Assembly (NCBI GenBank): GCA_031761405.1
Contig: JASEVX010000011.1
Coordinates: forward strand, 37,883,048-37,947,047
Direction of reading: 5' to 3'
Length of the DNA stretch: 64,000 bases
Source of the DNA: Serripes groenlandicus
Lineage: Eukaryota > Mollusca > Bivalvia > Cardiida > Cardiidae
The notes below the pieces were generated by a model. That model made no database searches, was not told the DNA's origin, and saw only the letters and a program-made list of their open reading frames with translations. The number at the start of each line of letters is the position of its first letter. Positions within the stretch are counted from its first letter, which is position 1. Shown piece by piece: positions 1 through 64,000 of the stretch. Position numbers and translations under genes: made by a program.

Positions 1-936
1 AATATAAAGTAACGATGTATCTACATAATATAAAGATGTATCTACATAATATAAAGATGTATCTAAATAATATAAAGTAAAGATGTATCTACATAATATA
101 AAGATGTATCTACATAATATAAAGATGTATCTACATAATATGAAGATGTATCTACATAATATAAAGACGTATCTTCATAATATAAAGATGAATCTAAATA
201 ATATAAAGATGTATCTTTATGATATAAAGATGTATCTTCATAATATAAAGATGTATGCTCATATTATAAAGATGTATTTTCATTATATAAAGATGTATCT
301 TTAATGTATCTACATAATATAAAGATGTATCTTCAATGTATCATCATAATGAAAAGATATATCTACATAACGTAAAGTTGTATCTATATAATATAAAGAT
401 GTATGCTCATATTATAAAGATGTATTTTCATTATATAAAGATGTATCTTTAATCTATCTACATAATATAAAGATGTATCTACATAATATAAAGTTATATT
501 TACATAATATAAAGATGTATCTACATAATATAAAGTTATATTTACATAATATAAAGATGTATTTTCAATGTATCAACATAATGCAAAGATGTATCTACAT
601 AATACGAAGATGTATCTTCATCATATAAATATGTATCTTCATCATATAAATATGCATAATAAAGAGCTATATCTACATACTATAAAGATGTATCTACATA
701 ATATTCAGATGTATTTACATAGTATAAAGATGTATCTACATAACATAACGTTTTATCTACATAATATAAAGATGTTTCTTCAATGTATCTTCATAATTCA
801 AAGATGTATCTACACAATATTAAGTTGTATCTAACGTATATAAAGATGTATTTTCATAATATAAAGATGTATCTACATATATAAAGATGTATCTACATAT
901 ATAAAGATGTATCTACATATATAAAGATGTATCTAC
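1..936. repeat. 21-bp AT-rich satellite, left block
   Basis: About 44 diverged copies of a 21-bp unit based on 'gatgtatctacataatataaa'. Because 21 is a multiple of three and the unit has no stop in one frame, spurious open frames result. The same satellite resumes at 3012-3216 after a LINE insertion. The array continues past the left edge. Confidence 0.95.
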
Positions 937-2559
937 AATTAATTAAAGTGGATATCAATAACATAAACCAAATGGAAATTGACCAAGCAATAACAAAGTT
1001 GAACGACATGTATATTGACTGTTCACAGAAAACATTTAAACCCCGCAGAGGGACTGTAACATCAAACAAATGCAAAAATAAACCATGGTATGGCTACCAA
1101 TGTAGATTAGCAAAAAAGGGTTATAACAAAGCTAAAAACAAATTTCATAAAAATCAATGTACAAACAATAGAAATGAACTAAAATGGAAAAGTAAAATAT
1201 ACAAGCAAACTATGAATAAACACCTAAATACTTTTAATAGAAAAAATGAAAGTAAATTAAGAACAATGAGCAGTGAAAGCCCCAAAACATACTGGAAATA
1301 TCTGAAAACAATGCGGAAAAAAACTAATTGTGATGCTAAACCAGATGTAGATAGTCTTTTCAACTATTTTAAAACAATTTCTAATGATGAATTGCATGAT
1401 ACAGATGACATCAATTTAAACATACAGGTTACAGATGATAGCAGTGAAACCCTTAACTCGCCCATAACAGGACAAGAAATAAGCAATTGCATAAATTCTT
1501 TAAAAACTAATAAATCACCTGGGCTTGATGGTATCCTAAATAAATACATAAAGTACTCTAAGAATAAACTTATGCCACTATACATAAAGTTATTTAATAC
1601 AATACTAGACACAGGAAGTATACCTACACACTGGTCAAAGGGTGCTATAGTCCCAATATATAAACTTAAGGGTGACCAGTCAAAACCAGAAAATTACAGA
1701 CCTATAACCTTATTAAGCTGTTTAAGTAAATTGTTTACCTCAATTCTTGAAAGGAGATTAAGTAAATTTCTGGATGAAAATACTATCCTTCATCAAAATC
1801 AAGCTGGGTTTAGAAAAAACTATTCAACCCTTGACCATATCTTCACCCTTAATTCTATTATAGAAATTATGAAACATAGCAAAAAAACACTCTACTGTTG
1901 TTTTATTGACTTTTCGAAAGCATTTGACTCAGTATGGAGAAATGGTCTCTGGAAAAAACTTCTAGATATGAATATTGGTGGAAATTTTCTTCGATTAATT
2001 AAAAATATATATGCTGACATTAAATCGTGTATATCTGTCGACAACAATTTATCGGAGTTTTTCTCGATAAATTGTGGGGTCAGACAGGGCGAAAACTTGT
2101 CCCCTATATTGTTCTCTCTCTTTATAAATGACCTTGAAACATACCTAGACTCTAAAAATAATAATGGCATTTGTTTCCAAAACCCTGACATCAACACTCT
2201 AATAAAAATCCTAATCCTCCTTTATGCAGACGACACAATCCTATTGGCAGATAATCCAAAAAACCTACAAAAATGTTTAAATGACTTTGACTGACTACTG
2301 CAAATTGTGGAAATTAAATATTAATATTGACAAAACCAAGATTATGGTCTTCGGTACTAAAAAGTCTAAAGTAAAATTCCATATTGAAGAAAATGACCTA
2401 GGGCAAGTCTCACAATATAAGTATTTAGGGACCTTTTTTTGCAGCAAATGGGAAATTCTTACATGCAAGAAAACATGCAGTACAGCAGGCCCAAAAAGCA
2501 CTGTTTTTCCTATACAAATGTATACAAAACCTAAATCTGCCCTTGGATCTTATATTTAA
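927..2559 (+). pseudogene. LINE-A reverse transcriptase, frameshifted
   Basis: RNA-dependent DNA polymerase core of LINE-A, with catalytic aspartates in F-x-D-F and Y-A-D-D intact. The N-terminal part (P-W-Y-G-Y-Q-C, many basic residues) is the linker normally found between endonuclease and RT. The frame breaks after L-N-D-F-D at about 2292 and resumes in the next frame with 'DYCKLWKLNINIDKTKIM'; a second break follows Y-K-Y-L-G-T-F-F near 2440. No function expected. Confidence 0.85.
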
Positions 2560-2807
2560 GCTTTTTTGATTCACACAATCCTTCCCATACTCCTGTACTC
2601 AGTTGAGATATGGGGATATGAAGACTACAAACTACTTGAGACAATGCATACCAAATTCTTAAGAAAAATCTTACAATTAAAACAAAGTATTATCTACTTG
2701 AAGAAACTATAGTCTCTACACAAAATTAGCTATGCATTTTACCCCCCAAGGAAAAGATAAAAATCGCCTTCCTAAAAGACATATATAACATCTGATAATA
2801 TGGAATG

Positions 2808-2848
<41 letters not shown>

Positions 2849-2856
2849 CTCTTCTC

Positions 2857-2890
<34 letters not shown>

Positions 2891-3011
2891 CTCCAACCTC
2901 TAGCTATCACGTGACATTATATGTATTAATTTGTAAAGATATATTTGTTATTTTCATGTGTCTCATTTTGAGACTTAGAAAAAAAAATAAACGATTGAAT
3001 TGAATTGAAAA
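937..3011 (+). mobile_element. 5'-truncated, decayed non-LTR retrotransposon (LINE-A)
   Basis: Reverse transcriptase reading frame 927-2294. The first methionine comes from the satellite, so it is not a real start. Visible motifs: K-S-P-G-L-D-G, N-Y-R-P-I-T-L-L-S, 'FIDFSKAFDSV' (motif A, about residue 325), 'GVRQGENLSP', and Y-A-D-D (motif C, about residue 433). The endonuclease is absent, so the copy is 5' truncated. A one-base insertion near 2292 shifts the frame to 2281-2559, and further stops disrupt the C-terminus, so it is dead. A CT microsatellite (2809-2890) interrupts the 3' part. The tail reads aataaacg then attgaattgaattgaa. The clade is not certain (jockey/CR1/RTE-X group). It lies antisense to chordin in an intron. 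Confidence 0.88.
2805..2890. repeat. CT dinucleotide microsatellite
   Basis: About 85 bp of (CT)n with occasional TCT interruptions, inside the 3' region of LINE-A. Confidence 0.95.
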
Positions 3012-3216
3012 AAAGATGTATCTGTAATGTATCTTCATAGTATTAAAATGTATCTACATACTATAAAGATAGTATTTTCATTATATAAAGATGTATCTAC
3101 ATTCTATAGAAGATGTATCTACATTCTATAAAGATGTATCTACATTCTATATTAAAGATGTATTTCATTATAGAAAGATGTATCTACATTATATAAAGAG
3201 GTATCTTCATAATAGA
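3012..3216. repeat. 21-bp AT-rich satellite, right block
   Basis: Continuation of the 1-936 satellite ('aaagatgtatctacat' units) immediately after the LINE-A tail. The shared 12-mer AAAGATGTATCT at 923-934 and 3012-3023 could be the target-site duplication, but it is also the satellite unit, so this is ambiguous. Confidence 0.9.
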
Positions 3217-4090
3217 CAGTGCCGGCGTTCCATACCTTTGTGTTGAATTCGCATTGATTTCGCAATATTTATTTTCATATTGATGTAAAATATAATTTTG
3301 TCTTGATTAAGTTTTAATCTTTATTTAACGGCTTGCAAGAAACAGGTTTAATGACATATCGTTAAACACTTAGACGCAGCATGAGAAAAAGTATGTTGTA
3401 GACTCCATTTTTGGCAAAACAGTTACAAGTATTCGGTAGTGACACCAATGGTTTTACAATAGCATATAAGCAGCGGTACTCAGAAAAAAAGCAATCGCTA
3501 TGCATTTTCGATACATATAAATGTAATATGTAAAATGAATATGTAAATACAGACAGGTGGCTGCAAGGTTCGAGTGTTGACTCTGACAATATTATAAAAT
3601 CTTTTGTTACGGCAAAATACTCTACTTGCATATCAATGGGGAACAAACAAAATTCATTTTTGCCAAATACCGTTGTATCTACAAGAGTGTATCTACATGA
3701 GTGTATCTACATAAGTGTATCTACATGAGTGTATCTACATGAGTGTATATACATGAGTGTATCTTTAAGAGAAATATAATCCATCATGGTGTATTGCCAT
3801 CTTTAAGACTAATACTTCAATATACACGGATAACCATAACTGAAGAAATAATCATTTTCCGCATTGTTCATTGGTGTAAGTATTTCGTTAACATATTTAA
3901 AAGTAGCGACTGACATTGGTGAATACTAGATGGAATTTAGTTTTGGCCGGGTAAATTAAATCGCAATTTAAATAATTGAATTATTACAGTCATGTACGTG
4001 TACCATTCGAAATGCATGGACATAATAATCTACTATTAAAAACCTGCATTCAAACCTCCCTCCCAAACTTAGGCTAATTGCTTTACTCAC
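3217..4090. other. chordin intron downstream of last visible exon
   Basis: Apart from the 14-bp repeat at 3676-3766 I see no gene or recognisable element in this stretch. Minus-strand frames here do not resemble the expected end of CHRD3. Confidence 0.6.
3676..3766. repeat. 14-bp tandem repeat
   Basis: About six copies of 'gtgtatctacatga'. It shares 'tgtatctaca' with the 21-bp satellite, so it may be a shortened derivative. Confidence 0.85.
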
Positions 4091-4219
4091 AATAGCATCG
4101 TTCTCATTCTTCGTCAACTGCTTCTGATTCAAATTGTAAAACGTTTTCCACCTTCGTTTGTTTTGTCTTGATCTCTGAATAGCAATCGAGTGAACATCTG
4201 TCCCACCGTCTATCCACAA
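4091..4219 (-). CDS. chrd: chordin exon: middle of CHRD repeat 3
   Basis: 129 nt, phase 0 to 0, 43 codons. The acceptor is 'caatttatgttttacag' and the donor GCTATT|GTGAGT. The peptide 'LWIDGGTDVHSIAIQRSR' followed by 'QNKRRWKTFYNL' directly continues L-S-Y-K of the previous exon and fits vertebrate CHRD3 (strand, small turn, hydrophobic strand, then a basic patch). The following exon is not found before the left edge, so the gene continues beyond the window. Confidence 0.88.
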
Positions 4220-7200
4220 CTGTAAAACATAAATTGTAAAAGGTCGATTAGACCGATGTAGTTTCCCAAATTTATGTAAACTATCAAGGGGGAACAACTC
4301 CGACAGCAATATCGAATCTGAACTTGGGAGCTGATAACATGTGCAGCCGCTCTAGGAAAGAAACCTTCCAAAGAAATCACTGAATTCCAGGCAGATTTTG
4401 CTGACAACTAGCCACGACACGAAAACAGGACGTACACCCTTACGTTTCACCCATTAAGTAGTACCGCAATTGATATCAAACATACTTGATTGATTGGTTG
4501 ATTTATTAAGATTTGACGCCGTTTTCGACATTTCTATGTTATATCACGACGACCAGATACCTTACCCATGTGTTTCCTGACTTTCTCACACCGGTACTAA
4601 ACACAACAGTCTGTCAAAGCATTTGACTGCTTGTACACATGGACTGATTGTACACATAGACTGATTGAACACATAGACTGCTTTTACACATAGACTGATT
4701 GAACACATATACTGCTTGTACACATAGACTGATTGTACACATATACTGATTGAACACATATACTGATTATACATATATACTGATTGTACACATATACTGA
4801 TTGAACACATATACTGATTGAACACATATACTGCTTGAACACATACACTGATTGAACACATAGGCTGTTTGAACACGTAGACTGCTTGTACACATATACT
4901 GATTGTACACATATACTGATTGTACACATATACTGATTGTATACATATACTGATTGAACACATAGACTGATTATACACATATACTGATTGAACACATATA
5001 CTAATTGTACACATATAATGATTGTATACATAGACTAATTGTACACATAGACTGATTGTTCACATAGACTGATTGTACACATAGACTGATTGTACACATA
5101 GACTGATTGATGGCCTATTGGTGGAAGACGAATGACGCTTGTCTCACTGAAGTTTGTCAAAAGTCGGAAAGAAAGTTGGCAGAACAGGTGTTTGAACTCC
5201 TGGATTGACTGATCGCGTCGCTACCGACTGAGTATCAAACTAAATAATGACCATTATCAAGTGATTACCGTGTAAAGCTCTTGTTTTCTTGTGCCTTAGG
5301 ACGGACGCAGACACGGATACACAGGCAAGGCGGCGACTTTATATTTTTGATTGTTTCGGGGAGCATGAGCATGACAACAATACAGATTTTAACTGATTTA
5401 TAATGCTGTGTCGAAGTGATCAATCTATGACATTTTATTCGATTTGACACAGAATATTATCAACAACGGTTAAATGAGCATTTTTGTTTTCATTGTTAGG
5501 TGTTTTACGTCGCCCTCAATGATGGTTTACATTTAACATGTACGATAACTATGCGTTAGAGAAGAGCTAATAGATCATTCGAACCGTCCCGCGAGAGAAC
5601 AAAAAGTATGGCCTCTGCGTAATGAATCGATCCAGATTAGCCTGCGCAGTCCGCGCAGGCTAATCCGGGCCGACACGTTCCGTCTCAGGTGGAAAGAGGT
5701 ATAGAGAAAGGATGACTAAAACAGATAATCCACAGGAGACGAAAAGTGTCTGCCCGGGTTAGCCTGCGCGGCAGACTTATGCTGATCCTGCAGGGTCGAT
5801 ACTTTACGTAGAGACCACAATGTTGGTTTTCTCACGGGACGGCTCATTTCTAAAGTAAATCACGTGGTAGTTCTTCGCTTCCTTTATAACGTATCTATGT
5901 TTATTATCGTTAAAAGGAAGGGGGAGTAAACATACTTAAACTGATTATTTATTGTGAGCATTGAGGACAAGTACCTTTGAATCTCCCCGCCCATCTGCAT
6001 ACCCTCTGTTCAACCTACACTCGCCATATACAACTGCGGGTCTACATTTAAGTGTTGCAACTCTAGGGCGAAAGATAAATACACGCTGTTGTGTTGTTTC
6101 ATTAATAATGACGTAAGCAATTTGAAGATTTACCAAAGGATTGACTAGACATATCAATCAAGAATACAGAGTTTTCATAATTAACCCATGCAGAAAGTTG
6201 CTAACAGATGGGTGGACTTTGATTAAATCCCGCAAAAGAATATATTTTTCGTCAATCTTAGCTAAGGCAACTGTGGAAAAGTAATTATATAAGTTATAGC
6301 CAGCATAACTGCTGTGGTGACACCATATCAACTGAAGCTAACCAGATGGTTGTGAGTTCGAATCCCGGCTCGGCCAACTTTCTTTCCGACGATTGACAAA
6401 AGTCAATGCGACATGCGTCATTCGTCTTTACCAGTGGGCTAAGTCTATGTGGAAAATCAGCCAGTTGCTTGGGAAGATTGTTGCGTGGAGTACTGGTGTG
6501 GGAAAACCAGGAAATGCATGAGTAGGTGAACTGGCCGCCGTGATATAACTGAGAAATTGTCAAAAACGGCGTTAAACTCCAATCAATCAATCTTGTGTAA
6601 TAGACACTCATGTAGTTAATGTATGTTGTCATATAAAAATCACTCAACTATACTGTGTAAGTAACCCTTAATGCAGAGTAAGGCCCCATGTGATTTATAG
6701 TCTGTCTGCGTTCTTGTTTAGAATTCTTACTAAGTCTTGTTTATATTACTTTTTAATGACCCTTTCCCTCATAAAACGAAATCAAAGCAGACGTCATTAA
6801 AAGCATCGGGGCACAACGTTCGAACATTTCTTTAAATTGAAGTATTGTTAAACATCTCCAGTGGATAAACTTGCAGAGCTTTCCGCATTTCTATCGGATT
6901 AGATATTTAAACTCATTAATATTAGAAGCAGGTTTTATGCGAGGGCGTATGCCATAGGATGTCATAGGTATTGTGCAGTCTCATTGATATATATCATTAT
7001 AACCACCTGGTTTTTTAAACGTTTGTGGTGAATGTTATTATGGATGCTAATGAGTTGATGTCTTTACATTCATGCATATATACTAGGGATGGCAACGAAT
7101 ACCAAAATAAGTATTCGAATATTCGATCACAATATATTCGAATATTCTACCTATTTGTGGATGTTTCGCCACCAACTAGTTGATAAATTAGTAATTTGAT

Positions 7201-10200
7201 GTAAAGTTGCATTATTGTTGTCTTATTATGTTCAAATCCCATAACTTGCAATGCATATCCGTTCAACCGCTGAATATGTATGAAAAAGAATATCCGACAG
7301 GGACAGTGTCGTTATTAGAGAAGACATGTGGAGCTGCCCATAAGGAGCAATTTAACATTTCTCTTGATGTATATAACTTAAATAGTGTTGAAAAGGAGCA
7401 TGAACTTATCCCAGGTGTCACATGTATCACAACGTGACAAATCCGACAGAGACGGGCAACGTGGCGGCTGTACTAAAACAAAACAATCCGAATACCATTT
7501 AATATAGTGCTACATGTCTTCTTTAATTAATTTATAAATGAGCCGTTCCACGAGAAAACCAACATTATGGACTCTGCTTAGGAATCCTTACTCTATACCT
7601 CTATCCCCGGAGACGGTATGTGTCGGTCCGGATTAGATGCCGCGGATTGCGCAGGCTGATCTGGATCGCTACATTACGCAGAAACCATAATGTTATCTTT
7701 CTCGTGGGACGGCTCAAATATGTTTTTTATGACTAGATACAGAACAGAACAGAATTGTATTAACGTATACATATTTATATAAATGTATCTTGTTACATAC
7801 AAAACATGTTTACATAATATTTAACATCATGTGATACATGTATGTTGTATAAGTTTAAATATATTCTATTCATATCTCGAGGGCTTGGCGTGAAACAGTT
7901 GTAACTAAAATTGGATATTTTTGTTACCAAGGTTAATCCCCTCTCCAGCAAGTCTTTATAAGCGTTAAAACATTTTTTCTTGGTAAACAATGGAAATTTA
8001 GGTGCCATTGCTCGTTCTGAGCAATGGCACCTAAATTTGCATTGTTTTCAAAGGGGTCAAGATTGCCCCTAAACCAGGGTTTTCAAAATAGGATTTTAGT
8101 TACAACCGTTTCACGCTAAGCCCTAGCTCTGCTTGTTCACACTTACTATTCAAGGCTTACTTAATTATCTAAAACATGAGACTACACCGCTAGTTAATTA
8201 GTACCAGTTTGCTTATCAAAATAAATACCAAATCGGATAATTAAACCTCCAAACCGATGGATTTGTCTATCAGTCTAAATAAAACCCGTACCTACATGCT
8301 TTACATGATGAAGTAACGTACGGCGTTTGGGAACGAAACCATCGGTATTGTAAAAGCCTAACACGGTAGTTAAAGTAGTAACAGAAGAAGTAGTAGTAGT
8401 GGTAGTAGTAGCAATAGTAGTAGTAGAAGAAGTAGTTGTAGTTGTAGTGGTATAAATAGTAATAATAGTAGTAACATAAGTAATAGCAGTAGTTGTAGTA
8501 GACGTAGTAGTAGTTGTAGTTATTGTAGTATTAGTAGTAGTGAAACGATGAGTAAAAGTATAAGCAGTAGTAGTAGTTATTGTAACTTAGAAATAGTAGT
8601 AGTTGTAGTTATTGTAGTGTTACATTTGTAGTAGCAGTGAAAAGATGAGTAATAGTATAAGCAGTAGTAGTAGTTTTTATTGTAGTAGAAGTAGTAGTAG
8701 TTGTAGTTATTGTAGTGTTAGTAGCAGTGAAAAGATGAGTAATAGTATAAGCAGTAGTAGTAGTTATTGTAACTTAGAAATAGTAGTAGTTGTAGTTAGT
8801 GTAGTGTTACATTTGTAGTAGCAGTGAAAAGATGAGTAATAGTATAAGCAGTAGTAGTAGTTTTTATTGTAGTAGAAGTAGTAGTAGTTGTAGTTAGTGT
8901 AGTGTTAGTAGCAGTGAAAAGATGAGTAATAGTATAAGTAGTAGTAGTTATTGTAACTTAGAAATAGTAGTAGTTGTAGTTATTGTAGTGTTACATTTGT
9001 AGTAGCAGTGAAAAGATGAGTAATAGTATAAGCAGTAGTAGTAGTTTTTATTGTAGTAGAAGTAGTAGTAGTTGTAGTTAGTGTAGTGTTAGTAGCAGTG
9101 AAAAGATGAGTAATAGTATAAGCAGTAGTAGTAGTTATTGTAACTTAGAAATAGTAGTAGTTGTAGTTATTGTAGTGTTACATTTGTAGTAGCAGTGAAA
9201 AGATGAGTAATAGTATAAGCAGTAGTAGTAGTTTTGATTGTAGTAGAAGTAGTAGTAGTTGTAGTTATTGTATTGTTAGTAGCAGTGAAAAGATGAGTAA
9301 TAGTATAAGTAGTAGTAGTAGTTATTGTAGTGTTAGTAGCAGTGAAAAGATGAGTAATAGTATAAGTAGTAGTAGTAGTTATTGTAGTGTTAGTAGCAGT
9401 GAAAAGATGAGTAATAGTATAAGTAGTAGTAGTAGTTGTAGTTATTAAGTATTCTTAAAATAAAATAATCAGTATATGAGCCGTCCCGCGAGAAAACCAA
9501 CAGTATGACCTCTGCGTAATATATCGATCCAGATCAGCCTGCGCAGTCCGCGCAGACTGATCCGGGTCTACACATTCCGTCTTAGTGGGATAGAGGTATA
9601 GAGTAATGATTCCTAAAACAGAAAATTAACAGGAGGCTAGAAGTGTCTCTCCGAGTAAGCCTGCGCGGCATGCTTAGGCTGATCCGGGTCTATACGTTAC
9701 TCTGAGTCCACACTGTTGGTTTTCTCGCGGGACGGCTCATATATACTAACCTTATATGACAGTGCACCGTTTTCCTGTAGTCGACCAATCATATAACCCG
9801 TAACATTGTGGTCTTTCACGGTCAGGGTGGCCATTATATCTACACAAACACAAACAGTCGTAAATGAACGGCCCTCTGCGAAATCCAACTGTTAGGCATT
9901 TTTGACCAGTGTGGACCCAGATCAACCATCGCATCCACGCATTCTGATCTGGTTCTAAACTATTCACCAATTAGTCACTGAAGAACATATCTGTAAACCA
10001 GTTAGATCCTTAGGATGCATGAACATGAAGGTCTTTTGTTGTACACGTGTAACCATCAGACTTAGGTTGGTTGTCGCAGAGCACTGCTTATGTATTATAC
10101 AATGTGTCAACCAACAACGGAATCTGTTTTGGGTGTGTTTCATCCAAAAGTAGTTCGTTTTGATGAATAATTATATTACACCATTCCGTTTCGATGAGAA

Positions 10201-13200
10201 GTCAGACATGGTTAATTTTCTTTCAGTTTCTACATTCCTGTATGATTTATGCGCGTTTATTTGTTAACTGTGTTAACATTGCAGAACACTTTGCTGTGAA
10301 TTTACTTAATTGATATTTAAGGACAGCGAATGAACTACTATAACAAGGACCAGAACAGTCAAACACTTGTTGGTTAAAAATCAGAATAGGTCAAAATACA
10401 GCCACTTTTACTCTGTATGTATCATGTCTGATTTAACTCTCAAGTCAAAAGTTTTTATTGACGAAAAACCTTATAAATGTTTAATAGTCCTTACAGGCGG
10501 ACTTTTATCAAAAAATAGAAAATCTCTATAATTGAATGGATAACCTATGACTAAAATACATATTATATAACATTAGAAAAAATATGATGAATTGTTAGTA
10601 TTTTTTAAACAATATAGATAGGAATTTTATACAGAATTGTCATTTTCATTCTCATTAAATGAGATTGCACAGGTTGCTATCTGTTTCATTACCTTTTGGT
10701 ATTTACAATAATTGTTATGGTTGGGTTACATGGTTTTATACGCTGCTCCGATACTACTGATATTTCAGCAGGCTAGTTTCTGTCCGTTTTTTAGTTATTA
10801 AACTGTCGTATACGTGTTCTGCGGGTTCGTTTACGCGTTACTAATACTAACTTCACAGCCTAGTGCTTTAATCGGAGATACAATTGTACATATGGTAGTA
10901 ATTGTTTTCCCTCCATTGCGCACAGGATTGCGAAGTTAGCATTACGACTGACTCGCTGGTATCAGGCTGGAGCAGTAGTACTGGTAACTTAGCAAGAAAA
11001 AGCCATATAACTAAAAAGTGTTTAAATCGGCGTAAAATACCAATACAAACAAACACACTAATATATGAGCAGTTCCACGAGAAAACAAACAGTATGGACT
11101 CTGCGTAACGTATCGACCCAGATCAGCCTGTGTAGTCCGCGCAGGCTTATCCGGGCCGATACATTCCGTCTCAGGGGGGATAGAGGTATAGCGTAACGAG
11201 TCCGGAAACAGAGAATCCACAAGAGTCGGAAAGTGTCTACCCGGATTAGCCTGCGCGGTATGCTTAGGCTCGTCCGAGTCGATACTTTACGCAAAGTCCA
11301 CAATGTTGGTGTTCTCGTGGAATGGCTCATATGTAAATACAATAAAGAAAACGGAAAGGCTACGTCACGGGAAAACATGGGAATTTTTCAACGGCATTTC
11401 ACGGACTAATTTCTGGCTAATTCCAGACAATCCTCTTAAATTGGCGAGATTCTAACTATTGGCCTAACTATTATGCGACAGAAACCATAAATTTTAGCAT
11501 ACGTGACGCGAATGACTAAGGAATTGCAAGCACACGAAAATCCATTTGTCCGTAATGAAATGGAATAATGAAAATAGCTAAAAGACATTTTAGCCCACTA
11601 GATTTCTAATACCAGTTTTGAAAACATAAAATGGTTTCGATTGATACATTAACCACCCACAGCCGAAACTTTTCTCAATTGGGCATTTATGTAAATCTTT
11701 ATTCAGTTAACGCAACTTAATATACTTTATAATGTACATCGTTATATTAGCCAGGGCAATGTTCATTAACTATAACGTATACAGATTATCCTAACACTCC
11801 GAGCGCTCGGGAATGTGCTAACCGAATCAACCAATCAAATTACAGCTTTTGACTAGCGCTCGCCGAGTTCTGCCTATTTTACAACACTCCTGACCTTTGA
11901 CACGTAAAGGTCCCCAATTTACTTCTACATGATGTACCAATTTAGAACGTAATTACTACAGAGGACCATGTCAGATGAAAACGTAGTCGTTTGACAGTGT
12001 TTTGTTTGTAACAATATAGAGTGACTTGGTGTGGGTGCTAGTAGGACTGGTTTGTTTGTTGTTTCACGCTTCTTTCAACATTTTTTTTCTTCAGTTATAC
12101 CATGACGTGTCAAGGGTAAGGTATCAGTACTACTGGTTAATTTAACCCCAGCGAGACAGTCGTAATACAAACCCCGCACGCCTAAGCGCAAAGTAGTGAA
12201 GATCATTAATACCATTCAGTTTGTAGTCGTATAACCCGGCCGGGGATTGAACCCGCGAATTCCCGTAGTAGAGTTCTTTGTTTGTTTGCTTGTTTGTTTT
12301 CTTGTTTGTTTTTCATTTTGGAAGGTGGGGAGGCAGAAGATACCTTACAACCTATTTAACCCATTACTTCACATAGACGACATTTGACACATGCCATTGA
12401 ACATGACTTTTGATAACATTGCAATTAGAGGTAAAATTGCTCAAAACGAGTAATTCCACCTTTTATTGCAATATTTTCAACTCTTTATCAATAAAGATCT
12501 TTCAGTTCTCTAGATTGTTGAAATTGTTTGTCTGAATATCTGATGAATGTATTTTAGCAGACAGCCGTGAGAAATAAAGGATAAACATGTAGACACTAAG
12601 ATAAGGCTTTATTAAAATTATTTATATGTACATACTAGTCTGAGTTCTCACTAGATGTCCCATTAGCAAGCCTCTTTTTTGTGTCGCGAAACATATTAGT
12701 ATATCTACGTGTGTCACATACGTCGATATGAGCAACATCAAGCGAGTTTGGGTCTTGATGTCACTCCGCGTTGAAATCATAAAAAACAAATAGGCATACA
12801 ACGAATGGTGCTGTACGTCCAGTTTCTTTGTCGGAGAGTGAACTTAAGTATGTATAGCATACACGAGGACAGTGAAGACTCTGTTGAGACTGTGGAGATG
12901 CGCATACTTGACTGAGTCTTCACTGAAGATAGATTCATTAATAACCCCCCAAACTCGCTAGACCCGCCTCGTATATACGATCTAACGTGACAGTACAATT
13001 TTGTGTACAATTGTATAGCCCATTGGATAACGAGAATGGGAAATTGTCTATTGAAGACCGAGATGAAATTTCAATTCGTGCGGACAGCGGGAATACGCGA
13101 TGAATTGACGTCGTTTAAGAGACATCAACTTCATTATGGACGATTTAGCCGTCGCACAGGAAAACCGTCCATCTGACATGTCACAAACATGATAATTCAG

Positions 13201-16200
13201 ATCATGAAAACAACATGATAACGGCATATTAATGAATTTCCCCCCTTAATGTTCATGAATGTAACAAAAAACATACTAAACTTCAAACATTTAAAAGAGA
13301 CAAGTTTCAGTATGTACAGATACACAGCAGAATTAAAGGTCGTCCGAATGTCCAAGGTCGATTTTGTTTTCACGGCGTGTCTTAATTTTCCAGCCCAAAA
13401 ATAACGAACACATTTCTCTGAAGTTCTTATTAACCTATGTGACCTCTTAATATCCCTCACGTATTTTTACGTTCAATTTACATCTGCAATAAGGAGACAT
13501 AGCGGATTTCGGCGCTTTCTCTCTATAACCTTTTGTTCTCGCCTTCATAAAAGACCTTTTCTTCTGATCCTCGGACCAGTGATTACACCATTATGAGCGA
13601 CAGACGGTCAATCAAGTGTTTGCATTACGAGAATTGCCGTTACATTTCTGCAAAGACCTTTCAACAACGAGATGCATTAGACCCTTTTCCGCTTTCCAAT
13701 ATATATTTAGACGCATTGCGATGCATGCCAAGCAGAAAGGGTATTGACAACATTGTAGCAAAATGGGATATTGCTCATGCTGACATGTGTTTGTAGTCGT
13801 CTGCTGCAGATTTATTGAACGTTGGAAAAGTATAAATGGACAGGTTCACGCATTACACATTAGATATGCGTATATACGCATAACAAAACGTCATACACGA
13901 ACCACGTAAAGAACAAAACAACCTCAACAGTTAACGGACAGAGACAACCCAGTGATTAAAATTGATTAATTTGAGTATTACGTTGTTTTCAATGATATTT
14001 AAGTTATCCTAACTTAATTGTCTGGCTTCCACACACTATCCTTCCAAGGCAACTTGCTTCCTTTCCTAATAAATTATTTAGCCTATTGGGGGCAGACAAA
14101 TGACGTTTGTCACAATGACTTTTGTCAATCATCGGAAATATATGGCCAAGCATGGGTTCGAAACCACGACCCCTTGTTTGATAGTCATCGTCGTTACCGA
14201 CCTCGGGAGATAATCTAGCACTCCCGACCTGATCTAATCTTTTCCAAATCTTACATAGTTGCCATTGTCATGCACCGTGCAGACTAGAAACGTTTGGGGG
14301 GAATTGAAACGTTACCGACCGAGGGAGATAATCTAGCACTCACGACCAAATATAATCTTCTCAAAATCTTCTATTACACGTTGAGGTCTAGAAACGTTTG
14401 CAGGAATTGAAACGTTACCGACCGCGGGGCTAATCTAGCACTACCGACCAAATATAATCTTCTATAAATCTTCTAGTGTTGTCATTGTCAAACACGGTGC
14501 AGTCTAAGAACCTTTGGGGGAATTGGAATCCATCGAGATATTCGTATCAGTACATGTACAAGACTTTGGAAAACCATAGTAATCACCATAACGTGTATTC
14601 ATATTACCAAAGGAGGCATGTTGTATACTAATTGAATTATTATCTCACATAACATACATCTGCAGCAGACCAGGGACACTATATCATGGTGTAATACTCA
14701 ATATACATAATATATATAAATAGCTTCACTGTGTTATAAAGTGTATAAGTGGACATTGACAAGGAAAAGGGTCTAATTCGGTAGACACGATATACAACAA
14801 AATTTAGGTTAACAAAATACAGTTCAGGGAAGCCCTGTCTGTTATAAAGTGAAAACAGTTTCAATCATTGATTTACAATCTCAAAACCGTAAACCAATAT
14901 ATTATGGCAAATAATATGATGAGTTCAACACCTATTGTCCGAAATAAAACTGCAAAAAGAGCCCGAGTAGGAAGTAATACTTGTCCGAAATGTGACATCA
15001 TCATAACTACTGACAGCCAGTGTCTTACCTGTTGTGTTTGCGAGCTAAATTTTTGCAACGGTTGCACGAACATTTCCCCAATACTGGCGAAAGCCCTTAA
15101 AGAAGACACAACTCAAAACTTTAAATGGACGTGCAATGTTTGCAAACAGAACTTCCCAAGTATGACAGGATTATCATCTCAACTTAGATCAATAGAAGAA
15201 AAAACTGACTACAGACTAAACATACTGGAACAAAAAGTCACGGATTTAGATACTGGTCTAAACAAAAGAGTACACGAGCAAATTTCAAACGTAAAACCAT
15301 CTTTAATAGAAGAGATAAAAACCGAAATCAAGGCTAGCTTACAAGACGAAGTGCGCAAAGAAATAAGAGAAATTGAGGACCAAAAAACACGTGTGATGAA
15401 CCTGATCATATTTAATTTACCGGAAAGTAGTCATCAGTCTGGGCCTTCAAGAAAAATTCATGACATTAAAAAAATTAAAGAACTCTGCACCCGAATAGAT
15501 GTTGAAGAAATTGATATAAAGGACGCTTTTCGTATTGGTAATCCAGACCCAAAAAAAACAAGACCTTTGAAGATAATACTTAACAATAAACAGCACAGGA
15601 AAAACATTCTAGACAATGTGCACAAAATTAAATATTTACCTGAACAACTTGGACTAAAAAATTGCATATGTGTGAAAGATCTTACAATCAGACAAAGAGA
15701 AACCAATAAAATGAGAAGAGAAGCTAAACCAAAAAGATTAAGTACTAGAACAACCGTACGACCAAATGAGAATCATGGCTATCTAGATGTAACTATACAT
15801 GACAGGGAAAATAACTCAATCCCGGAATTAGAAAAATCTCAGGAGATGTCACAGTTACTGTTGAAACCAGTTACACAACTACCATTTTTGCCAAACGACT
15901 ATTCAAGCCAAGCACCTCTTTCTTCCCCTTTCTCTGATCTCGAAGAGACAATTATTGGAGGCACAAATATGCAAGAGGATATGACAATAGCGTCACCAAA
16001 CAATGTTAATGTCGACTAGGACAACAGTTTTATTTTTAACCATGTAAATAAAGCAAATCTCAGTGTATTATACACAAATGCAGACAGCCTGTTAAATAAA
16101 CTAGATGAGCTATACGTACTGATACACAAAGGCAACTACGACATAATTGCCATAACTGAAGTGTTTCCAAAATACAAACTGGACATTGATTATGCATCTG

Positions 16201-19200
16201 CTGAGTGGAGCTTACAGGGTTATAACATGTTCTACCATGACCATGTAACCTATTCAAACAGAGGATGCATAATCTATGCGAAGAATACCTTAAAAGCTTA
16301 TTTAATAAAAAACAAAAAACTGAACCTCATAGAATATTGTCAAATTTGTGTGGAATGCAGTGAAGGAAACCTACTAGTTACGTGTATTTACAGAAGCCCA
16401 AGCGTTCAGACCATAACTGCATACAAGAATTAGAGTATTTATTCTCTACCAAAAATCCAGACAACATAAAATTCCAAAACCATGTTTTCTTAGGGGATTT
16501 TAATTTTAAAGATATAAACTGGGAAATACAAACATCGAATATGGGAATAGAACACCTAACATCAAAATTTCTGGAGACAGTATGTGATGCATACTTGTTC
16601 CAACATATAAAAGAGGCGACTAGAACCAGAGGAACCGATAAGCCCAGTATTTTAGATCTAATTTTCAGTAACGAGGAGAGTCTGATAAACGATGTAAAAC
16701 ATGGAGCCCCACTAGGAAACAGCGACCATAACACAATTGAATTCGAAATTATTATAAGCACCAAATCAGAAAACACTTACCACAAGAAATTCAACTATTT
16801 TAAAGGCGATTATGCTTCAGCCAATATCAGCATAAACAGCACTCACTGGGAATCCGAATTAACCAGAGCTGATGTCGAATTGTCATGGGAAAGATTTACC
16901 GATATATTATCAAAAGTAACAGAAGAATACATACCGGTGTGTAAATCTGGACCTACACATTTCAACACTCCTTGGATGAATCGTGAGACCGCGAATGCAG
17001 TAAAAACAAAGAGGAGATTATGGAAAAAGTATAAGTACTGCAGAAGTCCTGAAAATCAACACAAATATAATCAAGCAAAATTTAGTGCAAGTAAGTCAGT
17101 CAGACAAGCTAAAATACAGTATGAAAGAGGGATTGCCTTAAAATCCAAAACAGATTCAAAAGCGTTTTGGAGATTTATACAATCCAAAGCAAAGAAAAAA
17201 GAAGAAATCCAATGTCTAAAAGATGAAGATAACGTACTCCATAGCAACAACGAAGAAAAAGCCAACATATTGAACAACTACTTTCACAGTGTGTTTACAA
17301 TTGAAAGTAAAACAGATAAACTACCTAGTTTCCATCCTAGATGTAATACAAAAATTAGCAATGTAACTATTAATGAAGAAATAATTATGAAACATTTAAA
17401 AAAAATGAAAGAATCAAAATCTCCCGGATCCGACGGAATACATCCCAAATTAATAATGGAAACACAAGGAAGCCTTGTGAAACCACTAACAATAATATTT
17501 AAGAAATCCTTCGAAGAAATGAAACTCCCAGAAATATGGAAATCAGCGAACATAACACCTTTACATAAAAAGGGAGACAAACAGGACCCTTCAAACTATA
17601 GACCAATCAGTCTAACCTCTGTAGTATGCAAACTAATGGAGAAAATCATTAGGGACGAACTAATGGAGTATATGGAGAGAAATAACCTTTTCAACAATAA
17701 TCAACATGGGTTCAGAAAAGGAAGGTCATGTATAACCCAACTCATAGAAGTTGTAGATAAATGGAGTACGGAGTTAGACCGGGGAAACAGTATAGACACA
17801 ATTTATCTGGATTTCAGAAAGGCCTTTGATACTGTACCCCATAGGCGCCTTTTGCTCAAACTGGAGGGATACGGTGTCAGTGACTGTTTACTAGGTTGGA
17901 TAAAAGATTTTTTAAACAACAGAAAACAGAGAGTAATCTTAAATGGTAGTAGGTCAGAGTGGACCACAGTCACAAGTGGAATCCCACAAGGGAGCGTACT
18001 TGGTCCTATACTTTTTATAATCTATATTAATGATCTTCCAGACATGATCCAAAATATGATCAAACTATTTGCTGACGATACAAAAATTTATGCGGTAGTC
18101 AATAATGAAACAGACAGAATAAGCTTACAAAAAGACCTAGATAATCTATTAGAATGGTCAAGCAACTGGCTACTTAGTTTCAATAAAACAAAATGCAAAC
18201 ACTTCCATTTAGGACCTGAAACAAAAAAAAGATATACGCTCGATACAAACACATTAGATACAGTAAAAGAAGAAAAAGACCTAGGGATAACAATTGACAA
18301 AAACTTGAAATTCAATGAACACATCAACCTGCAAGTCAGGAAAGGAAACCAAAAATTAGGCCTTATTAGAAGGTGCTTCGAACATTTAGATACAGAATCT
18401 TTTACAACAATTTATAAAAGTATAGTTAGACCGCATTTAGAATATGGAAGTACAGTCTGGTCTGTTATTAATAAAAAAGAGGCAATATTAATTGAAAATG
18501 TGCAAAGAAGAGCAACAAAAATTATTAAATCAATAAAAGATCTCCCTTACAAACAAAGATTACTCAAGTTAGGATTACCGACTCTGCAATATAGAAGACT
18601 AAGATCAGATACTATCGAAACTTACAAAATTTTAAATGGGATAGATAAAGTAGAATCCATATTCACTCTAAACGTTTCGAATACAAGAGGACATAAACAA
18701 AAAATCTTCAAGAGACATAATAGGACAAACATAAGAAAATATAGTTTCTCTCAAAGGGTTATAAATACGTGGAATAATCTACCTGAAGAGTTAATTGCTG
18801 CAAAAAGTGTAAATAGTTTTAAAAGCTTGCTCAACAAGCATTGGAAGAAAAATATAATCAAATTTATGCCCGACTTCTATGGACCGGAGGCGGAGACGAA
18901 ACAACCGATCAAGAAGGATCAAAGAGGCCAATAGGCCTAGATAGATCTCGGAAAAAGGTAAAAAGGTAAAAGGTAATATGGTGTCCCTGAGCAGACGAAT
19001 GTAAAATGATCTAGGCATAAATACTAAAAAAATATTTCTAAAATTATGTTTGAGAATCTCCATGGAAATCGGTATATATTGGCATTTGTGGAAAGTGAAC
19101 ATCCAGATCAGCCTGTTGCATCTTCAAGTCTTATCAAGATATACAATGTTCGAATATTACTTCGAACAAATCTGTAACAAGTTTCTGATTAACTTTCGTA

Positions 19201-22200
19201 AATTCTGTCCGATAAGAATCAGTCCACGACAATTTTTAATAATATTAAACAAAACATTTTTCAAGTTCAATTTAAATTGGTCTTCCCGTTAAAACCAACA
19301 TAAAATAATAAAACTTACTCATTATACACAAACATTCGAACGCACGCATGTCACACTCGATCGCTGAATTATTCTATCGATTTTTTTCGTTTTCGTTATG
19401 TACTAGATTGATAATACAGTGAGGATTCTTTATACCTTAAACGACTTTAAACACTGCAGCAGCAGTATTTTACTTGCTTTCTAATAATTGGTATTGTTTC
19501 TACCAATATCCTATATTTTCTTTTTCTTTAAAAAATGTTTTACAGTTACTGTTAATTGTGTTACCTATGTAAAAAAATGTATGATAACAAAAAAAACGGG
19601 CTGTCATGTGAAAGTTGGAAAAAAAAAAAAAAAAAAAAGAATCAGTTAATAGATTTGTAACTTTCGTAAATTCTGCCCGGTAAAACTGAGTTAGTAGAGG
19701 ATCAGGTCAGGGTGATCATAACCTTCACTGGTCAGAAGTTAAGTTGTAACTTTCGTAAATTCTGTACGGTAAAATTGAGTTAGTAGCGGGTCAGGGTGAT
19801 CTTAACCTTCACTGGTCAAAATTTAATGTGGAACTTTCGTAAATTCTGTCCGATAAGAAGTCAGGGTGACCTTCTTAACCTTCACCGGTCCGAATTTAAT
19901 TTGTAACTTTCGTAAATTATGTCCGATAAGAAGTCAGGGTGATTTTAACCTTCACCGGTCAGAAGTTAATTTGTAACTTTCGTAAATTCTGTCCGGTAAA
20001 ATGAGTTAGTAGAGGGTCAAGGTGATCTTAACCTTCACTGGTCAGAAGTTAATTTGTAACTTTCGTAAATTCTGTCCGATAAGAAGTCAAGGTGACCTTA
20101 ACCTTTCACCGGTCATAATTTAATTTGTAACTTTCGTAAATTCTGTTCGGTAAAACTGAGTTAGCAGAGGGTCAGGGTGATCTTAACCTTCACCGGTCAG
20201 GATTTAATTTGTAACTTTCGTAAATTATGTCCGGTAAAACTGAGTTAGTAGAGGGTCAGGGTGATCTTAAGCTTCACTGGTCAGAATTTAATTTGTAACT
20301 TTCGTAAATTCTGTCCGATAAGAAGTCAGAGTGATCTTAACCTTCACTGGTCAAAATTTAATTTGTAACTTTCTTATATTCTGTCCGATAAGAAGTCAGA
20401 GTGATCTTAACCTTCACTGGTCAAAATTCTGTCCGATAAGAAGTCAGAGTGATCTTAACCTTCACTGGTCAAAATTTAATTTGTAACTTTCCACATGGAC
20501 TGGCTCAATTATTATTTAATTCTGTTCCACCTATAAGACGCATCTGCAGCAGACGATCTTCAAAAACATTGTGGCAAAAGGAGAAATTGCTCATAATGAG
20601 CAATTTCTCCTTTTGTAACAATGTTTTCAACTTTTATTCAATACTTATACTTTCATTTATGAAAGAGATGTTGCATATTTTTGCCCAGATGTTACCAAAG
20701 TCGTCTGCTTCATATTTGATGTATGTGGGAAAGGGTTAAACAAAATTGAGCAATTCCTACCTATTTTCGCCAATATGTTTTCAAAAGTCGTCTGTTGTAG
20801 ATGGTTCATAATACGTCTATACATGTATGACGGCTATTGTTAACCCTTTCCCACATACGGCAACTTTACAGCAGACTACTCTGAAAACATGAAAGGTCTC
20901 CATAAAAGATAGCTTAATTATTGAATAAAGTTGAAAATATTGTGGCCAAAGGAGAAATTGCTTATCATGAGCAATTTCACCTTTGGCCACAATATTTTCA
21001 AAAGTCGTCTGCTATTGCGTCAAAATACGTCTGCAGGTGGGACAGGGTTAAAACACACTTACCTGATCGGACAAGTCGTGGTCGTATTACTCCTGTAACT
21101 GTATCACCGTTTCGTGACGTCACACGACCATGAAGGCGCCCTCTAGCGATTTGCTTAGACATCTGTCTATCCAGTCGGAGCCGACCAATCAATTTATTTT
21201 CCTGTTTTAGAACAAAAACACACATTTCAATCATAAGAGTCGCGCCAGGCGGTTTGGGGGTCTTATTGAATCTCCCGTAACTGGATCACAATACATGAGT
21301 GCTATGGTATTAACTCTTTCCCACATACAACAGATCTGCAGCAATACACATAATGACATAATGACAGTATTGTATTGACGTTAACTATATATTTTCTAGT
21401 CAAACAACACATCGTAGTTATGTATACAATACAAAAAAAAAACATAACATTATATACAATGAACATGAATTATACACAAAATCGAATATTTATCATTCAA
21501 AATGGAAAAAATAAATAGAAAAATACTTCCTATATACTATATTAAAAAATAAATAGAACTTCCATAAATGTGTTGGTCCTCCTTGATATAATAGGAGTAT
21601 ATTACTTAATCATATCTTACAGTAGCAATGTGTAACAGAATATTGTTATTTAAACTATTACAGCATACGACTTTGGAAATATCTAGAAACAAATATGGAA
21701 ACTTTCCACCAAATAGATCGAACCTTTACACAATATAATTGTTGCCTCTACAAAAATTAAGCGTAATGTATCGACCCAGATAAGCCCGTGAAGCCTAATC
21801 CGGGCCGACACATTCCGTATCAGAGGAATATAGATATAGAGATATGATTCCTGAAACCACAGGAGGCGAAAAGTTTCTGTCCGGATCAGCCTGCGCGGCA
21901 CGATTAGGCTGATCCGGGTCGATACTTTACGCAGAGTCCACAATGTTGGTTTTCTCGCAGGACGGCTCATATCAATATATCTGCGTAATGTATCGACCAG
22001 ATCAGCCTGCGCTGTCCGCGCAGACTGATCCGGCCGACACATTCCGTCTTAGGGGGATAGATGTATACAGTAGTTATTCCTGAAACAGAAAATCCACAGG
22101 ATACGAACAGTGTCGGTCCAGGTAAGCCTGCGTGGCATGTTTAGGCTGATCCGGGTCGATACTTTACGCAGAGTCCACAATGTTGGTTTTCTCTTGGAAC

Positions 22201-25200
22201 GGCTCATATATGTTATTGACTCAATAAACAAGAATGGGAGAATATATATCATGGAGAGAAATAACACCAGAGAGTACCGACAACACAGGGGTGTATTCCT
22301 GCGAAGCGTGTGAGTATATGTTCTCAAAGATGCAAATTGAAAAAGTCATGATTTGGAAATTGTGTCGCAATTCATCTCGGAGGAGTTGAGATTCAGATCT
22401 CCCAATACATATCTACACAAAGACGGTTCGAACAATCGTTTGTAAGTAATATTTGAAAAGTGGAGATCCTTATCATACTTTCCGTATGTACAGGATTAGT
22501 TGGATCTATACTGCTCACAAAAAGGAACATCTGTCTATCCAGTCGGAGCCGACCAATTAATTTATTTTCCTGTTTTAGAACAGAAACACACATTTCAATC
22601 ATAAGAGTCGCACCAGGCGGTTTGGGGTCTTATTGAATCTCCCGTAACTGGATCACAATACATGAGTGCTATGGTATTAACTCTTTCCAACATACAACAG
22701 ATCTGCAGCAATACACATAATGACATAATGACAATATTGTATTGACATTAACTATATAGTTTCGAGTCAAACAACACATCATAGTACTTTATACAATACA
22801 AACAAAACATAAATATGAATTACAATAAACATGAAATAAACACAAAATCGAATGTTTATCATTCAAAATAGATAAACGAAATAGAAAAATACTTCCTCAA
22901 TACTATAATTTTTATTTAAAGAAGAGTAGCACTTCAATCATTTCGATTGACCTCCTTGGTGTAATAGGAGTATATTACTTAATCTTATCTTACTGTAGCC
23001 ATGTGTAACAGAATATTGTTATCAAAAATATTACAGCAGAAGACTTTGGAAATATCTAGAAACAAATATGGAAACTTTCTACCAACGCAAGTATGATTAT
23101 TGAATGGAGTGGAAATCATTGTGACAAAAGGTTTATTATGCTCTTTTTGTTTTGTTCAGCAGATGTGTCAAAATGCGTCTGCAAATGGTTGAGAATAACC
23201 GGTGGAACACTTGCACCAGTGTAACAAACTAATGTAATAGTAACATGTGAGAACAAACTGAGCATTTTCTTGTTCAGCTCTTACGGTTGTATTAAAATGA
23301 ACAAGAAATATCTTTAAAAAAGATAAACGGCGATAATAATCAAAACAATCAGGAATTTTCCATGAATTATAAAATTTGCATAATAGTCTATATGTGGACC
23401 TCCAGTTTCTATAAATAGATTATCAAGGCCGAGAATACGCCACATGACTGGAGATTACGCGAGGCTCTCAAGAGGTGTATAAGTTTCAATTGGCGATAAA
23501 TGACTAAAAATTGATCATGTTTCAAAAATAATTAATATATTTTTTTGTTCAATTTCTCCTTTTGCCACAATGTTTTCCACTTCTGACTGATTTTTTTTTA
23601 CTGAAATTTATTTCTTAAGGAAAACAATTAAAAGTTAGTGTACAGAACATTTCATTTTAAAACTTCATTTTATTAGTGCCACTCGTAGGATCGCCAACTT
23701 AACTATGAACCAATTAAAACGTTTCATTGCCTTTATTTCTTCAACATTATTCATTAAATACAACATTTGATTGGTCTACAATCTAGATCATTTGTTTAAC
23801 ATCTAGGTCAAAACTGAGGTTAAACAGCTATCGCCGAAAAAGAATATAATTGTTAGCCCTTACGATTCTGGTAGGCTGCTTTTTTATATTATACAATAAA
23901 TAGCACGGGTAGTCTACCAGTTATAGAGAACGTGGTAATGATAAATACGGAATCATTTTAAAATGTAACAGCACAAGTAAAATCAAAGTACAAAGTACTG
24001 AAGGTAGAATTGCGATCGTTTAAGAAGAGATACAGAAGTGCATATATGAATATTTATTTCACCGGTTACCTTCAGGCAAAGTTTCAAGTGTGTAACCCTT
24101 TCCAGTGCTGATATTTTGCCTCAACCTGAAACTTTAACCAAAATGTTGACGAACAGACAGACGGAGAGACAGACATCGCCAATCTATAGAGCAATCCGGA
24201 CAAAAATAAAAAAAAATCATCAATTTTAGCAGTAAAATCCTGCCAAGAAGTAATAAATTGAGAAAAAAATGTGCCGAGAGGTCCATAATTTCAAACTTGC
24301 TAAGATTTGGTCTGTGCAATGAATGTACAAATTGAAAAATGTATTGTTGACACCATCATTGTAATGTTGTTTATCATAAATAAAATTATTCCTTTTTTTA
24401 AATAAACTTTTAATCAAAATGTGTGTCTCAGTGTTGTCTTCTTCAGCAGTTTGACAGAAACAAAGCCTAAATCTGAAATTGTGTCAATGTGTTATTTGTC
24501 AACTCTGTCCCATAAGTTTTGCTTGTGATTTGAACTCTCATAAAAAAAGCACGGAAAGGGACAACTTTCCCAACTTTGATTAAATATGTTTTCAATTAAA
24601 TTGTAAAAAATCTTTTTCTGTTTTTTGAAAGTTTTGTCATTATTATTTAAGACGGACATTATATACTAGAATAGCCAACTGACTATCATTTGAAAAAGTG
24701 TTTCTTATTTAAACCTTTCCCACTTGCATACGTAATTGCAGCCGACGACTTTTGAAAACATTGATGCAGAAGAAGAAATTGCTCATAACAAGCTTTCTCC
24801 TTTTGCAACAATGTTTTCAACTATATTCAATGATTACACTTCCAATAAATGTGATTTTCTGTATCTTTGCTCAGATTTTTTTTAATTCGTCTGCTGCAGA
24901 GTTTTTATATTGTGGGGTGGGTTTTGATTTGTTAAAGGGCAAGCAGGATTGGGAATTGAGTGTTGCACTTATCCTAATGAAACACTCGCCTGCCTGTGCA
25001 TGTTTTAGCTTAACTTAACTTGTTAATGTTCTTTCCATCATCAACTTAGTCATCTGTTAGTAATCAACTCTATGAACGAAATAATCGCGTCAAAATCTTG
25101 AATCGCGTCAAAATCATAACGAACAAACTGTCAAAATCTAATTTTGAACTGTGTAATACAAATTTAGAATAAAAGGATGAATCAGTTATGTTGTAACAAC

Positions 25201-28200
25201 CAATATCCGCGGGTCATTTACCTGATTTTGGCCGAAAGAAATGATCGATTTCTTGCAAGATTTATTCGTTATTCGTTCTGCCTATTATAATCAAAGTATT
25301 CTAAACGCTTTATAAACAAGTGATTTAAAGCGCTCAAATCATTTGATGAAATTTGTTTCTTTAGACGCGGACCTTGTCGAAAGCACCTATCCAAAATGCA
25401 AATCGTTGTCGAAGGAATAGATGGACTGAGAGAAAGAGAAAGAAAAGGCTTAGCAATGCATACTATCTTTATGAATAAGGACATGAACGAATATGTATGG
25501 ACTAGCGCTTAGAATTTCGTACTAGCCGATCCTTCATTCCACTCGCTTATGCTAGCGGGCGAGTGGATGTTTACATCTCTGCCGAGAGGGAAAAAAGGGT
25601 TACAATTTACAAAGGGTAATTGCGCGGTGCAGTGCTATATTGGCGTAGTGATATCTAAATAATTGTGTACACTTTAAATATGATATTTACACTTACAAGA
25701 CTTGTTATTTTCTATTATAAGCTTGAATAATCGGATTTTTTTTCGTTACTCTATGTTTGCTTTTGTGAGCATTCGTAAATTAGTCAAACCAAAAATTGCA
25801 CTTAATTGTTGGTGGTGAAGGGCATATACATCACGTGACTTCAAACTCACTATGACTATGGCAGCCTCTGCGCATGCGCAAGTCTACCAAAAAGAAGCAC
25901 CATCATACAGATCGAACCTTAACACAATTTAACTGTTGCCGTTTCACAAATTAAGATGAATATATCTATGTAATTGATATTTTTGCTTGTACGAGCGATT
26001 CATGGAGATAATTAACACCAGAGAGTACCGACAACACAGGGGTGTATTCTTGCCAACCGTCTGAGTATATGTTCTCAGAGATGCAAATTGAAAAAGTCAT
26101 GATTTGGAAAATGTGTCGCAATGCATCTCGGAGTAGTTGGGATTTAGATCTACACAGGAATCGGCCGTGGTCGAGTGGTTAGCGTCGGGGATTTAGATAT
26201 CCGCCGTGGTCGAGTGGTTAGCGTCGGGGATTTAGATATCCGCCGTGGTCGAGTGGTTAGCGTCGGGGATTTGAAACCGGGTGTGCCGGGTTCGATCCCC
26301 AGTCGTAGCACGACGGTCATGGTGGAGTACCCTTGAGCAAGGCACATTTTCTAGCCTAGTACTGGTTTGTTTACCCAAGGATCATGAATAAATAAACTGT
26401 CGCCGTGATATAACTGAAATAATGTTGAAAGCGGCGTAAAATTCAAATAAAACAAAGAAAACAAACATATCTACATAAAGAATGTTCGAACAATCTGTTG
26501 TAAGTAATGTTTGAAAAGTGGAGATCCTTATCATACTTAACGCATGCGCAGGATTATTTGGATCTATACTGTTCATAAAAAGGAACGTGTATCGTTTAAT
26601 TTGATATATTCTGTTCACCAAAAGGAACATGTATCGTTTATTTGGATCTATACTGTTCACAAAAAGTAACTTGTACCGTTTATTCGGATATATACTGTTC
26701 ACAAAATAGGAACGTGTATCGTTTATCGAGATATATATACTGTTTACATAAAGGAACGTGTACCGTTTAGTAGGAGCTATACTGTTCACAAAAAGGAACG
26801 TGTACCGTTTCATGAGGACGGAGTTATTATAATTGGTGCTTCGACATAACCGTACCAAGAGCATTTCATGGTATATTAATGACCTCTGTTGTGGCGATCC
26901 TTATTAGACTGCACGGAGACGAGAGCCGATCTGAATCTTCGCCTAACACAAAGTAACGCAGGCTGGATTTCGTTTGAAACAGTTTAAATAATGTAATGAC
27001 AACGAAATAATCAGCGTTAAACTAACACGTACATGCACCCAAACAGAGAAAGAGAAAGAAGCAAAAATGACTTTATTACAGAGCAAAATATTTACTGTAG
27101 AAAAATGCTTTTTAATAGTGATTAACCCTTTCCCTCATATAGACGCTTTCTGACGCCTCTGCAGCAGACGGCTTTTTGAAAACATAGTGACAAAAGAAGA
27201 AATTGCTCAAAACGAGCAATTTCTCCTTTTGCCACAATGTTTTCTACTTTTAGTCATAGGTTATCCATTCAATTATAGAGATTTTCTATTTTTTGAGAAA
27301 ATATGTTCAAAGTCGTCTGCTGCAGAATTGTCGTATGAGGGAAAGGGTTAAGAAAAGTCACCATTGTGGTGTCGTTAAAATGTGCATGTATTTCCAAAGA
27401 CCTAATGTGTTATTATTATTAGGTCTTTGGTATTTCTTATTCATCATGTTCAAACTTTAAAAACACATAATCAATACTGAAATCAGTTCAATACAAATTC
27501 TGAGAATTAAATAAGGACCAGACTTTTAACAATGTATTTTATTTCTCTCTGTCGTGTGGATCTGGCGTCTGTATGATTAGGAATATTAACCCTTTCCCAT
27601 ATCCAACAAATCTGAAGCAGACGACCTTGAACACATTTAAGCGGGAAGACGAAAACGCTATATATAGGACAATTTAATTACTGAATAGGGTTGAAAACAT
27701 TGTGGCAAAATGAAAAATTGCCTTTAATGAGTAGGTTTTCAAGTACTTTCGCCGCATTGTTTCCAAAGTCGTCTGCTGTAGAGGCGTCTGTATGTTGGAA
27801 AGGGGTTAACCTTTTTATTTAAATCCATTTCCATAAGGGATACTAGACGTTTTCTTTCCTTATGTAAGCTGCTTTCGATTAGCGCCTTAGTTATCCTGGT
27901 TTCACGACTTCCGCGCTCTGTCATTCGAGAAATGAGAGTACCGACTCAACTTAACCCTTAACTTAACATTGTCTGTCCGGGTTAGCCTGCGCGGCATGCT
28001 CAGGCTGATCCGTATCGATTCTTTACGCAGAGTCAACAATGTTGGTTATCTCGCGGGACGGCTCACATAATAATCTTATACAGACGCTTCAAAATGTGGG
28101 TGTATGTGGGTAGGGTCTTTTAAAAAGAACAGCATGATTAAAACAAGATCACGGCGAATGTATGTGGGTAGAGGTTCTAAAAAGAACAGCGAGATTAAAA

Positions 28201-31200
28201 CAAGATCACGGCGGCTGTATTTGGGTAGAGATTCCGAAAAGAACAGCGAGATTGAACATTGAACAAGATCACGGCGGCTGTATGTGGGTAGAGGTTCTGA
28301 AAAGAACAGCGATATTAAAATAAGATCACAGCTACTGTATGTGGGTAGAGGTTCTAACAAGAACAGCGAGATTAAAAACAAGATCACGGCGGCTCTAGAG
28401 TCGTGCTGGATCCAAAACGTGAACCGGGAAATAGAGATTCAAAACAGAAATATAAATTACAAAGATAAATAAAGCTGAATATTAAAGCGCTATGGGAATA
28501 CCTAAAAAACGGCGCAATGTCTGTTTCTTTATTTTATGATTTAGCGAAGATGTTTATTTACGACGTACATCTGTAACGTTATCAGGCCTGGTGTGTGTTA
28601 TATAACTGATATAACCACCAAGTACTACAAGTAGTCGTGAATGAACTTTAGCTAATAAAGGAAGCCATACTTTGGCTGGCATATTCTCTATTACTAGCCT
28701 ATACCGTAAGATATCTGAACGCACCCCTGTTACCGCGGGCCGCGACTTTGTTGTCTGTGTTTTATTGACTCTCTGGTTTTGTTTCATGTAAGGTTATATT
28801 GACATAAAACAAGTGGGGCTACACTTTCAGTTTTTTGGTCAAGTGCTGTTTTGATTAATTGGGCATTGAGTCTGTTTACAGATACTTCAGATGGTGGCCA
28901 GTTCACATTAGTATCTGTTTCCCGGCTTACTCATAGCAGATCTCCACCCAACATGTGCAGCCTCAGGATACCCTATATTGTTCGTACAGGTAACAGGGCA
29001 CAAACCTCGCTTATCGTGAATCATTAAGTGTACATGTTCCACCGTACACAGCTACAACAAAGTGTATATTACCACCGTACACGTCTACATCATAGTGTGT
29101 ATTACCACCGTACACAGCTACAATAAAGTGTGTATTACCAATGTACACAACTACATCATAGTGTGTGTATCCACTGTTCACAGCTACATCATAGTGTGTA
29201 TTACCAATGTACACTGCTACAACATAGAATGTATTACCAATGTACACAGCTACAACATAGTGTGTATTACCAATGTAAACAGCTACATCATAGTGTGTAT
29301 TACTAATGTACACAGCTACATCATAGTGTGCTTTACCAATGTACACAGCTACATCATAGTGCATATTATCACCGTACACAGCTACATCAGAGTGTGTGTT
29401 TCTACAGTACACAGCTACATCATAGTGTGTGTTACCAATGTACACAGCTACATCATAATGTGTGCTTTACTAATGTACACAGCTACATCATAGTGCATAT
29501 TATCACCGTACACAGCTACATCCTAGTGTGTGTTTCTACTGTACACAGCTACATCATAGTGTGTGTTACCACTGTACACAGCTACATGATAGTGTGTATT
29601 ACCACCGTATACAGCTCCACCACAGTGTGTATTACCAATGCACACTGCTACAACTTAGTGTGTATTACCAATATACACAGCTACATCATAGTGTGTGTAT
29701 CCACTGTTCACAGCTACAACATAGTGTGTATTACCAATGTACACAGCTACATCATAGTGTGTATTACCAATGTACACAGCTACAACATAGTGTGAATTAC
29801 CAATGTACACTGCTACAACATAGTGTTTATTACTAATGTACACAGCAAAATCGTATTACCAATGTACACAGCTACATCATAGTGTATATTACCAATGTAC
29901 ACAGCTACATCATAGTTTGCTTTACCAATGTACACAGCTACATCATAGTGCATATTATCACCGTACACAGCTACATCCTAGTGTGTGTTTCTACTGTACA
30001 CAGCTACATCATAGTGTGTGTGACCACCTTACACAGCTACATCATAGTGTTTATTACCACCGTACACAGCTACAGCATAGTGTGTATTACTATCGTACAT
30101 ATCTACAACATAGTGTGTATTACACACGTACACAGCTACATCATAGTGTGTATTACCACTGTTCACAGCTACATCATAGTGTGTATTACCACCGTACACA
30201 GCTACAACAAAGTGTGTATTACCACCGTAAACAGCTACATCATAGTGTGTATTGCCAATGTACATAGCTACATCATAGTGTTTGTTGACAATGTACACAG
30301 CTACATCATAGTGTGTATTACCAATGTACACAGCTACATTATAGTGTCTGTTACCACTGTACACAGCTACATCATAGTGTGTATTACCACTGTACACGGC
30401 TAATTTATAGCGTGTGTTACCACCGTGCACAGCTACATCATGGTGTGTATTACCACCGTACACAGCTACATCATAGTGTGTATTGCCAATGTACACAGCT
30501 ACATCATAGTGTTTGTTGCCAATGTACACAGCTACACCATAGTGTGTATTACCAATGTACACAGCTTCATCATAGTGCATATTATCACCGTACACAGCTA
30601 CATCATAGTGTGTGTTTCTACTGTACACAGCTACAACATAGTGTGTGTGACCACATTACACAGCTACATCATAGTGTTTATTACCACCGTACACAGCTAC
30701 AGCATAGTGTGTATTACTATCGTACATATCTACAACATAGTGTGTATTACACACGTACACAGCTACATCATAGTGTGTATTACCACTGTTCACAGCTACA
30801 TCATAGTGTGTATTACCACCGTACACAGCTACAACAAAGTGTGTATTACCAATGTACACAGCTACATCATAGTGTGCGTATCCACTGTTCACAGCTACAT
30901 CATAGTGTGTATTACCAATGTACACTGCTACAGCATAGAATGTATTACCAATGTACACAGCTACAACATAGTGTGTATTACCCATGTAAACAGCTACATC
31001 ATAGTGTGTATTACTAATGTACACAGCTACATCATAGTGTGCTTTACCAATGTACACAGCTACATCATAGTGCATATTATCACCGTACACAGCTACATCA
31101 TAGTGTGTGTTTCTACTGTACACAGCTACATCATGGTGTGTGTTACCAATGTACACAGCTACATCATAATGTGTGCTTTACTAATGTACACAGCTACATC

Positions 31201-34200
31201 ATAGTGCATATTATCACCGTACACAGCTACATCCTAGTGTGTGTTTCTACTGTACACAGCTACATCATAGTGTGTGTTACCACTGTACACAGCTACATGA
31301 TAGTGTGTATTACCACCGTATACAGCTCCACCACAGTGTGTATTACCAATGCACACTGCTACAACTTAGTGTGTATTACCAATGTACATAGCTACATCAT
31401 AGTGTGTGTATCCACTGTTCACAGCTACAACATAGTGTGTATTACCAATGTACACAGCTACATCATAGTGTGTATTACCAATGTACACAGCGTCAACATA
31501 GTGTGAATTACCAATGTACACTGCTACAACATAGTGTGTATTACTAATGTACACAGCAAAATCGTAGTGTGTATTACCAATGTACACAGCTACATCATAG
31601 TGTATATTACCAATGTACACAGCTACATCATAGTTTGCTTTACCAATGTACACAGCTACATCATAGTGCATATTATCACCGTACACAGCTACATCCTTGT
31701 GTGTGTTTCTACTGTACACAGCTACATCATAGTGTATGTGACCACCTTACACAGCTACATCAAAGTGTTTATTACCACCGTACATAGCTACATCATAGTG
31801 TGTATTACCATCGTACATAGCTACATCATAGTGTGTATTACACACGTACACAGCTACATCATAGTGTGTATTACCACTGTTCACAGCTACATCATAGTGT
31901 GTATTACAACTGTACACAGCTACATCATAGTGTGTATTACCACCGTACACAGCTACATCATAGTGTGTATTACCACCGTAAACAGCTACATCATAGTGTG
32001 TATTGCCAATGTACACAGCTACATCATAGTGTTTGTTGACAATGTACACAGCTACATCATAGTGTGTATTACCACTGTTCACAACTACATCATGGTGTGT
32101 ATTACCACCGTACACAGCAACATCATAGTGTGTATTGCCACCGTACACAGCAACATCATAGTGTGTATTGCCAATGTACACAGCTACATCATAGTGTTTG
32201 TTGCCAATGTACACAGCTACATCATAGTGTGTATTACCAATGTACACAGCTACATTATAGTGTATGTTACCACTGTACACAGCTACATCATAGTGTGTAT
32301 TACCACTGTACACGGCTAATTTATAGCGTGTGTTACCACCGTACACAGCTAGATCATAGTGCGTATTACCAATGTACACATCTACATTATAGTGTGTGTT
32401 ACCACCTAACACAGCTAGATCATAGTGCGTATTACAACCGTACACAGCTACATCATAGTGTGTGTTACCACCTAACACAGCTACATCACAGTGTGCATTA
32501 CCACCTAACACAGCTACATCATAGTTAGTTTTACCATTGTACAAAGTAACATCATAGTGTGTATATTACTGTACGCAGCTACATCATATGTTGTATACTA
32601 CTGTACACAAATACATCATACTGTGTTTTACCACCGTATACTGCTACATCATAGTGTTTGTTACCTCTTTGCACAGCTACATCATAGTGTGTTTTACTAC
32701 TGTAAACAGCTACATCATAGTGCGTATTACCACCGTACACAGCTACATCATGGTGTGTTTATTACTGTACACAGCTACATCATAGTGTGTATTACCATTG
32801 TACACAGATACATCATAGTGTATGTTACTACTTTGCACAGCTATATCATATTGTGCTTTACTACTGTACACAGCTACATTATAGTGTGTGTTACTACTGT
32901 ACACAGCTACATCATAGTGTGTGTTACCTTTGTACACATCTACATTAAAGTGTGTATATTACTGTACACAGCTACATTAAAGTGTGTATTTCACCGTACA
33001 CAGCTATATCATAGTGTGTGTTACCCCCGTAAACAGCTACATCATAGTGTGTGTTACAACTGTATACAGCTACATCATATTGTGTTATCTTTGTACACAG
33101 CTATGTTATAGGGTATATAGTACTGTACACAGCTACATAATAGTATGTATTACCATCGTACACAGCTATATCATAGTGTGTGTTACCACCGTACACAGCT
33201 ACATCATAGTGTGTTAATACTGTATATACCTACAACATAGTGTGTATTATCACTGTACACAACTACATCATAGTGTGTGTTACTACAGTACACAGCTACA
33301 TCATATAGTGATAACACTGTACACAGCAACATCATAGGGTGTATTATTACTGTACAACGCTACATCATAGTGTGTAGTACCACCGTACACAGCTACATCA
33401 CAGTGCGTATTATTATTGTACAACGCTACATCATAGTGTGTAGTACCACCGTACACAGCTACATCATAGTGTGTATTACCAATGTACACAGCTACATCAT
33501 AGTGTGTGTTACCACCGTACACAGCTACATCATAGTGTGTTTTATCACCGTACACAGCTACATCATAGGGTGTATTACCACCGTACACAACTACATCATA
33601 GTGTGTATTACCAATGTACACAACTACATCATAGTGTGTATTACCAATGTACACAACTACAATATAGTGTATATTACCACCGTACACAACTACATTATAG
33701 TGTGTGTTACCACCGTACACAAATACATTATAGTGTGTGTTACCACCGTACACAACTACATTATAGTGTGTGTTACCACCGTACACAACTACATCATAGT
33801 GTGTGTTACCACCGTACACAACTACATTATAGTGTGTGTTACCACCTAACACAGCTACATCACAATGTGTATTACCACCGTACACAACTACATTATAGTA
33901 TGTGTTACCACCGTACACAACTACATCATAGTGCGTATTACCACCGTACACAACTATAGTATAGTCTGTGTTACCACTGTACACAACTACATTATAGTGT
34001 GTATTTCCACCGTACACAACTACAGTATAGTATGTTACCACCGTACATAACTACATTATAGTGTGTATTACCACAGTACACAACTACACCGTACACAACT
34101 ACATTATAGTCTGTGTTACCACCGTACATAACTACATTAAAGCGTCTATTACCACCGTACACAACTACATTATAGTGTGTGTTACCACCTAACACAGCTA

Positions 34201-37200
34201 CATCACAATGTGTATTACCACCGTACACAACTACATTATAGTATGTGTTACCACCGTACACAACTACATCATAGTGCGTATTACCACCGTACACAACTAT
34301 AGTATAGTCTGTGTTACCACCGTACACAACTACATTATAGTGTGTATTTCCACCGTACACAACTACAGTATAGTCTGTTACCACCGTACATAACTACATT
34401 ATAGTGTGTATTACCACAGTACACAACTACACCGTACACAACTACATTATAGTCTGTGTTACCACCGTACATAACTACATTAAAGCGTGTATTACCACCG
34501 TACACAACTACATTATAGTAGTGTTTGTTACCACCGTACACAACTACATTATAGTGTGTATTACCACCTAACACAGCTACATTATAGTGTGTGTTATCAC
34601 CGTACACAACTACATTATAGTGTGTGTTACCACCGTACACAACTACATTATAGTGTGTGTTACCACCGTACACAACTACATCATAGTGTGTGTTACCACC
34701 GTACACAACTACATTATAGTGTGTGTTACCACCTAACACAGCTACATCACAATGTGTATTACCACCGTACACAACTACATTATAGTATGTGTTACCACCG
34801 TACACAACTACATCATAGTGCGTATTACCACCGTACACAACTATAGTATAGTCTGTGTTACCACCGTACACAACTACATTATAGTGTGTATTTCCACCGT
34901 ACACAACTACAGTATAGTCTGTTACCACCGTACATAACTACATTATAGTGTGTATTACCACAGTACACAACTACACCGTACACAACTACATTATAGTCTG
35001 TGTTACCACCGTACATAACTACATTAAAGCGTGTATTACCACCGTACACAACTACATTATAGTGTGTGTTACCACCTAACACAGCTACATCACAATGTGT
35101 ATTACCACCGTACACAACTACATTATAGTATGTGTTACCACCGTACACAACTACATCATAGTGCGTATTACCACCGTACACAACTATAGTATAGTCTGTG
35201 TTACCACCGTACACAACTACATTATAGTGTGTATTTCCACCGTACACAACTACAGTATAGTCTGTTACCACCGTACATAACTACATTATAGTGTGTATTA
35301 CCACAGTACACAACTACACCGTACACAACTACATTATAGTCTGTGTTACCACCGTACATAACTACATTAAAGCGTGTATTACCACCGTACACAACTACAT
35401 TATAGTAGTGTTTGTTACCACCGTACACAACTACATTATAGTGTGTATTACCACCTAACACAGCTACATTATAGTGTGTGTTATCACCGTACACAACTAC
35501 ATTATAGTGTGTGTTACCACCGTACACAACTACATTATAGTGTGTGTTACCACCGTACACAACTACATTATAGTATGTGTTACCACCGTACACAGCTACA
35601 TCGTTTTCTAATATAGACGACATTTGACACCTTTGTAGCAGATCCCTTTGAACAATTTGAACAAAAATGAGAAAGCTATCAAATTGAAAATTATACCATT
35701 TTCTATTGACGGTTACATATCTGAATCACAATTATAAACTTTGCAATTTCACATGCGATCCCTTGAGGTCTTTAGATAATAAGATTATTGAATATCATAT
35801 CTAGATAAAATAGAGTGCATTACAGTTTATTTACTATGAACTATATTTGTGATGGAGAGTTTTGAGCGCATGCCACTGAAAACGGGAGATCAGAGTTTAA
35901 AAAAATAATCAAGAAGAAATTTGAGAAATTTATGTTTTCTTCAGTCTTGCTATTAAAAAAGTCAACCAAGATCCCAAGAGCGGTTGGACATAAATGAAAC
36001 CCATAAGGATATGTTGAGTGAAAATGGGCATTTTAATTGTAAATTCCAGAAAGAAAAGGGGTTAAGAAGACATTTGAGAAGTTTCTTGATTTCACACAGA
36101 AATCATCAGCTTCAAACAATCGTTTGTATCAGGGAAACATTTATCGTTGTATATTTGAGAGATGCTCTGCGAAACCAAACCATAATAAATTTGCGACCAG
36201 TGTAGATCCAGATCAGACAGCGCATCGGTTCCGCCTGATCTGGCTCTATTCGACAATTAGTTTTTAAGAAGCTTTTTGAAGCAATATCCATTTGGAACCT
36301 AAATATGGATGCGTAGTCAGATCTTTTTCAATTGGTGTTGTAATTCATATATCCGATATGCAAATTAGATGCAGAAATTTAGCCAATCAAAACTTTCGAT
36401 ATTTTCTGTCCTTTACACTCAATTGCCGAGCGCGGTTTCTACATAATACTCAAAAGACATGTGATGCATAAGAACCGGGTAGTTTGCAATGATAGAGCGT
36501 TTGTTTGCTTGTCATGCATGCCGATGGATAAAACACGATCTCGGATCTATGAATTACAGAAAGGCTGTGTTTCCCGGAACATCACTCACTTAAATATTGC
36601 TTACCGTTTCCGATAGTCGCAGTAGATGCTGGTAAATGATTTCTGTGTCCTTTTCAATGGTAACATAAAAATCCGAACCTTAAACATAAAGAAACACAAG
36701 AGTCTGCTTTGTTCGATACATTGTGTTGAGTGATGCAGACGAGCGGTGTAGCTTCGTATAGTTAGCGCAGATTGCGGCCGTTATGTTTGTCGAAATAAAT
36801 AGTTGACTTATATAAATGAAAGATAATATCGAGGGCTTGGCGTGAAACGGTTGTAACTAAAAACTTTTTTTGAAAACGGGTTTAGGGGCAATTTTGACCC
36901 CTTTTTAAACAATGCAAATTTAGGTGCCATTGCTCAGAACGAGCAATGGCACCTAAATAATTTCCATTGTTACCAAGAAAAATGATTTTACGCTTATAAA
37001 GACTTAATGGCGAGGTGATTAACCTTGGTAAAAAAATACCAATTTTAGTTACAACCGTTTTACGCCAAGCCCTCGATATGTAAGAAGTTTAGGACTCTTG
37101 TCATCACAGATCCCGGTAAGACTACGACATTTACTCGAAAACACACAATTCACAATCAGTGTATTTGGGGAGAGGGGTTCCCAGTGAACCGTGTCATCAA

Positions 37201-40200
37201 CCTGGCATACGTACTATTTACAGCCAACTTTCTATATTAGTCCTTCAAATACAACGGCATTGGTCCGTCCGTATGAACCAAGCATTATAAATAGCCAGCT
37301 TATCATAATCTAAGATTCACAAAGTTGACTAAACCGAATGAATTGAAATTATGAATACTCTTCTAGAAATAGAATGAAACCTTTATATTGAATATTGAAC
37401 CAGAATAGAAACACGTGGAAGGGAACCAGAAATTATCCACGATTCCTTGTCCGTTACCCGTTATTTTGAAGCACGGAGGTACGTACCACCATTACCTTCA
37501 TGGGCAGGATCGTACCAGGAAGGATAACATTGTTCTAACCTTTTGCACAAGTCAACATAAAACATATGCAGCAATCTGAGTGTATGCTGTTATGATCCAA
37601 TTAAAACATTGTGGCAAAAGGAGAAATGTCTCATTACAAGCATATTCATAATTATCAACATTTTTAAAAAATAAGATGGGTTTCTGCAGATGGCTCAAAA
37701 TGCGTAAACATGTTGGCAATCATTATTATTTGATAAAGGTAATAGTAAATTATTTACCTGCTTTAGAATCACCGTTGTCTTGTAACAGTGTCATATATGA
37801 CAATTGTGACGTCACACCGTCGTAATAGAATGCCATATAACCACCGTTGCCATTTTTGGTTGTCGGGGACAACACAGCTTCGAATAGAGCTGCAAGAAAA
37901 CAAAAAATAAATGCCGACATTATCGGCATCATAATGTCTTGATTGATCACAAACGGCATGGGGTTACATCGTCTTATCAAAATACTACGCTATATTGACA
38001 CAGTAAACATTCTTTAAGATCGGAGACAGCACGTTTTTAAACAGTAATGCAAGTAACACAATCTATTGCGATATAAATGGCATTATATTGTTTTTATGTT
38101 ATGAAATAAATCGAACATTTTACTTAATATAACCGAATAAGTACGCGTACATGTAATTACAGGTTTAACAATTCCTTAAAGAAGCAGAGGACACAGCTTC
38201 AACACAATGAATAATTGGTACATTAAAATCGGTTTATGACAAATGATATTTGGAATAATTGGTCCATGAATATCGGTTTATGTAAGTAATAAGTAAGTAA
38301 GTAAATATTTTATTAAAGTGACATGTGTATGTAAACCAACAAAACAATGGTACAAACAGTAATACATAACACTCGGCATCATGGGCCTATAAGTCACTTT
38401 CAAAAGCAAAATAGTTAAGTAAAAATAAAAAAATAATAATAATACCATAAAATGGAAAAACGTGTTGTTTTGGTATGATAACTGATATTTGGAATAATTG
38501 GTCCATGAATATCGGTTTATGACAAATGGTATTTGGAATAATAGGTCCATGCATATCGGTTTATTACAAGTTTATAACAAATGGTATTTTGGTCCATGAA
38601 TATATGTTTATGATAAATGGTATTTGGAATAATTTGTCCATGAATATCGGTTCATGATAAATGTTTTTTTGAAAAATTGGTCCACAAATATCGGATTATG
38701 ACAAATGGTATTTGGAAAAATTGGTCGATGAATATCGGTTTATGACAAATAGTATTTGGAATAATTTGTCGATGAATATCGGTTTATGACAAATGTTTTA
38801 AGAATAAATGGTCCATGAATATCGGTTTATGACAAATGGTATTAAGAATAAATGGTCCATGAAAATCGGTTTATGACAAATGGAATTTGAAATAAATGGT
38901 TCTTGAAAATCGGTTTATGACAAATGGTATGAGGAATAAATGTCCCATGAATAGTGCTTTATGATATTGCAAAATGTTGCATGTATGATTCAGAGTTCGG
39001 TTTTACCAAAACACATCTTTCTTAGCTAGGGATCACTCATGATTACAGTCACATGATTACAGATTAATATTGTCCACTTTGCTGCCCTGTTTTGTCGTAT
39101 CATTTCAACTCTTCAAATCATTCCTTTGATTTGCTGTAAACATTGACACTCTTAAAATCACCATTGTCGTATTAACTTTAATACGTTGATGTTATAGTTG
39201 TTGTATTTGAGAGTGCGTGCGTGAGTCTATGCGAGCGTATATGATATATCTTCATTATTTTCCTTCTTTGTTATTAATCACAACTTTGTATTCGCATGCT
39301 CACACCTGATAATATCATTTGTATGACGATTAGCTTTATATGCTATGCTAAAGTATAATAACATATTCTGTATTCTGTATTCCGTAAAGTAAACTGATAC
39401 ATTTAGCGAATTAGTTTCAAACAGTCATAATTATGACGATATACGTTTAAATGATTAGAATATAGCGCAGTTTCGATCGATATTGAATCGTGTTTCATTG
39501 ACTCTTTGTGGTATATTTAACCTTAAAATGATCCAGATTTGTGTTGGTTAAAATGTGTGATGTGCTGTATCCCCAACATATTCAGCTAAATTCGTATGAA
39601 AATTGTTACCTATTCAATTTGAACATTCTGCTTTTTGCGATTTACCTAGTAATTTAATATGTTATATCTTAGTTATGTTTTAATAAGGATCAACGACCTA
39701 CCGATCTTATTTAAAAATAAAAACCATTAACCTAACCCTTACTCGACGTTGTATTTAATTGAATGCTTATATATATCATCAAACACATAAAAAGAGGCCA
39801 CACCTTGTGTTGTTATTGGATCTAATGTCAACCTTCCCGATATTTCTCCATCTTTATGTGTTGCTGTTGTAATAGAACACCAGATATCCCCCTGTGATAT
39901 CAGCGAGATGGTTCTAGACGGTACATCCGTCACTTCGCCTTCTATCTGCAATATGGAATAGAATTGAGTTTTGTGGAAGGTATGAACGCTGTGTGACCGG
40001 TCATGGTCAGAGTATATCAATCTTTCAACTTGAACCGACACATTTCGAGGGCTTGGCGTGAAACGGTTGTAACTAAAAACCTATTTTGAAAACCTTGGTT
40101 TAGGGGCAATTTTGACCCTTTTGTAAACAATGGAAATTTAGGTGCCATTGCTCAGAACGAGCAATGGCACCTAAATTTCCATTGTTTACAAAGAAAAATG

Positions 40201-43200
40201 ATTTAACACTTATAAAGACTTGATGGCGAGGTAATTCACCTTGGTAAAAAAAATACCAATTTTAGTTACAACCGTTTCACGCCAAGCCCTCGATTTACAC
40301 CCTCAATAACAACATCTTAATCCGTGTCTCCAGGTTGTACGGTTATACCACTGGAAAGAGTTATTTGTTAGCATTACAAAATCCACACTAAAATGAGGGG
40401 GAGTCAATGTGTTTACGAAAAGTTCCCTTCAAGGTGCTGAACTCAAGATGGTGACGGTAAATGTTGAAAAATCATGAAAATTCACACATTTGGCTTACTG
40501 GGTATGTCTACCCAGTATAAATGAAGCATTCATGATCAATATTTAGATGTGTATTGTACTGGAAAGTGGAATTATTACTCTTATTTTATCCCAGAATTAA
40601 GAGTCTAATATATCAAGACAAATTTTGAACAGTTTTGAAAATGTTATTATATATAACATGTATATAACATATATAACACCGTTTTAGCAATCCTTTACAA
40701 TGTGAGATAGTTTAACACCGCATATATCCCTACTCGCGCAAAGGTAACATTCTCAAAACACTCCATTTGGAACACTTTGAACAGTTTTGAAAATTTTACT
40801 TTAACATCTTTATTCTTGAGTTCAGCACCTTTAAAAGTGGACATCCGTTTTAGCAACCCTTCACAACGTAGGATAGTTTAATACAGCCTATTACCTACTC
40901 GCGCTGGGTAACATTTCCAAAACACTCCATTTGCAACACTTTCAGTCATCACTATACATGAACGTGCGCATAGTCTGTAAATTCACGTTCACATATATGC
41001 ATTTGAGCTGTTCCACCTTTTTGATTTAGTGGGGATATTGTACCACTTTCACCTGAGGCCAAGCCCAGTACATAGCGAAGGACAGAGAGAAGTGGGGCAG
41101 TTTGCTGTGGCCTTATGTCCGACTGGGGATGACGAGAATATGTAAATCAGTAAGTATGCCATTTATAACCGTAATTCGGTTTTATAACGAGTCGCAGTAT
41201 ACTTATTAGTGCCACCTGGATGACTAGCAAGTGCTTCGTTATAACATGTACTTAACCCAAGGAATATCCACAATGACACTTCAGAGTAAGAATCACACCA
41301 GATATGTTTGTTTTTATGGGGGTTTTACGTCGCTTTTAACAATGTTTCAGATATTTCACGGCGTTTCCTGGGGTAAGTTACCAGTACTACTGGTCCATAT
41401 TTCCTGACACCCGCGAGTAAGTCGTTAAACTGACAGCACGATCCCGAGCTTCAAGGAGGGCAAGCCATAACTACCATTTTAAAAGTATTTGGTGGACTCT
41501 TTACGACTTCACCACCGATGCGATTCCCCTATCTGTGTAAAAGACATTCGCAAAAGTGCATATATTGGCCTTGAACCACAGTCAGCATAGCTTAAATAAG
41601 AAGTATGTCATATTGTACTATTTGAGCACTATCCGAATTAATCCGATAGAAAGGATATCATATTTCAAGATTAGAGTATTATCCGAATTAATCCGATTTA
41701 CCAACGACTTACAAGTGCTTGGAACCGCCATGCTTGTATGATGTCACCTATGATATGGTTGCTTACCAAAATCATTAGAAATTCGGTTCGCATACTTTTC
41801 CAAGACAAAATATTGATAGGTTCGATTGTAATTTAATACAGACACATACATGTATATAAGGTTATTTTCTAAATGATCTTGGTCAATGAATATGTATATA
41901 CATTCTCTCACCAATCTAAACGGGATCTCAACGTTTGTACACTTCCTTTCTTCTGAAAATAATTAACCCTTTCGATGCCAAAGGCAATTAAAGGCTTATG
42001 CAAACAATGCAGATTCAGGTGAGACAGCTCGTAACAAGCTGTCTCTCCTGAAATATGCATTGTTTGCCACACAGACAAAATTTCCTGTTTGACGAAAAAA
42101 TGGAGTGGTCCAATTTTAAACAAGGAAAAGTTGACTTTGTGAAATTCGGCAGTGAAAGAGTTAAAAAGGTAGGACGAATCATTAAGACAGTTCAATACCT
42201 TTCCTTTACGTTGTGTTCCGACAGCAAGTTTCACATCGATTAAAATGCTTCCCCTTTCGTCTTCGAATCGCAAGGACAGCGGATTTTTAAGTCTGAAATA
42301 TGAACGAACAAGTTGTTCAGTTGTTAAGCCATCACGGCGGCCAGTTCATCTACCAGTTAGATTTCAAGTCATTCTCCCACCAGTACTCCACACAACATGT
42401 TTTTGTTCCAAGCAACCAGTTCCCACATGCACTTTCCACATAGCCCAATATCTTAACTTCAAATTTGGGAGACGAATAACTCGATACAGTTTACCCGATC
42501 TAGTCCTCTGTGCAATGGTATTATTATTATGGCGTACTTGTGTTATCATAAAAGTAAGTATGTGTGTTGTTTATCTCGCAATATGTATTTTGGTGAATTA
42601 AATCACACAAATTGGAAGACTGGTGTAGTGTAGGCTTCTTGGCCTCGACTCCCATGAAGACCGCGTTCTAACCTCGGGATTTCCCTCGAAAAACACGGCG
42701 AGTACTGGTTAGATCTGCAAGAAGCGGACATTCACATTGGATGATTAATATAAGCTGACAGCTTGTTTCTTAATCAATGTAAAGTTAAAAAGTTTAAATC
42801 AAAGATAAGAATGTTTGCAAATACCATAATGATACATGTACCAAATGACAAAGTGGTCTACAATGAAAACAAGCAGTAGCCTTTGCAATTATAAGCTGAG
42901 ATGAAAAGTAAACGATGAGTAAAAACGGACCGTAAATGACAATGAGTAAATACAGAACATACAAAAGGAACACATACAGAGTACTGTATTGAATACAAAT
43001 GGATGGCGTAACATTAATCTTATAAAAATCAAATGCCATTAATACGAGACGTAAATTCACTGCAGTAGCAATCGCTCGTACAGATCTATTGGTTTCTATA
43101 AGGTCGAATTACGCCAAATACATCCGCGGCCATGCTGTTATATTACCAGATAGAGAAAAGATGAGTATTTACTATCACCAGAATTCATTGAATATATGGC

Positions 43201-46200
43201 ATTGTGTTTAAATTCATTGTAAATGTGTACAGGAAGAACGAAAAAGTATTGATTTGATAATGTTTAGTATTTTAACCTTTATTGAAAGTGAAATATCTTT
43301 GGATTGTTTTCAATCTTAGAGGTAACTCTTTCCAATGCTATTGGATGTTCTAAATGAGAAACACTCTGAAAGTGTGACAATTGGGGGCTGAAACAAGTCG
43401 ATTTACATGGAAACAAAGAAAGAATTTATTTGGTGTATTGTGACCTAAATCGGGTCGCATGCTGACCTTGTCGCTTACAAACTCGTTCGGTATCAAAAGA
43501 GCAGATAACCCAAATACATAAACGAGATAAAAGAGCGGTGATTGCGGAGTGTTCCGATTGAATATAATTGTATATGTATAGTGTCAATTCGGGACAAGCT
43601 TTTATACTTTGTCGTCAGATTGAATATATGTACAGGGAATTATTTTAGCCTGATATCAATGCGACTGAATACAATCAGACCGTATACTTAGCTGCAGTAT
43701 TAAAAGCTCTTGCACCTGCAGTGATTGATTGATTGGGGTTTAAGGCCGTTTTCAACAATTTTTCAGCCATATCACGGCGACCAGTTAAGCTACTCATGCG
43801 TTTCCTGGTTTTCCCACACCAGTACACCACACAACATACTTTCCAAGCAACTTTCATACTTTCCAAGTTAAACAGCCCACTGTTGAAAAACGAGTGACGC
43901 AGGTCACAATGACTTTTGTCAAACATCGGAAAGAATGTTGGCCGAGCCGGGTTTCGAAACCACAACCCCTGAATTGACAGCCCGCGTCGCTGCCGACTGA
44001 GTGAAGAGTAAGGCTTAATTTAATGGGACTGCCGTTGCATTAAACACTATGTATCGTTAATTTGTACACACTAAAAAGAACTTCCTGTTGAATCCGGTAC
44101 ACATTGACATACATAATACCTACAATCGCTTCTAGGCTCATGTAAAATTAACATTATTGAAAGTAGGACGTAATTTATTCCTTCCAATTGGAAAATAATA
44201 AAGAAAGTGATTTAATAACCAAATAATTCAGTTTTACGTTTTTAATCATCGAGTAAGAATAAAAACGAGTGTTTAATGTAATAAATAGTAAACCACACCT
44301 TGAAAACCGGATGTAGTAGTTGAATCTACTTCCGGTTATCTTGTTAATACGGATATATGAAACTGCCTTAGTTTTGACTGGATGATGAGATCTCTTCATA
44401 CTTCCGGTTAATAACGCGAACAAATCTGCAATTAAATTAAAATGGAAATGTAAAACGGAAACATGCATTTCATTACAAAGCATTTACGTAACTACTAAAT
44501 GTGCAAGCTATTTGACAATGGTCGTAATTTTCCTATTAAAATCGACACGCTATAAATACGTCTATTTTTCCGGTTTGAATATGATTCTTCTATTCATTAT
44601 CGGTTCAGTTCAATTTGAGAGATTGATTTTCTTTTCAGGACAAATAGTTTCTTTATGCTGCGACATTTTAAAAATTGCAATAAATTACATTAATGAGCAA
44701 TAGGGGGCGAGATCACACTGTGCATAAATAGTAAAGATATATAATTCGATTCTCGTATAGTCAATCGACTGACATTAAACACATTATAAACATAATAAAG
44801 AGACGGCTCTGGTGATAGGGATATTGTAGCACCTGCACATATCAGGTTTATGTGAACATGGGAACAATGCTCCAAGAAAACCAACCTTTGCGTAAAACTA
44901 TATGGCATCAAGGGCCGTAATTCACCATTTCGCAATATTTAATTATACGTGTGTAGTAAACGTGCGAGTCAATACTCCTACGTTGTGCCAATACGTACAT
45001 TTCGATCACTATGTATAGAACGCCACAGCTGTCTTATGTTGAGATCTGTCATGTTGTTATGTCTAACTTACATCTTAACTTGTCTAACGTATGTGTTATT
45101 GTGTGAACCTGCCATGTTAGTATGTCTAACTTACATGTTATTATGTCTAACTTACATGCTATTATGTCTCACTTACATGTTAGTATGTGTAACTGACATG
45201 TTATTATGTCCAAATGGTATGATTTTATGTCTATCCAATATGCTATTTTGTCTAACTGGCATGTTATTATGTCAATAATATTATTATGTGGCGTTCCATA
45301 ACTATGGTACATACGCGGACAGTCACGGCTCTGGAGACGAATTCATATTTAGTATACACAACATGACTCGTAATCGCAAGGCGCGTCAAATGTCCGTATA
45401 CAAATTAATTTGTGACACGCCAAGCAAAGGTAGAGCTTGTTGGAAACGTATTCTTGAATAAGTTCTCTATGTTCAACAGAATATGAAACAAAATATGTTT
45501 CATGAATACACAATAAATTTAACGTTTAACAGTAAACGAACGTTTTTGTTGAACATATGGTCCTTTGTCCATGTAATAAATGAAGCTTTCCGTACTATTT
45601 CATGGGTAATTTAGTTGTTGATTTTGTTGTTTTATGTCAAACATAACACAATCAGTCATGCTAAATGTAGTTATGTTCTAATTCAATGCTTTCAAACGAA
45701 CATAAAACATGTATATACTTGCGTTAAACACGTATGGTTATATAACAACACCATATACAATTTAGGCTAGAGGAACTAAGTCAAACCGTTTATTTTTGCA
45801 ATTCTCCAAGTGAATTGACAACAAAACATAACTCTTTTCAAATCCAAGTAGTGCATAGATTTTTTTTAATTATTTTTTTTTTGGGGGGGTGGGGTTAGGC
45901 CGCTTTCAACATTATTTCAGTTATATCACGGCGACAGTTCACTTATTAATGATCCCTGGGTAAACAAACCAGTACTAGGCTAGAAAATGTGCCTTGCCCA
46001 ATGGCACTTCACCATGGTCGAGGTGACGCGACTGGGGATCGAACCAGGGAAACTCGGTTTCGAAATCCCCGACGCTAACCACTCGACCACAGCGGATTCC
46101 TGTAGTGCATAGAAGTTTTGTTGAAAGACGAAACGTGGAATCGGGAACTGTGGGCTGGCCATCCAACTCTGTCATAAAGTTTTAATTCAAACTGAATTCA

Positions 46201-49200
46201 AACGAATTGTATTTCAAGAAGAAACTGATAAATAACTTGAATTCAGAATTGAATTGGTTATGTACAATACGTGTACAAAATTGCATATATTACTTAACCT
46301 TAAATAGGTTAATGGTTATTAAATACGGGATAACTTTGAATTTAAATCAAACCTCGACCACTAACTTCGCTTTCCGCTGAGCGAACTGCAAGGAACGCAT
46401 ATCTCAAGACTCGGTAGTTCTCAATCTAAATTAAAATGTCTTAGAAATCAGAATTAGGATATGTGGTAACGGTCTATACAGTTAGACGTTTACTCTTCAA
46501 ATGATCATCAACTGCGTGTACAGTACACAAAACTTGCTTCGCACGAGCTTAATATTCCCGCCAACATAAACTACAATAGGCTAAACAAAGACTCCTTATA
46601 TGGTCATTTCCCCACTTTTCATCCGTGTATATACTACCGTCGATAAATACATATACATATATAGATGGGTGTAATCCGTTCATATTTCTAACGCTTAGCG
46701 CATGCTATGTTTTCTAATCCTTTGCTTTAGTAATACAAACGATCTCTAAAAAAAACATGTACGAGCTTTTCACATAGTATGTCAGCTGGAAGTGAGCCGT
46801 ATCTTGAAAGTCATGAAGCCCTCGATTCTCCGTTAAGAACTCGTATAAAGAAGGCATGTCGCCGTTCCGTCGACTCTCCGTTAAGGGCTCAAATAAGATA
46901 GGGATGGCAACGAGCCCTCGACTTTTCCTTAAGAGCTCATATAAAGTAGGGTTTGCCTTGTGCCATTGACTCTCCGTTAAGAGCTCATATAAACGTATAC
47001 AGGTAACATTTGAGTATAACTAATGGATACGGTTTTACAGTCTTGTATAAAGATGTAACTTGGACTGAATCCCTTGTAGATGGACATAGACCAAAACAAG
47101 GGGATGACCTTACATGTTTATCCGCCAGTGGACGAAGAGAAACTATTAAGCAAAGGGACGTTGTAATTTTTATATACTTAATTCCTTCCCTTTTCAGAAG
47201 CATTTTGGTGCATATACAGCAGACGACTTTCGAAAACATTTTGGCAATGTCAAAATGAGAATATGCTTGTAATGTTTATTTTCATTTATTTAACCGTTCC
47301 ATATTTAGAGAATACGTATTCAAAGTCCTCAATTTGAGGTGTGTGGTAAAGGGTAACCTTAACCCAATTCGCACCGTCAATTAATGGCTGCTATGTTTGT
47401 TTTTTATTTAACCAGATAACAAAACGGTGTCTATATAGGAGACCGGGCTAATCAGTTAATCAAACGCCATCATGTAAGAGATGAAAATAAAAGCACGTCA
47501 CTACATCAGTTCACCCTTCCACACATGACGACGGATTTAGATACATTTGCAGCGAACGGGTTTAGATAACATTGTCGAAAAAGAAGAATTTGCTCACAAT
47601 GTGCAAGTTCTTTTTCGGCCACACTTTGTTCAACTTTATCCCATCAAATACTTCCTTTTCGAAGACTTTCCAGATGCTTTTAAAGTAATCTGCTATTAAA
47701 GTTATTTATTGTATGTTAGAAAGGGGGGTTAATCTAATATAATGGGAGAGACGAGCGTGTTTTATTAGGAAATCCGCGGGTAAAACAAACCTCTGCCATC
47801 GCTAGCGTAATTAACAATTGATAGCGGCCATTAATACAAAATTAATTTATATGACTCTTGTTCTGACGCGTAGTTTTTCATGCCCGCAAAATTAATGTCA
47901 AACAAAAATGACGCTTATTTTAACATCCCCCATCAGACATCAATACACACAGCGTTCAAACACTTCTCGCGGGTTATTCCTGCCATGCTTTCGGCGTAGC
48001 AGTTTGATAACTCCCATGTCGTACCAGATGTGACAAAGCTGAAATTTGATTGTTGAATTGGCTACCGTTTGCAACAGTAACATAACATTGAACACACCCT
48101 TGTATTACAATGAACATTACACACACACACACACACACCAAGTGTTCGTTAGTTCCTCTGGGCATAACTTACTCAAGGTGAGCTATTGGGACTACTTTGC
48201 GTCCGTATTGCGTAGTCTTAAACAAATCTTTTAACCACATCTCCTCTTACACCACTAGACCGGTTTCATCCATCCAAGCTTTGCAGAATTCGATCAAAGA
48301 GTTAAAGGGGTTGTTTTTAAGACGTTAACCATTTCCCTGGAAAAATACACTATTACCACAAGTAGAACAAAGTATCAAAGGGCGAAACAATGATTTAAAT
48401 CCCTTCCCCCCCCCCCCCCCCCCCGCCCCCCCCCCCCCTCCCCACCAACAATTTTTTTATCTTATCATTCGTCTAGATTTACCAGATGTAGCGAAACATA
48501 ACATTGTCGTTGTAAAAAGGATTTCGTTCCAGAGAGGTACCGATTTGAGAGGTTACACATTAGGTTAACACTCGGAACCGAACCTAGTATTAAGTGAGCC
48601 GGGCTCCAAAGAAAGTCGACGAGTATTTCTAAGAACCATTCAGAGAACCATCAATAAGCACATCCACGCTCTGTGACACGGTGAAATATTTCAAAGTTAC
48701 TTGTCTCTGTTTCGGCAAATGTTTTCCCGGTATAAGCACAAATCAATTGAATAAACCCAATATGTTTTAGACATAGAAATCAGCTGCTCATAAATTGCAT
48801 ATTGCAAAAAAAGTGCTTTAATCAAATTTGAAGTAGTTGATCGACAGAAGTTGACGGATAATTTTGATATAATTCTGATGAGTTAGCTTCCTTAATCTAG
48901 AATATATGTTGGGAGACTTGGCCAATTTGGAATGAAAATCGTACTTTTCTCATTTACGCAAATTGAATGCTTGCTTGAACATGTTTCTTTGCGCATCAAG
49001 AGAACATTACCCGTTCACAATCGAAAAAACATCTGCACCAGGCGACTTTTAAAGACATTTTGTCGCAATTTGAGAAACTCTTTCCATTCACAATACTCTT
49101 ATTTAGAGCGGTTTTCATTAAAACTTTTTCCAATCCGCTGTCGCGATTTAACGCAATAGCAGCAGATGACTTTTGAAAACATTTCGGGTCAAAGGTTCCT

Positions 49201-52200
49201 TTTTCCACAATGTTTTCAAATTTATTTAACAATAACATGTACATGTAAGCTAACTTTTATGAAGATTTTTCAGGTTTTTGTCACTATGTTTTCAAAGTCG
49301 TCTGTTGCAGATTTGTTGTATGTGGGAAAGGGCTAATAAGTTTGCGCTAAAACCGATAGTATACCTTTTGGGAAGTCATACTATGAACTTTGAAAATGTG
49401 TTACTAAATGATCATGTAGTGTCTAGGTTACCCCCAATTATTGGACACGCGGGAATATTGGACAAGTATATATTTCCTTGTTTTGATCAACGCGGAACAC
49501 TGTTGGCAAGCTTAAACAATTTAGCACAATTTAGCACCAAGTGTATATTGAGGGCTTGGCGTGAAACGGTTGTAACTAAAATTGGTAATTATCACCCCGC
49601 CATAAAGTCTTTAAAATCGTTAAATCATTTTTCTTGGTAAACAATGGAAATTAGGTGCCATTGCTCCTTCTGAGCAATGGCACCTAAATTTGCATTGTTT
49701 ACAAAGGGGTCAAAATTGCCCCTAAACCAGGGTTTTCAAAATAGGTTTTTAGTTACAACTGTTTCACGCCAAACCCGCGATGTACTATATATCCTGTTAT
49801 AGTCTAGTATGTTGCTATATGAGCCTTTCTAGGAGAGAACCAACAATGTGGAATATGCGTAAAGTATTGAACCAGACCAGGACAGGCTCTTTTCGCCGTT
49901 TGTGGATTTTCTGTCTCGGGAATCATTACTCTATACCTCTATCCCCCCGAGACGGAATGTGTCGAGCCGGATCTGGGTCGAAACATTATGCCGAGTCCAT
50001 AATGTTGGTTTTCTCGTGGCTCATTAGCAATACTATAATGATTTTGAAAATAAATGACTCTGTTTCTGATTTGTGTGATGTTTTATCTTGTTTTATCTTG
50101 TTTTATCTTGTTTTATTTTGTTCTATCTTATTTTCAGCATCTAACGAACTGGTTTCAGCTGATGGGGGTAACGTAAAAAAACGTATATATCACAGGTGTT
50201 GTGAGGAATTCACACGTATTCCTCATAACATATGTAAAATTCGCACGTATTCCTCATAACATATGTAAAATTCGCACGTATTCCTCATAACATATGTAAA
50301 ATTCGCACGTATTCCTCATAACATATGTAAAATTCGCACGTATTCCTCATAGCATATGTAAAATTCGCACGTATTCCTCATAACATATGTTAAAATTCGC
50401 ACGTATTCTTCATAAAATATGTTAAAATTCGCACGTATTCCTCATAACAAATGTTAAATTCGCACGTATTCCTCATAACATATGTAAAATGTATCGTGTA
50501 TGTAAAGAATAAGACTCAACATAGCGCAATGAAAATGTTTTCTAATATGATCAAACATATCAGGTGAATTATATAGTAAAGTATATAGACACTACTATAA
50601 TTACTTATTCTTCACTGCCTGATAAAGTGAATGTTTATTGGTTTATAGGTACTTTATGGGACATACTGAGAAGTTGCATAATTGGCTAGTATATTACTTT
50701 TTTTTTAAAGAGCGACCCTATAACACCATATCTTATCAGCTTTAAGCACTACTGGAAAGTTTAATAATTGTAGTACCAAGAAGTAATGTTAATTTGCCCA
50801 ATGTTGTCAGACACATAGCGTGAATTTAAGAATGGAAATGCAACCTTAAAGCAATTTCCGATTTGGGCCATCTGTGACAAAGAGAATGTCTATTGAATAG
50901 TCTTAAAACACTGGGACACTGTATTTGATGTAAGTATATATAGTATACAACTTTTATAAATATCAGCTTTTCTAATGATATAAAAATCAAAACTTTTAAT
51001 TTAAAATTTAAAAAATGCAAATGTTACAATGGCTTAAATGGTACTGCATAGTGTCAAAGTGGGTGTTTATTGGATACGCTGTGCTACTGTATATGTTGCT
51101 TATAGAACCAAAGTCAGTACGACCAATTTGAACAGGTCATATCTTTAAAACTGAATCGTAACTAGCATTGTGTCCATAAATTAATGGCAATATTTAGCAG
51201 CGTTCTGTTCAAGCTTTTACAAAATGACAGCAAGTGAAATTGAAATCATTTCAATATAATTTGTTAAGAATTGTGGAATTTCACATATAGCCTTCACCCT
51301 TTCGCTGTTAAAGGCAATGACACTCTTTTGCAATACAATACACAATACAGATTCAGTAGAGATAGCTCGTAACGACCCGCCTCTCCTGAAATAATCTGCA
51401 ATGTTTACCATTTAGACATAATTACTTCTTGAACCAAAAGTGGAGTGGTCAAATTGTCAACGTGGAAGAATCGACATTGTAAAATTAGACAGTGAAAGAG
51501 TTAAACAAACGATAGTAACATAATAACATAACCGATATCGTTACTGCTGTATCAGAGGCTTTGTAAACTCATCATTTTAATTAAATCAATGCATATACGT
51601 CGAAAATAGATCGCCCCACTGTGTCCCATGTCAAAGTCTTCTCCACTTGCCCCTATGTTATAGGTAGAAACCAATGGGTGTCTATGGAATGTATAGACAG
51701 AAATTAATTGGTATTTCCAGTTACACTATAAATTATTTATATAGATTTAAAAAAAAAAAGCCTATTCTTTTCATTCATCTCAATCGTTTTGATAGAACGT
51801 ATCCAGAATAGAATAAGAAGAAGTCGTGTGGATTGCATGTGCGATAAAGCCAAGAGACACGCGTGAGGTGAACTGGCTGCAGTGCTTTAACTGATAATCC
51901 GTTGAAAACCGCATAAAACCCAACCAATCAATTACAAAACCGAGAACCGACTTTCTGAAGTATCTCTTTATTTCGAACAAATAAATTTATTCACCCTTTT
52001 TAACATACAATAGATCTGCAGAGAACGACTTTGAAAGTTTAAAGGCATAATAATTAGATATACCTTAAAACGAAAGGTTACTTTTAAATAGAGTTGGAAA
52101 TATTGTGACAAATGGAGAAATACTCCGTTTAATAAGTCAAATTTTCCTTTACCACTATGTTTTCAAATATCGTCTGTTGTAGATATTTCAAACTGCGTCT

Positions 52201-55200
52201 GCAAGTGTTGAGAGGGTCAACCCTTTCAAACATGCAGACGTATTTTAACGCAATAGTAACAGACGACTTTTGAAAACATTGTGGCCAAAGGTGAAATTGC
52301 TCATGATGAACAATTTCTCCATTTGCCACACCGTTTTCGACTTTTGAAAAATTAAGCTATCTTTTATGGCGATTTTTCAGGTTGTTGTCACTATGTTTTC
52401 AAATTCGTCTGCTGCAGATGTGTTGTTTGTGGGAAAGTCTTAAGAGATTGTTGATGTGTCACGTTATATCGAAGTGGATTAAGTCCTTATTGGATCGATC
52501 ATTGTATATCTGATCAGACTGCACGGAGAGGCGAAATATGGTCAGTATCGGTCGTTTGCCATTTCTCGCATACGACAAATCGCATACAGATAACTTAAGA
52601 AACATATTTTCAAATACATCGGAACCTGTGTATAAAGACCACCCACAGGGTCAGTTATGCAGAACTGGAGTAATTGGGAAAACTAAATTTGTGGTTGCTA
52701 TAGACAGATATTTCCTATTCCAAGGTGGTCTTTAAGCACAGGTTTGTCTGTGTATGGACATATCTATAAATGAAAGTAACGTTATTTAATGTTTGTTTGA
52801 AACATAATGATAAAAGAAGAATTTGCTCATCACGAGCAGTTTCTCCTTCTCCATAGTGTTTTCGAAAGTCGTATGCTGCACATGCATTAAAATGTGCCGG
52901 TATGTAGGAATGATCGATCGATTGGGGTTTAACGTCGTTTTCAACAATTTTCTGTCATATCACAGCGACCAGTTCACATGGAAGACAGTGGTGCAGCGGT
53001 AGAGCGTCGGCCTCTCGTATCAAAGGTCCCTGGTTCGAGTCCTGTGATGAACGGGTCCTGACTTTGGGATTTGTCCACACAGACGGCTCGAATAGTGGTT
53101 AAGTCTCCAGGAAGCAGACATCGAGAGTGATTAATCTAAGCCAAAGGCTTGTTTCGCAATCGATGTTAAATAAATACGTTAAAACTAAGTTCACCTACTC
53201 ATGTGTTTCCTGGCTTTCTCACACCGGTGGTGCACACAACATTCTTTCCAAGCAATTGGCTACTTTTCGACATAACGAATAACGCTTGTCACAGTGACTT
53301 GTGTCAAACGTCGGAGAGAATGTTGGCTGAGCGGGGTTTCAAACTAACAACCCCTGAATTGACAGCTCTAGTCACTACCGACTGACCTCCATGTAGGAAT
53401 GATTTATTAAATCCCACATACAGCAAAACTGAAGCGGACGACTTTGAAACCACCCAGGCCAGCACAAATCTGGCCAACCTCTATAAATGAAAGTTAAATT
53501 ATTGAAATGAGTTGAAAACATTGTGGCAAAAGGAGAAACTGCTCGTTTTGAGCAATTTCATCTTTTGTCACGATGTTTTCAAACGTCGTCTGCTAAAGAG
53601 GCGTCAGAAAGCGTATATATGTGGGAAAGGCTTTCATCCTGTATATTGGGTTTACAGTGAGGTGGCTCGTTTTTATGTACACAACTCCAGGTCGTTCGTA
53701 CGAATCGAAATCAAAACCAGGCCTAGACCAAGTTAATGTCAACTTTAGTGACACCATTACTGAAATGCGTCTTGAAGAAATGGTGATAACCCACAGAGGG
53801 ACCATTGCGCTATATTACATTCTGATATTAGTGACACACAGAAATAATCCGAGAGAATGGGAGAGAGTTTTAACATTCCCTAAAGAGCTACTGTAACTCT
53901 CATTCTGCTCTAATTGACATAGGACCACAGTGCAGGCCAAGGTCAGTCGTCATACAAGTGCAGTCTCATCTATACGTGTTTTGTTCGCTAGTCATTTTGG
54001 TAAGTATTAGTAGAGCTTACTTAATAAAGGTGCAAGCACGTGTCACACATTTAGGTGAGTATAAACTGTGCGTGGCTTCAGCGAATAAGGACTAAATTAT
54101 CGAAGCTGCCTATGTTGTCTTCATTTTATTGTATATGTTTATTTCAGCGATGTAATGTGTTAGCGATTTGGGATGAATTCTGAATGGCGAGCGCAGCAGT
54201 CAATATTGCAAAAAGACAATTACGTATAAAGTATGTGGGGTGATCTAAAAGTAACAGGACATTTGAAAATAGCTTTGAGACACATCATACGTTTAGACTA
54301 TAAACCAGATTTTAAGAAAATCTAGAGCGTAAACAAATGAGATAATTAACAAAACAAATATGTATTAACTATTACAAAAGTAGACTATAAACCCGACTTT
54401 CAGAAAATCTAGAGCGTAAACAAATGAGATAATTAACAAAACAAAAATGTATTAACTATTACAAAAGTTATAATAAAAATTAATTTAAGTTGGATCACCT
54501 CTCGTATTATGCTTGTATATACTCGCATGTTTAAACATTGCAGGAATCATTTGTTATTTTGTCAAAACTGTATACTTAATAGTCTTTTAGTTTCACCCCT
54601 TGCCATTGTAAACGTATCTTTAAACAATATCATTTACGAACACTATAGGCCAGTATTAACTTGCAAGTTCGCGAAGTCTAATCTTGGTCTACACTGACAA
54701 CTCCTAATATTATAAATCCATGCAGAAACACACTTCATTAACTCTTTCAGCGCCACAGGCGATTTTGAGGTTTATACAAACAATACAGACTCAGGCGAGT
54801 CAGATCGTGACGAGCTGTCTCACCTGAAATCAGCATTGTTTGCATTTTAGTTATCAAAATAGTCCAAAACTTGTATAAAATAATGATGGAGACGCCCGAT
54901 TTTGAACACGGAAGATTTTACAATTAAACAAAGAAAGAGTTAACAGGGGCGTAGCTTCCTTTAGGCACTGTAGGCACGTGCCTACATATTTTTTCTTAAA
55001 ATGCCCCAAAATGCAGCTGCAGCGATACACATCTGCGTAATGTATCGACCAGATCAGCCTGCGCTGTCCGCGGAGACTGATCCGGCCGACACATTCCGTC
55101 TAGGGGGGGGGGGTGGGGGGGGGGGGAATAGATAGAGTAGTGATTCCTGAAACAGAAAATCCACAGGAGGCGAAAAGTGTTTATACGGGTACGCCTGTGT

Positions 55201-58200
55201 AGCATGCTTAGGCTGATCCGGGTCGATACTTTACGCAGAGTCCACAATGTTGATTTTCTCACGAGACGGCTCTACACATTGATTATTGCCAAGCTACGCC
55301 CCTGGTTAAAGTACAAGAACTTTATAACGAAATGAGAGATTTTTATAGGAATTGCGGGAGTTCAGCAGGATAATGCTCACGGTTAATCTGTACTACTGGG
55401 AATGAACCATGCGAAGATTTAAAATCAAATTCGGAATTATGACCTTAAACACATGCCACAACTATATAGATTTCTGCAAATGTGCCAGGTTCTATCTGAA
55501 CCTCAATCTATCTGTATAATGGATTCGCTTTACTCTTTCCGATGTAGAATAAATCTGCTGCAGACAAATTGAAGACATCTGGGTTAACATATAGAAAATT
55601 ACGTTTAGCAAATGATTGGTGGTTGGATTCGGCCAGTAGGCGTCCGACTGATTGTGTTTTGAAAGTCTGACCAAGCCCATGATATGATTTTCTACGGTTC
55701 TTCTCCGTCAAAACGATATTAGAATAGAACAGAACAGATGTTTTCTTTTCAACTTAAGAATAGACAGCTCATGGTCGATAAACACATATACATAAAGAAA
55801 TGGTTAAGACAATGCAACAGTTGAAAAATATTAATCAATTAAGTTTAAATTCAGATTTATATGCATACATGTATGTATATAAATACACATATAATTATTA
55901 TATACATATACCCATACACATACCTACATATATGTATATTAATTGCAATAAGATATTAATGTTTTCAAGAAAGAAAGTACCGTCTAATAAGGATGCTTTT
56001 TTTTTTCAAATAGAGAGTTTTCTCATCACAAAAGCCTTGAGGCAAAATGACGCCAGATTACATAAATATATTTTTCTTTCGGTGTTTAAGAGTTCTATGA
56101 ACTTGTACATACTTGGACGTTAGACATGTTATAGCAACTTTAGAATACATATGTATATATGAACAAGTGCATATAAATAGGAGATAGGGTACCGTGTTTA
56201 CTGTGTTGTTGACTTGTCTCTTGGGAGGGCTGTACCACACCTACGCCTGCATCGTTGAATTGGTCCTCAAACAAGGTATCTGTAATATAAAAGTAAGCCG
56301 AGTATGGGATGAGGCTGCAAGTGCATACACGAACGGATGTTGTGATAGTTTAATGTATGCACGAGTTCGCCTTTTCCCTTCAATGACCGTCGCCATAAAA
56401 TATTTGAGCCATATTCCACTTGAAAACCAACAGTATTGTCTGTGTAATGTATCGACCCATTCCGCGCAGGCTAATCCGGGCCGACACATTCCGTCTCAGG
56501 GGGATAGAGGTACATGTATAGAGTAATAATTCCTGAAACAGAAATCCACAGGTTTTCTCGTGGAACAAATACAATTACAAATAAAAATAAAAATATTTTA
56601 TTCAGTAATGTAAGGCCTCCGGCCCATTATACATAATGTACATGTACATAATAAATTCATTGGAGTGACATCATAAACTTCTTGAAGATATTCAAATATA
56701 GAAATAATTAGTATAATTAGTATACAACACATACTTTATGATTTAATTAGAGACCTGTTCATCTAAAGGTAATTGTCTGGTTTTAAATGCCACAATTAGA
56801 TATGTTACCAGTGATTTTACATATGTGGGTCTACACTCACTTATTATGTCATAAAACAACACTGTAGTTGGTTATGAAGTTGTCCAGACTTCATGGAAAT
56901 AAAAAGGCCGAAGTTCATTGTAAACTGGACATATTAACAAAAAGTGAGAATCATCCTCAACAACCTAGCAGTTTCTACCAAGACAAATATTACAGAATCT
57001 CATTTATTAATCGTTATTTCTGACAAAAAAAAGAAGCGTACGTTAAAAGTCCCAGACCTATATGCAATGTGAAATTTTATGTACATACACTAGTTTGTGA
57101 AGTTTTATTTAGTCAAGTAATTATTAAAAGCTAAGTTTAAGAAATGCTGAGAAATATCAGAGGGATATACTCTTAATTAAATATTGCTATAATCTCGAAA
57201 GTTGAGTTTGTAATAGATCAACTCGTTGTCTTAACACACCAAGCAGAGCGGGTTCTTGGTTGTCGATGTAATTCGATTGGTGCATTCGGCTAGCCCATAC
57301 ACAAAAGTGCTTTGTGAAAGCATAACAGTATTGATCTTTCCTTTCTTCGTTGCTTTCTAAAGCGTCAGATGTCACCTGGAGCTAAGATACAGGTTAAAAC
57401 GTTACCTTTGTCCTGACAAATCCTGCAGCACGTGTGAGGTCGAAGTCTAGGCTTGGTACAGGAGACATTTGGACATTCTCTCCTTATATTCCGACACAGA
57501 ACTTTACCTTCAAGTTGAACAATACTCCTCTCTACGACCTGAAATAAACCGACGAAGATAGTGAGCGGTCGGAGCTCCTCGGCAAAACTCGTAACGATAG
57601 CTACTTTGATACGTCTTTGACAACAAATCTATGTAATATGTAAATGAAATTAAAGAACAAACAAACTAAAAACAAACCTATAAAATAATATAGTGAGGTA
57701 AACGAAGAAATTGCTCACTGATCAATTTCTCCCTGTTACCACAATGTTCTTAAACATCTTACGATCACCTCTGTAACAGACAGTTGAAACTACATATCCA
57801 AGGCAGTTCAAGCCGAGACCACACAGTACATTTAGTCACTGATAGACATAGGCCAGTTAGTCTAAGGATAATTATATATATCGTCCAAAGTGTACATAGT
57901 CTTATTTAAAACATTATCACCTGCTTAACAACCCTAGCATCGTCAGCGTATCTCTTGACAATCACTGAAGGCAGCGCTAGACCGAAACGTTACACACCGT
58001 GAGCTAACTACAGCTTCACTGAACGCATAATCGGATGGAGTGAGGTGTAAATGTGTTGTTGGAATGTCTACCGTTAGCTAACTACAGCTTCACTAAACGC
58101 ATGATCGGATGAAGTGAGCTGTAAATGTGTTGTTGGAATGTCTAGCGTAAGCTAACGTAAACGGTTCACTGACTGCACTGCTGTTACGAACCATTACACT

Positions 58201-61159
58201 ACGTGGGGGTACCAAACTGTTTCACTGATGTTACGAACCGTTACACTAAGTGGGGGTACCAAACTGTTTCACTGATGTTACGAACCGTTACACTACGTGG
58301 GGGTACCAAACTGTTTCACTGATGTTACGAACCGTTACACTACGTGGGGGTACCAAACTGTTTCACTGATGTTACGAACCGTTACATACGTGGGGTACCA
58401 AACTGTTTCACTGATGTTACGAACCGTTACACTACGTGGGGGTACCAAACTGTTTCACTGATGTTACGAACCGTTACACTACGTGGGGGTACCAAACTGT
58501 TTCACTGATGTTACGAACCGTTACACTACGTGGGGGTACCAAACTGTTTCACTGATGTTACGAACCGTTACACTACGTGGGGGTACCAAACTGTTTCACT
58601 GATGTTACGAACCGTTACACTACGTGGGGGTACCAAACTGTTTCACTGATGTTACGAACCGTTACACTACGTGGGGGTACAAATGTTTCACTGATGTTAC
58701 GAACCGTTACACACGGGGGTACCAAACTGTTTCACTGATGTTACGAACCGTTACACACGTGGGGGTACCAAACTGGTTCACTGATGTTACGAACCGTTAC
58801 ACTACGTGGGGTACCAAACTGTTTCACTGATGTTACGAACCGTTACACTACGTGGGGGTACCAAACTGTTTCACTGATGTTACGAACCGTTACACTACGT
58901 GGGGTCTGGTACCAACTGTTTCACTGATGTACGACCGTTACACTACGTGGGCTACGTGGGGGTACCAAACTGTTTCACTGATGTTACGAACCGTTACACT
59001 ACGTGGGGGGTACCAAACTGTTTCACTGATGTTACGAACCGTTACACTACGTGGGGGTACCAAACTGTTTCACTGAACGCAATACATGTACCTCTAACAT
59101 ATGTTACGTATTTTACGTATTTTGCATCCGATACTTTCAAAGCAGTTAGCAGAAGACTCTTAATATTTTATATCACGGACAAGGTTTATGAGGCCACGTT
59201 TCAAGAAACTTTGCAACAAGCAAACATCAGATCACTTTGTGCTTCCACGTAATTGGAACCTTTTCGTTATACCATCTAGTCGAACAAGCGTCTGGGGGTA
59301 GACAGTGGTACAATGGTAACACGTAGGCCTCTCGTACCAAAGGTCCATGTTCGAATCCCGTGATTAGCAAGTTCTACCTTTGGGATTTTTCGCAATCGAT
59401 GTAAAATAAATAAGTTTATAAACTAAGCTTCTGGAGAGTTGCCATCACAACTTTCAACCATACAGGTATGTCATTCTATCGTAACTATAATTAATTTCAA
59501 AGCCTCCTAAAGTCGGTTTTGTGAGACATTGGGTCCAATTATAAATCTCCAGTTGTAGCTAATCTGGTTTAGGGAAGCCTTTCTATCTCTGTTTTAAATA
59601 GTTAAGAGGAAGTCATGTGTTATTTATTATATGAAACGATGTAAAAGATTACCGACCTTTCGTTGTTTTGAAATCAATATCCATAGCATTAAATTAGCAA
59701 ATAATGTTTTTCAGGAATGTATATTCTAAGGTTGCTAATTGAAAATGACAGTTACACTGTAGCAATACGGTTTTGGTATGTTTGTATGACATAATATTGA
59801 TCAGAACAGGTGTCTATGTGCAATCAGATCCCATTATTCACTGTTCACTTTATACTGAGGGTATATCTTAAATAACACAGAGAGACGTGCAGAAAGACGA
59901 CACCATCAATTTCTCTTCTTCCGTTTTTCTATTCGTCCATTTTAATAATTTCGCACCGTCTCAAATACAGACAACCTTTAACGCCTGTAACACAGATTAT
60001 TTCTGGAAACAATACAGAGAAAATGAGAAACCTCTTAAAACGTGTAATTTCTACTTATGTCTTCAATTTTTCTTCCAAAAATATCATTTTCTATTCATTT
60101 TATCTTCGTACGTTTTCAACGTAGACACATCGGTCAAAGTGGGTAGTCGTTTCCCCAGCCCAATCCTCTCAAATCAGCCAGGGAGCATGGATCAGCGTAC
60201 AATGGCGATGATGTGGCTGACATTCTCTTGTAAAGGGTATAAACCCCAATTAGGCTAAATGAAGCAAATAAAGCTTACTATAAGTAAGTAAGTAAGTAAG
60301 TAAGTAAGTCATTTATTTCAGTGACATGTGTACAAATGAATTCAATACATATTATACAAAAACATATAAATCAATACACCCGGCCCGACGGACCAATTAG
60401 TCACTATATATCANNNNNNNNNNNNNNNNNNNNNNNNNNNNNNNNNNNNNNNNNNNNNNNNNNNNNNNNNNNNNNNNNNNNNNNNNNNNNNNNNNNNNNN
60501 NNNNNNNNNNNNNNNNNNNNNNNNNNNNNNNNNNNNNNNNNNNNNNNNNNNNNNNNNNNNNNNNNNNNNNNNNNNNNNNNNNNNNNNNNNNNNNNNNNNN
60601 NNNNNNNNNNNNNGTTTAAGGAGTCTGTCATTGCTCCTAGAGTATTTGTTTCAGAATTCGTCTGTGTTAGAGGCGACATAACGGATATTGGGAGAATGGA
60701 CAAATAGAGAAATTTAGAAGAAAGAAATTGTGCTAGCACCATCCATCGGTATGTCTCCGTGTTGTCCTCGGGATGAATGCAAACCGCGAGAAGCGAACAA
60801 TCTGATCGAAATGCTTATAGACGCCTCATCCATGTACAACTAATTTCGTAAAGGTCAAATTACGCCAAATACATCCGCTGTCATGCTGATCTACCCAAAT
60901 AGTTCCTAAATAAACTTTGTTTGCATACGAATGACTGTATACCATCACCAGAATGCATTGAATATATGGAATTGAGTTTAAAATCATTGTAGATGTGTAT
61001 AGGATGCACAGGAAATGATTAATTGTATCACTTTTAGTATGTTGACGTTGACCTTGTTTGAAAGTGAATGTAGAGATGCTAAACACCGGTTTTGTCTGGG
61101 CTCGATTTGGTCAAAAACGACGGTAAGCATTTTCGCCTGGTGAATCCTTTAACCCCCCT

Positions 61160-61198
<39 letters not shown>

Positions 61199-62280
61199 TT
61201 CCCCCCTCCTTCTTATAATAGACAATAAGTTTACAACGGAACGAAAGTGAAAACATTGTAGGAAAAGCAACTTTTTTTTTTGAACAATATTCAATTTCCC
61301 ACAACGTTTTCAGTAGTTGTCTGTGGTCAAAGGCATACTATTTCGTATGTTTAGGGGAAATGGGGTGAACCACATAAAACAACTGAAAAATCAAATCTAA
61401 GCTATTTTCAAAAATGTATCGTATTCGTACGGTGACGTTTCAATATATACATGTAATTCCTTTTTTCATGAGATGTTTAAAACACAGACGATTCTTACAA
61501 TATCATATCAGGAAAGGGAAAATGGTATAACAACATCAAAGTAGAATGAATATGTAACGGGAGACCGTTATCGTCTCAGACAGTGTTTTAATGTTGATTG
61601 GTTAGTGTTCTTCACCGCTTTGAACACTTTTTCCGTTATATCACGTCGTTTAGTACTACTGGTCCATTTATTCTGACACTAGCCAGTCAGTCGTAATGCG
61701 AACCAGCGACCTCCCGCACCGGAAGCAGACGCTCTACCACTAGAGCTACCACTAGGGCTACCACTAGGGCTACCACTAGGGCTACCACTAGGGCTGTCAC
61801 ACAGTTTTAAACTACATTTCGAAGGCGAACTTCAACCACTTGTCATATACACAAAATTGACTATTATCTCTCCAATGTTTTAAAGGTAGACGATTCTTAA
61901 ATTATTATATCAATGAAAAGGAAATCGATAGATTATTTCCAATACGCAAACACATTTTTAGGCATCTGCCGCAGAGTGCATTTAAAATACATTGTGAAAG
62001 GAAGACTTGCTCATATAATGAGCAAGTTCATTTTGCTTGAAAGATTTAAGGCCCATTTAATAGTTACACTTGATAATGACTTTCCAAATGGTAGCCAATA
62101 TGTTTTCAACGTAGCCTGCAGCAGATTCGTCGCATGTGTGAAAGGGTTAACGAGATCAAAGTAGTAGAAGTATTCTAACCTGCGCACACTGACATTTCAC
62201 ACAATCCATCACACCGTGGGGTTCTATTTTGGGGCTCCATTTGTCTCCGACCATATAGAAATGGTTCCCCAGCCAGCATC
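4091..62280 (-). CDS. chrd: chordin (short gastrulation) homologue, partial gene, 10 exons
   Basis: Chordin is a secreted extracellular antagonist that binds BMP ligands and, with Tolloid proteases and Twisted gastrulation, shapes dorsoventral BMP gradients. Ten exons give about 386 codons: one VWC domain with all ten cysteines, CHRD1, CHRD2 and most of CHRD3, in the order known for chordin. In transcript order the exons are 62280-62180, 57538-57406, 44425-44299, 42292-42199, 39945-39804, 37889-37758, 36678-36605, 21201-21063, 9839-9751 and 4219-4091. Start and end phases chain without conflict (1-0, 0-1, 1-2, 2-0, 0-1, 1-1, 1-0, 0-1, 1-0, 0-0). VWC plus CHRD repeats is, as far as I know, specific to chordin/Sog. 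Missing here: signal peptide, end of CHRD3, CHRD4 and the C-terminal VWC domains. The introns are very long and repeat-filled. Identity rests on by-eye comparison with remembered vertebrate chordin. An unseen small exon could still lie in the 13-kb or 15-kb intron. Confidence 0.92.
4488..5235 (-). mobile_element. SINE-1 copy split by a 17-bp satellite
   Basis: 4488-4614 matches the tail and body of SINE-1 (gattgattggttg, gccgttttcgacattt, atcacgacgacc, gtgtttcctgactttctcacacc). 5113-5235 carries the rest, including 'ttgtcaaaagtcggaaag' and a tRNA-like region near 'tgtttgaactcctgg'. An array of 17-bp units sits between them. Comparison copy: 43716-44005. Confidence 0.8.
4615..5112. repeat. 17-bp satellite inside a SINE
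   Basis: About 29 copies of 'actgattgtacacatat' with variants (attgaacacatatactg). A 17-bp unit reads as a 17-residue repeat in every frame, which explains overlapping minus-strand open frames that are not coding. Confidence 0.93.
5581..5847. mobile_element. GS-type MITE
   Basis: About 267 bp with terminal inverted repeats 'gaaccgtcccgcgag' and 'ctcacgggacggctc'. The interior has the family's imperfect palindrome 'agcctgcgcagtccgcg' and 'cattccgtctcagg'. Related to the copies at 9476, 11065 and elsewhere. Confidence 0.85.
6300..6593 (+). mobile_element. SINE-1, tRNA-derived, near full length
   Basis: A B-box-like 'gagttcgaatcccggc' lies at 6353-6368 near the head. The body has 'ttgacaaaagtcaatgcg' and 'gtgtgggaaaaccagg'. 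The tail is 'ccgtgatataactgag', 'aaaacggcgttaaac' and (caat)n. The A box is degenerate. The tail block is shared with other SINE families in this window. Confidence 0.82.
7083..7155. mobile_element. possible hAT-type terminal fragment
   Basis: 'tagggatggcaacgaatacc' followed by repeats of 'attcgaatattcg' resembles the end of a hAT family transposon. No opposite end was located. A similar 'agggatggcaacgag' occurs near 46905. Confidence 0.35.
7538..7716. mobile_element. GS-type MITE, internally deleted
   Basis: About 179 bp, inverted ends 'atgagccgttccacgag' and 'ctcgtgggacggctca'. It is in opposite orientation to the 9476 copy and lacks part of the interior. Confidence 0.82.
7878..8126. mobile_element. 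CG-type palindromic MITE
   Basis: Ends 'cgagggcttggcgtgaaa' and 'tttcacgctaagccct', with an inner palindrome around 'attgctcgttctgagcaat'. Same family as 36830, 40046 and 49549; the right end is mutated. Confidence 0.87.
8378..9447. repeat. AGT-rich array with ~187-bp higher-order period
   Basis: Trinucleotide-rich 'agtagtagt' DNA in which a larger block recurs: the string 'aaaagatgagtaatag' followed by 'agtttttattgtag' or a variant starts near 8640, 8827, 9011 and 9198. The block contains non-AGT segments such as 'attgtaacttagaaatag'. The 81-residue serine-rich open frame here is a by-product. Confidence 0.92.
9476..9740. mobile_element. GS-type MITE, full length, next to a splice donor
   Basis: 265 bp with about 27-bp inverted ends 'atgagccgtcccgcgag' / 'ctcgcgggacggctcat'. 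It ends 10 bp from the 5' splice site of the exon 9839-9751. Confidence 0.93.
9751..9839 (-). CDS. chrd: chordin exon: start of CHRD repeat 3
   Basis: 89 nt, phase 1 to 0, 29 complete codons. The acceptor is 'tttgtgtttgtgtag' and the donor ATAAG|GTTAGT. The peptide 'DIMATLTVKDHNVTGYMI' then 'GRLQENGALSYK' matches the T-G-x-x-x-x-L-x-x-N-G-x-L-x-Y opening of chordin CHRD3. N-V-T is a possible N-glycosylation site. A full-length MITE ends about 10 bp downstream of the donor. Confidence 0.9.
9895..10010. repeat. dispersed repeat, also at 36195-36310
   Basis: 'gaccagtgtggacccagatc', then an inner imperfect palindrome and 'tgatctggttctaaac', matching 'gaccagtgtagatccagatc' and 'tgatctggctctattc' at 36198-36250. 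Probably another small nonautonomous element; ends not defined. Confidence 0.6.
10512..10556. mobile_element. 45-bp fragment of piggyBac-like MITE
   Basis: This stretch is the reverse complement of 27253-27299, part of the intact MITE at 27126-27347, so it is a residue of the same family. Confidence 0.7.
10917..11000 (-). mobile_element. SINE-3 fragment
   Basis: Contains 'gcgaagttagcattacgact' / 'ctggtatcaggctgg' / 'agtactgg', the reverse of the SINE-3 body seen at 12120-12180 and 61640-61710. Confidence 0.55.
11065..11330. mobile_element. GS-type MITE, full length
   Basis: 266 bp, ends 'atgagcagttccacgag' and 'ctcgtggaatggctcat', interior as in the 9476 copy. Flanked by AT-rich sequence; target duplication not resolved. 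Confidence 0.9.
12044..12275 (-). mobile_element. SINE-3 copy
   Basis: Reverse orientation: a degenerate tail near 'ctttcaacattt' and 'cagttataccatgacg', body 'cagtactactgg' and 'cgagacagtcgtaat', and a tRNA-like B-box region 'gggattgaacccgcg'. Same family as 41310 and 61591. Confidence 0.65.
12360..12515. mobile_element. piggyBac-like MITE, diverged
   Basis: TTAA at 12356-12359 then 'cccattacttcacatag', and the family core 'aaaattgctcaaaacgagt' with 'tgcaatattttcaac'. The right end is not clear. Confidence 0.55.
12870..12925. other. perfect 12-bp inverted repeat (hairpin)
   Basis: CAGTGAAGACTC (12870-12881) and GAGTCTTCACTG (12914-12925), with a 32-nt loop. Function unknown. Confidence 0.6.
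13740..13815. mobile_element. piggyBac-like MITE fragment
   Basis: 'gacaacattgtagcaaaatg', 'gatattgctcatgctgac' and 'tagtcgtctgctgcagat' are pieces of the TTAA-flanked MITE family. Confidence 0.55.
14025..14220 (-). mobile_element. SINE-1 head fragment
   Basis: 'tgacgtttgtcacaatgac', 'ttttgtcaatcatcggaa' and 'gggttcgaaaccacgacc' match the tRNA-like head of SINE-1 in reverse orientation. Confidence 0.65.
14191..14530. repeat. three-copy tandem repeat, about 103-120 bp unit
   Basis: Each copy starts with 'cgttaccgacc' (about 14192, 14310, 14413), followed by 'ataatctagcact', 'ataatcttct' and 'tagaaacgtttg'. The first copy begins inside the SINE-1 head, where the same motif occurs. Confidence 0.8.
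14904..16019 (+). CDS. LINE-B ORF1, PHD-like zinc finger and coiled-coil protein
   Basis: 371 residues from the ATG at 14904, which has A at -3 and G at +4 (the frame is open 36 nt further upstream without an ATG). The N-terminal 90 residues hold a PHD-like cysteine cluster: C-P-K-C, C-x2-C-C-x-C, F-C-N-G-C, W-T-C-N-V-C. A charged heptad-rich region (about 95-175) suggests a coiled coil, followed by a conserved basic domain ('RVMNLIIFNLPE', 'DAFRIG') that in CR1 and L2 ORF1 proteins binds RNA. Expected role: chaperoning the LINE RNA. It ends at TAG (16017-16019) directly before the in-frame endonuclease. Intact in this copy. Confidence 0.85.
   Translation: MANNMMSSTPIVRNKTAKRARVGSNTCPKCDIIITTDSQCLTCCVCELNFCNGCTNISPILAKALKEDTTQNFKWTCNVCKQNFPSMTGLSSQLRSIEEKTDYRLNILEQKVTDLDTGLNKRVHEQISNVKPSLIEEIKTEIKASLQDEVRKEIREIEDQKTRVMNLIIFNLPESSHQSGPSRKIHDIKKIKELCTRIDVEEIDIKDAFRIGNPDPKKTRPLKIILNNKQHRKNILDNVHKIKYLPEQLGLKNCICVKDLTIRQRETNKMRREAKPKRLSTRTTVRPNENHGYLDVTIHDRENNSIPELEKSQEMSQLLLKPVTQLPFLPNDYSSQAPLSSPFSDLEETIIGGTNMQEDMTIASPNNVNVD
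16020..18934 (+). pseudogene. LINE-B ORF2, endonuclease-reverse transcriptase with one frameshift
   Basis: APE-type endonuclease followed by CR1-type RT. The endonuclease starts in the ORF1 frame straight after the amber stop ('YTNADSLLNKLDEL', then A-I-T-E). Near 16400 one base appears lost and the frame continues to 18934 with L-G-D-F-N (about 16490), L-G-N-S-D-H-N (about 16725), 'KSPGSDGIHP', N-Y-R-P-I-S-L-T, 'YLDFRKAFDTVPHRRLL', G-I-P-Q-G-S-V-L-G-P, F-A-D-D-T (18068) and a C-terminal 'INTWNNLPEELIAAKSVN' block typical of CR1/L2. All catalytic residues are visible, so this is a young copy disabled by one frameshift. The 3' end is an (aaaaggt)n tail at about 18950-18975. Confidence 0.88.
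19655..20483. repeat. tandem array of two unit lengths, 70 and 84 bp
   Basis: Eleven units beginning 'tgtaactttcgtaaattctg'. The long form continues 'ggtaaaactgagttag' and the short form 'gataagaagtcagg'; both end 'ccttcactggtcagaa'. The order is L L S S L S L L S S with a final truncated S. A single diverged unit lies earlier at 19190-19225. Confidence 0.93.
20484..20735. mobile_element. piggyBac-like MITE
   Basis: Right end 'gtgggaaaggg' before TTAA (20736-20739). Core hairpin 'gaaattgctcataatgag' and mirror arms 'aacattgtggcaaaagg' / 'ccttttgtaacaatgtt'. The left end is mutated and abuts the tandem array. Confidence 0.82.
20844..21047. mobile_element. piggyBac-like MITE next to a chordin splice donor
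   Basis: TTAA at 20840-20843 and 21048-21051. Ends 'ccctttcccacatacgg' and 'gcaggtgggacaggg'. Core 'attgcttatcatgagcaat'. The right TTAA is 11 bp from the donor of exon 21201-21063. Confidence 0.88.
21063..21201 (-). CDS. chrd: chordin exon: end of CHRD repeat 2
   Basis: 139 nt, phase 0 to 1, 46 codons plus one base. The acceptor is 'gtttttgttctaaaacag' and the donor ATCAG|GTAAGT. The peptide 'ENKLIGRLRLDRQMSK' is followed by 'ARGRLHGRV', which fits the G-x-L-x-x-x-L strand and the G-x-L-x-G-x-V/I end of a CHRD repeat. Its first 42 nt and acceptor are duplicated 1.37 kb upstream in transcript order (22569-22528). A TTAA-flanked MITE begins 11 bp inside the following intron. Confidence 0.88.
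21761..21970. mobile_element. GS-type MITE, lacking left end
   Basis: Starts inside the family at 'gcgtaatgtatcgaccc' and ends 'ctcgcaggacggctcat'. It is followed within 10 bp by a second partial copy. Confidence 0.85.
21981..22207. mobile_element. GS-type MITE, lacking left end, second copy
   Basis: Starts 'ctgcgtaatgtatcgacc' and ends 'ctcttggaacggctcat'. Two copies broken at nearly the same internal point in a row suggest local duplication or recombination. Confidence 0.85.
22519..22569 (-). pseudogene. duplicated chordin exon fragment (possible in-frame pseudo-exon)
   Basis: Copy of the acceptor and first 42 nt of exon 21201-21063 with one synonymous change (E-N-K-L-I-G-R-L-R-L-D-R-Q-M), then unrelated sequence F-L-F and a GTGAGC donor-like site. 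It would form a 51-nt, phase 0 to 0 exon. Use is unproven. Confidence 0.7.
23095..23200. mobile_element. piggyBac-like MITE fragment
   Basis: 'gaaatcattgtgacaaaagg', 'ttcagcagatgtgtc' and 'aaaatgcgtctgcaaatg' belong to the TTAA MITE family. Confidence 0.5.
24713..24931. mobile_element. piggyBac-like MITE
   Basis: TTAA at 24709-24712 and 24932-24935. Contains 'gccgacgacttttgaaaac', core 'attgctcataacaagc', 'ttcgtctgctgcagag'. Terminal bases diverged. Confidence 0.75.
26153..26465 (+). mobile_element. SINE-2 with tripled tRNA-like head
   Basis: Three 39-bp repeats start 'gccgtggtcgagtggttag' at 26164, 26203 and 26242, each with an A box. A single B box 'ggttcgatcc' is at 26289-26298. The body reads 'gagcaaggcacattttc', 'agtactggtttgtttacc', and the tail 'cgccgtgatataactgaa', 'aaagcggcgtaaaa'. 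Another copy lies reversed at 45880-46105. Confidence 0.88.
26570..26815. repeat. 46-bp tandem repeat, about 6 copies
   Basis: Unit 'ggatctatactgttcacaaa' plus 'aaggaacgtgtaccgttta', diverged copies. It sits at the end of duplicated segment B', whose other copy has only one unit. Confidence 0.85.
27126..27347. mobile_element. piggyBac-like MITE, intact reference copy
   Basis: 222 bp, TTAA on both sides (27122-27125, 27348-27351). Inverted ends 'ccctttccctcatat' and 'atgagggaaaggg'. Subterminal 'tctgcagcagac' / 'gtctgctgcaga'. Central hairpin 'attgctcaaaacgagcaat' at 27202-27220 between arms 'aaaagaagaa' and 'ttctcctttt'. TTAA targeting with CCCTTT ends points to piggyBac; no transposase present. 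Confidence 0.9.
27590..27805. mobile_element. piggyBac-like MITE
   Basis: TTAA at 27586-27589 and 27806-27809. Ends 'ccctttcccatatcc' and 'gtatgttggaaagggg'. Interior diverged ('aaaacattgtggcaaaatg', 'tcgtctgctgtagag'). Confidence 0.87.
27970..28066. mobile_element. GS-type MITE, right-end fragment
   Basis: 'gtccgggttagcctgcgcgg' to 'ctcgcgggacggctca'. Confidence 0.8.
28095..28395. repeat. 57-bp tandem repeat, 5 copies
   Basis: Unit contains 'tgtatgtgggtagaggttct', 'aaaagaacagcgagatt' and 'aaacaagatcacggcgg'. A 19-residue periodic open frame results. Confidence 0.9.
29041..35606. repeat. 33-bp minisatellite, about 200 copies, with higher-order repeats
   Basis: Unit 'agtgtgtattaccaccg' plus 'tacacagctacatcat'. 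Variants differ at a few positions (ccaccg/ccaatg, cagc/caac, catcat/cattat). Long blocks recur at 1711 bp in the left half and at 343, 544 and 887 bp in the right half. Stop-free in most frames on both strands, so it yields long but meaningless open frames (up to 265 codons). Confidence 0.97.
36195..36310. repeat. dispersed repeat, also at 9895
   Basis: 'gaccagtgtagatccagatc' through 'tgatctggctctattcgac'. See 9895-10010. Confidence 0.6.
36605..36678 (-). CDS. chrd: chordin exon: middle of CHRD repeat 2 (74 nt)
   Basis: 74 nt, phase 1 to 0, 24 complete codons. A very good acceptor ('gtgtttctttatgtttaag') and donor (AAACG|GTAAGC) frame a peptide 'GSDFYVTIEKDTEIIYQH' ending 'LLRLSET'. It aligns by pattern with the vertebrate CHRD2 segment of short basic/hydrophobic strands after L-x-F/Y. 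The assignment rests on splice sites, phase and position, because the exon is too short to be diagnostic alone. A palindromic MITE lies about 150 bp upstream of its acceptor. Confidence 0.8.
36830..37075. mobile_element. CG-type palindromic MITE
   Basis: 246 bp with about 33-bp inverted ends starting 'cgagggcttggcgtgaaa', flanked by the direct repeat ATAT (36826-36829, 37076-37079). Central hairpin 'attgctcagaacgagcaat'. Lies about 150 bp upstream of the exon 36678-36605 acceptor. Confidence 0.93.
37588..37718. mobile_element. piggyBac-like MITE fragment
   Basis: 'aaaacattgtggcaaaagg', 'agaaatgtctcattacaagc' and 'tttctgcagatggctcaaa' match one half of the family. Its edge lies about 40 bp from the donor of exon 37889-37758. 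Confidence 0.6.
37758..37889 (-). CDS. chrd: chordin exon: start of CHRD repeat 2
   Basis: 132 nt, phase 1 to 1, 43 complete codons. The acceptor is 'ttttgttttcttgcag' and the donor AGCAG|GTAAAT. The peptide opens '(A)LFEAVLSPTTKNGNGG' and continues 'TSQLSYMTLLQDN'. This is the F-x-A-x-L opening, Gly-rich turn and L-x-Y/F strand expected at the start of chordin CHRD2. Degraded MITE sequence begins about 40 bp into the following intron. Confidence 0.92.
38223..38960. repeat. 44-bp tandem repeat, interrupted
   Basis: Unit 'ggtatttggaataattggt' plus 'ccatgaatatcggtttatg' and 'acaaat'. About 11 copies after 38480 and one or two before 38282. Units become shorter and more diverged towards the right. 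Confidence 0.92.
38283..38480 (-). mobile_element. LINE 3'-end insertion in the 44-bp array
   Basis: 'taagtaagtaagtaaatatt' then 'ttattaaagtgacatgtgta' and 'atcatgggcctataagtcact'. The same tail order ((taag)n, 'cagtgacatgtgtac', a GGCC segment, 'agtcact') occurs at 60281-60413, which suggests the reversed 3' end of a LINE. Confidence 0.6.
39804..39945 (-). CDS. chrd: chordin exon: end of CHRD repeat 1
   Basis: 142 nt, phase 0 to 1, 47 codons plus one base. The acceptor is 'ctattccatattgcag' and the donor ACAAG|GTGTGG. The peptide contains 'VPSRTISLISQGDIWCSI' and 'ATHKDGEISGRLTL'. The T-H-x-x-G-E-I-x-G-x-L block is the hallmark C-terminal strand pair of CHRD repeats. Choosing this donor rather than GTAAGG further downstream keeps the phase and joins to A-L-F-E-A-V-L at the start of CHRD2. 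Confidence 0.92.
40046..40292. mobile_element. CG-type palindromic MITE
   Basis: 247 bp, flanked by ATTT on both sides (40042-40045, 40293-40296). Perfect inner hairpin around 'attgctcagaacgagcaat' (40147-40165) with 'ggtgcc' / 'ggcacc' arms. About 100 bp upstream of the 39945-39804 exon acceptor. Confidence 0.94.
41310..41480 (-). mobile_element. SINE-3 fragment
   Basis: 'gttttacgtcgcttttaac', 'agatatttcacggcg', 'accagtactactggtcc' and 'cgcgagtaagtcg': the reversed tail and body of SINE-3. Confidence 0.65.
41967..42160. mobile_element. TTAA MITE, second family (PB3)
   Basis: TTAA at 41963-41966 and 42161-42164. Ends 'ccctttcgatgcc' and 'ggcagtgaaagag'. Central hairpin 'agacagctcgtaacaagctg'. 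Related copies at 51297-51500 and 54742-54939. Confidence 0.85.
42199..42292 (-). CDS. chrd: chordin exon: middle of CHRD repeat 1
   Basis: 94 nt, phase 2 to 0, 31 complete codons. The acceptor is 'ttcgttcatatttcag' and the donor GGAAAG|GTATTG. The peptide 'LKNPLSLRFEDERGSILI' matches the chordin segment that follows the first CHRD strand (leucine-rich turn, then R-F-x-D-x-x-G-S-I/V-L). A piggyBac-like MITE ends at a TTAA about 34 bp downstream of the donor. Confidence 0.9.
42325..42480 (-). mobile_element. SINE-1 fragment
   Basis: 'catcacggcggccagttcatc', 'caccagtactccacacaac' and 'ttccaagcaaccagttccc' match the reversed SINE-1 body at 43760-43850. Confidence 0.65.
42618..42795 (+). mobile_element. 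V-SINE copy, diverged
   Basis: 'gactggtgtagtgtaggc' head, 'tggttagatctgcaagaagc', 'agcttgtttcttaatcaatg' tail. The order matches the SINE at 52978-53187. Confidence 0.55.
43093..43300. repeat. unclassified dispersed repeat, copy 1
   Basis: 'aattacgccaaatacatccg', 'tatcaccagaattcattg' and 'aatatatggcattg' match 60843-61065 in the same order over about 210 bp. Confidence 0.75.
43716..44005 (-). mobile_element. SINE-1, near full length
   Basis: Reversed: (gatt)n, 'ggccgttttcaacaattt', 'atatcacggcgaccag', 'ttttcccacaccagtac', 'gtcaaacatcggaaag', tRNA-like 'gggtttcgaaaccac' and 'cgctgccgactgag'. Confidence 0.82.
44299..44425 (-). CDS. chrd: chordin exon: start of CHRD repeat 1
   Basis: 127 nt, phase 1 to 2, 41 complete codons. 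The acceptor is 'tttaatttaattgcag' and the donor TCAAG|GTGTGG. The peptide reads 'LFALLTGSMKRSHHPVK', later 'FNYYIRFS'. This is the typical CHRD opening (x-F-x-A-L-L-T-G, a basic turn, then an aromatic-rich strand) and resembles vertebrate chordin CHRD1 closely at the same place. The AG left at the end plus the A that starts the next exon makes Arg. Confidence 0.92.
45050..45275. repeat. 21-bp tandem repeat
   Basis: About 11 copies of 'ttatgtctaacttacatgtt', diverging to the right. Unrelated to the 21-bp satellite at 1-936. Confidence 0.85.
45880..46105 (-). mobile_element. SINE-2 copy
   Basis: Reversed: 'ccgctttcaacattatttc', 'atatcacggcgacag', 'ggtaaacaaaccagtac', B box in 'gggatcgaacc', and A box in 'cgctaaccactcgaccac'. 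It has one A box, unlike the copy at 26153. Confidence 0.87.
46805..46990. repeat. about 62-bp tandem repeat, 4 copies
   Basis: Each copy has 'gactctccgttaagagctc' followed by 'atataaa' and a variable stretch ending 'ccctcg' or similar. Confidence 0.75.
47182..47354. mobile_element. piggyBac-like MITE, diverged
   Basis: TTAA at 47178-47181, 'cagcagacgactttcgaaa', right end 'gtgtggtaaaggg'. Confidence 0.65.
47514..47728. mobile_element. piggyBac-like MITE
   Basis: Core 'atttgctcacaatgtgcaa', arms 'cgaaaaagaag' / 'ctttttcgg', right end 'tgttagaaagggggg' before TTAA (47729-47732). Confidence 0.75.
48401..48442. repeat. poly-C tract
   Basis: About 40 nt of nearly pure C. A similar run lies at 61142-61206. 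Length is likely unreliable in the assembly. Confidence 0.9.
49007..49333. mobile_element. piggyBac-like MITE remnants
   Basis: 'agcagatgacttttgaaaac', 'ttccacaatgttttcaaa', 'aaagtcgtctgttgcagat' and end 'gtgggaaagggc', preceded by an older partial copy. Confidence 0.65.
49549..49779. mobile_element. CG-type palindromic MITE
   Basis: Ends 'gagggcttggcgtgaaacg' and 'gtttcacgccaaaccc', hairpin 'attgctccttctgagcaat'. Flanks ATAT and ATGT, an imperfect 4-bp duplication. Confidence 0.9.
49819..50023. mobile_element. GS-type MITE, shortened
   Basis: Ends 'atgagcctttctagg' and 'gttggttttctcgtggc'. Interior 'ccccgagacggaatgtgtcg'. Confidence 0.78.
50074..50135. repeat. 10-bp tandem repeat
   Basis: About six copies of 'ttgttttatc'. 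Confidence 0.85.
50209..50490. repeat. 31-bp tandem repeat, about 9 copies
   Basis: Unit 'cacgtattcctcataacat' plus 'atgtaaaattcg', highly uniform, with small indels in three units. Confidence 0.93.
51297..51500. mobile_element. TTAA MITE, PB3 family
   Basis: 'accctttcgctgttaaagg' to 'cagtgaaagag' with TTAA at 51501-51504; the left TTAA is mutated to TTCA. Same order of internal motifs as 41967-42160. Confidence 0.8.
51855..51930 (+). mobile_element. SINE-1 tail fragment
   Basis: 'ggtgaactggctgcagtg', 'aaccgcataaaacccaac', 'caatcaatta'. Confidence 0.65.
51991..52216. mobile_element. piggyBac-like MITE
   Basis: 'caccctttttaacatac' to 'tgcaagtgttgagagg'. It directly abuts the next copy, sharing the TCAA at 52217-52220. 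Confidence 0.72.
52221..52439. mobile_element. piggyBac-like MITE
   Basis: 'ccctttcaaacatgcagacg' to 'gtttgtgggaaagtc', core 'attgctcatgatgaacaat', TTAA at 52440-52443. Confidence 0.85.
52779..52905. mobile_element. piggyBac-like MITE fragment
   Basis: Core 'tttgctcatcacgagcag', 'aaagtcgtatgctgcac'. Confidence 0.6.
52917..53390 (-). mobile_element. SINE-1 with a V-SINE inserted in it
   Basis: SINE-1 segments 52917-52977 ('ttaacgtcgttttcaacaat') and 53195-53390 ('gtgtttcctggctttctcac', 'gtgtcaaacgtcggag') are separated by the V-SINE at 52978-53187 and its second AGTTCAC. Confidence 0.85.
52978..53187 (+). mobile_element. V-SINE, tRNA-derived, with target-site duplication
   Basis: 210 bp. 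A box within 'tggtgcagcggtagagcg' (about 52990-53005), B box 'ggttcgagtcc' (53032-53042), tail 'gcttgtttcgcaatcg' then A/T-rich. Flanked by AGTTCAC at 52971-52977 and 53188-53194. Confidence 0.88.
53411..53632. mobile_element. piggyBac-like MITE
   Basis: TTAA at 53407-53410, 'cccacatacagcaaaactg', core 'actgctcgttttgagcaat', end 'atatgtgggaaagg'. Confidence 0.82.
54296..54475. repeat. 90-bp tandem duplication
   Basis: Two copies starting 'gactataaacc', each with 'aaaatctagagcgtaaac', 'gagataattaacaaaac' and 'gtattaactattacaaaag'. Confidence 0.92.
54742..54939. mobile_element. TTAA MITE, PB3 family
   Basis: TTAA at 54738-54741 and 54940-54943. 'ctctttcagcgccacagg', hairpin region 'cagatcgtgacgagctg', end 'aagaaagag'. 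Confidence 0.82.
54944..55304. mobile_element. hAT-like element containing a GS-type MITE
   Basis: Perfect 14-bp inverted ends CAGGGGCGTAGCTT / AAGCTACGCCCCTG, a common hAT-type terminus, flanked by GTTAA on both sides. The interior is largely a GS MITE lacking its left end (55032-55271) and a poly-G run. No transposase. Confidence 0.82.
55032..55271. mobile_element. GS-type MITE, lacking left end
   Basis: Starts 'tctgcgtaatgtatcgacc', the same internal breakpoint as the copy at 21981, and ends 'ctcacgagacggctc'. Confidence 0.83.
55530..55610. mobile_element. piggyBac-like MITE fragment
   Basis: 'tactctttccgatgtag', 'tctgctgcagacaaattg'. Confidence 0.45.
56404..56567. mobile_element. GS-type MITE, internally deleted
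   Basis: 'gagccatattccacttg' and 'aaaccaacagtattgtctg' on the left, 'aggttttctcgtggaac' on the right. Confidence 0.75.
56575..56710 (-). mobile_element. possible LINE 3' end
   Basis: 'aaaatattttattcagtaat' and 'ggcctccggcccattata' recall the reversed LINE tails at 38283 and 60281. Confidence 0.35.
57406..57538 (-). CDS. chrd: chordin exon: second half of VWC domain 1
   Basis: 133 nt, phase 0 to 1, 44 codons. The acceptor is 'ggtttatttcag' and the donor AAAG|GTAACG. The peptide contains 'GKVLCRNIRRECPNVSC' and ends in 'TCCRICQDK', giving C5-x6-C6-x4-C7-x9-C8C9-x2-C10. With the preceding exon this completes a canonical ten-cysteine VWC fold, which in chordin binds BMP. N-V-S is a possible N-glycosylation site. 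The next recognised exon also starts in phase 1, so direct splicing is possible, but that would leave almost no linker before CHRD1 (see findings). Confidence 0.92.
57685..57790. mobile_element. piggyBac-like MITE fragment
   Basis: 'agaaattgctcactgatcaa', 'tttctccctgttaccacaat'. Confidence 0.5.
58003..58148. repeat. 73-bp tandem duplication
   Basis: Two copies of 'agctaactacagcttcact', 'aacgcat', 'gatcggatg', 'gtgttgttggaatgtcta'. It stands directly before the 47-bp array and shares 'ttcact'. Confidence 0.88.
58190..59080. repeat. 47-bp tandem repeat, about 19 copies
   Basis: Unit 'gttacgaaccgttacactac' plus 'gtgggggtaccaaactg' and 'tttcactgat'. Extremely uniform apart from small indels near 58680-58960; each unit carries GGTACC. 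Confidence 0.97.
59301..59425 (+). mobile_element. V-SINE copy
   Basis: 'gacagtggtacaatggtaac' (A box region), 'atgttcgaatcccgtg' (B box), 'tttcgcaatcgatgtaaa' tail. Shortened in the middle compared with 52978. Confidence 0.8.
60281..60413 (-). mobile_element. LINE 3' end with TAAG microsatellite, cut by gap
   Basis: (taag)n, then 'cagtgacatgtgtac', 'ccggcccgacggacc' and 'agtcact'. Same order as 38283-38480. Confidence 0.6.
60414..60613. other. assembly gap, 200 N
   Basis: Exactly 200 N, a placeholder; the true length is unknown. Confidence 0.99.
60843..61065. repeat. unclassified dispersed repeat, copy 2
   Basis: 'aattacgccaaatacatccg', 'accatcaccagaatgcattg', 'tgtttgaaagtgaatg': matches 43093-43300. 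Confidence 0.75.
61142..61206. repeat. poly-C tract
   Basis: Run of C interrupted only by TT near both ends. The glycine-rich frame opposite it is an artefact. Confidence 0.95.
61230..61350. mobile_element. piggyBac-like MITE fragment
   Basis: 'gtgaaaacattgtagg', 'ttcccacaacgttttcag'. Confidence 0.45.
61591..61795 (-). mobile_element. SINE-3 with expanded A-box region
   Basis: Reversed: 'ttccgttatatcacgtcg', 'tagtactactggtcca', 'ccagtcagtcgtaatgcg', B box in 'gcgaaccagcgacc', A box in 'cgctctaccacta', then five 12-bp copies 'gctaccactagg'. Confidence 0.82.
61935..62146. mobile_element. piggyBac-like MITE near a splice donor
   Basis: 'atctgccgcagagtgcattt', core 'cttgctcatataatgagcaag', 'cctgcagcagattcg', end 'tgtgtgaaaggg' and TTAA at 62147-62150. 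Confidence 0.75.
62180..62280 (-). CDS. chrd: chordin exon: first half of VWC domain 1
   Basis: 101 nt, phase 1 to 0, 33 complete codons. It follows a strong pyrimidine-rich acceptor (minus strand 'tttgtttaattaag') and ends CAG|GTTAGA. The peptide opens with Cys-Trp-Leu-Gly, has an aromatic F-Y and K-W-S-P segment, then 'HGVMDCVKCQC'. This is the C1-x24-C2-x2-C3-x-C4 half of a von Willebrand factor type C domain, and the Trp-x-Pro and G-V-M-x-C positions match the first VWC of chordin. The upstream exon, which should carry the signal peptide and end in phase 1, is not visible before the window edge. A MITE TTAA boundary lies about 29 bp into the following intron. Confidence 0.9.
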
Positions 62281-64000
62281 CTTAATTAAACAAAACAAAT
62301 CGTTAGAGTCCGTCAATGTCTCTCGCCATCTCATACCTCAAATTCAGGTTGAGCTGAGAAAATATATGTTGAATGATTTAAGGTAAAATACTATAATCAT
62401 TGTGATCATAATAACCCTCACAGTAAAGCAAACATCTACCAGTAACTCTTATTATGCTTCCAAATGGAATTTTAGAAAATTAAAAAAAATCTGATCAATT
62501 AAACCATTTAGATACTGATTGTATCATTTTGAAATATTTTAGATATTTCACAATCTTAGAATAAGATCGCATATGACATGGCTCTAAACATATAAAAGTT
62601 TAATCTGTTCTCAGACTTTGTGCTTAAGTATCCGATTGGTCAGAAGTAAATTAATTATCGAAATTGACCAATCAGATGTCTTATTTGGAGCATGGCGTTC
62701 ATTTCTGAGCACGGAGAACGTTTTAAAAGTTGTATAGTTTATGACCTTGCAATTGCATTTGGTTTGTGAATACCAACTCAGGCTGAAATAGCGTAGTGTT
62801 ATGTTTTGTTAACTTATGGGTCGTTCGTTACGAACAAGATACACCAATACAGTTTATAAATGTTTAAACATTTTAAAAGTTTGATAAGTTTCGGGCCTTG
62901 CAATTGCAATTGATTTGTGAATACAGACTTAGGGGTGTATTCAAGCTGATATATAGTAGTGTTAGGTTTGTTAGCGTATGGGTCGTTCGTTACGAACAAG
63001 AAACACAAATACAGTTTATAAATGTTTAAACGTTTTAAAAGTTTGATAAGTTTCGTGCCATGTAATTGCAATTGGTTTGTGAATACGGACTCAGGGGTGT
63101 ATTCAGGCTGATATAGAGTAGTGTTAGGTTTGTCAGCGTATGGGTCGTTCGTTACGAACAAGATACACAAATACAGTTCATAAATAATTGTACAAAGCCA
63201 TTCTAAAAACCCCAGAATTATAAGAAACTAAGAAATCATCCCATATACGTTCATACCTTCATAGGTACATGTAATTAATGTGTTAAAAGTGATAAAGAGC
63301 GATGAGGTATTTGTTAGGCTAATCGTTCGTTCTGAGAACTGCTATAACATCCATTAAATGACTATCCTTGTTCGATTATTTAAAAACTTCCCAGATTTTG
63401 TGAATGATAATGATCATTATGATAAAGTCCGTTGGAAAACATACAAAATAAACATATCTTAACAATAGAGGTTCAGACACACGCGTCCGAATTTTTGAGA
63501 GAAATAAATGGGGAAAAAGCCCACACAATAATACCTCTTTAAGATAGTACAACGTGTCTCTATATGGCCCTTATGCTGTAATAATAATGACCGTAATGTT
63601 ATCGTATGAGAACCATTCGGGGAATATCACACCTACATGTAGGACCATGTTACTATAAATAACATCTCTATATGGTATTTATACAAATCATTATACTATA
63701 TGAACCATATAGAGGCTAATATACACGATTTAAAAGTCGTAGCCAATTAAAATAATAAGGGTTCTATTTGAAGAATTTTTTTAAAAAAAAAATCAACAAA
63801 ATCTTAAAATAATCCATCAAAAGACATTGCCTAGTATACAGGAAATACTCTACTAGACTATCTCGTCTCGTAAGTTGGCAAACGTAGACTAGGTGAGCTT
63901 TCCTAGTTTGGCCTCGATGTTTATAAAGTCGTCTGCTGCAGATTCTTTATAAAAAACTGGGAAGGAGTAAAATACAAAGCCCGAAGTGAAATGAATGGGT
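62281..64000. other. chordin intron upstream of VWC1, with 162-bp repeat
   Basis: No first exon or promoter visible. 62760-63195 is a 162-bp tandem repeat; 63915-63970 is a MITE fragment ('aaagtcgtctgctgcagat'). The rest shows nothing named. Confidence 0.6.
62760..63195. repeat. 162-bp tandem repeat, about 2.6 copies
   Basis: 'gtatgggtcgttcgttacg' and 'aacaagatacac' recur at about 62815, 62978 and 63140. Each unit holds 'tgataagtttcg', 'tgcaattgcaattg' and the small palindrome 'gttcgttacgaac'. Confidence 0.92.

What the first reader, a model, noticed from the sequence alone, without database searches (positions are those of the whole stretch)
4091..62280. Chordin gene dispersed as ten small exons through a repeat-saturated window
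The exons are too short to stand out as open frames, yet they encode VWC1, CHRD1, CHRD2 and most of CHRD3 in order. All nine junctions are phase-compatible and every splice site is GT-AG. Chordin is central to BMP-based axis formation and has a patchy record in spiralians, so an intact locus matters. More than 97 percent of the span is intron.
Basis: partly seen in the sequence, partly recalled or inferred. Interest (0 to 1): 0.85.

Follow-up and report, generated by a model that had tools for sequence, protein, structure and literature searches.

The report
A real, stretched-out clam chordin gene
The window holds the first half of a genuine chordin gene, the secreted blocker of BMP signals that helps set an embryo's back-to-belly axis, in a clam-like animal, with small exons scattered through long repeat-rich introns; it is a good but ordinary member of a known gene family.

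Summary
The finding is right. All ten exons are on the minus strand at 62280..4091, GT-AG, and the joined frame reads through nine of nine junctions. The protein matches human chordin (PDB 9rd6, E 1.7e-20) and mollusc chordins. Collinear tblastn chains score 123-202 for five relatives, against at most 25.3 for 100 shuffled queries.

Corrections: an eleventh exon (56279-56241, VWC1-CHRD1 linker) was missed. The window holds half the gene; the host genome continues it through nine exons to a stop codon 40 kb beyond the left edge: 20 coding exons, 101.9 kb, VWC1-4xCHRD-VWC2-4; no signal-peptide exon found. CHRD scores stay below Pfam's cut-off (21.6 against 24.1). Chordin is not reported as patchy in molluscs (PMC13121700).

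Most novel point: in heterodont clams, this one included, both cysteines of the disulfide tying human CHRD1 to the CHRD2-3 linker are missing (five of five with both sites readable), and CHRD3-4 diverge strongly (19-21% identity to Mercenaria) while VWC modules are kept (54-69%). New member of a known family; modest interest.

The parts
62180..62280 (-). exon 1: first half of VWC1 (CWLGNHFYMVGDKWSP...CQCAQ); entry after one base of a Gly codon, so at least one upstream exon exists
   Evidence: tblastn 80% identity to Mya over 35 aa, E 1.6e-15; acceptor score weak (0.4)
57406..57538 (-). exon 2: second half of VWC1
   Evidence: tblastn E 1e-12 to Mercenaria
   Evidence: motif shared with Mercenaria, Mactra and Haliotis; on its own only a weak tblastn hit (E 18; 18.5 bits)
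44299..44425 (-). exon 4: start of CHRD1
42199..42292 (-). exon 5: middle of CHRD1
   Evidence: weak donor score (0.2)
39804..39945 (-). exon 6: end of CHRD1; Glu stands where human Cys235 and Haliotis Cys231 stand
37758..37889 (-). exon 7: start of CHRD2
36605..36678 (-). exon 8: middle of CHRD2
21063..21201 (-). exon 9: end of CHRD2 (MSKQIARGRL...RPRL), the best conserved CHRD exon; linker Cys (human Cys403, Haliotis Cys392) absent
   Evidence: (58% identity to Ruditapes, E 6.8e-13)
9751..9839 (-). exon 10: start of CHRD3
4091..4219 (-). exon 11: middle of CHRD3; last exon in the window; gene continues left of base 1 with nine exons at C113:37864277..37843426
   Evidence: (weak alone, E 2.1-4.6)
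22527..23085 (.). 88.8% identical copy of 21159-21712: repeats the acceptor and first 43 nt of exon 9, then diverges; a truncated exon copy, not part of the model

Best explanation
The minus strand carries the 5' half of a protein-coding chordin gene of a bivalve, probably a heterodont clam. Shown: eleven in-window and nine further exons on the same contig join in frame into a 792-residue protein with a stop, in the order VWC1, linker, CHRD1-4, VWC2-4. Inferred from the family: a secreted BMP antagonist whose VWC modules hold BMP dimers and keep them from the receptors, whose CHRD region is a spacer and matrix-binding part, and which a Tolloid/BMP1-type protease cuts after VWC1 and VWC3 to release BMP; it probably helps set BMP activity along the embryo's dorsal-ventral axis. 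The conserved FEDQF-like stretch of the missed linker exon sits where the first cut is made in vertebrate chordin.
For: Exon anatomy and reading frame. 9rd6 E 1.7e-20 for the window part, 6e-56 for the full model. Clam and abalone chordins. Chance controls. VWC in four stretches, 124 bits. Purifying selection proxy: window part keeps 65 of 68 residues invariant in P0002, P0003, P0004 and P0007 against 101 of 307 variable columns equal to Mercenaria; full model 133 of 151 against 187 of 598, and 39 of 39 invariant Cys. Continuation on the same contig: 9 of 18 genome matches lie on C113, 3 in the window and 6 downstream, and the other 9 cover only the VWC2 part (query 593-677). Mechanism from passages: PMC4988381, PMC13382577, PMC13121700.
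Against: No RNA evidence. CHRD score below Pfam's gathering cut-off. With smaller comparison sets the share of invariant residues kept is lower, e.g. 114 of 175 for Mya + Dreissena. No convincing signal-peptide exon in 40 kb upstream. Several splice sites score weakly (exon 1 acceptor 0.4, exon 5 donor 0.2, exon 18 acceptor -1.0). The structure prediction of the Mercenaria relative failed (mean pLDDT 43.9) and its fold search gave no chordin in the 50 listed matches and none at E <= 0.001. The linker motif is not seen in Mya or Dreissena.
Confidence: 0.96

Rival explanations
1. A relic or pseudogene of chordin: exons of a once active gene stretched and eroded by repeats.
For: Weak CHRD profile score, long model branch (1.03), a truncated copy of part of exon 9, no signal-peptide exon found.
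Against: No stop or frameshift in 792 codons over 20 exons; invariant residues and all 39 invariant cysteines kept; other clams show the same CHRD weakness (CHRD 27.1, 20.0, none, 14.6 bits for P0002, P0003, P0004, P0006 against 74.3 for Haliotis).
Confidence: 0.03
2. Another VWC protein (chordin-like CHRDL, BMPER/crossveinless-2, NELL) read as chordin.
For: VWC modules match NELL2 and collagen chains too; nine VWC-only matches elsewhere in the genome.
Against: The CHRD-region exons align with human chordin residues 170-318 of the chain and with the relatives' CHRD region throughout; the best solved-structure match is chordin by more than 20 orders of magnitude in E (6e-56 against 3.6e-07); four VWC in chordin order.
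Confidence: 0.01
3. Chance assembly of short open segments.
For: Single exons score weakly; exon 11 alone has E 2.1-4.6.
Against: Chain controls; the second half of the gene found in order outside the window with exons chosen before it was known.
Confidence: 0.001

Closest known systems
Chordin-like proteins of heterodont clams (Mercenaria mercenaria P0002, Ruditapes philippinarum P0001, Mya arenaria P0003 and a second model P0005, Dreissena polymorpha P0004, Mactra antiquata P0006)
   Same: Same domain order; weak CHRD signal; absence of both inter-CHRD cysteines where readable; 39-43% overall identity to the full model.
   Different: Shorter linker between VWC1 and CHRD1 in the model (13 residues of exon 3, Mercenaria about 29); no linker modelled between VWC3 and VWC4 (a 48-nt candidate exon without homology support lies at C113:37849551-37849504).
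Abalone chordin-like (Haliotis rufescens, P0007)
   Same: Domain order, linker motif SSFEDQYS, 31% identity.
   Different: Strong CHRD profile (74.3 bits, three stretches) and a fifth VWC stretch; keeps both inter-CHRD cysteines, C231 and C392.
Human chordin (PDB 9rd6, 9qvv, 9igm)
   Same: VWC1, CHRD1-2 start and VWC2-4 align.
   Different: Disulfide Cys235-Cys403 (PMC13382577, passage) has no counterpart here; Cys235 aligns with Glu. The place of Cys403 in human sequence is recalled; the Haliotis counterpart is.

Membership tests
Chordin | N-terminal VWC1 | tested here: met
   Pfam VWC 28.0 bits, cut-off 27.6, over exons 1-2
Chordin | Four CHRD domains after VWC1, by alignment to chordins | tested here: met
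   CHRD1 and start of CHRD2 to human chordin; CHRD1-4 blocks aligned to clam and abalone chordins, with 37, 47, 21 and 19% identity to Mercenaria; CHRD3-4 lie partly or wholly outside the window and are weak
Chordin | CHRD profile above Pfam's gathering score | tested here: not met
   20.2 (ten exons) and 21.6 (full model) against 24.1; a detection threshold that 3 of 4 tested heterodont chordins also miss
Chordin | VWC2-4 after the CHRD region, then stop | tested here: met
   Outside the window: exons 15-20 on C113; four VWC stretches
Chordin | Signal peptide, secretion | tested here: inconclusive
   No convincing exon in 40 kb upstream with a one-exon ATG search
Chordin | Tolloid/BMP1 cleavage after VWC1 and VWC3 | tested here: inconclusive
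   Conserved FED-Q/S-F stretch in the linker exon of 4 of 6 sequences with the linker; likeness to the vertebrate site is recalled; none proposed after VWC3
Chordin | Inter-CHRD disulfide as in human (Cys235-Cys403) | tested here: not met
   Absent in the window and in P0001-P0004; a structural feature of human chordin, not known to define the family
Chordin | Binds and blocks BMP | not testable with these tools
   Needs protein assays
Chordin-like (CHRDL1/2) | VWC modules without CHRD domains (organisation as in PMC9977687 legend, passage, and recalled) | tested here: not met
   CHRD region present

The most novel reading that the evidence does not exclude
Heterodont clams have loosened the core of chordin: the covalent tie between CHRD1 and the CHRD2-3 linker was lost by paired loss of both cysteines, and CHRD3-4 now evolve fast, while the BMP-binding VWC modules are kept. 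If so, chordin here works mainly as two VWC blocks on a soft spacer with altered matrix (heparan sulfate) binding, so that BMP range in clam embryos is set differently from abalone or vertebrates.
Probability: 0.35. Interest if true: 0.5.

Novelty: new member of a known kind. Interest (0 to 1): 0.3.

Why it matters
Chordin is a main determinant of BMP gradients and its spiralian record bears on how the dorsal-ventral axis evolved. The locus adds an open-frame bivalve chordin over 102 kb, shows that short exons in such genomes are easily missed, and points to a paired cysteine loss that can be tested in clam embryos and in vitro.

Tried and rejected
Pfam on single exons: CHRD not detected; VWC halves only weak, E 0.0053-0.01. 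Structure: AlphaFold2 of P0002 with a four-row alignment, mean pLDDT 43.9; Foldseek 898 matches at E <= 10, none at E <= 0.001, no chordin among the 50 listed. Some Cu,Zn superoxide dismutases rank high, as would suit the SOD-like CHRD fold of PMC13382577, but the model is too poor to give this weight. Ten other ORFs of at least 100 aa: no Pfam match (ten of the 65 ORFs were tried there; the other long ones are mostly tandem-repeat frames or RT ORFs). No tRNA. Tree placement of the animal: unresolved (supports 57-92; the splits that place the model have 60 and 45). Searching the own genome for other CHRD genes (PF07452): not completed. P0005 was left out of A3 and A4 as a second model of the Mya gene; P0001 was left out of the tree and of the chain test.

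Full report
What was claimed. Ten small exons on the minus strand, 62280 to 4091, encode VWC1, CHRD1, CHRD2 and most of CHRD3 of chordin.

Check of the observation. Joined, they give 386 codons without a stop; every intron is GT-AG and the frame stays on chordin-like sequence through nine of nine junctions. The phase column in that script is cumulative; the test is that the translation stays in register with the relatives, which it does. The joined protein meets Pfam VWC (28.0 bits, cut-off 27.6) and reaches CHRD at 20.2 bits, below the cut-off of 24.1. Against solved structures the best match is human chordin, E 1.7e-20, with VWC1 and CHRD1-CHRD2 aligned. A search of 5.8 billion proteins, limited to proteins of 0.55 to 1.75 times the query length, found one hit at E <= 0.001, Ruditapes chordin-like, 7.9e-46, 41% identity. 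From it came Mercenaria, Mya and Dreissena chordins, and from their alignment a second Mya model, Mactra and Haliotis.

Chance control. tblastn pieces of five relatives were chained in order along the window. Minus-strand chains score 123.5 to 202.4 (bits above 18 per piece); plus strand at most 14.1, reversed window at most 24.2, 100 shuffled queries at most 25.3. A few pieces in the real chains are spurious.

A missed exon. Mercenaria and Haliotis gave weak extra pieces at 56280. There, acceptor TTATATTACAG and donor GTAG|GTGTGG bound a 39-nt exon, phase 1 to phase 1, reading D-TLFEDQFNDAGV, beside DTSYEDQFN (Mercenaria), DTSFEDSFH (Mactra) and DSSFEDQYS (Haliotis). Mya and Dreissena do not show the motif. 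Longer forms of the exon with weaker donors in the same phase are possible and would be nearer the relatives' linker length.

The rest of the gene. The host genome (1.76 Gb) was searched once with success. The window is C113:37883048-37947047. Of 18 matches to Mercenaria chordin, 9 are on C113 in gene order (3 in the window, 6 left of it), and the other 9, on four other contigs, cover only query 593-677, a VWC part. Nine 10-kb stretches were fetched. Nine further exons were placed: 37864277-37864130, 37862267-37862059, 37859282-37859169, 37858749-37858579, 37854818-37854725, 37852820-37852684, 37852023-37851918, 37845286-37845186, 37843527-37843426 with stop TAA. The second and third of these, in CHRD4, were chosen by splice score, phase and likeness to Mercenaria rather than by a tblastn hit. 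In all 20 coding exons, 19 GT-AG introns of 419 to 22,860 bases, 2,381 coding bases in 101,902. The full model has four VWC stretches (124 bits) and CHRD at 21.6, and matches human chordin at 6e-56. No convincing signal-peptide exon was found in 40 kb upstream.

Is it under constraint? In the window part the model keeps 65 of 68 residues that are identical in Mercenaria, Mya, Dreissena and Haliotis, and equals Mercenaria at 101 of 307 variable columns; with other comparison sets it keeps 114 of 175, 95 of 118, 77 of 88 and 91 of 127. Over the full model it keeps 133 of 151, and 39 of 39 invariant cysteines. This is a proxy: alignment favours agreement, and no dN/dS could be computed.

What is unusual. 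Identity to Mercenaria by block: VWC1 69, CHRD1 37, CHRD2 47, CHRD3 21, CHRD4 19, VWC2 54, VWC3 63, VWC4 64%. Pfam CHRD scores are 74.3 bits in Haliotis but 27.1, 20.0, none at E <= 1, and 14.6 in Mercenaria, Mya, Dreissena, Mactra. The crystal structures of human chordin show a disulfide, Cys235-Cys403, between CHRD1 and the CHRD2-3 linker (PMC13382577, passages). Haliotis has a cysteine at both places (C231, C392). At the first the window has Glu and P0001, P0002, P0003, P0004, P0006 have Tyr; at the second the window and P0001-P0004 have a gap; Mactra's model lacks that stretch. So both are absent in five of five heterodont sequences with both sites readable. Mapping of Cys235 rests on the alignment with an inferred offset of ten between chain and paper numbering; the human context of Cys403 is recalled. 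Only one non-heterodont mollusc was compared, so where the loss happened is open. Searches with chordin plus bivalve, Mercenaria, clam, disulfide + mollus (listings only) showed no title about it.

How it likely works. From passages: VWC1 and VWC3 bind BMP2/4, tolloids cut after VWC1 and VWC3 (PMC4988381); the four CHRD domains are SOD-like, largely dispensable for BMP inhibition, and bind heparan sulfate (PMC13382577); chordin expression shapes the BMP gradient in brachiopod and other embryos (PMC13121700). That this clam gene does the same is inference.

PMC13121700 (passages, section 7) says chordin was lost in many annelids and in platyhelminths but is present in all sampled lophotrochozoans except specific annelid lineages. 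Lottia work by Tan and others is known to me only from a reference list; it was not held.

Surroundings. Tandem arrays 22.4% of the window, total detectable repeats 49.2%. Ten of eleven exons do not overlap tandem arrays or RT ORFs at all and neither does the eleventh; two exons touch duplicated sequence, exon 9 by 43 nt and exon 10 by 6 nt.

Verdict. A real chordin gene, half in the window, new member of a known kind; interest modest.

Noticed in passing
29039-35602: 6.6-kb satellite array of a 33-bp unit (197.6 copies, 79% matches) in intron 8; its frames stay open over long stretches only because the unit length is a multiple of three.
   Followed up: partly
14853-18934, + strand: LINE-like retrotransposon antisense in intron 9: a zinc-finger-like ORF, then endonuclease and reverse transcriptase frames broken by a frame change near 16.4 kb.
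   Followed up: partly
885-2294, + strand: Second, partial reverse-transcriptase ORF (RVT_1, 119.8 bits) beyond exon 11.
   Followed up: no
9473-9745, 5581-5847, 11062-11335, 21761-21972, 21980-22211, 55029-55272 and fragments: Dispersed repeat of about 270 bp that also matches its own reverse complement (69%), like a fold-back element; one copy starts directly after the donor of exon 10.
   Followed up: partly
22527-23085 against 21159-21712: 559-bp duplication that copies the acceptor and first 43 nt of exon 9; the copy then runs into other sequence.
   Followed up: partly
26160-26272: 39-bp tandem unit (GTGGTCGAGTGGTTAGCG...) that recalls the head of a tRNA-derived SINE; ARAGORN finds no tRNA.
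   Followed up: no
60414-60613: Run of exactly 200 N in the intron between exons 1 and 2, an assembly gap.
   Followed up: yes
P0007 (Haliotis rufescens chordin-like): Five VWC stretches instead of four; the extra one is at the C-terminus.
   Followed up: no
C963:127.75-127.95 Mb, C1185:77.48-77.54 Mb: Clusters of VWC-type matches elsewhere in the host genome (three and three matches), perhaps other multi-VWC genes.
   Followed up: no
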